A DNA stretch of 64,000 nucleotides from Sialis fuliginosa (lineage: Eukaryota > Arthropoda > Insecta > Megaloptera > Sialidae). The stretch lies in assembly GCA_961205875.1 (NCBI GenBank), contig OY540813.1:31157001-31221000 (forward strand). Direction: 5' to 3'. The position numbers were made by a program, and so were the translations under genes. Below the pieces are notes generated by a model, which ran no database searches, was not told the origin of the DNA, and saw nothing but the letters and a program-made list of their open reading frames with translations. This document shows positions 1-64,000 of the stretch, in pieces. Positions within the stretch are counted from its first letter, which is position 1. Every line of letters starts with the position of its first letter.

Positions 1-454
1 GAATTATTTTTGAAACGGTGCGCAGTAGAAAAAAATGTTTTAGGTACAAGTTATAAATAATATTATTATCTATAATTATGTTATATAATTTCTGCGGTAA
101 GATAAAAAAGTCTTGTGCCGACCAGGGCAATTTATTTTCCAAACTTCCACAGCGTTAAAGTGAATCCGCGTAAATGAAAGGATTACTCTATAAACATTTA
201 TTCATATTCTGCAATCTACGTATATAAATTTTCCACTTTTGAAGACAAATACCACTGATACATAATATACATATGGCTGATTCTCAAAAAAAATCTAAAT
301 TGTTGTCCTTTCTGATTTCTATAATACGAGATCGAAAATTAAAGTTAAGGAGATTCTCTTATGAAACTACATCACTAGGTGTACCAAATTGTATATTAAT
401 TTTATTTCAGTTATTATAAATTGTAAAAATATATTAAAATTTATACCTCAAAAA

Positions 455-873
455 TCATTCCCTCACTGTGTCCCAACCACCAAATTTAAATACATTTCTA
501 ATTTGTTTCGAAAAGTTTTCTAGAATGTGTTTAATAACTTATTATTTATTCATTTATAACAATATTCTCTATTTAAAAATGTACAACAGTAAGTAAAACA
601 CAAAAAGAAAAAAAACAGAAAATAAATTTACAAGTATGTCCTTAAAAAACGAATCATTCCCTCACAATTTATGTAACAGTGAAATTAGACCGTAATTTTA
701 AATCTATCTGAACGCAGTGTTATTGATTTTATAATTTGGCAATACTGACATTAAAAAATAAATATGGCAAAAGGGCTGAGTGTTGAAGTGTATTGTTGAA
801 ATTGTTTTAAAGTATTATTATCCAAATTTACATTTTCGCTCGTCATTCCCTCACAAAGTGATCATTCCCTCAC
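455..873. repeat. Four copies of TCATTCCCTCAC
   Basis: At 455-466, 654-665, 843-854 and 862-873, all in the same orientation. Between copies the sequence is AT-rich and not obviously repeated. Confidence 0.8.
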
Positions 874-1119
874 TAATAAACTAAGCTATCATATCCTCAC
901 TTCTGAGTTTTTGTTTTAACCCCCTTTAAAGTCAAAAATATTGGGGACCACTATAACCCTTCAGAAAATTACCCTATGTTTTATTATATTTACGAAAGAA
1001 ATTGTACCTACATTATTAAAAAAAAAAAAACCACAATATAACAAAATCATTTTTCTACTTTTTTTGAGAATCAGCCATATATCAACAGATACTTATTCAA
1101 ATACATTTACAATTAGCGA

Positions 1120-1245
1120 ACACGACGTCTGCTGTAGGCGTCGATGGCATAGACTACCACCCCCTGCTACCTTCCACCTCACATACCGGATATTCGTGCG
1201 TCCCTAGGCACGTTCCTGCGGGACTAGTAACAGCACGCGATGTGA
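1120..1245 (+). other. GC-richer stretch ending in a splice-donor-like site
   Basis: CGACGTCTGCTGTAGGCGTC.. through CAGCACGCGAT|GTGAGTAAGT. Higher GC and a near-consensus donor suggest a possible noncoding plus-strand exon. No protein homology and no downstream partner was found, so this is only a candidate. Confidence 0.2.
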
Positions 1246-1580
1246 GTAAGTTGCTTCTATGTAAACATTCACTTGTATTATGGGATTATCGTGTACGGGA
1301 GTATAAATATTCTCGTACACACGAAGAGATTGCATTGTTTTTTATGTTGGGGTTTTTTGTATAGGGGAGTGGTGAATGAACAGTTATGGAATGGTTTTAT
1401 CAAAAAGTAATAAGTTAATTTATTTCTTAATTTATGGGATAAAATGGTATATTATAATGAAATTTTGCATTTAATTAAAAAAAAATGCATCTGATATGAT
1501 AATCGAGTCATCATAAAAAAGAGATAGTTAAACATGAGTGTTAAATAGATAGATTATTGGTTAGGTTATAAGGTCATGGA

Positions 1581-2496
1581 GGCAAATAAGGCCCACCTTG
1601 ATTAAAAATGTTGTATTTCGGGTAATAAGTTATTTATATTAAAAAGGTTATATTAATGGTCAACTTTAGTTTATTATTAATCTAAAGAAGTATGAAAACT
1701 AACATTTCTTAAATGATTTTATCATTTTTAAGACATCTTAAAAAAAGTAACTTTGGGCCTTATTAAACTAGTGGTATAATAAGGCCACTTAACTAAATTA
1801 AACATTTTGAGATAATTATAACGTTATTTTGTATGGAAACAATGTTTAAATCGACATTTGGCGTAATGTTTACTTAATTACAGCTAATAAATAAACAATT
1901 AATAATGTTATTGTAACATTTATTTTTTATCCGTAATGTACCGATGCTGCATCCATAGCAGCTGCTAAACTCTCACCAGACCACGTTATTTCTTCGTTGT
2001 AGATGATTTTTTTTATAGATCTATTAGTAAATAAAAATGGCATACCAATCTAGAACAAAATATGTGATCATAAATTTGTGATAAATAATAAAAAGTCCAA
2101 TCTTAAATTTGGTGGACCTTATTATCCGTAAGGTACTACGATATACATATATATATATATTTTTTTTTATAAAACAAAAACTTAAAAACAATAAAAATCA
2201 ACTTTTTACCATAAACTTTAAGGATCGAACTATTACATGAACAAATAAGAAACATATGTATAATACATAAAAAAATTTAACAAAAATTAAGATTATTTGT
2301 TGGTTATTTTTATAAAATTGAGCGTTCGTCACCATCTCTCGCAACAAACTCAGAGGTACCGAAAAGATATCGCGGCGAGATACTAGTCGGTCGGTGTGTA
2401 TTTAGCTTTGTATAAGTACCTTCTATGTGTATATAAAAATCCAGAACGATCCAACTATTGCAAATATGTTTTTTTTTCACATGGGCCTTATTTGCC
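1581..2496. mobile_element. 916-bp TIR element (GGCAAATAAGGCCCA)
   Basis: Perfect 15-bp ends GGCAAATAAGGCCCA and TGGGCCTTATTTGCC. The word AATAAGGCC/GGCCTTATT recurs inside (1755-1790, with a variant near 2110). No coding frame. Confidence 0.65.
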
Positions 2497-2499
2497 ATA

Positions 2500-4000
2500 G
2501 TTTTTATCTTTTTGTTATTAAATTTTCAAAGAAAATTATTACATTGGATTTTTTTCATTTTTAATTATGTTTCAAACTCGACCAAATATAAATACATTTG
2601 TAATGGCGAGAGATTAATTTGTTTGTTGATTAACTATAGCAACATGCTATTTTTCCCATAAAATACAGCATAAACTTGAACTGTGTGTAGAAGATATACT
2701 AGAAAATAGTATGTGGTACATGGATAGTATGTATAACATCTCTGCCTAAGTAAATTTGTTCCTTTGCTTTGAATTTGAGACGAAGTTTCACGCTTACATA
2801 ATATATTATTTTTTTAATATAATGCTTATCATTAAAAAGTGCTTAAACCATAATGAAGTGATCATAAATGCTATAAGTCCTGTGCAAACAAATAATTTTT
2901 AATCAAAAGTCTAATAACCGAAATAGTTCTAACTAGGAAAAAAGTAATCTCTTTTTGTGGCGCCCCCTTTGTGGTGATGTCCTAGGCCGGTGTCTAGTGT
3001 GCCTTATTATAAATCCATCAATAACGATAGTACAGAATGCGCTGTCCATGATGTCTATTCCTTCAAACTTCAATATTTCGATGAAATAATTAAAAATTAC
3101 AATATTTCCACAAAATATGATTTATATGCCATCTAGTGGTTTCCTCTACGACTAACAATTATCGAAAATATTTGACCCCACGCACTTATACAACTTCAAT
3201 AACATACGTGATAAACTGTAGTATATCGTTAGACCACTGCATGGCGCCACATGTATGAGAATACATACCACATGAACATTGATATAGCTATTTGTAAAAT
3301 TAATTGATAAAATGAATAATTCATGATCATTATTTACAATAGATATGACAGGACTGCAAATATATTGTTTAGATGTTGTATTAATACAAACAATTAAATA
3401 AATATCTAGATTATCATCTAAGATATGCGAAATTTACAATATTCCAAAACTATTAAGTACTTGACTTGAGGCTTTCACGGTCACAGTTTGGAATAGGTAT
3501 GTCAAAAACGATTAACTTCACAAAAGCTAAACATTGGAGAAATTTTATAATCTTATAACCAGTAAAAAATTAATTGGAGTCATTTAGAAATGAAGTTATG
3601 ACAGATTTTGATTAAAAATCATGGGAATTAGCACATTTTTAAGGCGCGATCAGGGTGAAATTTTAGTAATGCAACGGTAACGAAATGCATTGCATGCAAC
3701 AATGCGAGCGCACCATATAAGGAAAACAACATCATGAAGTTAGGTTAGATAATAAATTTTTTTGTTATGATAGTCGGTACAATAGGTTTTTAGTTTTGCA
3801 TTTGCACGTAAATGCCACTATGCGAAAAAAGTATAATTTTTAACACGCATAGATATAGAACATGGACCGCGTATTCTGTATTAACATAAAAGGTCGATCC
3901 TGACTATCGAGCTGGTCTTGGTCCGGTCTCGCTCCAATCAAAATATAAATAAATAATAAACAATGAAATCATTCACACTATAGTAGACTTGTGTAGTTCA
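2500..4000. other. AT-rich, no gene seen
   Basis: Noncoding DNA with no element I can delimit. Confidence 0.6.
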
Positions 4001-4004
4001 CGAA

Positions 4005-4092
4005 CGAACTACATAGTTCAAAAGAGCGCTCCCTCACGAGAACTAGAGGAACTAGTTCGTATGCGCTCCGCTCTTTTAGTTCAATAGTTCCT
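4005..4092. repeat. Short palindromic 'GAACTAGTTC' repeat
   Basis: AGTTCACGAACGAACTACAT, AGAGCGCTCCCTCACGAGAA, GAACTAGTTCGTATGCGCTC. Related to 37260-37345. Confidence 0.5.
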
Positions 4093-4726
4093 GATACACC
4101 TCGGAATTTATTCTCCCTCGGTAATAATAGCTATCATTATTGACTCGTGGTATAATATACTATTATAGACCGAATTTTAATTGTAAAGATCAAGGAAACT
4201 GAAATTATATTTTTGATCCATTAGAAACATTACTTTCAATATTGTATGTATTAATTAATATTATAAAATATAAAGAATGTTTGTTTTTATCGCATTCTAT
4301 TACATATTTGATAAGATATAATGTGTTTTTCAGAAAAACAACTAATTATACTGATTAGATTCAATTACAATCACACTTTAATGTTTATTTTGTCAAATTA
4401 TAAAATTTTCATAATATAAACAAAATATGTACTAACTTTATTTATTTTCAAGGACAAAAATCTACGAAAAAAATAATTCAGGTAAAAAAAATCCTATTCA
4501 TAAAACGCACTTCATTCATCTAACCAACTAACCAATTCTGCGCACAATCCTCTAACAAAGAAACAAAAACCTGCACGTACCGTACCCCAAATAATAAAAA
4601 CACCTTAGCAATCCCTTTTGCCGAAATCTTTCACCCTAATAACCACTAACAATGGGTACACGAAGCCTTAACAATCGAAGAACTGGCAATTTTCAGAGAT
4701 CGCATTGGTTACTTGTTTAGACCGGC

Positions 4727-4740
4727 GTTGCCATGGTAAC
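4727..4740 (+). promoter_or_regulatory. RFX X-box-like site in a GC-rich island
   Basis: GTTGCCATGGTAAC is an almost perfect palindromic X-box (two half sites with a 2-bp spacer), the site bound by RFX factors, often at ciliary and neuronal genes. It stands at the edge of a GC-richer block (4725-4810) followed by a TCAGT initiator-like word near 4850. No exon can be tied to it. Confidence 0.45.
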
Positions 4741-4849
4741 CGGGACCATTAAAATCGTCTGCACGGCGACGGCAAAGATGCGTAACGAATGCGCGGAATC
4801 AACACAACAGTGCTGGGAGTAGTTGTAGTAGTCGATGCAGTATTATTCT

Positions 4850-7300
4850 GTCAGTTGCATGTGTTTTACTGTCAAGGATAGTCGTGCATTTTGTTTGTGT
4901 TATCAATATTCTAACTTATGTAATCACTGTTAAAATGTGCTGTGATTTTATTATGTTGGTATTACTGACAATTGTCTTCGATGACAATAAATTGATTTGA
5001 ACTTCATTGTTGTTCCAATTTAAAAAATAACAAAGGCAATTTGCACTACAGTACTAAAAATTTGTGGATATTTAAAATTTTAATAGAAAAACTAACTTAT
5101 AATTCATCAATAAGAAAGTGTTAGAAATAAACATGTGATAATTGATTGGACAATAACAAGCAACAAGCTGTAAATAAATTAATGAAATTGTGACTTTAAA
5201 TCCATATGAATAAATAATTTAACATCGATTATTTCTAATAACTGATACACGTAATTTTGTGATAGTGTAAAAAAAGTATATAGTTACTTTAATATGTAAT
5301 TAATGTTTACAAAACAAATATTGGATTAAAATGAAGCATGAAGAATTGCAAATTCATCAATGAACAATCGGTAATAGTTTAAATGCATAATCAATTATTA
5401 GAAATGTAACAGGTTTTAAACGAAGCTCTCTCTAAATAGGTCACATTGGTAACAAAATTATTACTTGGATTATTAATGGAGTTAAAAGCAGTAATGTGAA
5501 ATTTATCATGAATTATTGATCATGCATTGACATCAATAAAAAAGAATTGTTTTCATTCAAATATTAAATGATTGTTTCGAACTTCTGCATTGCAGTTATT
5601 TTGCTTTTTTACAATGGGGTTTTCTTTATAAATTACGAAATTATATTCGTGTGTTAATAAACTGTAATAGAATAAATTTACTTTGTGATACCTACTAGCT
5701 AGTTCATGGTATTGCAAAATCATAAACGGTTTAGCTTTGTAATTTGCAATCTTACAAAACCAATATAAAAACTAAAAACAGCACACGGTTATTGATAAAT
5801 TTACCACAAATCAAGGAGTTTTTAATAATATCAATTATAATGAACTTGATGCTGTAAAACAAACATTTTCAAAAAAACATTGTTTTTGAGTATTCCAAGA
5901 AATATAGATACAGAAGACAATTTCTACTGTATATCGATCATTGATCAATTTTTTATTTTTATTTTTTTCCCTTATCGTCAGCCGTGCAAAGGATTAAACA
6001 TATATATTTTTAGAAATCCCCCGCAGAGCTAATTTGGTATTTAATTGGTCTATAAACTAGGATGTATATATCAAAGGATTTTTAAACAAGGGGTTGGATC
6101 AACATCAAAATCAGAGTTCCTCAACCTGTTTGATAATAAATAAGTTAATTATATATTCATTTAAAACAAAAATTTACCATTACGTTCATGTTATAATCAA
6201 GCACCGTTAAAGAACTTTATTGTAAGTCACGCAATCTTCAGGAAGCTAATATGATAATTTTATAAATATCTGGATTTCGTTTGTTATAGTACCTACTATA
6301 TAATCAACGCTATTAAAATAATAAGAGTACGATATTCGGGTTTTCCTTAATGATTTATAATTTTGTCAGTAGGTACATTGTTTTCAATTTACAAGAAGTT
6401 CTTGAAAATTTAATTAAATAATAAAAAGTAGCCAATTCGATGTTTTATTATCCCACAATTTTACAAAATATTTTTTTATGATGTGAAATATTATTATCCG
6501 CTCTTATTCAATTGAAAATTGCGCCACAAAGCGTAGCAAGGGGAGGGGGGTTATTTTGTCTGCTGATAAAACGAAAAAATATTTTTAGAAAATAAAAATT
6601 TATAATATTCTCTCATTTCTCTCCTTACGATATTAATTGTAAGGCCGTTTTTCCACACACCGGCAAAACCAGTGCCGTTGCCGGTGAAGGCACCGGCCAT
6701 GGCTCTTTTTCCTAAAAATTATAAAATCAGATACTAGCACTGCTCTCTGATTATGGCGCCCTTGGCAACTGCCCCGATGCCAACCCGTTTCTACATCTCT
6801 GTGATGAAACGTTAACCGTAAAGATTAATAAACGCTTAAGTTCATATAAGAATTCGTCATGGAAATTCTACAGTTAACAATTGCTTAATTCAAAAATACT
6901 TATTTAAACATTATAAAATACATAAAAAATGTTATCAAGTATAGTATAGTGCATAACATATAAATAGGTTATACATACATAATGAAAATGTTATTGTTTG
7001 TTTAAGTAAAAATACAAATGTTTATTTATAAATAACGATTTATAAAACAATGTAGAGTGACATCACGATAAAAATATAAATAGGAAATATTATTATATCT
7101 GAAGTATTCAAACAGCATGTTATTGATCAGACAGTAATAATTCAAAAATAATCATTTTGTGGATAATCGAAACTTCATGGGAACCAATTATGTGATATCT
7201 ATACTATTCTATGAATATGGGAACTGCGGATAAAACGTCGCACCCAGAAAAACGCTATTTAAAAAAGTTTATATGTTGAAAACTATTTTGAATTGTCTTT
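4850..7300. other. AT-rich, no gene seen
   Basis: Noncoding. A small GC-rich patch at 6650-6790 (ACCGGCAAAACCAGTGCCG, GGTGAAGGCACCGGCC) may be an old transposon end; nothing else stands out. Confidence 0.6.
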
Positions 7301-7307
7301 GTTTAAT

Positions 7308-7682
7308 CAGGGCTTCGAACCGGAACTGAACCGAAAACCGGAAAAACCGTTATTTTTTGCCGGAACGAAAACCGGAACAGAACCGAAATAAAAATATCGG
7401 TTTTTACGGTTCAGTACATGTTAAAATACGCGCGTTGGCATGATCTTATTTCCCACTTCAATTGTCGTTCGGACTATCATACAAGTAGGTACCATAAAAT
7501 ATTCTAAATTATGGTAGAAAAATTTTTTTTAATACAAATAATTTTTTTGTTTTAATTAATCACTCGGAGCTGAACCAAAAACCGAAAAAACCGTTATTTT
7601 TTGCGGAACGAAAACCGGAACCGAACCGAAATATATTTTTTTACTCGAACCGGAACGAAAACAATAACGGTTCGAAGCCCTG
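7308..7682. mobile_element. hAT-type element (375 bp, AACCGGAAC arrays)
   Basis: Ends CAGGGCTTCGAACCGGAA and CGGTTCGAAGCCCTG. Flanks GTTTAAT / GTTTAAAT look like a slightly altered duplication. Subterminal arrays of ACCGAAAACCGG. A second copy lies at 18430. Confidence 0.85.
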
Positions 7683-7910
7683 GTTTAAATATGTATAAGA
7701 TGATATTATTTATTGAAGAATAAAGATTTTCATCTTTGATTTACGAATCAAAATTTAATGAAAAAAATTAGTTCTACTACATAAATCACAAAATATGAAT
7801 TTACCTATTTGAGCAAAAGTAACTTTTAATAATTTAAAATACCACAGGATTTTATTATTTAAAAAATATTGGATCATTGATAAACGAAAAAAATATGAAA
7901 CTATAGATAG

Positions 7911-8990
7911 GCGGCTAATGTGGCGCATTCAAATAGACCAAGAGCCAGTGGCTTGTTTCCATTGTTTATTTCAAAAGTCGTGAAAATGTAGGTACTAAAT
8001 CTTATATACCTGCTGAACAATAAACGTTAATTCTGGCAGCCCTTTGCGGCCGGGTTACACTTAAATTACAAAGAGGGTGAGAAATAAGACTTAATTTATC
8101 TATAGTAAAAGTCATGAAATTTCAGGTTACTTTCGATAGTGTTTTTTATTCATAAAAATTATTGCCAGAACATCCCCCCCCCACCTAACTGTCACCAGAA
8201 AGCTGTAAATGTTTATTTAAAAAAGTACCATTTTTGTTATTTCAAAAGTCTTGAAGTTTTAACAGAATAAATAAAAAATATCTAGGATAGGTAAAAAAGC
8301 CAGAACAAAATTCCATCACCAAATATCTACGAGAAGACAAAACGTTTCCACTTTAGTGCAATACACTTATATAGCGGCTTGCAGGTTAGAGAGAGAGAGA
8401 ACGTATGTGGAGAGTAAAACAAGCTAGATATATCAAGTTGAAGAAAAAAATTATTGTAAAAATAAAAACATTTATTTAATGTATCAAAAAATAAATGCGC
8501 ATATATAGAAATTATTTTCAAATATACAGGTGTTACAAAAAGTACCTACATTTTCACGACTTTTGAAATGAACAATGGAAATAAACCACTGGCTTTCCGT
8601 CTAAAACAAGTGTTGAAATACATATGTGATAACGAGGTATTTGTGATAGTTAATAATAATTATCCATGCCACCCCCATTACCTACATGTAATTTTTCATT
8701 TTTTATCTATCATAATTGTTAAATTAAATAAAACCCGTTTTAGGGGACATATAAACGTTATATAATTCATAACTATCAAATAATTAATTTAAAACTAGAT
8801 ATTTGTTATTATATTTTTTAGCATTTTTTATAAAAATAATCAAATGTGTTCGAAATTACAAAAGATAATGAATAAATAATAAATTTTCTATTAATTCATA
8901 AATAAAACAAAATTTACATACAAAATTTGGTTATGATCATTTTTATTCTACGAAAATCTGTAAAATCGAGTGCGCCACATTAGCCGAACT
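7911..8990. mobile_element. ~1.08-kb TIR element with inner inverted blocks
   Basis: GCGGCTAATGTGGCGCA on the left, TGCGCCACATTAGCCG on the right. The inner pair CCAGTGGCTTGTTTCCATTG / CAATGGAAATAAACCACTGG and TCGTGAAAATGTAGGTACT / its complement near 8545 is also inverted, so the element is composite or rearranged. No transposase. Confidence 0.7.
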
Positions 8991-9114
8991 GGAGGGCAAT
9001 AAATTAACAAAAAATATAAAACAAATACTGTCAAATTATTTATTTATTGAGTTATATTGCAAATATTTAAACTACGGAAAAAATTTTTTTTGCATGTTTT
9101 ATTTTTTATTTAAT

Positions 9115-9290
9115 AAACAAAGTCCACTGCCGCGTCTGTCTGTCTGTGCACGATTTTCTCAGTAACTACTGAACGGATTTTATTCCGGTTTTCACATTGT
9201 TTCACGAGTAAGATTAGGTATATAATTAGTAGATATTTTGTGTAAATTTCATCAAATCGGAAAAAACAACTGTTGGAGAGGTATACATAA
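9115..9290. repeat. Retroelement-like tail
   Basis: CGCGTCTGTCTGTCTGTGCA, then CAGTAACTACTGAACGGATT and ATCAAATCGGAAAAAACAAC: the usual phrase of insect non-LTR or SINE tails. Confidence 0.55.
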
Positions 9291-11034
9291 GATACAAAAT
9301 AAATTTTATAAATTAAAATCGTAGAACAAAGGATGTTAAGACAAAAACCGTGAATTTTATGTCAACAACAAGCTTGAAAATATACGTATAACATATGAAG
9401 AAACATTGGTAGAAGATTCAATCAACGTATCGCGATTTGCAGCTAATAATTATTATTATCAATTTAAACAATTTATTGGCTATGAAATTCCCATTATAAA
9501 ATAACTGTACGGATAATTGGATATTAAATCCTACATAAGAAGCTAAAAAAGATAAATTTTATTGATAGAATAAAATGTGTATTATATTATACATATTATT
9601 ATACTTATTATTTATCTTTGATGTAAAGAAATCGTGTCATGACATCGTGTCGATAACATTGCAGAATACTTTTATTTTTGTGTATCACTTTTTAAAGACC
9701 TAATATACTCAAAATCTAGAGCACGTTGATAAATAGTTTTAATTGGTTACTTTTCATAAATAATATTTAAGGGAAATAACCTGCTATTATTATCTATAAA
9801 AACTAAATGTTTTGGATGAAAGACGGGACTTTTTCTATGAGCGATATGAAGGTCATTTGAAAAATTGCAATTAGCAAATACAAGTTTTTATAACAAAAAT
9901 TAATAACTAATAAATATCAGAACATTTAAATATCGATTATGAATATGTAAATTTGAATAATATTATAATTATTAATTATTAGAGAATGAAAAAAATATAA
10001 GAAGTACCTGCATATTTACTATATACCTATATCATTTATTTATTTAATTTTATTTCAATATATTTACATATAATGATGTATTCAAAAGAGTAATTAAGAA
10101 ACTATATACAACCGGTAAATAAAAAAAAGTAAATACATCGATAACTATATTTTATTTAGGTATATTAACTATATTTTTCATTTTATAATCTATTTGGCAC
10201 TTGGCCTGTTTTCGGGTTTAAAAAATTATATTCTAAACATCATAATCAAAATAGTTAAAATCCTTTTATATATTTGGTCATACTACTTAAGTTGACGTAA
10301 TCGTAATTTTTATAAACATTTTATGTACATACATAATTATATAATATATTAAAGTATTAAAATTAATCTGGTTTTAATAAAGTAAATATTTATCTTTTAA
10401 AGAATAATACTAATATATATAATTTTTAATTAGGAGTTAATTAAATTGTTCTAGATGTTTACAAACAAGCTCATTAATGAATAGGTATGTTCATACTGAT
10501 AGTAGACATTTATTCGACCATTAAAAAATCTATAAAGTATTGTAATTATATACCTAATCGTTGGACACAAAAAACTGACTTAAATGCATCAATTTTGAAA
10601 CAACCAGTGAGTTAAAATACCTTATATAATCTTATACGAGTTTATTTTATTTTTTGCAGACAAAAATTAGGATTTTGTTGAATTGTAGACGGATGTTGAA
10701 TTTATATGCATTATTATTTACTTAAAATATAAGACTAGTTTTTTCATTTCCTGAATTATAACTATACATTATTTAAATTGATTTTTTATATGTATGTATT
10801 ATACATAATGTCTACTAACTTTATGTAACGATACTTTTAATGTTATAGTTTATTTTTCAATTTTTTTTTAATTTTTAATCCGTAGGTACTTCGGAATTTA
10901 AACATCTCAATATAATGGTAATAAAACTTCATAAGAAAAACTAATACATTGCCTTATCGTTTCCCAATCACAATAATAATTTCTTTCTTAAAAATGAATA
11001 AATTTTACTAAAATTTATACTAACAATAAATTTT
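9291..11034. other. AT-rich, no gene seen
   Basis: About 1.7 kb of very AT-rich DNA without recognisable repeats or reading frames. Confidence 0.6.
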
Positions 11035-11450
11035 CCTCCGTGTGGCCTTACTCCCCCCCCCCCTCCCTAAAGCCAGTAATGACGTCACACAAATTTCATG
11101 GGTTCTCCCCCACCTTTATCACAGGTTGTCACATTTGTGTGATCCCCCTTGTTGTGACGTCACATAAATTTCGAAACAATTATTAGGTACTCAAAATCAA
11201 CGAAAAAAAAAATTTTTTTTCATTGCTGTTTATATTATTTTTATTTATATGAAATTTTTCCATGCACGTTTGAAATTTTCCCAATAACTCTTCACCGGTC
11301 TCGAGTTACCAACAATATATTAATTTATTTTGTTTTGATTTTTTAGATGTGACGTCACGAAGCTTGTGACTCCTCCCCCTTTGTCACACCACATCACACT
11401 TTGTATCCCCCCCACCTTAACGTGTGAGATAAATTATGGATGGCCCCCTA
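11035..11450. repeat. TGACGTCA-containing dispersed repeat
   Basis: TGACGTCACACAAATTTCAT, TTGTGACGTCACATAAATTT and TGTGACGTCACGAAGCTTGT recur with C-rich runs (CTCCCCCCCCC). It resembles a common insect retroelement 3' region; a shorter related stretch is at 21640-21740. No coding frame. Confidence 0.5.
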
Positions 11451-12095
11451 AGTATGTCTTGCTTGATTCGATATAATTTTTTCAGTCATTCATCAAATCA
11501 CTCAAGACCGTCATCACACATTTTGAGACTCGTGGCGCAAAGAATGAGGCCCTATTGAAAAAAATTTTTTATTTAAAAAAAGAAAAATTATTAAAACATT
11601 ATCAATACTCAATACACATAAAAAATTATTTGGGCCAAGACAACCCTTGTTTCATACATATCGAAAATAATATTTTCTCTTGCTTTAAGTAACATTTTTT
11701 ATGCGTGTATAACTTTGTATTAAACATAAACGTAGAGCCAATAATAAAATTATATCAGTAAAATCCATTACATCTTGGATATTTAATAACAATGAAATTA
11801 TAATTAAGAGAAATTATACAAAACTGTTCTCTTTTACAAGTCCGGATAACGTTAATTTATTAATACCTACGCAGAAATAAAGCTTGTTTAACTTAATAAA
11901 TCATTTCGTTAAATTAAACGAACGTCTTGACAGTGGCGTGTAAGCAAATATGTATTTTAATACTTTTATGTATGTTATTTAAATAAACCGATTTTTAGAA
12001 ATATGTTGAAGGTTAGAGAATATTTATTAAAAAATATCGCGAGATCAAAGAATGATTGAGCTATTATTTTGACATTCAATTTATATCGTTTACAC

Positions 12096-12318
12096 CAGTG
12101 ATTGTCAAACTATTTGTTGCGGCACGGTAGTGCGCTGCGAAAGATTAAAAAATATAGGTTTAAATTAAATATATTATTTTATTATAAAAGAATTTATGTA
12201 TTATTTTTGCATTCTAGTAAAATATATTTAAATTTTGTTGGAATTTTTATTTGGCGTGCCGCGAAATAAATCTTCCTCAACCAGTGTGTCGTAAGGTAAA
12301 AAAGTTTGGCAGACACTG
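12096..12318. mobile_element. hAT-type non-autonomous element (223 bp, exact TSD)
   Basis: Exact 8-bp duplication GTTTACAC at 12088-12095 and 12319-12326. Ends CAGTGATTGTCAAACT and AGTTTGGCAGACACTG. Internal GTGCCGCG motif. Confidence 0.92.
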
Positions 12319-12496
12319 GTTTACACAAATACATGTTTATGTTTTGTTAATATGGATTGTTCAGAAGCCAACGAGTCTAATTAGAAATTCGATAAATAAA
12401 TCTAATTGATACCTAAATTGTTTTCTGTTAGTCTGCTTAGATAAAAATTTCTACTCTAAAATTTGAGTAATGGTAACTACATTCTTTTGTCTACAA

Positions 12497-12862
12497 CGAG
12501 GGCCGTAACTACCACCGGGGCAGTGCCCCGGGGCCTCCGAGATTAGGGGGGGCCCGCGGCAGCGTAAAACTTTTATTTTTATTTGGTTCTTGAAAATGTT
12601 ACACAAATTTTGATTTGAATGTTTTTTTTTTCGTTGCGAACTTGAATTTTACATTTATTAATAATAAAAATAAAGTTAATAGGAAATGTACAATTACATA
12701 AAAAACTTGAGATTGTCGACCAAAAAAAGTCATTAAAATCTAAATTACACATATATGGTACATTTCCAAGTAAAGATAAAAAAAGGTCTTCAATTTTTCA
12801 TATTTTGAGGGCCCCTCGGTCTCTTCTTGCCCCAGGGCCCCCGAGTCTGTAGTTACGGGCCT
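12497..12862. mobile_element. hAT-type non-autonomous element (366 bp, exact TSD)
   Basis: Exact 8-bp duplication GTCTACAA at 12489-12496 and 12863-12870. Ends GAGGGCCGTAACTACC and GTAGTTACGGGCCT. Subterminal GC-rich GGGGCAGTGCCCCGGGGCC. Confidence 0.92.
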
Positions 12863-13184
12863 GTCTACAATCATGAGCAAAACCGTATATAATAATAAGA
12901 TTAATAAGTAATAAATAAGGCCCGCGATGATATTTTTATTATTCATACTTCCACGTAAAATTTTAAAAATAACAAAATCTTCTTACAATTAGTATAAACT
13001 TCCTGTCAAATGACAGTCGTTATAAAAGAGTTAGTAAATTAATTAGTTCTAATTTTAAGAACTTATTACTCGGTAAGTATTTGACAAAAACAAATTAAAT
13101 AAAAATGTTTTATAGAGCCTTTGACACCTTACAATTTTTTTTATTTGTTTTACTGAAAAATTTAATAATTGAAATTATAAAAAT

Positions 13185-13797
13185 CAGGGACTTGAACCGG
13201 AATTTATATATGGTTCGGATTCAAACATAAATTTCGGTTCAGGTTTGAGTTGAACATGTTGCAAACTATTTGAGTTCAAAAACCGTTATTTTTATAGGGT
13301 TAAGGTTCGGGTTCGGGTTCAAGTTTGTAATTGAAAGAAAATTATTTTGTTCGAAAAAAATTATAATTAACAAATAAAACATTTTCTGAAAAAGAAAAAA
13401 ACATTAATAGCCATTAAAATATTGCTAGAAAAAAAGACAAAAAATAAAATTGAATTGAAATTTCTTTTTTTCAGATTTTTTTTGCAAATTGAAATGTAAT
13501 TCAGTTATAAAATTTAAAAAAAGTGAAAAATATGTTTTCAGTAGTTGACTTGATAAGTCACATCATACTATAAAATTCAAACAGATTTCCAGTATTAGTA
13601 CCTACATTTTACAATATAGTCTCTTTTAAAAATTATGGGAGGAAAATATTAAAATATTAAAAATAATTTATTGAACTTTTTAAAAATATATGGTTACCGG
13701 TTATCCATGAAAAGGTTCGGTTTCAGATTCAGGTTAATGAAAAATACGGGTTTTTTCGGGTTTACGGTTCGAGTTCGGGTTCAGGTTCAAGTCCCTG
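13185..13797. mobile_element. hAT-type non-autonomous element (613 bp, exact TSD)
   Basis: Exact 8-bp duplication ATAAAAAT at 13177-13184 and 13798-13805. Ends CAGGGACTTGAACCGGAA and GGTTCAAGTCCCTG. Subterminal GGTTCGGGTTCGGGTTCAAG arrays. Confidence 0.92.
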
Positions 13798-14632
13798 ATA
13801 AAAATCCACGTTAAAATTTTGTCCGTTTCGTATATTGATGCTACTTTTGTGGCCGTGAAAATAACCGAAAATACAAATTGAGATTAACTATTAGAGGAAT
13901 AAATATTGCTAATTATAAACATTAAATATAATACCTACATCTACTCCCCTACTAATAAATTACAATATTTAATTTTGTCCTTCAAAAATTTTTCCTCTCC
14001 CATAATATGGGAATCAATAAAAATACAAAATTAAATAGATTTTGTAACACTAAATTTATCCCAAACGTACGATAAAAGTCCAATATATCAAAATACTTTT
14101 AACAAACCATTATAATAACGTCCACTATTACAACAAAACAATTTCAATTCGATTAAAAATTGACAGATATTTCTCCAGTTCGATTTCATTGACCTTTTTT
14201 TGTTCGTGTGCATTACTGTTACATATATGTATGTGTGTGTAAATATACTATATAGATTATTGATGATGTAGCCGCTTGAATATTCGAATCTCTTCCTTTG
14301 ATTTCTTGCGTCCACGTGCGCTCTTCCTTAGCAAGGTCAATATTATCAGAAGCATCTAATGCAGTGTGGTCTATTAACGTCTATTAACCACTTACCAACC
14401 ACACCGAGTGCATTTCTTGTTTAAATTAACTCTCGCTGTTATCACACGATCATAGGCGCCGAGACTAACTTCCTAATTCAATTATCGTGATGGCGACTCG
14501 TTGATTAGAACTGAATATGTTTACAAATATACTGTATACTAGCTTCGCTCGCGTGGACTTCGGGATTATTGTTTAGGATATTTGAAAAATATAGTTGAAT
14601 TAAGTACAAACACGATTAATTACACAGGCCGA

Positions 14633-15277
14633 CAAAATATTTTTCTTCTAATGTCTCTACTTCAAAAAGTGATTTCGTTTTTTTTTTGGCTTGCTGAAAT
14701 CGAATCCGTTGCCCAAATTGCTCCATCACGTCAGGTTTTTGAAATGATCTAACCTAAAAGTGCCAAAATGACGATTTTGGCTATGTTTAAGATTTAAGTA
14801 AGTGATTTTTCTCTAAAGTTTTCGTTCACGGTAGGAAGTAGTATTATATTTCGTCAGTAAAATGAATTTTTACTTTTTACTGTACGATTTTTTTTCACCG
14901 AAATATACTAGATTGAAGATATTGTTATATTTAATGTAGTCAAGTCTATTGTGTCACTTGTGTCTACTCTATGACTAAAAATATAATATTTTCAAACAAG
15001 CATATCTCGACGAAAAAAAATCGTACAGTAAAAAGTAAAAATTCATTTTACTGACGAAATATAGTACTACTTCCTACCGTGAACGAAAACTTTAGAGAAA
15101 AATCACTTACTTAAATCTTAAACATAGCCAAAATCGTCATTTTGGCACTTTTAGGTTAGGTTATCTCAAAAACCTGACGTGATGGAGAAATTTGGTAAAC
15201 GGATTCGGTTTCAGCACGTCAAAAACTTCCGAAATCACCTGTTCAAGTGTGTGTGTCAAAAATATTGTCGGCCTGTG
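14633..15277. mobile_element. 645-bp foldback, PIF/Harbinger-like (TTA duplication)
   Basis: TTA on both sides. Ends CACAGGCCGACAAAATAT and ATATTGTCGGCCTGTG. Arms of over 250 bp (CTAACCTAAAAGTGCCAAAA, CGTTCACGGTAGGAAGTAG), with a loop near 14900-14990. The 3-bp TTA duplication fits PIF/Harbinger, though superfamily remains inference. Confidence 0.88.
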
Positions 15278-16614
15278 TTATTATCGTAATAATAACTAAT
15301 CAAAACCTAACGTACCTAAAAAAATGAATCAGAACAAAAATTACAAATAATTTTTAAATTTAAAAGTTAATAATTGAAAACAAAATAAACAACTACCGGC
15401 CGAGCGCAGAATCCTTCTCTCTCCCCGCGACACAAAGTTCGCGCGTATTGCCGCGAATAATATGTTATTGTATGTATATTTCAAGTTATTTCCTAAACCA
15501 AAAGACAAAATTGGATACTGTAAATGGCAAATTATATCTACATATATTAAGTACTTAAGACGATGAAATCATTTATTTCGATAAGGATTAATGTTTTGCA
15601 GGTTATAAGTCCACGTAAACCGAACCCGAATATTTTTAATTTTCTTTGTAACATAAAAGCAGTCACTGTGGCTTAAATATAAAAGTTAGACATATCGCGT
15701 CGCTGACTTTATTGTAGATATTTTGATTCTACACAATTCTTTAATACATTATTTTGTTCAATATTGAACGGTTTAGGCAGCGTATTGCAAAACAGCGCGC
15801 TGACGGCAAAATTATTTCCGACTTGATTTACTATTATCGTCACTGCTTAGTTGTTATGTTACCTAACGTAACAAAATATAGCCTATAACCTGGCCAGAGA
15901 ACGTACCTATTAGTGTAAGTTATATCATATATTAATTATATGATAAATAAATTAGGACAGGTCCTAAAGAAAAATTACAATTAAATTAATAATTAACTAT
16001 TTACCTAAAATTGTAGGTTTACGCATTTATGTGGTTCAGAAGCCAAAATAACTAATTTCACATTATATTAGATTAGCGAGGAAATAAAAAAATAAAGGAA
16101 TTCATAGAAAAACATGTCTGATTAGAAACAAATAATTTTTCAGAGAATGACTAAATATTCTTCGAACTATATGACTTTAAAATAGAACGAAACTTAGTTT
16201 TTTATTCTAAATTGTTCATTCATTTATGAAATATTCATTCATAAATAAATATTTAAATATCAACTAGAAAAAAAACCACATCGTGTTTTTGCATATCAAT
16301 ATTCTAAAAACCCTACACCAATATTTCCAGGTAATAAATAAATACGCGAACACACGATTATTTGTTCAGAAAATAAAATGTTTTGCTTACTCGGTGAAAA
16401 ACTTGGTCTTATTATGAAGAGGGTCTAACATTTTGTATGTGCTCGTTCAGTGAAAAATATTCGAGGGGTGCAGCATCCCTTGTTTCATAAATAACTGACC
16501 AAGTAATAGGGTACAACTGTAGACGTATCGATTTCAGGATAAACGATATGTATCGAGTGTGTGAAACCGAATTCTTCTAGTACAGTGGCTCCTACTTTTG
16601 AATTTCATGGATTA

Positions 16615-16695
16615 GTCAGTAACGTAGCGTGGGAGGGGGTAGATCCCCGGACGGCACTTTGATAGGGGCGGCAAATTTTGAAAGAAAAAATTAAA
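16615..16695. mobile_element. hAT-type fragment (CAGTAACGTAGCG)
   Basis: CAGTAACGTAGCGTGGGAGG and GGACGGCACTTTGATAGGGG: an end related to 35736-36114. No opposite end was seen. Confidence 0.5.
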
Positions 16696-17149
16696 TTAAA
16701 TAAAATTCTATGAATACGGTGGCTTTCAAATGTAAGAAGTTTTATTTTTATTTCTAATATAAGATAATTTCTGCTTGCACTTAATAGACATTTTTTTCAG
16801 TTTTATATATTTTATAATATTTTCTTAATCCAAAACATTGTTATTATAATATTATTCATTATTTATTTTCAATAAAAGATTAAAGAAATGAATACTTATT
16901 TTCAATTATATTGATTTGAAAGTTGAAGCTAAAAATGATTTTCTTCAGTGAAGAAAATATTTATTATATTGCCAACATTCAGTAGTTTAAATAATATTTT
17001 TTATAATTTTCAATTAACAATACATTTTCTTAAAGTAAACTAATAATATTGTTTTTAGATAATCATTGATTATTCAAAATATCTGTTTACAATTAAATTT
17101 TGTTTTCTTATTAAAAAAAAAATAAAAATTTTATAATTTCTTTGTCATT

Positions 17150-17621
17150 TGATTAACATCGGAAAAATTACTTTTTTACTTATGCGTGAATAGCTCGTTG
17201 AAAAATATATTTATTTTAATTTCTTACAGCAGCGTATTATACAGAGTTAAATTTCCTGCAAAAAGATCTCAAGTGCTCAATTTATGGATCCAGTATTTTT
17301 AAAGATATGTTCGTTTAAACATTGTTATAAAAAGTAAAATCCAATTTTTATGATAATTTTTAAACAAACATATCTTTAAAATCACTGGATTTATGAATTA
17401 AGCACTTAATTCTCTATAAAAAATTGCTCTGAGAAGTTTTCAAAAAAAATTTTTTCAACGAGCTATTCACGCGTAAGTAAAAAAGTTATTTTTTCCATGT
17501 TAATCAAATGGGAAAAAGACTCGGTTTGCGCCGTTCACAGGTTTGATCTACAAATTTTGGGACAATTAATTTTTGATCAAAAGCTAAAACATAGGTCAAT
17601 GAGACCGAAAAAAAAACCACC
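17150..17621. mobile_element. Foldback element, family of 59968
   Basis: ACTTATGCGTGAATAGCTCG and CGAGCTATTCACGCGTAAGT are inverted. A second inner pair is ACATATCTTT/AAAGATATGT. The right tail 17509-17621 matches the short element at 59968-60150. Confidence 0.8.
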
Positions 17622-18429
17622 TTAATATACATATAAAGTAATCTATAGCAGAAGATAAATGTTACTAACACTTAAATGATTTGGCAATATGAAGGTAATT
17701 TTTATCAAACTGTAAATATTTATTTTGTACATAAAAAATACAGTTAAATATAATAAAACTTCGAGTCTTTGTCGCTAGATGAAATTTAAATGAAATCATC
17801 GCATAGGACCGTAAACTTTTACAATTAAAATACTTATAATCAGATTTGCGTTGACATAAATCAAATTTAAAGGACATTGATTTAAAAAAATGATAAATTC
17901 ACGTAATTTATATCACCTATTTACATAAGTACCTATGTTAACATTTTAGAAAATAAATTGTAATTTTTATTAAAAATTATAATAAGAAAAATATTTATTT
18001 TAAAATTGATTTAAATCAAAAATATTCGTTTTAAATAATATCTGAATTATTTGAAAAAAATAAATAGGTTTTATATGCAATCCTGCTTAAATTCATTCTG
18101 GCCTTAGTATAATCATAAAATCATAAAATGTGTGGATGCCCTTTAGAGCAGAAATTACCTATGTATGTAGATTGCGCAGATTACAACTTTTGATCAGCAC
18201 ACTTTGAACTATCATTTCCACACAAAAATTTTAACTAAAAGGTAAAATACATTACTTTTGTGTAGGGTCTTTTATTTTGCTCTACTGCTAAAACGGCTCG
18301 TTTGCGGACATGGGTTTATTAACAAAAAGCGATTGTTTTAATCTCCTTTACAACTCCTGAAAGTTTGTCGGTATGTTTTCGGGGCATCCTGTATATTTAG
18401 TACATCGAATACCTATTGACTATAAATTA

Positions 18430-18791
18430 CAGGGCATCGAACCGTAATTTTTTTCGATTCGGTTTTCGTTCCAGTTCGAGTAAAAAATATATTTCGGTTC
18501 GGTTCCGAAAAAAAGAACGGGTTTTCCGGTTTTCGGTTCAGCTCCGAGTGGTTAATTAAAAAAAAATTATTTGTATTAAAATTTTTTTTCTACCATAATT
18601 TAGAACATTTTATGGTAGGTACTTGTATGATAATCCGAACGACAATTGAAGTGGGAAATAAGATCATGTTAACGCGCGTATTTTAATATGTACTGAACCG
18701 TAAAAACCGATATTTTTATTTCGGTTCTGTTCCGGTTTTCGTTCCGGCAAAAAATAACGTTTTTGCCGGTTTTCGGTTCAGTTTCGGTTTC
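18430..18791. mobile_element. hAT-type element, family of 7308, inverted copy
   Basis: CAGGGCATCGAACCG end. The long AACCGAAAACCGG-type arms and the core ATTGAAGTGGGAAATAAGAT are the reverse complement of 7308-7682. The right end is degraded. Confidence 0.85.
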
Positions 18792-18989
18792 ATTATGTAG
18801 GTTATAAAAAATTTATACTTGAAATATTATAATATTTCTAGAAACAATGTAGCTTTATTTATAATCCATTATATCGACAAAGTAAATCTCTAAGAATTAT
18901 GAACTGCAATGTGCATCGAAACTGTCATTCCAGAATAATAAACAAATGACACATGTTTAGAAACACTGACCATTTTACATTAAATAAGC

Positions 18990-19165
18990 ATTATAATGAG
19001 TTGTTGGTATGGAGAGCGTCGCCAGCATGCACCGTTGACCCGTAGTGCACTTGCAAAGTGGGCATGTCTCAGCTGCCCCGCCGCCGCAACCCCCCCGGCC
19101 GGTCTTACGTGACTGGAAACTACCGCCATCGATAACGCTACATACAGTTTTTTACCATTCATAAA
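18990..19165. promoter_or_regulatory. GC-rich island
   Basis: A block with CCGCCGCCGCAACCCCCCCGG and CATCGATAACG (DREF-like core) in an otherwise AT-rich area. The minus-strand open frame (18980-19186) has no homology I recognise. Could be a promoter, a noncoding first exon or a captured fragment. Confidence 0.3.
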
Positions 19166-19893
19166 TAATAACAACACTGTGTACATACGCAGTTAAAACT
19201 ATGCAATAATAGAGTGGCATGTAGACTAGACTGCGGATTGCTTGTAGGTAGGGTATACTAATACTTTATTATTTTGTAATCAGGGGCAGTTTACTGTCAA
19301 AAATACCTATTGGAATTTTATAGAAATTTAATTAAACTAGCAATAATAATTACACACACACAACAAGATTTCAGATCTTCGTATTAATTTGTAATGGCGT
19401 AGAGGTCGCTGCGTCCCCAGCGAAAAATGAAGAAAGGACCTCCTCCGCCCTTATGAAATTAAAACCATTGTATGGGGTGTCTTTAGATAGCTCTTCTAAA
19501 ATGCAACGTTAAATATCCTTTTGATTTTAACCCTCCAGTCACGATATATTTGCTTTTCAGTGTGATCATTAGAGCGTCCCCTTCTAATTTTGAAACTATG
19601 GTCTAAAAAAATCTTTAAAAAATTACTAATGAAGCTTTTAATTAATACTTCAATGAAAATTATAACGGACACTGTAGCAAAAATAGTTTATGAAAAATTT
19701 GTAGTGAGAATGACTCGGAACCCTATCATGTCCGTGTCCAACACGCACTTGGCTATTTTTTTATTTTAGTCATCTTGTCACTCAGGGGTTATTTTAAGAA
19801 CATTTTTCAACTGCAAATACCTTTTTTGCATTTTTGCTCTACATTTTGTATATTTCTCTCTTGCAAATTATAGTAACCTTTTTTGGTCTACAC

Positions 19894-20207
19894 TAATGTC
19901 CGCGGTATTATAAACGAGCTTGCAAATTTGCTAACTCGCAAGCACTTCCAAATGAGGTTTCATCCTATCTGACAGTTATCTTGCAGTTTCATGAAGTGTT
20001 TGACAAGTTTCGTGTACGCGTGGTAAATAAACACCAACGGCATTAATACAGTGGCAATATTATGAAAATTATTTTGTACGGTCAGAGTTGCCAACTGTGT
20101 TACAATAAGTTGAAGTATCATTGCTCTAAATTCTATAACTAATCCATAGATACTATCACGGAATTAATACCCCATTCGAAAGTGCTCCTTTATAATACCG
20201 GACATTA
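19894..20207. mobile_element. MITE family 'AATGTCCGGTATTATAAAGG', copy 1
   Basis: TAATGTCCGCGGTATTATAA and CTTTATAATACCGGACATTA ends, 314 bp. Subterminal GCAAATTTGCTAACTCGCAA. Confidence 0.85.
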
Positions 20208-20209
20208 CA

Positions 20210-21800
20210 CTTTTTTAAATTTTTCTTTATACTTGCAATTTTTCAACTACACAAATTAGTTTTTACAACTGCAGTTTTCATTTTTGGTACTGCAGAAACA
20301 AGCTACAACTACACACTAAACCCCTGTTGTCACTTTTTAATTCTCATAAAGCTATTCTATTCTATTTTGGACTTTCCTGGACCTAGCGGTTTCACCCTAG
20401 TTACGCCACTGTTATTTGCGTAAGTCTTTCTTAACATTTGATCAATGTTCTTTGTATTTACTATTTACATCATTCATCTACCAAGGTAGCTTATTCTGAC
20501 TGAATTTATTATGATTTTAGAATATATAAACTTTTTGAAGTGAAACTTCTTTAGTGAGACTAGTGAAAACAAGTAACTAAATTACGTATTTTTTTATAAA
20601 AAAAGTGATCTTAAAACGAACCATATAAGATAAGGCTTCCTTAACAAGACTTTTTTATTTACTTTATTATTTATTTTAGATAATTGAGAATAATATATCT
20701 TCCTTATTAAAATTTTGATGTTTTCGTAGAATACTTGAAAATTGTTCTTGCAACGTGTTGCGAAATTTTGGCATCATATTCCAAACAACACAATAAGCCC
20801 AAATTTATTCTATCACTATTTCTAGCTACAGAACTAATATGGATTATGTGTCAAATAATTTGATTTATTTTTATACGAGTAGCAGAAGTTCTAGAAAATG
20901 AATAGTTGAAAACAGAAATACAATGTATGTATGTATGTATAAAATAAGAACTTTTATTGAAGTAATAAACCCTAGATAAAATAACAATAACTGCAAAATT
21001 AAAAACGCTACATTTAAAACGTATTTTTTGTAGTTTTGTAAATTGAAGTCTATTTCAGTACAAATAAATGATATTTTTTAATTTCCCTTTCGTCTAATCA
21101 AAGATATATAAATCATAAATGAACTAAATTATATATCCCATAAATATTCTTTTTTATCAATTATGTTACATCTATTCTCCAAATTATATGAGCACACAGT
21201 TTTTATCTCATAAGTATTCGCGTACCAGACAGGTATGAAAATAATAAAAAATATATACTGGTTTTGATTATATATAGTGATAACAATTACTTCAGTGGCG
21301 CACAAAAATCGTGTAATTTTTTTTCTAAAGGTATTTTAGGTACATGATGGACATGATTTTTAATTTTGTAAATTATACTTTGTATTACCTAGAAATGACT
21401 CTCATCGATAATTTAATTACAACTAAAAATAATCTTCAAGTTCGCCCGCGTTTACTTCAAAATCAAAACATTTTTATTTTTATTAGAAAACATCAATTGC
21501 AATTTTCTCTCTTTAAACATGCCAGACCTAATTTTCAATATAAATGATTGATTAATTAACATTCCAAGAACTTTGGAATTTTTGTCGTAATTTTTATAAT
21601 ATATTTGTATTAGAAAATATCAACTGTACATCAGAAAACGTCCATAAATTACGCAAAGATGATTTTTGAAATTTTCGACCACCTACCTCCCCATTGTTAG
21701 GATTCGTAAGTATTAAATCCCCCCATCTTACGTAAAGTTTTTTTACGTACGTAATTATCTTATCGAAATTAGTTTAATAGTTTTCGTTTAAACATTTTAG
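20210..21800. other. AT-rich, no gene seen
   Basis: Noncoding; a short (TATG)n run near 20924-20939. The stretch 21640-21740 resembles part of the 11-kb repeat. Confidence 0.6.
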
Positions 21801-21806
21801 TTACAC

Positions 21807-22061
21807 CCATATAGGAAATGCCAGCCTTGACGATGGGTCCAATATTGAATTGCGAGTGTTGTTTTTTCAATATTAGTCCCAGTGTAGGCCAACCTTCAAA
21901 TATCGAGCTTCGGTCACCTATTCTTTACCCAAGATTGAGCCAACTCTGGACCAGCCTTGGTACAACAAGCCATTGTCGACAAGTCTTGGCCGAGTCTTGG
22001 ACTAGCATTGGCGCAAGCCTGGGCCAACCGTGGCCCCTTTGTAATTTCCTATATGGGAATT
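21807..22061. mobile_element. TIR element with GCCTTGG quasi-repeats (255 bp)
   Basis: Ends CCCATATAGGAAATG and AATTTCCTATATGGG. The interior is unusually GC-rich and repeats TTGG/CCAA words every ~15 bp (CCAGCCTTGG, AAGTCTTGGCCGAGTCTTGG, AAGCCTGGGCC). The 103-codon open frame across it is a composition effect. Confidence 0.75.
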
Positions 22062-22325
22062 TATTTTATAAATGCAAAAGTATCTCTGTTTGTCTGTCTT
22101 TAACGGCTAAACCGCTGAATCGATCTTGATGAAATTTGGCAGGAAGATATCTTGTGTCCTGAGGATGGACATTTATTAGATAGTGCGAAGATTATATTTT
22201 TTTGGCGTAGACCTCTAGCGTGCAAATGCGAAATTAAAAACCTGTTTTATCGACTATCATATATTATTTATCTGTATTATTTACCTAACCTAACTTAAAT
22301 TCCACGGGAACGAAGTCGTGGATAA
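22062..22325. repeat. Fragment of the 27425 dispersed repeat family
   Basis: AATGCAAAAGTATCTCTGTT, TGTCTGTCTTTAACGGCTAA and CGATCTTGATGAAATTTGGC, ending TCCACGGGAACGAAGTCGTG. The same tail sequences as at 27425-27885, in the opposite orientation. Confidence 0.65.
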
Positions 22326-22892
22326 CGGCTATTATAGTTTTGAAATAAAGTAATTAGGTACTCGGGTTGCACCAGCTATATAGTTGTATACAAATAAACG
22401 GAACATATTAACGTAATGCACATCGCAGATTCAGTACCGCATAAATTACCACTATCCGTAAACCGCATCAAGAAGTAAAGTGTACATACGCGACTTCCTC
22501 TTAGAAAGTACCTCATTACGATGCCCACCACGTGTTGTTTCATCTCTCTTTATCCCGTACAGAATTATCACCTGAAGAAGTAAACTCAATGGCTATAAAT
22601 AAACTCAACAATACCAGCACCTAATTAGCCCTTTACACGTGTATTTTTATGCGAATGGATGTTTTAACTGTTATTGAAAGGATACAAAAAAATGTGATAC
22701 AATGTTTGTTTGATAAATGGTATTTCTTTAGATTTATACTATCGCGGTTCTTTTGATAATCAAGAAGATATTTATGTATTTAATTTAGAAATTAAAAATT
22801 AATATAATATAAAAAATAAATTACGTTATTATTATTTAAATTCACAAAATACATACGTTTGCACTATGGGCTTCAGAAGTCGTCTGTCACTC

Positions 22893-23030
22893 TAATGTCC
22901 GGTATTATAAAGGAGCTAGCAAATTTGCTAGTTAGCAAGCACTTTCAAATGAGATATCTAACTTATATGACAGTTCTTTTGGAATTTGTTGAAGACTTTG
23001 ACAAGTTTCGCGCTATGAGATAATAATCTG
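22893..23030. mobile_element. MITE family 'AATGTCCGGTATTATAAAGG', copy 2 (partial)
   Basis: TAATGTCCGGTATTATAAAG, then GTTAGCAAGCACTTTCAAAT and TTTGACAAGTTTCGCGC match the left half of 19894-20207. Right end missing. Confidence 0.75.
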
Positions 23031-23145
23031 TAACACTTTAAATGCCCCATCCTGTATGTATGTACATATTTCTGAAGAAAAAAAAAACATCAATACCTAG
23101 CTATTAAAAAAAATTGCTAAAAATTTATTACATTTTAAAGACTGA

Positions 23146-23368
23146 CCTCGGGTTGCATAAAGCAAAATTAACCACAATTAGTTAATCAGTTGTTTTCAAA
23201 CCTTGATTAATGTTAAATCTAAACTTAATATGAATTTGTAAATGAACAATACACTAAATATGATGATTTGTTACCTTATAAAATATATCATAACCGTGAT
23301 TGTTTTTTAGAATTAACGTAATAATGGTTTTAAAACAACTGATTAATTTTGCTTTGTGCAACTCGAGG
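23146..23368. mobile_element. TIR element (CCTCGGGTTGCATAAAGC)
   Basis: CCTCGGGTTGCATAAAGCAA and TTGCTTTGTGCAACTCGAGG are inverted over about 35 bp. 223 bp in all. A related end, TCGGGTTGCACCA, is at about 22362. Confidence 0.75.
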
Positions 23369-23379
23369 TGAAACTACTT

Positions 23380-23695
23380 TTCAGATTTTTTTTACAAATT
23401 GAAATGTTAGGATTGAAATATAAAGCAAGTAAAAAAATGCAAATTTAAGTGTGGACTTAATAAGTCACATCATATCGTGAAATTTAAACAGATTTCCAGT
23501 TTTCACATTTTATAATTTCCTTTTGAAAAATGATAAAATAATTTCTTTTAAAAATATATGGTTACCGGTTATCCATGAAAAGTTCGAGTTCAAATTCAGG
23601 TTCGTTGACTTTGAAATATAACGATTCGGTTCAAGTTCAGGTTAATGAAAAATATGGTTTATTTCGGGTTCGGGTTCATGTTCAGGTCCCTGGAC
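23380..23695. mobile_element. 3' half copy of the 13185 hAT family
   Basis: ATATATGGTTACCGGTTATC and CATGAAAAGTTCGAGTTC.. match 13685-13797. It ends with CAGGTCCCTG. The left half is missing. Confidence 0.75.
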
Positions 23696-24369
23696 TATAC
23701 TATCATAATAAAAAAAGTTAATTCGATTAGTAGTTTTTGCGCGATTGAAACACAAACAAACAAATACTTTCAGTTTATAAAATCAAAAAAATCACCTAAA
23801 TATCTATTTGCTTTTTTTAAAGTATTTACTATTTTTAGTCAATTACCCTTTATCGTAGATAATCAATAAAATAAATAAACATTATTCTTTCTTGTCACGT
23901 GGAAACCCATTTGTCAAAATTAAGCTTATAATTAAAATATACAAAAAACATAAATATGATTTTAGACCACCATATATGCACGTTTATTCTATGAAGAGAT
24001 AAATTTGTGGGACACCATTTAGTAATTTCGAAACTGATATTAATTTTCTATGAAAATTTAAACACTTTGGTTAGAAAAAAACATGATTTATTTTCATAGA
24101 AACGTTAATACTTAATTACAAATAAGTAATCTATGCATGATGTTACTGACGTTGTAATTTTGCGGTTTTTCACTATCAGCTTTATATTACCATATTTATG
24201 GATTTATAATAATTTACATAATTAACCATGAACTTTGTTTATTTTGTGGCAGTTATACGTTATAATGACTAAAATATTTTATTTGTTTACAAGTAATATG
24301 ATTTTAGTGACTTTCATACATTTATTTGCAATTAAAGACAACAAATGAACAGAATTGCTAATATGGATC

Positions 24370-24500
24370 TTGGCTTATGGATATAAGCCGTGTCGATATG
24401 GTCGTGTTATCGGCCAACGTTTCGTCACACATTGCATTGGACATCTTCAGGGCTCTTCTAAAAGTACACTTTTAGAAGATCTCTGAAGACATATCCGGCC
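24370..24500 (-). mobile_element. Possible Penelope-like relic with hammerhead-like core
   Basis: The minus strand reads GCCCTGAAGATGTCCAATGC, then GTGACGAAACGTTGGCCGAT: the order CUGAAGA, stem, GAAA and a GCC/GGC pair of a minimal hammerhead as found in Penelope-like elements. Next to it 24437-24497 forms a hairpin (CTTCTAAAAGT / ACTTTTAGAAG). Confidence 0.4.
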
Positions 24501-25226
24501 AGTGATTATTCGTGCTTTTTTTAAAACCAACACAGCTAAAGTTCAGCTAGGAATCAATTTATGTCTTTAAAATCCAATATTCAAAATAGTTGTTCACATT
24601 TTCTATGCTTCTATTGAAAACTCTTTCAAAAAAGGTAACACGTTGTACGAAAAACTTGTTTGTACAAAAGCTGTTGGGAATTGAGTCCTCTACAACTTTG
24701 TCATATAAATGTGCCACTTATTTTCAATAAAAATGGTATAAAAGTTGAAAAAACTGCGACACTCTTCTAAGTTTTTGCTTATTATTAGCAATAAATAATG
24801 TTTTTCCAACAATATTGACTTTATAAAGATTGTAGAGAATTAAATTCTCTATAAAATTGTTACTAACCTTTTTATTGAGGAATGCAAAATACGCGATCAA
24901 ATCGATAAAAACACAAAATCCAAGATGGCGGACACTTCCGGTAACTAATTTATGGGCAAGAATTTGATTTCATCATCTACTCCGCCGGGGACACACAAGT
25001 GCGTCAAAAGTTTCGACTAAGCAGTTTTTTTGCATCTTACATCGAATTTGATCTAAAATGATCGGGCTACGGGGATTCACCTTTTTTCATAGTTTTTATT
25101 ATGACAGTTCAGTAATCAGGTCACTTTGGTTTTAATTTAGTTATTAAATAATTAAATTATTTAGGTCATAAATGTATGTAATGTATCTGTTCTCAAAAAA
25201 CTTTGTGAGTCCTATCTTAAGATATA

Positions 25227-25623
25227 CAGTGTATTCCAACTTGATTAAGCCATAGGAAATTTAACATGGGAACAATTAGAAGTGTTGTAGTAGCCTTTGA
25301 TCGAATTTAAAGGTGTATCATTGGTGCATTTTGAAATGCCGCCACAAAATTTAGTAAAAGTGTCATTAGTATTTTGTTTTCAATTTTATATCTGCCAAAA
25401 AATATTATTATAATTTTATCTAGGATGCTTACTTTAATTTCATTAATGTATTTGAAGTTGAAAACAAATACTATTGATTAATTTAAAAATTTTCAGTTAG
25501 TTTCGAGGCGGCATTTCAAAATACACCAATGACACATCGTTAAATTTGACCAAAGGCTACTACAACATTTCTAATTGTCCCCATGTTAAATTTCCTATGG
25601 CTTAATCAACTTGGAATACACTG
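25227..25623. mobile_element. Tc1/mariner-type MITE (397 bp)
   Basis: TA on both sides. Ends CAGTGTATTCCAACTTGATT and its complement. Inverted arms of more than 100 bp (GCCATAGGAAATTTAACATG, GTGTTGTAGTAGCCTTTG). No transposase. Confidence 0.88.
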
Positions 25624-25659
25624 TATGTATTATATAATAAATTTTGATTAAACTATACA

Positions 25660-25785
25660 TAAGCTGTGGCCACACGTAGTATTTTTACTGCAAGTTAGAA
25701 ATTCATTCAATGAAATCAAATACACAGCTAAAGAAAATTCCAATTTGATTTAATTGTAGTTGTGATATGTGTGGCCGAAGCCATA
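25660..25785. mobile_element. Small TIR element
   Basis: AGCTGTGGCCACACGTAG and, inverted, GTGTGGCCGAAGCCAT, about 120 bp apart. Boundaries are approximate. Confidence 0.45.
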
Positions 25786-26647
25786 TGTTCAATAACTGTA
25801 TTATATGTCTCTGTAATGCCTTATATCATATACAAAGTTAAGCGCCATTAAATTATTATTCAATCCAAACACATAAACATCTCACGTCGTACTGGAAAAG
25901 GTTATTTATATCAGCCTAAAGGGCTTAATTAATAAAACATTGAACAATACCTTCAAACTAATTGAATTTCATTATAAAACAATTCCCCAATTAATGTTAC
26001 TAATAATTAACAACAAATGTATGGTTTATGTTAAAACTATCGTTTATTTTTCCTCTAACGTATTATACATAAATACATCTTCGACACCTACACCCAAATA
26101 GTAACATTAAATGTTTAAGTGATTAATAGAAATATAAATTGACACACACTATCAATGATTTGCTGTTGAAGATTTACGACCATGCTGGTATTAACATTAA
26201 ATGAATCATATTCTATCGTAAATTACATTTATGACAGAAAATTTATTTTATTATTTTTATATGTATGTGCTATAAAATTGACACATGCATGCATAGTACT
26301 CTACAAAACGTTGAAATGTATATATGAAAAATTTTATGTTGTCTATATTTATACAATCTTTTGATTCATGTTACCTGAATAAAAAGGACGGGCTATTAAA
26401 GATCGTCAAGAAGAATTCATAAAATCATGTTGTTTTATTTTATTTCTTCAGTATTATATATAGGTACTTACATTATTTTATATAATATTTTATACAACGA
26501 ACATTTATTATTCAATTTCTAATAGTTAATCTGAAGCTCAAAGATATGCGAGGAAAATTCATTACTAGGGTTGTATATTAAATGAGATTTAGGGAGTTCA
26601 CGCGTCTTAGTTTTTATATTTAAAGTCTTATATATCTTGGTCTAGAG

Positions 26648-26892
26648 CATAAGTGTCCAACCTTTTGAACCTTCTGAGCCGCTTAGCATAAACCCAATTT
26701 ACTAAGGGCCGCAGACCAGAATATACAAAAACTGAGGACCTTTTTTTGTCGCGTTAATAAGAAATAAGGTTAGGTTAGGAAAAATAAAAACTGAACACCT
26801 TTTTTTTTCAATGCAGATTTATTATTATAAAATTATTATTATTATTATTATTTTTGTAATTATCCTCGCGGGCCGCGGGTTGGACAAGCTTG
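26648..26892. mobile_element. hAT (Charlie-like) non-autonomous element (245 bp)
   Basis: Exact 8-bp duplication GTCTAGAG at 26640-26647 and 26893-26900. Ends CATAAGTGTCCAACC and GGTTGGACAAGCTTG, with internal GGGCCGCAG and CGGGCCGCGG as in Charlie-type hATs. Contains an (ATT)n run near 26825-26850. Confidence 0.9.
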
Positions 26893-27424
26893 GTCTAGAG
26901 TTTTACAAATAACTGACAATTTCAAGTAAAAATTGAAGCCATCTAATCTCGGTACCATCTCGTAAAAAATTAAGCTTTAGAGCCCCCAATTTGATGCAGA
27001 CAATGAGATAAACGAAATAAGACAAACTCTAGTTAAGTACATATCAAATTACTGAAAAAAAAGTTAAAGGTCCTAACATATCTGTCGCCGGGCCTGTATC
27101 TCGTACTCAGAAACTATTTAAATACTATGTTTTTCATTATGTTACAATTACAGATTAATTTACATTTAATTTAACTACATTAAAAAATCATAAATTGGTC
27201 TTACTTTTAATTTTCCAATTTTTTAAAAATAATTTAAAAACAAAACAAAAATACTATTTTTCGTCATTTAAATATTAATTTTGTGCCTATACAAAATTAA
27301 ATTGATATCATCTTGTCAAAATTTAAACGGTCTTGTCTCGTTAAAATTGTAACGTACATAAATTCGTTTTCTATTTTCTAGACGTTTAATTTTGAAATAA
27401 AAATCCACTAAAGATTATAATTTA

Positions 27425-27885
27425 CTAGCTGCTACCCGCGACTTCGTTCGCGTGGATTTCGAAACCCTTCATATGTGACAGGGGGTAAAATATTAAATTT
27501 TTCTTATTTTTAGTTTTCTTTCATTATACAAAATCGTAAATATCTCGGCTCCTATGCGAGATAGAGGGTTGATTTGCCCCCTAAAACCTACGCCCCCGTG
27601 GTATTTTTCCCGCCGGATCGAATAAAACCACTTACAACCCTTCATATGTATCGGGGGGTAAAATAATAATTACTAAAAAAAAATTAAAAACTTTCCACCC
27701 CCTTGCAATTTCTTAGGGGTTGAATTTTTAAGATACGAAATAGCCTATGTCCGTCCTCGGGATGCAAGCTATCTCACTGCCAAATTTCATCAAAATCGGT
27801 AAAGCGGTTTAGCCGTGAAAAGGTAACAAACAGAAAACAGACAGACAAACACACTTTCGCATTTATAAATATTAGTATGGATATC
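27425..27885. repeat. Dispersed insect repeat (non-LTR/SINE-like tail type)
   Basis: It begins ACTAGCTGCTACCCGCGACT..CGCGTGGAT and ends AAAGCGGTTTAGCCGTGAAA, ACAGACAGACAAACACAC and TTATAAATATTAGTATGGAT. This family is abundant in lepidopteran and some hemipteran genomes. Fragments of it lie at 14538-14570 and 22065-22325. Confidence 0.75.
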
Positions 27886-27961
27886 GTAAAATGTCCAAAT
27901 ATTACTTTACTTAATATTTTATTAACTAATTAAAATTTGAACAATAAAACTTAAATTTTTT

Positions 27962-28040
27962 GAAAAATTGTTCATTCGAAGAATTTTGATTCGAAAAATT
28001 GTGATTCGAAAAATTGTGTTTCGAAAAATTTAAACCAAAC
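27962..28040. repeat. Short tandem repeat, ~15-bp unit
   Basis: About four imperfect copies of TTCGAAAAATTGTGA. It produces a false Asn/Phe/Ser-rich minus-strand frame (27926-28120). Confidence 0.85.
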
Positions 28041-28812
28041 CTAATAATTAATTTCGATATTTTACCTTTCATGGAAGTGAAATGTTTCTTCATATTTAAA
28101 TTTTCAATCAATATAGGCATTTCAAAATATTTAATTGTTAATATGTGTCAAAAATCATTTAATTGTTCGACAAAATATTTTAAAGAGACATAATCATAGT
28201 AACCTAAATTAATAAAATAAAATATTGAAACCGTAAATTATAAAATTCTGTATTCCATGGCTAGGTACTATGTTTTTATATACCTAAATTATAACATACC
28301 TGGTTAAATTATTTCTATATCGTCCCGTCCAAGGCAAAATATCGTAAGATACACTTTTTGCGTAATTGAGTTATCGATTCTAAAAATCTCATATATAAGC
28401 GACAAAATTCTCTTTTCCGCTAAAAAATCTGTTAAAACTTTTACTATCGTATTCCTCCAGACAATGTATTCTAAGCACCGATATCTGTTTTATGAAATAT
28501 CGTAACCAACAATAATATAGTATCGTAACCAGTGACGTAGCTAGCCCTGAGTGGATCCTGACTGGCCTATATGGTAGGTGCTTTCCCGCGACGGAATAAT
28601 ATAGTGCTGTGACGGAGTGCTTTCTTATTTATTCATTAGAGCTGGGCTTTTATCAATTTTAATTTTATTAATTTTAAGATATTTTAGAAAAATCGTACCT
28701 GTTAAAACTTTATTGCACAAACTAAATATGGTTTCTCTATGAGGTTTTTTCAATATATTTTTTACCCTCAATAACTCAATTTGGTTGATATTGAAGTATG
28801 ATGTAGAACAGT

Positions 28813-28870
28813 GCTTCCTAAACTTTTCCTACGACAGAACACTTCACAAATCCTGAAATTTTAATGGAAC
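28813..28870. mobile_element. hAT end fragment
   Basis: CAGTGCTTCCTAAACTTTTC, then CTACGACAGAACACTTC resembles the end of the element at 12096-12318. Second end not found. Confidence 0.4.
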
Positions 28871-29029
28871 GTCTTGCTTATTTTGTAAGTAATATAAGTA
28901 TAAAATAATGAAAAGTAAATTTAAATCAGTCAAGCATGTTTGAACTTCTCGCAGCATTTAAAAACATTGAATATTAACTTTGATATGTTTTACGCTTAAA
29001 CTGATAAGACATACGTTATATATCGTAGA

Positions 29030-29318
29030 CAGGTATTCCTCGACTTACAACCGAGATAGGTTCCTAGACATCGGTCGTAAATAGAATAAAGTGTAAGTTA
29101 ACACGTACAATATGTACATATTTTTGCTTTTGACGTTTTCCTTGATGTGAAGCGAATCGCATTTTCTATACATAACAAACAGTTGCGAGTTCCCAAAAAT
29201 ATCTACATAAATAATAATATATTACATTTTTCGGAAATTCCCGGAACTGTTTGTTTCATTTATGTAATATGTGCATGTAAGAAAGAGACAAAGACAATTA
29301 TAAGTCGAGGATTACCTG
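29030..29318. mobile_element. pogo/Tigger-like MITE (289 bp)
   Basis: Ends CAGGTATTCCTCGACTTACA and TTATAAGTCGAGGATTACCTG (reverse), the typical pogo/Tigger terminal pattern. No intact transposase. Confidence 0.75.
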
Positions 29319-30559
29319 TATATTTGTTTACGATGCGTTTTCAACTCTTGTCGTATGAAAATATATTGCATACTAAATACATATTATGACATTTGTTTCT
29401 GATATGACAACGACAAAAAATTATTTTATGACTTCTATGTTATAACTATAGAATTAAAACAATTTTAAATTAATATATTACATATAATTTTAGTGACTTT
29501 TAAACATATGGTACATGTATTGTATTACATCATGTACTTACATGATTTGAACATTTTATGAATATTAAAAATAATTTCATTTTTGGTTTTTCTGCTCGTG
29601 TCTTTCAAAAGTTCATCAATGTGTCTATATAAACACATTATTAGCTCTTGTAGATACTCGTACACCCTTTGTACAGTTAATTAATTAATTACAATCAAAT
29701 ATAGGTCTTGTCAATTGAATGAAGCTTTCGTAACAATTTGCAATAAATCAACATCTTGTTTTAATTTTGTAAATGTACATTTTAGGTTAGCATGAATACA
29801 TTGGGTAAAGATGACAGATATACAGTTTCAAACAACAATTAAAATAATATCATTTAAAATTACAATGTTAATTTGAAATTATATAAATTCTTCTGATATT
29901 TATGATTACAAATAAATATAATAAAATACCTATACCTATGAAAGTAAAAATATTGATAATTCAATGACTTAAGATTAAAAAAATGTCATTATATACTTAA
30001 TTTTTATTTGTACCGGGAACACATATCTATCGCCGAATGTTGGTCGAATTGTGTCCGAATGCTGTAATTGTTTGTCTTCAATTTATTTATGAAAATTTTA
30101 ATTATATATTACATTAGAGTTGTGCATATTTTTTCATTCGTTATGTTCTTTATATTTCTTTTTTGTTATATTTTATTGTTCACTTCAAAATTTCAAATGG
30201 CCACTGACATTTAAAAATTTAAAAAATAATCAATAAAATATAATGTATCCATAGTTACGACATTTGCAATTAATTTAGTAAATGCTTAAAGCGCATTATA
30301 TGTAAACGTATTTTGTTTATTTTCTCCTCTTTAACATATCTTTTTCAAAAATCAGACACGGGTTCATGGTTGTCAATTAACCAAAGTATTTGAAAAAAAT
30401 TAAAAAAATCTAATATCAGTTTTCGTTTTGATACTTTTTTACATCAAAACTTTTTTTTTCCTTTTTTTTCATTTTTTTTAAATCTGAAATTTGAACCTTA
30501 CATTATATCGCCCAAGGAATATAAAAAAAATAATAAAAAAATTGTAACTTTTTTTTTGA

Positions 30560-30730
30560 AAAATTGGGGGCCCCTTGTTACCCCATTTATAAACTTATTC
30601 AAAAAAGGCCCACTAGTTGTTATTTTTTACCCTCAAGGAATGTATATACCAAATTTCAAGGTTCTCCGATGAGTGGAAATGGTCAAAAAAATGATTGTGA
30701 GTCAGTCAGGGCACTTCGTTATATATAGTA
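30560..30730. repeat. Retroelement-like tail
   Basis: ACCAAATTTCAAGGTTCTCC, then GAGTCAGTCAGGGCACTTCG and TATATATAGTAGAT. This is the typical end of a widespread insect retroposon tail. No coding part. Confidence 0.45.
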
Positions 30731-31188
30731 GATAATAATATGCATCAAAGACTTGTAATAATAAAAATGACAACATTTCTGCTCAAAACGGTATCATTAA
30801 GTAAAAAATAATTTTTATTATTTTTTACTCAATGACGGTATCCCACAAAAACCCCAGCCAACTGTCTGCTTATCTACAGAACACATAAAGTAATTCGCCA
30901 CAAGGTGTCGATACACTTCCTCCAGTATGTTTACTTTCTGCGTTTCTAATAGATATAATTACGTCAACATTAACATCCGCCAATGACGACCCAGTAAATA
31001 TTGTATTTAGAACTTACATCATACTTATTAGCGACATTTTTTACTATACAATTAGATATATTTCATTCAACAGTTGGTTTTTTTTTTGTTCAAAAGTCAA
31101 ACGTTTATGTATTTACTATTTGATATTTTTATTTTTAAAATCGAATTTATAAACTCGACTAAAATTCTCTTTTGCGTACGAAATAGTC

Positions 31189-31430
31189 TAATGACCGGTA
31201 TTATAAAGGACCTAACCAGCAATTTCAAATGGGGTATTAAACATACATGACGTACAACGATATTAAAACAATGGTGATATTATCAAAATTATCTTGTACG
31301 GTCAGAGTCACCAACTAAATTCCAAAACAAATTCATAGATAATATCATTAATATCACAGAATTAATACGCAATTTAAAAGTGCTTGTTAGCTAATAAATT
31401 TTGTTAGCTCCTTTATAATACCAGACATTT
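31189..31430. mobile_element. MITE family 'AATGTCCGGTATTATAAAGG', copy 3
   Basis: Ends TAATGACCGGTATTATAAAG and CTTTATAATACCAGACATT. Interior GTACGGTCAGAG.. is shared with 19894-20207. Confidence 0.8.
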
Positions 31431-31559
31431 ACTAATTCTGTTTTTACATAAAACACGTGGTACATCTTTTATTTTCAATTTTGAACAACAAGATATACAT
31501 ATAATATAAACCAATTTAATTCTATAGTACAATTTGACAATGTAATATCAGAGTTAAAT

Positions 31560-31665
31560 CATGGGGGGAGAAGGGACCCACGAGCATAGGGGGGCCTTCG
31601 AACACACGAAAGGGGAAATAAAGGGCCCCTCGATCACTTGCTGCCCCGGGGTTCCAGAGTCTCTC
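31560..31665. mobile_element. hAT-type fragment (GC-rich)
   Basis: GGGCCCCTCGATCACTTGCT then GCCCCGGGGTTCCAGAGTCT is related to the 12497 and 34973 family, truncated at both ends. Overlapping open frames here (31522-31836) are accidental. Confidence 0.6.
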
Positions 31666-31839
31666 CTGGCCGAAATATAATTTTTTATATTTAAATGTAA
31701 TTGTAGTAGAAATTGTAAAATTGTCTTCCTGTCCGGAATTTTTATACCTTCCAGGGGCAAATTCTCTAGATTCAACACTGATTAAGATAGATATACATAT
31801 TAACCTATAGGTGTGGTACTGCATCTCAATGGTCATGAT

Positions 31840-33440
31840 ATGATTATCAAATTTTGATTTATTCAGTAAAGATCAAGAGGTTAATTGTCATAAAATCCAA
31901 GTAAAAATATAACTTATAACCAATTAAATGTGTTCTGTATGTTTAATGCTTATTGTATTTATTTGATTATATACAATATTTATTTTTTAAACTTGTAATC
32001 GAAATACTACATAGATAATAATACTTAAGAACCTTATATAAACGAAAAAATTATTTCTTACCAATGTGTATAGTTATCATAAAACAGAAAAACTGTCATC
32101 ATTTATTAAAATAACAACTAGAGAAAAATTATTTGATTTTTAACTAGGTATGTAAATGTATCTATGTAGAGTCGCATGCAAAAGTGGTCGACCAGTTTTT
32201 ATTCAAATTCGCTTACCACAAACTCAGTAGGCTCCTCCCATTTGATTATTATAATATTTAAATCATTTGTTTTTATTTAAAATGATGTAACTATATAAGC
32301 TCCGCCCTATAGAAAAAGAAAATCGATGATATTTGTCTTGATATTTTTGAATCTGCTGTAAGCGATTCTGATTTTTACGGTGGCAAACGACTTCGGAAGC
32401 CCATAGTACATTACTGTACGTAATGTTCTAACAGCTATTAAAAAAGTACTCGCATAAGAAGTAGGTTAAAGGTTAAGTACTCAAATGTTGAACGTGTATT
32501 AAAAGTTTTTATTTATTTTAAAAATTAATTTTTAAATTGATAATGTTAATCTCCAATTATGATTTCATATAATAGAATTATCGAAATTCTAATTAACTGA
32601 ATACACATTATTACAGTATGCTCTTTTGTATGGATTTGGATATTATTTTTAAGAGAGTATGTCATTTGAATATTCTTTTACAAGGTAAACGAATTAAAAA
32701 AATGTGTTTTATAATCTGACAATAAAGATAGCCCATCTTCAAGTGCGTGAATTGTAATCTTATTTATTTGTTTGTATAGACGAGACGATTTTAGATTAAT
32801 CTCGCCTCGTCAGTATTTAAAAGGTTTCGTTCTCATTCGAATTTTCATATTTTAAGGGGAGGGGGTGGGGGAGAGAAACTAGCAAATGGTCCACATTCAT
32901 AATAATTATTTATGTAAATATATCTAGTAGTAATAAAATGTTTAATTCTTAAATACAATGAATAAATTTTAAGTCTGATATTTACTAAGTATTACCCCAT
33001 TTTTGTTCAAAATTTATATTAATAAACTACTAAAAACATAATAACTCTTTGAATTTTTAAATACTTTGTAAATAAAATGGCTATAACAAAGTAGGTAACC
33101 TATACATATAACAATAATAATAATTTTTATAGTTAATGTAACAATAAAAAATATTGAAGTGTAAAAACGTGACTTGCATTTATTATTAGATAATATAGTA
33201 AATAATATTACGAAATAACATTTTCAATGTACTGGTAATACTGACATAGTTTATTGTAGCTAAAAATAATTACTTACATTTAAACGTAAATGGATATTGT
33301 ATTCTCTTATCTCTTTTGTTAGAGAATGTTAAGAAAATACCTACATATTTAATTATTAGTTATTATGAAATAAAATACCATGCAAAGATATTATATGATA
33401 AAATGAAAATACTAAACATTCGTTCTCAGCAAAAGTTATC
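31840..33440. other. AT-rich, no gene seen
   Basis: Noncoding. A purine run GGGGAGGGGGTGGGGGAGAG is at about 32858; nothing else can be supported. Confidence 0.6.
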
Positions 33441-33452
33441 TTAATAAAAATT

Positions 33453-34220
33453 CGGTCAAGACATACACTGGTGTATGCATAAGGGTTCTGAAGTACGTAC
33501 TACGTGAACTGTTTGGAGCCACTTACAGGTGAATTTTATGGTTAGAAAAAAATATAAAACTTGTGTCATATTTTACTAATTGAGATCTACATTTTGACAC
33601 CCCACTTGCCTAGATATTAAAATAAAATAAAAAATTCTATAACACCCCTCCCTATTGTTTCAAAATTTTAAATTATATTGTTAACTTTAGTATTAGTCGT
33701 TGGTAGTCTCACCAAAGCCTCGTTATCATTTTTTTCAAATTTTTTGAGCCAGTAGTTACCGAGTTAGCTGGGTGGGGGTCAAAATAAAATACTACTTGGA
33801 ACCCCTTACTAGCGCCATTTTTAAGTAAGTAAAAAAGGGGTTAAATTATACTGATTGAGATCTACATTTTGACACCCCAAACGCCTTGGTATACAATTCT
33901 TTTTTTTTTATTTGCTATAAAATTCCCTGCACGCACCATTCTTGATTTAGAAAAAAATTAGAAACAAGGTAAAATTCCGCTGGTTTTTTATTTGACGTAA
34001 ATTTTTTTTTTTTACCTAGCTTTAGATCCTTAGACCTCACCCTCCCCCCCTGAAAAATCATTTTTTGAACAAATTTGTATATCTTTTACTAGAGGGCATC
34101 ATTTTACATATTCAGTAAGTTTTTAGTTTACCTATATTTTACGAGATATTTTGCTTTGACTGAAAAGGACGGACAGATGGAAGACAGTGAGATTAATAGG
34201 GTTTCTTCAGAACCCTAAAA
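33453..34220. repeat. Retroelement-like repeat cluster
   Basis: It begins with the CGGTCAAGACATACAC block shared with 57842. It contains a direct repeat ATTGAGATCTACATTTTGAC at about 33580 and 33853, and ends GGACGGACAGATGGAAGACA..CAGAACCCTAAAAA, a common insect repeat tail. No coding frame. Confidence 0.6.
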
Positions 34221-34972
34221 ACGAAATAGATTTATTATAGATTTTATTTAGTTCAATTTATTAAGTCCCTAATTATTCGAACGACTTTCTAAATTATTTC
34301 TACCTTTCGCCAAAATAATTATTTTAATGTTTTTAAAAGTCAACATTTTAAAATATATATTCGATCTATTTTTAAGACATTAATGTTAAAAACTATTTAT
34401 TTTGTCAGACTACGAGTCAAGTAACATAAAGTAAAGAACGTTCAAAACAAATATTGATCTTTCTAATTCACTGGAAACAGAAAACATTTCTAGAATAGAA
34501 AAATGTACATTAAAATATTTACTTACGCGCCTTTGTTACAATATTTCTAATACACATGCATGTTTTTTTAGAAATAAATTATTTAAATTATACCTACTTT
34601 TATTTATACGGGAATATGATTTTACATAGACTAATTTTTCTTAAGTGACCATCTGTCCATGCCTCTAACTAAATTTTTGATGTGACTTGTTTTTTTTTTT
34701 TTTTAATGTTACGCGTTCTACAATATCCTGAATTTCGTAGTGCATTTAAAAGAAAGCTTAAAGAAAAATATGTATCATTTATATAAAAATCTAAAACTAT
34801 TTCTTATGGCGGTTTTACACCAAAATAACAATACACAAACACGGTGTTTTTAAAATAATTCGTATTTTAAAATGTTGAGGTTTTTATGTAAAACGACCAT
34901 TAGAATTATAATTTTCAAATATTGTCACTAACTGACTTATTGACTTGACTTTTATTATGTAGCAGGGCCGTA

Positions 34973-35124
34973 ACTAGAGGCTCTGGGGCAGCAAGTGACC
35001 GAAAGGCCCTCACTATATGCAAAATATAAAAATTGAAGACCTTTTTTTCTCAATTTTGACAACCTCAATATGTTCGCTGCTGCAGAGGCCCCAGGACACT
35101 GCCTCGGTGGTAGTTACGGCCCTG
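34973..35124. mobile_element. Short hAT-type element (CAGGGCCGTAACTA)
   Basis: 152 bp. Ends CAGGGCCGTAACTAGAGG and GGTAGTTACGGCCCTG. TGTAG flanks both sides. Same family as 12497-12862. Confidence 0.85.
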
Positions 35125-35735
35125 TGTAGCTACTTAGCAACTCAATATACTTAAATATTATCAGTTGAAAGATAATAAGTTGGTTAACATACTTATAAAA
35201 TTAAAAAATATATTTTCGATTCTATTTTTAAAATAATGCGCTCTAGTTGATGACTAACAAATAAGAAAGGTAAAGTAAATAGTACATTTTATTCAAAGAC
35301 TTTATTTCCGCCGATTCTTAATGTTAATAAAACTCTTATGATTATGATGACCGAGACGAGATGTTCTAAAATGATTTCAAAATCTAAAGCAAACATTTAG
35401 AAAAAACCGAGTTTGGTTACAAGTTCTATAAACATCCAAGACATTGCCACTTCTTGAAAGAGCAACATCTGGAAGGCACCTCTGCACTGTATAATGTATA
35501 CACATATAAGTACATACATAAATACATGGGCGCACACATTGGAGTGTCCAACCTTACTTTAAAAGTATTTCTTTATTAAAATAAATACATATAATGTAGG
35601 TAGGTACATACGTATTTAAAATAATTATTAAAATTTAAAGAAGAAACCATTCGTTTTTTTTTAGTAAATATATTTAATTAAATACGATATCCCTCCTTGG
35701 AAAATGTTTTGTTTGCGCCCCTGTGTAGGTACATA

Positions 35736-36114
35736 CAGTGGCGTATTTACCATGGGGCTATGGGGGCCATGGCCTAGGGCGGCAGGCTGAGAGAGGCGGT
35801 AGATTTTTTTAGTTTCTTTTAGTTTAATATAATATATTTAAAAAAATAGGGAGATAAAAAATTAGTAACGCGACTAAAAAAAAAAAAGGTTTTCAAGGTT
35901 TTATTTACCTATTTTCCAAAAAATTTATTTAATAAAATTAGAAATTTTAATCTGCGTGACCAAAAAAAGTCATTAGTTTTTAATTTATATTATATTTTGT
36001 TTTTATTATTTGTAAAAATTATCACTTTTCAGTTCATATAGTAATTCTGACTTCTTTGAAAAGTAAATTATCTTTTCACTTGGTGGAGGGGCGGCACTTT
36101 ACGTAACGCCACTG
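35736..36114. mobile_element. hAT-type non-autonomous element (379 bp, exact TSD)
   Basis: Exact 8-bp duplication GGTACATA at 35728-35735 and 36115-36122. Ends CAGTGGCGTATTTACC and CGTAACGCCACTG. Internal GC-rich GGGGGCCATGGCCTAGGGCG. The 8-bp duplication and CAGTGGCG ends are hAT traits. Confidence 0.92.
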
Positions 36115-36122
36115 GGTACATA

Positions 36123-37255
36123 GTACATATCTATATTTTGTGCATCAATACACGTGGAGTTATTAAAAGAAGTTGCACATCGATCGAAGATAAATCAATA
36201 TAATGCGTTGGTTAATTATGATTCATTTGCGATAATATGAAAAACATTCAAAATAGACATCTCTGTGAATTCTGGTAATCAAGTGTGCGCGTGAATGTGT
36301 ATTAAAAATAAATATAAGTCAATTATAAAGTGTAATTGAAAACAACTCGTACTTTTCTTGGAAAGTATGAGGTTTTAAGATTTTGAATTTAAAAATAAAT
36401 AAATATACGTATACATAGATAAATATCTACCATGGGAGCCACGGGATTTTCTTATACGTAATCCTGACGTGATTCTTATTTTATTAAAATATATTTCTGA
36501 CAAACCAATAAAATAAGTAATTACTAAACCGGAAACTATTGTGAATTTTGGAATTTTCAAATTATTTTTGAAAAAAAAAAATGTTTTAGATAAAAACATT
36601 AAAAACTTTCGAGTATGTGATAATCGCGGTGGAAATCGATAGTGTCATCCCCTCAAAAATTAAAAAGTGCAAGCTTTTGTTCATGCCAATCTAATAATTT
36701 TTCGCGGAGATATAACTGTTTGAAAATATTTTTTTTTTGCTTTTATTTAATTATCCTTTAATGTTATTGAGGAATGTTTAATAAAACACCACTTTTACAG
36801 ACAATTTTTTCTCAATTTAATGTGGGCAAATTTAAAAAAAATCAATTAAAAAAATTAAAGATCCGAGCTTTAAAAATCGATTTTTTGATAAAATCGAATT
36901 GAGATAAGAAACCCTAAAATTAAATTATTAATTACTGTAGATTTGGACACCCCGTTTCAACCATTGCTTATATTACTATACCTACAATTAATAATGTTTG
37001 AAAATTTCCATATATATCAAGAGTTCGATTTAAAAAAAAAAGATTATTGCAAATATACATATAAAAATATCGATCTTGTCTATAAATTAATAACGAATTC
37101 AAAATTACAGCAGTTTGCATTTTTATAGTTTGATGAAAAAAATAGTAGTACAAAATTACTAATCAAACAATTTAATTATACATTAAAAATCCAACAATCA
37201 AATATATCTAAATCAATAAATTTTGTCATCGTATAGTTCGGAAAAAAATTCTATG
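36123..37255. other. AT-rich, no gene seen
   Basis: Several short open frames on both strands (36375-37153) are AT-rich and without homology; I take them as accidental. Confidence 0.6.
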
Positions 37256-37259
37256 AATT

Positions 37260-37345
37260 AAAAGAACTAGAAGAACGAACTAGTTCATTAAAGACCACTG
37301 AACTATAGGGAGCGCTCTCTGTCATGAACTAAAATGCCCAACTCT
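37260..37345. repeat. Short palindromic 'GAACTAGTTC' repeat
   Basis: GAACGAACTAGTTCATTAAA and GGGAGCGCTCTCTGTCATGA resemble the block at 4005-4092 (AGAGCGCTCCCTCACGAGAA, GAACTAGTTCG). Two degraded members of one short inverted-repeat family. Confidence 0.55.
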
Positions 37346-38022
37346 AGCTTACACATAAATATATATTTTTTAATCACGTAAAAAAACTTTTAAATAAACA
37401 TTACATGTTAGTGAACACATCATCTAACATACTTTATATTTTGTTCACTCTTAACCCTTGCACTGTATAAACAGTACGTCATCAGTACCTACATTTGGTT
37501 AGTATTTATAAAGACATTCCTCCAAAAGTACTTCTCGTAAGTGTGCACTGGTGCACGTGGCCAAGGGCGTCAATAACATAAGGGAATTCGTTTATTTATT
37601 TTAGTTTTCTTTAATCGATATCACAAGGTGTATACTGTATATGTTTATAATGATTTATTTTCGGATTTATGTTTAACTTTTTCGATTGAAAAAAACATTT
37701 TTTTTTATGTAAAATTTAAAAATGCAGTGTTCTTTCAAATTTTGTAATGTAATAATAATTAACGTATTAAAACCACTATCATTAACGCCTAAAACTAAAG
37801 AAGAAATAATCATACACAAATTTAAAAAAATTAAAATCTCTTCTTCAGCGTTTTTCGACGTTTCATCTCGAAAAAATTTATTCATTGAAAATTTTCATTA
37901 TATTTTATTAACAATAAATAGCAATATTACTGAATATTTATGTTTTTGGCAGTTAATATATTATCTTTTTTCACTGCATTTATAGTTTTCAAAATTCATA
38001 TACGTATGCGTGCGGGACAGTC

Positions 38023-38521
38023 CCGGATTTGAGTAGCCTGTCCCGTATCACAAATTGTCCCGGATTAGACATTTATAACATTATATTTTTACAAAATTTT
38101 ATTTAGAACGGGGGAAAAAAATGCTCATCTTAATTAGAGCTTTTTTTTAGAATATTGTTTACTTACAAAATAATTAAGAATTGAATTTCAATTTGATGAC
38201 TAAAAAAAAAGTGTGTATGTGGGGGGGGGAGGTGTCCCGCATCAGGGTTTTAGAATTCTGGTCACTTTATTTATGATAGTCAAAAAAATTATTAATTCAC
38301 GACAGTTGAACTTGATTGAGGCGCCTGAGATTACTACAACAATGAATCAGTGTGAATGGTGTGAGTTATCTCGAAAATTGATAACGATTTTACGTACCGC
38401 GATTTGCTTACAACACCTACCCACTAGTAATAATACTGCTTACATTGTCACCAGTCACAATCGCGTTGAACGGATGTTTTGTCTATTGCAGAAAATAATA
38501 TACCTAATACACCAGTGTTGA
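38023..38521. pseudogene. Degraded hAT element with possible transposase C-terminal relic
   Basis: GGGACAGTCCCGGATTTGAG and TTGTCCCGGATTAGAC resemble a hAT terminus. Downstream on the plus strand, frame 38213-38521 ends TSHNRVERMFCLLQKI, which resembles the hAT dimerisation motif (..SNAxVERxFSxM..). No start, catalytic core or zinc finger remains. Likely a relic. Confidence 0.4.
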
Positions 38522-39124
38522 TAATTCAAAATGGCGAAATAGTTCACTTGTGCAAAAATTTAATAAATGTTATTGTTGAACGTGTTCAAATAAAATAAGT
38601 TTGAATTTGTGCGATTGTTGAATTTGAATAATTTTAATTATTGGAGGTCAGTGCTTGTTTGAAAGTTTTCAAACAAAATATATATAAATTCGTTTGTAAT
38701 TGTTGCATTTATAGAACAGATTAAAACATTCCTGAAAAGAAATTTATGATTTTCGAAGAATTGCAATATGTGGTTGTAGTTGTTTTGAAATACCATTTAC
38801 GAATAGCGTCTCTTCCAGTAATTATTTTTTTGTAATTTTTTATATAACATTCTGCAATTGGGAGGCTGAAGAATCTCGAGGATACTATATTTTTAAATAT
38901 GTTTGATGAAAATACAATGAACTGAAACGTAAATTTTTAAGACATTAGTCATGAGGTTAATAAATTTCTTTATTTGTATTAGTAAATATTTTATACTATG
39001 AATATTATCAGAAATGTGTGAACTAATTAATTTTTCAGTTTGGTTTGTGATTCAGAAAAAAGTATCTTTGTTCTGTGGAAAAAGTAGGTTTGCATTACCG
39101 GATTTAATGTATGTATGTTTGCAT

Positions 39125-39250
39125 ACTATTACATTGACGTAGCTAGGGGTTGGCGAAACCGTTCCCCGCCTGGGGCGGACTTTCTACGGGGGCGCAAATT
39201 TAGTCAAAAGGGTGATAGTGACAGAAAATATAGCGGGTTGATTAGTAGTA
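39125..39250. mobile_element. hAT-type fragment
   Basis: TGACGTAGCTAGGGGTTGGCG, then CTGGGGCGGAC and GGGGGCGCAAATT. This resembles one end of the 'GGCGTA' hAT family (compare 35736). No second end was found; the piggyBac-type element lies just beyond. Confidence 0.5.
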
Positions 39251-39292
39251 TCACATACAAGAGGCGCAAAAAGTCACTCAATAGTTTCTTAA

Positions 39293-39871
39293 CCCTCCGT
39301 TAAGTGCGCGGCATACATGCGTAGACCACTCCTATAAAAACTGTATATTTTTCTTCGACTTTCCTGCAAATAGGCTAGGTAATTATGTCGGATGATGCAA
39401 TTTTATTCCAGAAATTGCAATAATTCGGCAAATATCTATATATTCTAAATATTTAAATATCTATTCTGAACTACATTTTTACCTAAATAAAAATATCCAA
39501 TTTTGATCGCCATTTTCATACATTTTCATTGAATTTTTTTGTATTTCTATAAATTAGTCATAATTAACATATATTTTGTTTACCACATTTTTATTTAGAT
39601 ATATTGTTTATTTTGTAAATTAATATAGAATTTGTGACAATAAAACGTTTAAAAATGATATTTAACTTTGTTTATTTTTCCGCAACAAAATATACAAAAA
39701 TTTCAATAAAAAATATGTGTTGTATACAAAAGTATACATCAATAAACATAATAATTGAACTCATTTGAAATAAAAATCAAATACAGCTATTATAGGCCCT
39801 ATTGAAAATGGTCTACGCATGTATACCGCGCGCCTAAACTCGCGACAGTAGTACGCGCGCCTAACGGAGGG
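39293..39871. mobile_element. piggyBac-type non-autonomous element (579 bp)
   Basis: TTAA at 39289-39292 and 39872-39875. Ends CCCTCCGTTAAGTGCGCG and CGCGCGCCTAACGGAGGG. Subterminal GTATACATGCGTAGACC-like blocks are also inverted. The interior is AT-rich and non-coding. Confidence 0.9.
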
Positions 39872-40487
39872 TTAAAGCTAGTTCTGTTTCATTTATGACG
39901 AATATTGATTGATAATTTTATACCATACGCAATATTGAGTAAACAGTATTTAAAAGTACATTTTTTATACAATTCTTTCTATATTTTCGTTATCGTTTAT
40001 TTGTTAAACTGATATCATTTCGTTACATACTGATATCTACAAAGTAAACAAAGAAATTATATATTGGATGAATTATTTTTCACTTTTTAGATAACAACAG
40101 CACACCTTAATCAGCAAATAAAATAATAATAATAATATTCTGCAATGAAGCATAATATTAAAAATCCAATTTCAAAATCAGTAGTGCCAGAAAATATATT
40201 TTTAATGTTAAAAATTGTTTTTTGTATAGGTACGAAAACGTATTTAAGATTACCGTCATTATTCGCAATTTCTTGGACATTTTATCGATGATGTCTTACA
40301 GCTTACGTTAACAATTACGTATAACAACTACTAACTACTATCAACCGCTTTTTTTTTGTTAAAAACTAAATATCTTTTTTTTATAATTATAACAAAAATT
40401 TTCTAAAATACGAGACATTTATGCATCCCAGTAACAGTGGGACAAAAAATACAAGACGTTTGGTCACACTAATTATATTAGACCCAA

Positions 40488-40873
40488 CTAACAAGGGAAC
40501 CTTTATTAAATATTTTTTTTGTGAAATATGATGTATTATACATATATTTGAATTACTACTGTATAATACAATTAAATATAGTAAATAGATGAAAAAATCT
40601 TAAAAAAGACTAGGGTGGGTGGGGGGTTGGGGCTGAACGGTTTCACATTTTCACATGAAAATTTTGTATTATAGAATTTTTTAAATCATCATTAGTTTCA
40701 GAGTTATTTGAAATACATGATTTTTTTTTAAATTTTCATAGGGGTATTTCACCCCATTAAACCGTTTTACTGCAGCTAAAATAATTTTTTTCTTACTACC
40801 CTTGACCCCCTCTAACGATATTCAAAATTTGAATTCGATACGATTTTATCACTTGAAAAGGTTCCCTTGTTAG
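40488..40873. mobile_element. 386-bp TIR element (CTAACAAGGGAACC)
   Basis: Perfect 14-bp terminal inverted repeats CTAACAAGGGAACC and GGTTCCCTTGTTAG. The interior carries a GGGTGGGTGGGG tract. No reading frame. Confidence 0.8.
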
Positions 40874-41183
40874 AATGGTTGATTTACATAATTTTTAATT
40901 ATGATTTCATTTAACATTTATATGCACATAGACATTTTAAAAATATGAGACACATATAGTTCATCAAAGAGAATTAAAGAAAATAATAGCTTTACTTTAC
41001 TACAATACATTACTCACGTATAATAAATTTATTCATAGATTACCTTGACCTTCAGTTTCGCTAATGTACAAAATCTATTTAAAAAAAGTGTAACGCTCTT
41101 AATTCATTAAATAAATATTATTTAAATATATGTAGTATTTATATAGACGTACATTTTCTGACATTTTTATTTTATTCATTGTC

Positions 41184-41421
41184 AAACGAATCATAATATA
41201 AAATTTAAATTTAATTTAACTGTAGACTGCAGAACTAGACTGATTATTCAAAACCGCAAATACACCAAAGGCGAACTTTTTATTACGGGTGGTGTTATTA
41301 ATATTTTGAATATAGGTTTCGTTTTGATTTTATTAATTTTTAAACGAATCAAAATATAAAATTTAAATTTAATTTAACTGTAGACTGCAGAACTAGACTA
41401 GATTATTCAAAACAGCAAATA
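41184..41421. repeat. Direct duplication, ~79-bp unit, two copies
   Basis: 41184-41262 and 41342-41421 share AAATTTAATTTAACTGTAGA and CTGCAGAACTAGACT at very high identity, about 80 bp apart. A local tandem or gap duplication. Confidence 0.85.
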
Positions 41422-41869
41422 GAAGAAGAAACATTACTTTATGTGAATTCAATTCAGCTTCAAATTAAAACATTTGAATTTTAACATTAAATTAAAACTA
41501 TACATTTTATGATAGAAATTGAATGTCGTTCTGAAAATAAACATATACGTTGGTTAGTGTGTCTGTTTGCTGCCTGTCGGTCTGTCTAGTCCAGAGGTAG
41601 AAAAATATTTTTAACTATATTTTTAACTGAAGGACGGATTAAATATTATAACAGTAACATCGGACTAATATAAGAAACAAACGTACCAAATGACAATTTT
41701 TAACCAGCCATTTTCTAGTCTAGACTAACTTGCACTAAAAAAAATCTCTTTACTGATTTTTAGAGGAAATGTAAATATCCTTCTAAATTGGACACTTTTC
41801 AATTATAGTCAACACTTTTCTTTTCGCTAACGTAATAAAAAAATTATGTATATATTTTTCAAAAATACG

Positions 41870-42279
41870 TGGCGATGAAAGGGTAAAAAATGTTTGATGA
41901 AATATGTATTATATATTTGAATTACTATTGAAAACACAATAAAATTGAGTAAATAGAAAAAAAATCTTTAAAAATCATGGGGTGGGTGGGAGGTGGGGGT
42001 GAACGGTTTCACGTTTTCGAATTTCGACTGTTGCCATTCGAAAGAGTATAAAATCATGAAAATTTTGTACTTTAGATTTTTTTATACCTTCATTAGTTTC
42101 AGAGTTATTTGAAAAATACGATTATTTTGCACATTTTCATAGGAGTATTTCACTCCCTTAAACCGATTTATCGCAGCTAAAATATTTTTTTCTTACTACC
42201 CTTGACCCTCTCTAACTATATGTATGTACACAATTTGAATTTGATACGATTTTATCACTTGTAAAGGTTCCCTTGTAAG
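41870..42279. mobile_element. Second copy of the CTAACAAGGGAACC element
   Basis: It shares the interior GGTGGGTGGG..GGTGAACGGTTTCAC and the right end GGTTCCCTTGTAAG with the copy at 40488-40873, in the same orientation. The left end is not clear. It ends about 280 bp before the first visible exon of the membrane protein gene. Confidence 0.75.
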
Positions 42280-42556
42280 AGTAAACTCTTAAAGGGTATA
42301 ATATTTTGAGTACAGGTTTCGTTATGATTTTATGACCGAATTATAAAGATCAAAACAAAAAGAATCAATATGTCATATAAATTATAAATAATTCAATTTA
42401 CTTATAGATCTAGCATAATATTACACTGTTCTCTGAATAATGATAACTTTTGTGGTAAATTGTAATTTCTGGAAAATTATATTTTTTAGAATTAAATAAA
42501 TTACTATTAAAATAAAACTATTTATTGTTATCAATCTAATTATTTATTTGTTACAG

Positions 42557-42631
42557 ATAAAACTCATCAATGAAGATGTGAGGGAAATAATTATTAACTT
42601 CAATGGTACTTCTGTATAACTGACGGAAACA
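42557..42631 (+). other. 5' UTR part of exon before the membrane protein start
   Basis: A clean acceptor (TTATTTGTTACAG) ends at 42556. The transcript therefore probably has at least one further noncoding 5' exon upstream that I cannot locate. In-frame stops precede the ATG at 42632. Confidence 0.45.
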
Positions 42632-44212
42632 ATGCATAAGAAACGTTTTTACACCTGGTTGAACTGCAAGCCACTCTTTGTAATATTATTAATGTTATGC
42701 GTTAGTTCAAATGCTATACTTAACTCTGCGATGAAGTTATGCGACAACCAGCTTTGCCAATGTGGTTACGAAACAGTCACTTGTGAATGCAGCAAAGATG
42801 TGCAGGTAATTTTCTAGTATTCAAATTATTAATAACCAGTTGAATTAAATTATTTGTATTTAAATATATAAATTAAATTAAACTTAAACAATACGTAGAG
42901 AATTAAAATATAAATTAATTTTTTGTACTTGTATTTTCAGACCTTGACAATGAACTGTGAAACGTTAGAAAAATCTGGAATATCAAACATAACTGTCCAC
43001 AATTGCCACACTGTAATATTTCCAAAACATTCAATTAAAGAAATACGCAGTTTACGCAACCTCTATATTCACAATGTCCGTGACCTACGACTAGAAGAAT
43101 CAGCATTTGAATGGGACTACATTACATTGCCTTCTGGACTGGAACTTCCCAAACTTTCAATCAGAATACAAGACACAACCACTTTACAATTAAGCAACTA
43201 TTGTTTCAAGGGAAGAATAAAAGAAATCGCACTTGTTAACGTTCATGTAAAAATGATACGTGCATTTGCGTTTTCAAGTTTACACGGTACTCAATCGATT
43301 GTGTTGAAAGACTCAATTATTGATAATATTCAAATACAAGGATTTAAAAAATTCTCTACAGAAGTATTTATGCTCATAAACACAACGTTTAAAGGTACAA
43401 TAACTGGTAGAGCTTTCTCAGATATAGAAGTAACAAAAGTATTTAGAATAACTAAAGGATGCAACTTTGATACTTTACGACCAAGCGCGATGATGATCAA
43501 TAATCCAATCAACACAGAAATATTAGATTCTACTTTTAATGTTTTGAATGGTGAATCATTCAAAATAGTTGTTCTAGGAAACGTGCTCTTCAGAAATAAT
43601 GTTTTCAATGATGTTCATGTGGGTGCATTTTCAAGTATAGCTTTAGATAAACGGGTGTTAAATGGAATAGGACGTTCTGATATGACATTCAGCAATAACA
43701 CTGTAATAAATTTCCGTGAAAATTCATTAAACTTTAATACATCTAGTTTTAATGTAAAATTCTACAATTTAAAATTGAACACAACGTGTTCGTGTGAAAA
43801 CATTACAAATTGGGAAAAACTATTGAAAGAAGTGGATTTAAAGCAAATTCAATGCTATGTTAAAAAATCTAAGTATTATTACGTTTTAAGTACAGCTGAA
43901 GAATTTAAAAGTGTATCGTGTAACGCCAAAGCAAAAGTGTTACAAACATTCGTCATCATTATAACAGTTCTTGTCATAATTGCTGCAGTAGCTACAGTGT
44001 TTATTATATACTATTGTAGAAGAAGGGACAACAATAATCAAAAAGAGTGGATCAACAATGCATCACCTATTTTGGCAAGGAAAACTCGAGAACCGAATAC
44101 GAATACCGGGAATGGAAAAGTACCGATGATTGTTCCTGATGGTAGAACTTACAGAGAAACAGAACTTCACGTGGTGTTTGAAAAAGCTGAATTGTTAACT
44201 ACTGAGCTATAA
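42632..44212 (+). CDS. Predicted single-pass membrane protein with LRR/beta-solenoid-like ectodomain (481 aa, 2 coding exons)
   Basis: Exon A is 42632-42805 (58 codons), intron 42806-42940 (CAG|GTAATT .. TTTTCAG|ACC), exon B 42941-44212. Layout: signal peptide (LFVILLMLCVSSNA, residues ~15-30); a Cys cluster of LRR-N-cap type (KLCDNQLCQCGYETVTCECS); about 300 residues of irregular leucine/isoleucine-rich turns (LRNLYIHNVRDLRLEESAF, IALVNVHVKMIRAFAFSSL, GNVLFRNNVFNDVHVGAFSS) that look like degenerate LRR or right-handed solenoid repeats; a C-cap-like part (CSCENITNWEKLLKEV..C..C); one transmembrane helix (residues ~394-416, FVIIITVLVIIAAVATVFII) followed by YYCRRR; and a ~65-residue cytoplasmic tail. 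I do not recognise the family name. A receptor or adhesion role is inference only. Opposite in strand to MYCBP2. Confidence 0.85.
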
Positions 44213-44362
44213 CAAAATATTATTTATACAATATAGAAAAAAGTCTAAATATGCCTCAGTATTAATTAAGATAGCTATTTGTACAAATATAAGGTTGTGA
44301 TTTTGTTCACAATATTAAACTCATTTAATGCACAAATTCATACTGAATGCTTTTTCAATAAA
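44213..44362 (+). terminator. 3' UTR and polyadenylation signal of the membrane protein gene
   Basis: AT-rich sequence after the TAA stop. The first AATAAA is at 44357-44362. A second AATAAA lies further on at about 44774, before an A-run. Which one is used cannot be told. Confidence 0.5.
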
Positions 44363-45050
44363 AATTAAGTTTGAATGTATACTTATTTTATAAAAATACT
44401 AGTTTACATTATGTGCCATATAAATTTCATATTTTTTTTATTCGTATTTGTGAATCAGTATTTTGTGTTAATCATTGTGAATTAAATAATATAAATATCT
44501 AGTCTTTAAAATATCGTATAAAAAAATGTATAACATCAACCAAAGAAACCACATTAATTTCATTCAAACAATAGTAATGTGATACTTTTAATATCACTTA
44601 ATCGAAACTGTTGAAATAACTTTGTTTATATGACTGCATGTATAATATAATGTAAAAAGAGTTCCAATCATACTGTCTTCTTTATTTATATAAGCCATTG
44701 TAGTTGTTGTGTTTATAAAAACTGTGATATTGGTTTGTAAGCTAATAATAAGTTGTCATTTTCAGTTGGCTAAATAAATTAAAAAAAAAAATCGTTTTAC
44801 TTATAATTAATATTATCGACCTAATATTCATAAGTATGCTTAACTCGAGGTTATTAAACTATATAGGTTGTCTCGTAAGTAAGCATATGGGTGTGGGAAA
44901 TAAGCGGGGGGAGTGCATGCCGTCTTATGTTAAATTGAAAATTTGAATTAATAGTTAATAATGAGTAGTTTCCATAAATTTTGACAACTGACTACGTCAC
45001 TAGACATCAACTCAATTACATAACCACCTAGTATCAGTCATGATGATTTA

Positions 45051-45991
45051 TTAAAAAGTACCTAACATAGGAAATTTTAGGTAAAGTTTTGGTACTCACA
45101 GGATTTGTTACAAATATAGTTTAGAATAATACCCTAGGTTTGCTTCGATTTTGATTGTCCGCATTATGGGTAAATCATGGTTCAATTGCAAAATTCTTCA
45201 GATTTTCTGATTTTTGCTAAATAGCGGTCTAAATAAATATTATATAAAAAAAGTTTCAAATAAAAATTGTTCACTATAAAATTCCCTATAACCTCCTTTT
45301 TGAAATTTTTTTTTTAAATCTTTGTTTATCCGCTACGCTAAAAAAATGGCTGAAAATACGCTATTTGTAAGTTGTAATAACTAAGTTGAACGTTTTTTTA
45401 AGTTGATACCCCAGGAAATTGAATATTTTGTAGTACAGAAAATTCACTGCAAATTTGGACCTGTTTTTGTTTTATTAAATTGTTAATAATGAAATTATGC
45501 TTGTATTTGATTAACAATAAAAGTCTTTGGGAACACATACGAACAATTGTTCAGAAATAAAGATTCTACAAAAAAAAATCAAAGCATGATTATTAACAAT
45601 TTAAAAATGTTCTGTACTGCAAAATGTTTATTTTCCAGGGGTATCAACTTAAAAAACGTTAAGCTTTATTAGTTATTTCAACTTACAAATAGCGTATTTT
45701 CAGCCATTTTTTTAGCGTAGCGGATAAACAAAGATTTAAAAAAAAAATTTCAAAAAGGAGGTTATAGGGAATTTTATAGTGAACAATTTTTATTTGAAAC
45801 TTTTTTTATTTAGACCGCTATTTAGCAAAAATCAGAAAATCTGAAGAATTTTGCAATTGAACCATGATTTACCCATAATGCGGACAATCAAAATCGAAGC
45901 AAACCCAGGGTATTATTCTAAACTATATTTGTAACAAATCCTGTGAGTACCAAAACTTTACCTAAAATTTCCTATGTTAGGTACTTTTTAA
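45051..45991. mobile_element. 941-bp foldback element
   Basis: Ends TTAAAAAGTACCTAACATAG and its exact complement. Arms about 385-390 bp (45051-45442 and 45609-45991), nearly identical, with a loop of about 166 bp. No reading frame. It lies between the plus-strand membrane protein gene and MYCBP2 exon 27, so within MYCBP2 intron 27 if that gene is intact. Confidence 0.9.
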
Positions 45992-46064
45992 CCTAGACAG
46001 CTTGGATTAAATAGGAAAAAAGTATTTTGCACTTCTTATCATCGGTCACTGTGACTGCGCACAT

Positions 46065-46145
46065 GCTTTTTTGACGTTCCTCAGTAAACCGGCATATGTC
46101 GAGAAACGCGTACAGTTGTAATATATACGAGATATTAAATTATTA
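46065..46145. repeat. Possible Penelope-like element relic
   Basis: CGAGAAACGCGTACAGTTGT, then an AT-rich run of TAATA type, resembles the ribozyme-region ends of Penelope-like retroelements of arthropods. Short and degraded; a weak call. Confidence 0.25.
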
Positions 46146-46253
46146 TTATTTTCTTAATAATAACCAACAGATGATTTTACAGGAGAGTTAGAAATCAGAG
46201 AACAAATTACAGTAAGTTATTAATTAAAAAAAGATTGTAACAAATGCACTTAC

Positions 46254-46398
46254 CTATAAGGCAATGCTCCGTCTAAAGCTTGCATGACTGTCGGAGGACT
46301 CGCCAACGCAAGACCTTTTGAAAACAGCTGAGTATGTTCCTTGACAATATTCTGAGCGATTATTTCACACATGCTGCTATCTCGATCCAAATCTTCAT
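46254..46398 (-). CDS. hiw: MYCBP2 exon 27 (last in window)
   Basis: Residues ~2210-2257. It ends KGLALASPPTVMQALDGALP, matching human KGLALSHSPTILEALEGNLP. Strong donor AG|GTAAGTGC in phase 2. The family continues with a segment around SNEQSFLDDF; I did not find it on the minus strand to the left. Confidence 0.95.
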
Positions 46399-49300
46399 CT
46401 AAATACACAAAAAAAACATATTTAATCAATATAAATAACATTATAATTGGATATATAAATAAATATTGTAACCGTACCTCCAATACTAGGCAACATTAAA
46501 TCTTTCTTCATAAGACTAGCTGAACACATTCCTCCAAGAAATGCAAGTTCTGCTTCAAGATGTATAAGTCCTAGAGCTCCGATGAAAGTTGGCCATTCGT
46601 AGCCTAGAGCAAGGCATCGGAAACCATACGAACTAGCTTTTTCATTGTGTTCATAGTCCGATGCTGTTTCTAGTGAAAACAGTACTTCGTGACCAGGTAG
46701 AATTACTGCATTTTGAGGCCATTGTGATCTAAAAAGATCAAAATAAGAAAATCGATAAAAATTAATAATTTTTAATTAATTCTATTTTAAACTTACGTTG
46801 AAGTAAATTTTTGAAGAACAGGCCAAAACGGGGCAGGACTTTGCTGTTGATCATCTGTAGATTGGAATAATGTGTTTTGAAGGTAATTGTTTTGTGTTAA
46901 ACGTGGTACAAACAGCTGCAAAGAATCTTCTTGCTGTGAAAGTGCACATGCTGGATCAAATTCTAAAGATATCCATCGAACTGTTTCTGGGAACGATACT
47001 CTGTCAAAATAAAATATTATTAAACATAATTATGTTTGTCACTAAATTCAACTTCAATAAAAACAAATATATAACAAAAGAACACCGAGATGTAATGATT
47101 ATATGATTTTAGGTACAACCATTGGGTCAATCCATATGAACTGGTCCAGCACTGGTTGCTCAATCATTCTAAAAAAAATTGATTTTTTGTGTGTAATTAC
47201 CCTAACATGTTGGTAGTTCAAAACGACCATTATTTTAATTTTATTGTTTTTTATTTTCGCGTGACGGCCATATTTGTTCTACAGGTCGCAGCATTTTTTG
47301 TACTTTAAAGGGTTTGCGGAAACTAAAATATCTCAGCTTCTATCAAACCTTTCAACATCGGAGGAAAAGCAAATTATTAAGAATAAAACGGGCTACAAGA
47401 TTACTTTTAGACATTTTCACCTAAATGTTATCCTAAAGGGTGAAATTTCAGCCTTAATTCTTAGTTCTATTTTTGAAAAAATCCCATTTTCAAGGGGATG
47501 TTTTTGCAAGAAGAGGAAAAGTTAACAAGTCAAATTATTTTTTACAAATAGGTGGGTACTAGTTGTATTTACACACCAAAGTTAAACTCTGAGACTTGCC
47601 TCCCTTTATTTCAAAAAAATTCTCAAACTTGAAAATTTGAGAAAATGGCACTTTTCAAAGCTAAATAACTCTGGTGGGGGACCAGATAAAAATCTGAAAT
47701 TTTAGCTCATATTAGTACTACATAATGGTATTATGTACCAAAAATTTTGAGATTGAGATTTGACTACAAGCAGTGGTATTGCAACCACAAAAATGCATGT
47801 TTCAATGAAACATGTAAACATGTAAACGATGTTGTGATTTTGTTTCAATAATAATTAAAACATTTTATATCTTTGTTATGAGTTACTTTAAGTTGTTATA
47901 TGTGTTATAAATAAAAGCTGACCTAATTTTCTATCTAAAAATAAAATATATATAGGGTGTAACCTTTGAAAAACAAAAGTTGACATCATTTCCGGTTCAA
48001 CCGGAAGTGACAGAAAATAAAAAATGAGATTTTAAAAACATTCAGAAAAAATACAATTTTTTTCTTCATTCAAGCATTCTTCTATTTCCAAGAAGAAAAA
48101 AGATAGTAATAGATATTATATTAACCCTTGTGTTGCCACCCAAAAAAAACTCACAGCATCTGCCACCCGGGTACCCAGGTACCCTCCCTACGAAATTCTT
48201 AGAAAAAGTCGACTGTAATTAAAAATAATTATATGCATTCCATCAATATTTAATTATTCATATTCGAGGAAGGTATTCTTACCTGAATATAACAATTAAA
48301 TTATGTACAGTGATTTTGAGAGTCCTAACAAAGGACAAGGAAGTCTTGCGTTGAGTGTAATAAGCCCGTTTGTGATCAGCACACAGCAAAAATCACAAAA
48401 TGTTTGAATTGTAATAAGTAATAATTGATTTCTAATATAGATGTGAAAAACATTAAATTTAATTATTTTTTTGTAATTTTTCATACAGTTTTTGTATATT
48501 ACTGTGCGAAAACGAAAACTCCATAATTTTTGTCCAACAATCACATTGTAAAATGTGATATTTATTAATATTATATACAGTACATTCACTAAATAAACAA
48601 TTCGAAATTATTTATATATTAATTCATATTTACTTATTATATTTTTACAACAAACTTTTTTTACGATATACCTACTATACGAAAATCATGCTTTTTCTAT
48701 TGGGGTACCCGGGTGGCTCATATGTGTTCTTTTTTTCAAATGCAAAATTTTTTAAGGGGATTCGAGAAGTTTTTGGCCAAGCTTTCTTGGAAAAAAAATT
48801 ATTCAACAAAACGTACGCTGATGGGTACCCGGGTGGCAACACAAGGGTTAATGTTGACACTCTGTATTAACAAATGAACTCCTATTGAATATTGTGGTTG
48901 CAATACCACTGCCTGTAGTTAAATCTCAATCTCAAAATTTTTGGTACATAATACCATTATGTAGTACTATTATGGACTAAAATTTCAGATTTTTATCTGG
49001 TCCCCCACCAGAGTTATTTAGCTTTGAAAAGTGCCATTTTCTCAAATTTTCAAATTTTGAGATTTTTTTTAAATAAAGGGGGGCAAGTCTCAGAGTTGAA
49101 CTTTGGTGTGTGAATACAACTAGTACCCACCTATTTGTAAAAAATTATTTGACTTGTTAGCTTTTCCCCTTCTTGCAAAAACATCCCCTTGAAAATGGAA
49201 TTTTTTCAAAAATAGAAGGCTGAAATTTCACCGTTTAGGATAACATTTAGGTGAAAATGTCTAGAAGTAATCTTGTAGCCCGTTTTATTCTTAATAATTT

Positions 49301-52300
49301 GCTTTTCCTCCGATGTTGAAAGGTTTGATAGAAGCTGAGATATTTTAGTTTCCGCAAACCCTTTAAAGTACAAAAAATGCTGCGACCTGTAGAACAAATA
49401 TGGCCGTCACGCGTAAACAAAAAACAATAAAATTAAAATAATGGTCGTTTCGAACTACCAACATGTTAGGGTAATTACACACAAAAAATCAATTTTTTTT
49501 AGAATGGCCAAGCAACCATTTAATTTAATTTTGGACCATTTCATATGGATTGACCCCATTGAATTTTATTAAGGAGCTATTCTACTTCTTCGGGTCAGAA
49601 AAATCCACTTTTTTTATTTTGACGAGTTTTACAAAAAAGCAGAAGGAATTCTGTATTAATAAAATAAAATTCTTGTATTAATAAAAACTTTAAAAGCATT
49701 TATCTCAAAACGATATTTTTGTACCTGGCGCAAATGATTGCGCAAAATCATTTATCCAATTGATCTGAAATTTTAGAGGCATATTCAGCACATATATGAA
49801 TATCGCCAGTACCTCAATTATGAAAAAAACTTTCATTTTAAGTATTGTTTTTAACCCAATAACAGTATGTAAAAACCTACATTTGTTATTATTTTGCAAA
49901 TTTTGTTAATTTTTGATGAAAATTAATAATTGATGTACGGATGATAGCGGTACACATACAGATTAAGAATCTTTGTTAATTTTGTTTCGGACCACCTGGA
50001 GGGAAGAAACCACTTACGCCAGCAAGAAAAACTTTCTTCCAACATACTGACATATTGTCAAATAAACAAGTATGTAAAAATATTTCCGCTATAAAAAAAA
50101 TTTCTTTCTATTCTCTATATGTACCTCTTTCAGGGAAGAAAAAAATTTTCTTGTTATATGTAGTAGTTTTCAAAAAAAAAAAATGAAAAAAGTGAATTTT
50201 ATTGACCCGACGAAATAGAATAGCCCCTTTAAAGATAGCTGAAACATTACAATTTAGCCTCTCAATAAATAAAAAAACAGTATAACATACTTGTATTGTG
50301 ATACAGTAGCCGGTTTGTAAGGATGATCACTTTCAACCCATGTACAATGTTGTGTTGTAGTTATGAGCGATAGTTCTGATAATCCTTCTAACTGTATAGC
50401 CATGCCTGTATCTCCACCGGCAAGTAAATTCAAAGCTGCTATGTGCGGTAACATATCTTGTATAAGATTAAGTAACTGAACAGCACTCTGAAAATTAAAT
50501 ATTAATAATCATCTACATTTACAAAAATTCAATGTGGTCTTACCCGTGGATCGGAAACTAATGTACTGATATGGGCAAATATATTAGGAAGTAACATATT
50601 AAAGGCGCAGGCTTCTCCTAAAATTTCCCATGGAGCTGTACCAGGCATGTGAGGTGTGGCAGGTGAGGTATTATCTCGTGCAAGAACTAACAATGCTGTA
50701 CATTTATGCATGACCGTAGCGACCATAGATAAAGTACATTGTCTAGCTTCTTGTTCTATTGCTAAACGACTTGAGTGTTGACTCATGTCTAACGGATTAC
50801 TGAAAAAAAAAAGAAATAAGAAATTTTTTTATGTCAAACACTAATTTTAAAATTACCTGTAGTATAAAATATATGGAAACTGTCCACGCGTTTGCGTGGT
50901 TCCATTAAAACTTAATGAACAAGTCTGGAAATAAAATGTTGTTCCGTCGGGACCTTTAACACTACTAAAACCACCATCTCCATTATTTGTTCTACCTCCA
51001 TGATTTCTTAGACGAATAGCATACGTTACATTTTCCTAAAATTAAAAAAATGTATTTTTAATAGTCTTTTAAATTCATAATAAAACTGTAATCAAAATTG
51101 CATAAAATATTTTCTTACCTTAATCGGTACAGGCGTTTCAAATTTAATATCAACTATATCAGAGACACAATCTTCAGGTCCAAAAGAACCTTTCACTTGT
51201 TCCAATGTAACCCACCGTTGAGAATGGGAATGAGACGAATCTCCTGTAGTCGTCTAAAAATTAATTAACAATACAAATTTTAAAATCCTATAAAATACAT
51301 CTAATAATCCCATCTTACATCTTCAATAAGTTCCAATTCATAATCATACTGCCCTTGACCGGCATATATTGCAACTCCAGCAATAGCTATTCCGGGCCTG
51401 TCTATCCTTATACAGATAGCATCAGGCGATCCTCCTCCTGTATTCCAAGGTCGTGACTGATTAGTTCGTGCAAACCTAAGAGGTGTTGAATGTAAGGGTC
51501 CTCGACCACATACACCTTGTAACTCTTCCTGTAAATATTTACAAACAATTTTAGTATGCAATATATTTAAAATAATTAAAATATTACTTACATCAGCTGT
51601 ACTACATTGATATGCTAATTCGGCTAACAATTTAACTAACAATTGACACGCATGTTGTGTTAAAGCAGGTAAAGTTCTCGGGTGAATTGCCCCTAATAAA
51701 TTTGCTCTCACTGGATCTGTCACCATTGCTAATAAACGGTCCACAACTTCACGTAGAGACCAACTTGTTTCTGCTCCAGTACCTTCAAGCTAAAATTAAT
51801 AAAACATATAAAAATATAATGAGGTAAATCAATATTTAGTAGTATTTTCACCTGTGTGCGATAACTCATTTGTTCAACCAATATAGGATAACAATGTGAA
51901 TCTCCCACAAACATAATAGGCAAGCCAGCATTGTCAGAAGGACTTAGTCCACCATCGCTGCAGCTATGTGCAGATAACTGACTGCGACTGCCGTAAAGAT
52001 TTGGACAAAGAGAACGTAAGCGTATTGTAGGACTGCATAAAGCAGCTACCATTGCACTTAAAAGTCGTTCATTTTTATGTTGAACTCCAGTTTCCTTATC
52101 CTTAAAAAGTATTGTAAATAAGTAAATGATTAATTTTAAAAAATTGACGTGTTAGAAGTCATACTTCTTTGGCGTGATTGCAACTACGAATAACCTAAAA
52201 TAAGTTTATAAAAATATAAATATTAATTTGCTGTTTGCTTCAAATATAATTAAAAATTTAATTTAGTTATAAAATTTAATATTGAACTATGTACTAAATT

Positions 52301-55300
52301 GTTGGATATAAGCAAACATAACGATAAAGTATTTATCGAAACTTTTATTGATTTAATATAAAATTATATACAATAAAAATCATATACTTATTAAATATAT
52401 GATAAAAATAAATACTCATAACCTCAAATATTTATAAATATTATTTTGAATTTATCGATATAAAACATAGTCATAAACATGGTGCATGGATTGCGCATCA
52501 ACCAAAAGAAAAGAGAGCGTGCGTTGGATATTTTAGTTAAACAAATGTAAATTACAGGAAACTGTAACGTGTTAAATTTTTAAATATGTCTATGACGTCA
52601 TCATGTCATTCTTCTGTTACCATGTACCATGTCTACTGCGTTCTGTTGCATTTCATTTCTGTTGTACTATTAAAATTTTACCCTCAACGCGCCTAAAGAA
52701 GTATAACTTCAAAAAAAAAACAATGAATTAAACTTACCTTATCCATTTCTAATAGTAAATCACAAAGTGCATTCCATTTTAAATATGCAGTCGGATAAAA
52801 AGCATGAAAACAGGCTACAAATGTTTGATGACATTCTTCAAAAATACCATTCATCATTTTTAAATGAATATCAGCAATTTTATGAGACTTCCCTTTCCTT
52901 TTCTTGAAAGTATCTGACAATATCTGTCGCAAAAGTGCACGGACATCGCCAATACATTGCGCTAAAATTACATTTTCCATTGGCGTCTTTTTTGATATAT
53001 GATTAGGATAAATTTCATTCGTATATGTCCGGATTAGTCTTAAACTAGCTCTACTCATGTAAACTAAGCGTTCTAACTCTAAAGATGAATAAGTTGGAGG
53101 AGACTCCAGCAGTGCTACTTTAAATGTATTCCAAGACCATTGCAGTAGCGATAGTAATGATTGGAAACATTCTTTTGACACAGATCTGGAGAACTCTTTA
53201 CTTAAGATATGTATGGGTTCTAACGTTTCGGTAGGTCTATTTGTTGACTGATTTTCTGGTGTTATAATTCTGTATAAAATCTGCGGAATCTGTCCAGCAT
53301 TAACATCAGTTCCGTTGTTTGATTTCTTTGAAGATTTGAAGTAAAACACAACTTGATCTTCAGAGTTTACCATACTCTGTCCTGCTGAACCACAATCACT
53401 GGATGGGCCACAAACACGACACCATGCAAGATACCATCGATGGGCCTGTAAATTGATAAATTGGTATGTATATAAATACAGTAATATTAAGGTATTTCTT
53501 GGGGAGAAGCAAGGTCCGCTATGTGTTAGAAGAGAAAAAGTGTGGTATAAAATCAAGATAACCTTGGTATAAAATAAAATAAAATTTGGCAACGTCGTGA
53601 ATCTAATTTCTGTTGCGCTGACAGCTATATATTATTTAATGTTTTGATTTGATAACATGTACTGTTATCCATATATGTATTTGTTATATATATTTTTATT
53701 ATTCCTTGAAATTAAAATAACAATATATAGATTTTCAAATACTGCGCCAAGTGTCTATACTTTGAGGCGTTGTCATAACTTGTATTGTGATATTTTTTAT
53801 CAAAAAACAAGTTTTTATTTTACTTATAACATATAAATGGGACAGTGAAAATACTTGAGATTTTTTGTATTAACCTCAAATATATTTATTTAATTTTTCT
53901 CAAAATTTCATAAATTTTGATTTTTTTTCGTATAAAATTATTTAAATTTTCGTTAAAAATCCGCTTAAAATATCGTAATCCCTATACTCGTAATGTTAAC
54001 TTTTTTATTTTATTTTGATGATATCTTTGCTCACGGACGGTCAATCATTTTAAGATTTTGAATGGAGCTTCTAATAATGTTTTTTTAGTTTTTTTTATAA
54101 TATTTGAGCTTACTCTTGAATCTTTTAACTTTTCTAAGAAATACCTTAAATGCAACTATTAAGTGTTTACTGTAAATCATAAGAAATAATATACCTTAAT
54201 AGGAACAGGTTGATCAAACAAGATGGGATGTTTCTGACGAATAGGGCATTCATAATGTTGGGTATCAGTTTCAGCTAATAGTTCTCCTTCGCCTTCATGT
54301 TCACCTCCTTCCATACCCAAATCAAGTAAGCGTATACGTGCTGTGTATTCTCCACGACCACCAAACAAACCGTATCCTCCAATCAATAGATCTGTATCAG
54401 CCATGAACCTGATAGCTTCACAAGAATGACCTGAATATCCCCAACCTCCTCCATAATTCTCAAACCTATTAACTGCTTGGAAATCATCTTTTGTAAATGG
54501 TTTATTTGGTGATGAATCCTTTTCATCCAATTCTAAATTTACAGTCATTTTTAAATCGTGTGCAACGTTTAAAGTATCCAGGCAACAAAGTAAATGCAAC
54601 GCTGCTTGAGATCGTGTAACAGTACAATTAGAAACAATCGGTAGAGCTAATTCTGATGACAGAATTGATGCGAGGTTGAACTGATCGGAATTCAGTACAT
54701 TCTTTAATAATCCATTTCCAGGATCAACAGGTGAATCAGGTGTTTGTGGAATTGTTATATATCCAGTACTTTGTGTACTGCGGAAATGTATACCTTTTGA
54801 AATCACTTGCTTTTTATCTGCTAGTGTACCAGGAGGAACATTTGTTGGGGTGTTCACTTTAGTTTTTTCGTCAGTTTTAATGTATGTATTTCTTCCAGAT
54901 GGAATGTTTAAATTTTCATTATCGACTATACCAATTGAAACATTTTGAATATTATTTAAAAAGTGTGATTCATTTATTTTGACTAAAGTTGGTATTTGGC
55001 ATGCGACTATGTTAAAACATGAAACATCTTGTGTTTGTAAGTTGTATGACCAAATAACATTGTATAATGGATCCATACAGACTGACTTATCAGCGAAACA
55101 GACTTGTTCTTTGCTAGAAAATGAATTACACGAACCATCTCGACGATTGATAACCAAGCACTTTACAGTATTATGACGCTCTGTTTGGTTAGGTAAAAGA
55201 ACTGAAAAAAATAATAATACTAAACAAAAAATGTCAATATACAAATAAAAATCCGACCTTACCTATGCTACTTTTATTAGCAATAACAGTAGATCGACTC

Positions 55301-58300
55301 AAACTAACTGAATTAACAAGAGATTCATCGATTTTAAGGAATGTTTGGTCACCAGAAGCACTAACCCACGTAGCACGGCGGCCATAACGAGGACCTACAT
55401 GTAGCACTTGACCTGGTGATGCATGCCATGGGTACCGCAATTCTATTAAATCATCAGAAGGAATGGCAGATTCTGATGGCATTTCTGGATCAGATGTTGG
55501 TGCATTACGACCTAATTGACCATTCTGAAATAAAAAAATTATATATATAAATAAAACGGCCAAGTGCATGTTGTATATAACATATGATAGGATTCGGTAG
55601 TCATTACGATTTAAAAAGAAAAAAGTTATTTCAAAATTTTTCATAAACTATTTTTGCTACAGTGTTCATTATAATTTTTATTGAAAGTACTTATTAAAAG
55701 CTACACTCTGATATTTTTTTTCGATTTTTTAAATTGATAGTTTAGAAATTAGAGAGGGGGGCGCTCTCATAACGACATTGCAAATCAAACATATTGTAAC
55801 TAAAGGGTTAAAATCAAAAGGTTATATAACATTTTTTGTTGCATTTTAGGAGACCTATCTAAAGGGATAAGTGAAATTTTTTTTTTGAATAAACTTTTCA
55901 GTTCATGAGAAGGGGTCAAAAAATATAGTTTTTTTAATCTCATTTTTGTTTTTGGGTTATAAACTTCGTCCGTATACCAAATTTCATCTTAATTGGTATA
56001 AAATTTATATATACGGATGGACGGACAGACAGATCGAAATTATAAAGATTCCTATTTTTTTATGGAACCCTAAAAACCAGTAATCGTATTCTTGACTTCT
56101 GGGTGAAAGTTAAAACTTAAATTTAAATTCTCAACAAAAGCTTTTTAACTTTAATTATTACCTGATGGTTTCCAAAAGTGCTAACTTCACCCCGATTTGT
56201 TAAAATCACAGTATGGTTTGAACCAGCTGCTACTTGACTTGCAGAAATTCGAACAAGTTGAGGACCAGTTAAAGCGACAATGTCTCCAGTTCCTAATTGC
56301 CCATATTGATTAGAACCAAACGTGTACACCTAAACAATAAAAAATATACATAATTTACCAAAACTGATTTCTGTTAATTGCTTAATTTTACCATTCCGTT
56401 TTGCAGTAGAAGAACAGTATGGTGTAAGCCACAAGCTACTTGAACAGCAGGACTGTCTGAAGGTAAATACAATCGCCCAGGAGGTAGAGTATTTAAACGT
56501 GTAGCATCTCTATCACCATCAGCTGGTTCTTTACCTATGTTAAATACAACAATGATTTATTCAATCCTACTTTTCTTAACATAGGTACAGTCGGGACTCA
56601 TTTATTCTAAGTCTCGTTTATCTGAAATGCCGAGTTTCGTTTATTCAAAATTTGTTCTCCTCCTTCACCTCCCACCATTCTCGAGTCATGGCGTAAACGA
56701 ACATATTTTTGTAGAATTAGAGACACTTATCACCATCGTCACTCGTCACCTTGCTCATATTCGAAATTAAAAGTAAAGTAAAATTATTTCACTATCACGA
56801 TTAACTATTAACGATAAATATTAAATACCAAGGTTTACATACATAGTCTCTATAGCTCCTTGACCAATCAGCGTTGGCGCGGGAATTGAAGTCACCACGA
56901 AGATGTTATAAATGTATAATAGAATATCAATTACAAAAAAATCCTTCATTTATTCTTGTTTTCATATTTTTTGATATTTTAACAACACATACAATCAAAG
57001 AAGTACATACAAACTCGACACTGCAAAATCATAGAAAGCTGTCAAAAACTCAAAACGTATTGCCAACTTAAGAATAGTAAAAATGACACTTCTCGAATAG
57101 ACAAAATTGTCTGTGATAGCTTTTTCATGATTTTGCAATGTCGAATTGGTACTTCTTTGATTGTATATGTTGTTAAATATCAAAAAATACGAAGACAAGA
57201 ATAAATAAAGGATTTTTTGTAATTGATATTCTATTATACATTTATAACATTTGAATACGTCTTCGTGGTGGCGTCAATTCCTGCGCCAACGCTGATTGGT
57301 TAAGGATCTATACATAACTTGGTGGGAGCCTCTCTCGACTTAGAATAAATGCGACTTCCTCATGTCAAAACGATTCAGAAGGCTTAAAATAAACGAGTCC
57401 CGACTGTACTACAAATTTTAATGAAAATACTTACATGGTACACTAGAACCTGATGGTTGTGTGGTCTGTTTAGATTTCAATGAAGAAGCTCGAATTACAG
57501 AACTTTGTTTACTGATATGTTTTGAAGAACTCAATCCACCTTTACGTTGCTTCTTTTTGTGTTCATCTTTATCTAAAACAATGAAATTCCAAGATAGATT
57601 AAATATTTATACCTACAAAAAAAATACACACTTTCGTAATATTCGTAAGTACCATTTGAAGTGTATCTCGATTTTTCTCTATGCGAAGTGTCAGTGCTAC
57701 GAGCACAAGCCCTACAGATTCCGCAATGTATACAACCACTCTGTCCTGCACCACATCCACAGAGCCTAAAAATAATTTTTTAAGTTAAATTTCTTTAGCA
57801 GCACTGAATTGATTTCGAGATAAAACAAAATAAAAAAAATTCGGTCAAGACATATGCGGGTGTATGCCATAAGGTTTCCGAAGTATGTGCTACGTGAACT
57901 GTTTGGAGCCACTTACAGGAGCCCTTCTAGGCTCCTTTTATTTATTTATAGGGGGATGATCACAGTAGCCATACCCCTTCCCCCTCCCAAAAAAAAAAAA
58001 CTTACGCCTGATCAATTGTAGATATTAGATATATACAATCACAGTATATAATTATAATAACTACGAAGTTAAAAAATAAAATAAAAATCTACAACAAATG
58101 AGTTTCAAAATGTTACTCACTCTCCAGGATATCTATCTGGAAGCGAAGCATTAAAACACACATTTCCATATCCAGTACATTCTCCGCAAATACGACAAAT
58201 CATACATTGTTCCATATGCCATTCATGTCCGTCTTTAGGACAAATATTTACTTCACCCAATCTATGATCTATCGAAGCATCTGCTAATGCATGATCAACC

Positions 58301-61300
58301 GGAGATCCTAAATCAGCATTGTTAGATGCTGAAAGTTAAATTGATAAGTAAACAAATAGATTTATTTTGATAAAAAACTAAAAACTTACTTTCTTTAGCA
58401 TGATGAGGAAATTCACGGCCACATTGAAACTTATTATTGATTCCAAAAGTAAAGACATGCCCTTTTGCATTTAAGACAACTGTATGTGCTTTTCCTAATG
58501 CTACCTGAGTAATATGTTCTGATTTTAATGCTGTTACAATTCCTAGAATTAATATTAATTAGAAATATAATAGTTATTGCCCTTCATCCTTTTAAAATAA
58601 TTCTCGGCGAAACTTTAGTATACCACGTACACACAGATTTCATACTATTGTTTGTTGGCAATACATTATTTGGGTGTTGCGCAGGCATATGATTTATGTC
58701 AGTTATGTATGCAAACGGTGGAATATGTGCGACCGCCAATACATTGTTATATAATATTATATTATATTAATAAACATATGTTTATTAACATATAACTGAT
58801 AATTCTTTCTAGTATATTTTTTTGCTATTGTGATTCTCTATTAATTTTAATTATTATCATTATGTGTATTACGTTGATATACACATAATATATTTTATTG
58901 TAATATGTACCTACTGATATTTATAATTATCAAAACCGTAGTATTTTATTTTTCATATATATAATTAACCGTTTAGGCATCTCGAACGAGACCCTCTCGC
59001 TTAACACATGTGTTTCGTTTTGCGCTAAGCCAGTACCTCTTGCCGGTAATCTGTTCTATTTTTATCTTGAGCGGCAGGTACTCGCTCGTTTAGAATTCAG
59101 TTCATTGGATGTATTAGACGTGTTCTTACTTGCTTCTTTCGTTGTTACCGCGTGTTTTCACTAATTATATTTTATATTTTAAGTGTAGGTACTGTTTTTA
59201 CATATTATTTTTCACGTATTATTTTTTGAAAATATTGTGGACCAAACAAATTTATACTATGTTCAAACTATGAGAGAAAGACCTCTTCCACCAATGTTGA
59301 AAATAAATGGAGCACAAGTATTTCAGAAATGCGAATTTTTTTTGCAATTTCAATGGCAGTGAGTATTGTACAGAAACTGGAAGAAAAGTTCCATGTAATT
59401 TTATATATAATAAATAAACATATGTTTTAATAGTGTCACATGTGAACATGAAATTACGGTCTATGTATTAATAGAAAAGTACAATAACAAAAAAATATAC
59501 TAGAAAAAATAATCAGTTATATTTTGATAAACATAATAATATGTTATTCCACTGTTTGAGTACCATTCAATCGCTGACATAAATCATATTCGTACGCACA
59601 CAGAGTATTTCAAGTAAGTGTTTACCAACTTACAATTACTTAAATCTGTGTGTACGTAGTTTCACCTAATTCTCTAGATCATACCTGTACCAATTTCAGC
59701 ATAAGCAGTATCCTTCCCAAACATTAACAATTCACCATCTCTAGTAACTAAGGCTGTAGTAGCACTATTACAAGCTGCATGAACTATAAATTTGTCATCG
59801 ACTTTTATCATTTTTTTAGGTTTGCATGGTTTCGGTTGTCGTCTAACTTTATTTTGATCTGCATCTTCACCTCTTCTTGCCAAACCTAAAAATGAATAAG
59901 ATACAGAAATATAAAAAAACAAATATCTTAAAATAATTATAATATTTAAATTAGGGTATTTTTTTATTTTTATTTTTTTGGTCCCATTGGCCTATGTTTT
60001 AGCTTTGGATCAAAAGTTAATTGTCCCAAAATTTCAGACTCATAGATCAAACCTGTGGACGGCACAAACCGAGTCTTTTTCCCATTTGATTAACATGGGA
60101 AAAATTACATTTATTAATTTTTTTTATTATGGGCCAATGGGATTGAAAAAATAAAACTAAAAATAATAAACACATCCTAATTTATATCTGTTTAAACGTT
60201 ACCTGTGAAAAATACTGATCCTTCTTCAGTTACAAGAACAGCATGAACACCTTCGTGTCCTAATGCGATGTGTACAATTTTAGGTGATTTTGTTAATGAT
60301 AACTCATACCATTTACCAAAATGACTTCCACTGGTTTGTTTCATTCCCAAAGCTGCCGATTTACCACAGTACAGTACACGACCAGATGCAGTACGCACCA
60401 AAGTAAATTCTTTTCCAGCAACTAAAAATTATCAATCCTTTGTAAATACCATCAAGTAAGAAATATCTTCATTCTTTCTTGAGAAAATATTCTAATAAAA
60501 ACTACCTATTGCATGAAGTTCTTCCGGAGGGAGATTTTGAGATCCCGGCATTTCCGCAGCATTTGCAGTATTATTACCACTGATTCGCTCGTAAGCAGCT
60601 GTACCAAATACGTCTACACATCTGCGTGCTAACTTCAATGAGAGTTCATTCATACAAGTTGGTGGATTTGATGTGGGACTTAAAGTGCGAACTATGAAAC
60701 CATCCTGTATGTAATATGTATTAATTAGATTTTTTATTCCTCGTATTCCTAATAATAATTATTCCTTACTTTACTTACATCTTTGGCTACGCTAATAACT
60801 CCTAGATTTTCTCCATCAGAAAACATTACACAAGCAGAAGAGTCTCGAGGTTCTAATGACAATGCACCAGTCACTAACAAACCATCTCTTTCAACGGCTA
60901 ATAACTCTGTACCATGTTTTAAACCTCGCCGCAAGTGTAATTTTCCCTAAAAATAAATTTAAATTATAAAAATTTTAAATACAGGATAGAGCAAAATTCA
61001 TTTTAAAGGTAAAAGTCCATAGGTACGCATCGGACGGATTGTATAAAATGGATTTTAGAATTCTTTGCATTGTAAGTAATATAAGTACGTTAACTGATCC
61101 GCAGCAGAAATTGGACTGCACGCATCGGCTCGTCGGTAATGCCGTCATATAATAGGCATGATGCCTAATTTTTAAAAACTATTTTATGATGATCTTACGT
61201 GTCTTTTATTTCCAAAATGTTTATTTCTGCAGAAAATAAAGGTTTAATCACAAAAATTGACCCTTTTAAAACTAATTTTGAATTTGACGCCAAAACGCTT

Positions 61301-63143
61301 GCCTATGTAAACACTCTTTGTCAACTATAATAAATCTTTGTTCCATCGCTAATGTTTCTTGGTTTTACTTTTGGTAACACATGCAGATATTAATGAAACA
61401 AAAATGACGTTTACGTAGCCGTGACATCATCCACTCTGACTGTTGTTTTATCAAACATGGCGGATTGCTGTATTTTGCGTTTTTATTTTAACAAATATCA
61501 TATTAATCTCGCTTTTAATATAAAAATAAATACATTTTTAGAATCTTTTTAACTTATTTCATTATTTAAAATCATAATTTCAGTGATACTTTGTTACTGG
61601 CATCATGCCTATTGCAATACATTGTAATTGTATGACGTCATCGGCAATCCGATTGCTACGGATACGGTGGACGCACTACCACAAATTAATCCGTTTGATA
61701 CGATCCGTCCAATGCGTACCTAACGTACTTTATAAAATATAATGAAAATAAATTGAATTACATTGCAAAAACCAAGCCATCCTTTTTCATTTGGGTAAAA
61801 ATCTGTACGGTGCATGTAAATGTGACCTTTCACAGTTCCGCCATATCCTGAACCGACTTTAAACAGTCCTCTAGAAGTCAGAAAGAATAAATATCGTCCA
61901 TCACTACACATAGACCTTACTGCTTGTACATCGGATGGAAGACACACGCTAAAGCAATCTATTTTACTATTTGTTGGAATACCGTGGCTAATCCAATCTG
62001 GACGAACTATTCTACTGAGAAGAACGTTGTGTATGCATCGTTGTAATGATGTCAATACAGCTGGCATCTATAATGAGAAATTTTACTTAGTGACTCTTAA
62101 TGTCAAGTATTCTATTAATAATAAAAATGAATTATATGAAGTAAACAAATCAATTATTTGGTAATACAAAATATTAACCTGTATATTTTGTGATGCAAGT
62201 GCTCTGGGACACATCAAAAGTGCGGCTAATGCAGATAAAAACTTCCCTGTGTCACCTCTTACTACAACTAAAGCTAATAGACATGCACAAGCTATTGCGG
62301 TTAAATGTCGACCATCATTCGGAACAGAAGATTCAGGTCCATGTAAAGTTGCCAAGTCGAGTAATAATTCAAAAAGTGGTTCGATAGCTTCAGGAGGTTC
62401 AGCTTTTAGTCCTTCAGGACTTTGGCCTTGCAATACATCGAGTAATGCAGATAATGCTTTTGTACATAATACTGGATGTGTTGAACGACTTTCTCGTATT
62501 AGTTCAAATACACTTCGAAGACCTACGTTGACTATCTGTAATATTAAAATTATATAAAATAATAGATATTTACATATTTACGATCAATGTAAATTTCATA
62601 TTTACTTTTACCTTTGGCACTTGTACAGGAATTGTATTACTACTCTGAGTTAGTTCATCAGTATCACTATCTGCTTCTGAAATTTCATTAAGTGGAGCAC
62701 TAGAACTACTCATATGATACTCGTGGCAAGCCCATCGCATCCATCGTTCAAGAACCATAAATCGTACAGAAGCAAAAACTGCAAATGTTGATGCATTTCC
62801 AGGCAATTCTACTTCTGGAGGACTCATATATCTGTAATCGGACAATAATTCCAGTTTTGTTTTAATTCGACATTCTGTACTTTTATCATGTTTCTTTTTA
62901 GGTCTTTTCCATTGAACATGTTTTCTGCTAGAAATATAAAAATAATCATTAAAAATTGATAAATAAAAATAGAAACATCTGATTAAAAATATAAATGTCA
63001 ACAAATTACAACCCTTAACTAATGTTTTAAATAATTTAAAAATACAACAATCGGTACTACTAAAATTAAATCGTGCCCTACCTTGGTTGATATTTAAACA
63101 ATTCATGAAATAATTTTGGAAATTCTTCAGGTTCGGGTAGCAT
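46254..63143 (-). CDS. hiw: MYCBP2/highwire E3 ubiquitin ligase, N-terminal half (27 exons, 3' part missing)
   Basis: Family role (known): a giant RING-type E3 ligase of neurons that limits synapse growth and controls axon degeneration by targeting kinases such as DLK. Seen here: 27 exons on consistent GT/AG sites and phases join to 6,773 nt, about 2,257 residues with no stop, collinear with the first half of animal MYCBP2 (about 4,600 residues in human). Order: alpha-helical N-terminus; RCC1-like repeats (residues ~300-660 and ~850-930); a Cys-rich zinc-binding-like segment (~690-755); PHR1 (~1254-1405); a helical region with ECFQSLLSLLQWSW; PHR2 (~1757-1906); then a conserved stretch ending KGLALASPPTVMQALDGALP. 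Both PHR domains end with the family phrase N-G-T..GQ.P.ILY. Introns are mostly 60 bp to 1 kb; the longest visible is 3.3 kb. The RING, DOC and C-terminal ligase exons are not found to the left. Identity is very secure; the gene is incomplete in this window. Confidence 0.95.
46478..46728 (-). CDS. hiw: MYCBP2 exon 26
   Basis: Residues ~2126-2209. WPQNAVILPGHEVLFSLETA then YGFRCLALGYEW and LGGMCSASLMKKDLMLP match human closely. Ends in phase 1. Confidence 0.96.
46797..47000 (-). CDS. hiw: MYCBP2 exon 25
   Basis: Residues ~2058-2125. VSFPETVRWISLEFDPACAL matches human VTFPECVRWMTIEFDPQCGT, then a Gln/Asn-rich variable part and PFWPVLQKFTST. Confidence 0.95.
47119..49561. mobile_element. 2.4-kb foldback element in MYCBP2 intron 24
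   Basis: Outer ends ATTGGGTCAATCCATATGAA and its near complement. Arms of roughly 670 bp (47119-47793 and 48890-49561) are nearly perfect inverted repeats, including the same 60-odd-codon shadow reading frame on both arms (47274 plus, 49397 minus). The central loop (47794-48889) contains a separate TTAA-flanked element. No transposase is visible; superfamily not assigned. Confidence 0.9.
48125..48847. mobile_element. piggyBac-type non-autonomous element (723 bp)
   Basis: Flanked by TTAA on both sides (48121-48124, 48848-48851). Ends CCCTTGTGTTGCCACC and GGTGGCAACACAAGGG. GC-rich subterminal motifs GGGTACCCGGGTGGC recur inside both ends. The TTAA target and CCC..GGG ends are diagnostic of piggyBac. 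It has no coding frame. It sits in the loop of the 2.4-kb foldback. Confidence 0.9.
50291..50487 (-). CDS. hiw: MYCBP2 exon 24
   Basis: Residues ~1993-2057. SAVQLLNLIQDMLPHIAALN, then WVESDHPYKPATVSQYK matching human VIESEHPYKPACVMHYK. Ends in phase 2 before the 3.3-kb intron 24. Confidence 0.95.
50544..50799 (-). CDS. hiw: MYCBP2 exon 23
   Basis: Residues ~1907-1992. It starts SNPLDMSQHSSRLAIEQEAR, with FNMLLPNIFAHISTLVSDPR matching human FSMLLPLIIAYIGPVAAAIP. Donor CGG|GTAAGA. Confidence 0.94.
50857..51035 (-). CDS. hiw: MYCBP2 exon 22 (PHR2 end)
   Basis: Residues ~1848-1906. ENVTYAIRLRNHGGRTNNGD then CSLSFNGTTQTRGQFPYILY close PHR2. Ends in phase 2. Confidence 0.95.
51119..51253 (-). CDS. 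hiw: MYCBP2 exon 21 (PHR2)
   Basis: Residues ~1803-1847. SHSHSQRWVTLEQVKGSFG matches human STHSHRWTSLELVKGTY. 45 codons, phase 0 both sides. Confidence 0.94.
51319..51528 (-). CDS. hiw: MYCBP2 exon 20 (PHR2 start)
   Basis: Residues ~1733-1802. RTNQSRPWNTGGGSPDAICI then RPGIAIAGVAIYAGQGQYDY: the first strands of PHR2, almost residue-for-residue with human. Confidence 0.96.
51592..51789 (-). CDS. hiw: MYCBP2 exon 19
   Basis: Residues ~1667-1732, 66 codons. LREVVDRLLAMVTDPVRANL matches human FREVLEKMLVIVVLPVRNSL, ending ACQLLVKLLAELAYQ. Confidence 0.94.
51852..52100 (-). CDS. hiw: MYCBP2 exon 18
   Basis: Residues ~1584-1666. ERLLSAMVAALCSPTIRLRS matches human SRLLAAVMSALCHTSVKLTS. A serine/glycine-rich stretch replaces the human EVLLRSIV region. 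Phase 0 both sides. Confidence 0.92.
52101..52737. other. MYCBP2 intron 17
   Basis: AT-rich intron of 637 bp. It has a pyrimidine-rich acceptor. No element was identified. Confidence 0.7.
52738..53445 (-). CDS. hiw: MYCBP2 exon 17 (PHR1 end)
   Basis: Residues ~1348-1583. HRWYLAWCRVCGPSSDCGSA then FKSSKKSNNGTDVNAGQIPQ complete PHR1. The helical region follows: ECFQSLLSLLQWSW, LRLIRTYTNEIYP, FEECHQTFVACFHAFYPTAY. All are strongly conserved with human. Confidence 0.97.
53446..54194. other. MYCBP2 intron 16
   Basis: About 750 bp of AT-rich intron. I see no repeat or regulatory feature that I can support. Confidence 0.7.
54195..55201 (-). CDS. hiw: MYCBP2 exon 16 (PHR1 start)
   Basis: Largest exon, residues ~1012-1347. 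It begins VLLPNQTERHNTVKCLVINR. A middle stretch rich in Asn/Thr/Pro is poorly conserved. Then SSELALPI, the first half of PHR1 (NRFENYGGGWGYSGHSCEAI, LFGGRGEYTARIRLLDLG) and the end LFDQPVPIK. Confidence 0.96.
55263..55524 (-). CDS. hiw: MYCBP2 exon 15
   Basis: Residues ~925-1011. NGQLGRN continues the last blade; then VGPRYGRRATWVSASGDQTF matches human SKYGRKATWIGASGDQTF. Phase 0 to phase 1. Confidence 0.95.
55860..56085. repeat. Retroelement-like tail in MYCBP2 intron 14
   Basis: ACGGATGGACGGACAGACAG followed by TTATGGAACCCTAAAAA is a widespread insect repeat tail; a related tail ends at about 34220. No coding part. Confidence 0.55.
56162..56329 (-). CDS. hiw: MYCBP2 exon 14 (RCC1-like repeat)
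   Basis: Residues ~869-924, 56 codons. VYTFGSNQYGQLGTGD and VAAGSNHTVILTNRGEVSTF are canonical RCC1 blades. Confidence 0.97.
56392..56534 (-). CDS. hiw: MYCBP2 exon 13 (RCC1-like repeat)
   Basis: Residues ~821-868. LPPGRLYLPS then VQVACGLHHTVLLLQNGM, matching human VQVSCGFHHSVVLMENGD. Ends in phase 0. Confidence 0.93.
56588..57406. mobile_element. 819-bp pogo/mariner-like TIR element in MYCBP2 intron 12
   Basis: TA flanks the element on both sides (56586-56587, 57407-57408). Ends are CAGTCGGGACTC and GAGTCCCGACTG. Long inner inverted arms (GCGTTGGCGC.., AAGAAGTAC..) make most of it a foldback. TIR style and TA duplication suggest pogo/Tc1-mariner. No transposase. Confidence 0.85.
57435..57572 (-). 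CDS. hiw: MYCBP2 exon 12 (basic linker)
   Basis: Residues ~775-820. Low-complexity, lysine- and serine-rich (DEHKKKQRKGGLSSSKHISK). It aligns only loosely with the longer human linker. Splice phases fit (1 and 1). Boundaries are good, but homology alone would not prove this exon. Confidence 0.75.
57632..57765 (-). CDS. hiw: MYCBP2 exon 11 (Cys-rich segment)
   Basis: Residues ~730-774. LCGCGAGQSGCIHCGICRAC completes the Cys-rich module begun in exon 10, then a serine/tyrosine-rich linker. Donor GAAA|GTGTGT was chosen because it keeps exon 12 in frame. Confidence 0.85.
57842..57925. repeat. Copy of a dispersed repeat also at 33453-33535
   Basis: CGGTCAAGACATAYRC..GTGTATGC and CTACGTGAACTGTTTGGAGC are shared with the copy at 33.45 kb at high identity over about 80 bp. 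It lies in intron 10. Confidence 0.8.
58121..58328 (-). CDS. hiw: MYCBP2 exon 10 (Cys-rich segment)
   Basis: Residues ~661-729. ICPKDGHEWHMEQCMICRIC then GECTGYG: paired cysteines at zinc-ligand spacing, collinear with human CPPGMHKWKLEQCMVCTVCG. Ends RYPGE in phase 2. Confidence 0.95.
58390..58542 (-). CDS. hiw: MYCBP2 exon 9 (RCC1-like repeat)
   Basis: Residues ~610-660. QVALGKAHTVVLNAKGHVFT then FGINNKFQCGRE match human QVAMGKAHTCVLMKNGEVWT and FGVNNKGQCGRD. Confidence 0.95.
58625..59657. mobile_element. ~1.03-kb TIR element in MYCBP2 intron 8
   Basis: ACGTACACACAGATTT on the left is matched by AAATCTGTGTGTACGT on the right. A second inverted block follows inside (ATATGATTTATGTCAG and its complement CTGACATAAATCATAT), so the inverted repeats reach about 125 bp. 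The interior is AT-rich with no reading frame of note. Confidence 0.75.
59685..59885 (-). CDS. hiw: MYCBP2 exon 8 (RCC1-like repeat)
   Basis: Residues ~543-609. A basic stretch RRQPKPCKPKKMIKVDDKF aligns with human RRQSKPYKPKKIIKMEGK, followed by the blade TTALVTRDGELLMFGKD. Phase 1 both sides. Confidence 0.95.
59968..60150. mobile_element. Short TIR element, same family as 17.15 kb
   Basis: The ends GTCCCATTGGCC and GGCCAATGGGAT are inverted. The internal sequence (GATCAAACCTGTGGACGGC.., CGAGTCTTTTTCCCATTTGA) is the reverse complement of 17480-17620. Lies in intron 7. Confidence 0.7.
60203..60421 (-). CDS. hiw: MYCBP2 exon 7 (RCC1-like repeat)
   Basis: Residues ~470-542. Two RCC1-type blades: EFTLVRTASGRVLYCGKSAA and SPKIVHIALGHEGVHAVLVT ending EEGSVFFTG. 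Very close to human. Confidence 0.95.
60506..60704 (-). CDS. hiw: MYCBP2 exon 6
   Basis: Residues ~404-469. It reads DGFIVRTLSP then MNELSLKLARRCVDVFG, matching human DGFVVRIF..LQLKLARKCLHACG. Ends in phase 1. Confidence 0.9.
60779..60946 (-). CDS. hiw: MYCBP2 exon 5
   Basis: Residues ~348-403, 56 codons, phase 0 both sides. It reads GKLHLRRGLKHGTELLAVER and ends VISVAKD before donor GAT|GTAAGT. It aligns with the human stretch ending ..NQIAASRDDGFVVRIF. Confidence 0.9.
61020..61722. mobile_element. 703-bp TIR element in MYCBP2 intron 4
   Basis: Left end TAGGTACGCATCGGACGGAT and right end (reverse complement) TAGGTACGCATTGGACGGAT are inverted repeats. No coding capacity. It fills nearly all of intron 4 (60947-61761). 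The superfamily is not clear. Confidence 0.75.
61762..62067 (-). CDS. hiw: MYCBP2 exon 4
   Basis: Residues ~246-347. Ends with the first RCC1-like blade, GLFKVGSGYGGTVKGHIY, matching human GLYKIGSGYSGTVRGHIY. Donor AAT|GTAATTC. Confidence 0.95.
62179..62535 (-). CDS. hiw: MYCBP2 exon 3
   Basis: Residues ~127-245, exactly 119 codons. Helical region with LLDVLQGQSPEGLKAEPPEA, nearly identical to the human LLNVLQGQQPEGLQSEPPE. Phase 0 on both sides. Confidence 0.95.
62612..62927 (-). CDS. hiw: MYCBP2 exon 2
   Basis: Residues ~21-126. Basic start (KHVQWKRPKKKH), then the conserved ELPGNASTFAVFASVRFMVL, and an acidic-serine stretch (ISEADSDTDEL) that matches the SGDSDSDEEEE position of human MYCBP2. 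Donor after VPK is AAG|GTAAAAGT. Confidence 0.9.
63082..63143 (-). CDS. hiw: MYCBP2 exon 1 (start)
   Basis: Start chosen at the ATG whose frame reads MLPEPEEFPKLFHELFKYQP and joins in phase (2 bases carried) to exon 2. An upstream ATG at 63152-63154 opens another frame (MKASCYPN..) that does not join the rest, so it would be a short upstream reading frame. Donor G|GTAGGG at 63080-63081. No extra 5' coding exon is visible. Confidence 0.8.
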
Positions 63144-64000
63144 GATGCTTTCATCCCTTATGCGTGATTCATAGAAATTACCAACTAATATCGATCATCC
63201 CTTTCCTAGTGGTAAAACTTAACCTCAAATGTCAAAATTATATGCGTTTCGAAAAAATATATTATTTAGATCTTAAAAAGTGCCGGTAATTACAAAAACC
63301 AACATTTTATTAGATAAATAATTTAAAAAATGTATTACTAATAATTTTGTAATTTCATTATATATATTCAACTTTATTAATTGTTGCTAACAATCAAGCA
63401 CTAACCAATTTGGTTTTGAAACTAGCTAAATATTTGATTTATATCATTTATATTTAGGGCAAAAACTATGGGCCCTACGGGTATACAATAAAATAAACAG
63501 AATTTTAGAAATCTTTTATTTACAAAAGCTAAATAAATTACAAATAAAACATAAATACACAATTTCAAGTTATTAAAACTGGGTCTATATATTTTATATA
63601 ACATACCTATGTATAAAAAAACAAATATTTAAAATGCATTTATGTTCATATATTTGTTGAAATTGTAATAAATTAATTAATGGGGCTAAAATAAATAGAC
63701 ACAACAATATAATTTATTTCTAAAATTTTACAACTTTTAATAAGCCTAAATAATGAGCATTAAAAAATTAATTACTATAATACATCCATAGGTTTAATTT
63801 GCTTGTGTATACTTTTCATCACAAATACTCTATAAAAGCTAATTTATTTTATAGAAAATTAATCCATAGAAAATGTCATTTTTCTATGTTTTATCTACGT
63901 ATATATTTATACTGATAATGATTATTAATAAATAGTTTTATTTCTTTAAAAATGCAATTTAAAGGAATTGATTTTTTTAAAGATCATATATGAAAGCTAC
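63144..64000. promoter_or_regulatory. Region upstream of MYCBP2 exon 1
   Basis: The likely 5' UTR and promoter of the minus-strand gene lie just right of 63143. An ATCGAT core (ATATCGATCATC, 63188-63199) resembles a DREF-type site. Beyond 63250 the DNA is AT-rich and no neighbouring gene is visible. Confidence 0.35.

Follow-up and report, generated by a model that had tools for sequence, protein, structure and literature searches.

A very long intron in a probably intact MYCBP2 gene of Sialis fuliginosa

The PHR ubiquitin ligases, a family that includes MYCBP2, highwire and RPM-1, carry RCC1-like repeats in their N-terminal part. The gene described here, a large one for a nerve-cell ubiquitin ligase, resembles these ligases in having two PHR domains followed by filamin-like, RING and tandem-cysteine parts. 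It differs in that exons 27 and 28 of an otherwise compact gene are separated by a 108-kb intron, an arrangement seen in one genome.

By the account given in PMC3786989, nested genes make up about 6% of Drosophila genes, and 2mit, a transmembrane LRR gene, lies on the opposite strand in the 11th intron of tim2. The Sialis locus is similar in that a larger gene harbors, in one of its introns and on the opposite strand, a putative gene for an LRR-like membrane protein. In contrast, the host gene here is MYCBP2, the intron holds at least two putative nested genes, and no kinship to 2MIT is implied. Our literature search on nested genes within a highwire/hiw intron found no paper. The arrangement is ordinary in kind, opposite-strand nested genes being already well described, and striking in size. 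Recursive splice sites are described as occurring in most fly introns longer than 40 kb (PMC6110457). The giant MYCBP2 intron shares this length, but has, by its sequence, no excess of ratchet sites (see below).

The stretch of DNA that was analysed, referred to here as the window, is 64,000 nucleotides long (C5:31157001-31221000) and comes from a genome of 392 Mb in 20 contigs. MYCBP2/highwire runs on its minus strand. We conclude that the window very probably contains the 5' half of an intact MYCBP2 gene, connected by one giant intron to a 3' half outside the window. Features are listed in Table 1.

Table 1. Positions of the features discussed, in window or contig (C5) coordinates.
Feature	Position	Strand	Basis
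MYCBP2 5' half, 28 predicted exons with two PHR domains (PF08005)	window 46254..62927	-	gene model and profile search
PHR copies	C5:31210269-31211470 and 31207859-31208477	-	PF08005 profile search of genome
Exon 27 (count of the original prediction), ending ...ALDGALPY plus 2 nt	window 46254..46398 = C5:31203254-31203398	-	sequence and gene model
Giant-intron donor, TAG/GTAAGT, phase 2	window 46248..46256	-	sequence; scored
Giant intron, first 46,253 bp	window 1..46253	-	sequence and gene model
Putative gene B, last exon: LRR-like extracellular part, transmembrane-like segment, tail, stop	window 42941-44212	+	sequence reading
Dispersed repeat element, interrupted	window 14542-14622 and 15278-15910	.	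genome match pattern
Telomere repeats	C5:1-3000 and C5:35434596-35437595		motif count

The two halves of MYCBP2 and their junction

The last base of exon 27 is at window position 46254 (C5:31203254), where the donor reads TATAG/GTAAGT. As the original prediction held, this is a strong phase-2 donor; its score of 11.1 bits exceeds the median of 8.3 across the donors of the gene model. The prediction that no next exon would be found on the minus strand in the window also held up, since exon 28 starts at C5:31095114, on the same chromosome and strand and 61,886 bp past the window's left edge. This exon is collinear and encodes the SNEQSFLDDF-like segment that had been named as the one to look for inside the window. 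Exon 28 is preceded by a pyrimidine-rich acceptor, TTTTTCTTTTTCATTCCAG, which scores 7.5 bits, under the gene's median of 9.4. The first base of exon 28 completes the split codon AG/T, and the phases match. The exon opens with S-AQSNERQFLRDL, giving the protein sequence ALDGALPY-S-AQSNERQFLRDLVRG and the spliced junction ALDGALPYSAQSNERQFLRDL. Aligned with a human MYCBP2 sequence not drawn from a database, the junction region is 51% identical over 215 residues with three gap positions, none of them at the junction, which counts as support rather than as a database match. Mainly because the alignment is ungapped there, we think that no constitutive exon has been skipped inside the window. The giant intron may contain an alternative cassette exon; gene prediction on its minus strand reported no exon at a threshold of 45 bits, which misses most single exons (only 9 of the 62 model exons score that high and 53 fall below).

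The far end of the protein provides an independent test that the two halves belong to the same gene. The C-terminal 258 amino acids match the human MYCBP2 ligase structure (PDB 5o6c) with 444 bits and an E value of 2.2e-132, residues 7-258 of the 258 pairing with 4-263 of 5o6c. Both the RING and the tandem-cysteine (RCR) ligase are present, and the protein ends in ...GVCRNAHTF. No solved structure was found that spans the exon 27/28 junction, all 18 matches there being confined to the filamin part. On the 5' side, four of the eight genome-wide PF08005 matches sit on the minus strand of C5 and form, exon by exon, the two PHR copies.

The 3' half was reached through a genome-wide filamin search with 51 matches, the last of which, at 22.5 bits and an E value of 0.058, was the one wanted. 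It lies some 62 kb past the window's left edge, at C5:31094521-31094673 on the minus strand, and such a weak match was taken as a lead because contig and strand agreed. The minus-strand frames of C5:30997001-31157000 include the RING and further C-terminal MYCBP2 parts. A search with ANAPC10/DOC (PF03256) did not serve as a route to the 3' half; the two matches in the genome are both on C11 and none is on C5.

The original prediction also listed filamin-like, DOC and RING parts as following exon 27, of which the filamin-like and RING parts were found. Once spliced, the two exons that come directly behind the intron reach 28.9 bits with PF00630 (cut-off 26.9), placing a filamin-like repeat after the PHR part; one exon alone stays below the cut-off, at 22.5 bits in the genome search and 22.9 bits in the Pfam scan. 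Behind the filamin part is an SH3-like match (PF08239, 30.7 bits, cut-off 27). The DOC part is less clear: the candidate segment matches no Pfam family at E <= 0.01, and we tentatively call it DOC-like by resemblance. Searched against the 392-Mb genome, the RING exon gives a single match at E <= 0.001, so no second 3' half is seen. We are confident that MYCBP2/highwire is a whole, single gene in this genome, as judged from these matches.

The giant intron measures 108,139 bp (C5:31095115-31203253), roughly 33-fold the length of the predicted intron that ranks second. The other 60 predicted introns range from 56 to 3,290 bp. This range is set by the 27 upstream of the giant one, in agreement with the earlier statement that they are at most 3.3 kb. 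The 3' half is modelled as 34 exons, from exon 28 to a stop at C5:31072374, with introns of 57-2,085 bp, and contains the filamin-like, RING and tandem-cysteine parts. All gene models were produced by a home-made predictor for which this same locus served as training data. The model has 28 exons in the window, compared with 27 in the original count, two of the 28 being very short and doubtful. Doubtful model exons are those of 9 nt and 30 nt in the 5' half and the one at C5:31089290-31089544, with some uncertainty also over the first coding exon. Exon and intron counts are thus approximate, but the size contrast of the giant intron is firm.

One gene, two genes or a broken assembly

The simplest reading is that exon 27 would be spliced to exon 28, 108,139 bp downstream and the first of the 34 predicted 3' exons. 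The pre-mRNA would presumably be transcribed through the whole intron and then spliced as usual, and we infer both a continuous transcript and splicing across the 108 kb. One of about 61 introns would then be giant and would host at least two putative opposite-strand genes together with dispersed repeats. Of the options that the original prediction had left standing, a giant intron is the one favored here by a collinear, phase-compatible exon on the same strand.

The intron interrupts the protein near its middle: the model has about 4,880 residues, of which 2,252 precede the intron. Between the two halves there are, in addition, other putative genes. Both are what one might expect if the gene had been split into two transcription units, one ending in the giant intron and the other starting before the filamin exon. 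However, both splice sites are intact and phase-compatible: the donor is above the gene's median and the acceptor below it. In addition, exon 28 opens with a split codon directly behind the acceptor, and thus does not look like a natural first exon. A two-transcript split is not needed to explain the data, and we consider it highly improbable. An assembly or inversion break, with the halves not truly arranged as they appear, is if anything a shade less probable still. The size of the intron relative to all others could be read as a sign of such a break. In contrast, the halves are on one 35.4-Mb contig, on the same strand and in order, and the 224 kb read around the locus is free of Ns, so that this option is set aside on order, strand and phase. 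Strictly, a mis-join that kept all three would still be compatible with the data.

The contig opens with CCTAA repeats (440 motifs within 3 kb) and closes with TTAGG repeats (215 motifs within 3 kb). CCTAA/TTAGG is a common insect telomere motif, and its presence at both ends makes C5 look complete end to end, a mark of assembly quality that nonetheless falls short of proving the join. Three of four other contig starts that were read open in the same repeat, and the fourth, that of C1, reads N.

If the ligase gene is whole, as we conclude, the window alone is no basis for reporting a truncated MYCBP2. The locus is also an annotation trap, in that a 108-kb intron with genes on the opposite strand can lead gene callers to split MYCBP2 in two.

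Contents of the giant intron

Four plus-strand open frames were found in the intron, at C5:31097713-31098108, 31145586-31145978, 31147056-31148492 and 31199914-31201209. The first has a signal-peptide-like start and a cysteine-bearing segment. The last two, as read from the sequence, each combine a single hydrophobic, transmembrane-like stretch with a tail and a stop; with two such frames there would be at least two putative genes, A and B. In gene A, the first exon, at C5:31097722, would be signal-peptide-like and the last frame would end at 31148492, both within the intron, with uncertain middle exons. The open frame of gene B covers window 42914-44209 (stop to 44212) on the plus strand and encodes 432 amino acids. 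Its putative last exon is preceded by TGTATTTTCAG, and a search for its first exon found none. A joined plus-strand prediction fuses A and B through many tiny exons and is untrustworthy between the frames named above. We suspect that these nested frames belong to genes that are expressed.

Putatively, A and B encode single-pass, LRR-like membrane proteins. A middle exon of gene A matches LRR_5 at 19.9 bits, below the cut-off of 27.7, and the last exons of both genes match no LRR family in Pfam. Gene B has five matches in the PDB, the best to a chain named G-protein coupled receptor (E 0.00094) and the other four to LRR chains of LGR5 (E about 0.1). The two genes do not appear to be copies of each other, as their last exons have no significant similarity (E 0.17). 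Each last exon matches only itself in a genome search at E <= 0.01.

Hosting nested genes could be a reason for the length of the intron. If the nesting turns out to be conserved, the locus would make a case for studying why genes stay in introns. One could go further and speculate that the intron of more than 100 kb is kept in this lineage as a regulatory host for fast-evolving, neuron-expressed membrane-receptor genes, the transcription of which would oppose and tune MYCBP2, and a long transcription delay or antisense interference would set ligase dose or truncation. We regard this as a very long shot.

Recursive splicing was considered and dropped as a sequence-supported reading, because the number and score of ratchet sites (an acceptor joined to a donor) were not above chance in 60 simulated sequences. 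The best sense-strand site scores 22.7 bits, a value equalled in 9 of 60 simulated sequences (15%). Four sense-strand sites of at least 18 bits occur in the 108 kb, and at least four occurred in 23 of the 60 simulations (38%). A 75-kb flank has three sites of at least 18 bits on each strand.

Repeats contribute to the intron, but the suggestion that it had been swollen by transposons holds only in part. Repeats are present, and putative genes lie inside as well. By self-comparison within 224 kb, the repeated share is 22.6% in the intron and 40.1% in the downstream flank; it is 11.7% in the 3' exon part and 19.5% in the 5' exon part. Genome-wide, repeats would make up at least these shares. A search against the genome covered a 10-kb piece of the intron (window 10001-20000) and gave 20,898 first-look places, 39 of which were scored. 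The best matches among these 39 are 89-94% identical and fall at window 14614-15912. They outline the interrupted element of Table 1 and a second, palindromic element (approximately 14617-15283) that aligns to the same copies on either strand (93% and 79%) and apparently sits inside the first. Matches to the elements at window 14542-15910 were listed on at least 13 of the 20 contigs. No intact transposon frame was seen by eye among intron frames of at least 90 amino acids on the minus strand and 120 on the plus strand, three intron frames having also been scanned with Pfam. At the gathering threshold, Rfam matched nothing in the window.

Several other repeats lie in and around the gene. Apart from the giant one, the largest MYCBP2 intron (3,290 bp) contains an inverted repeat pair, window 47121-47790 and 48892-49559, whose arms are 92.6% alike over an alignment of 680 bases. 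A repeat roughly 600 bp long occurs in four copies that are 89-94% alike (C5:31103091-31103708, 31073245-31073857, 31053381-31054005 and 31006765-31007374), one of them inside the giant intron and another inside an intron close to the MYCBP2 3' end. Downstream of MYCBP2, the minus strand has frames that read as reverse-transcriptase-like, at C5:31019382-31021359 and 31067902-31068639. The first of these is a pair of overlapping frames that is also RNase H-like, and all are probably decayed retroelements.
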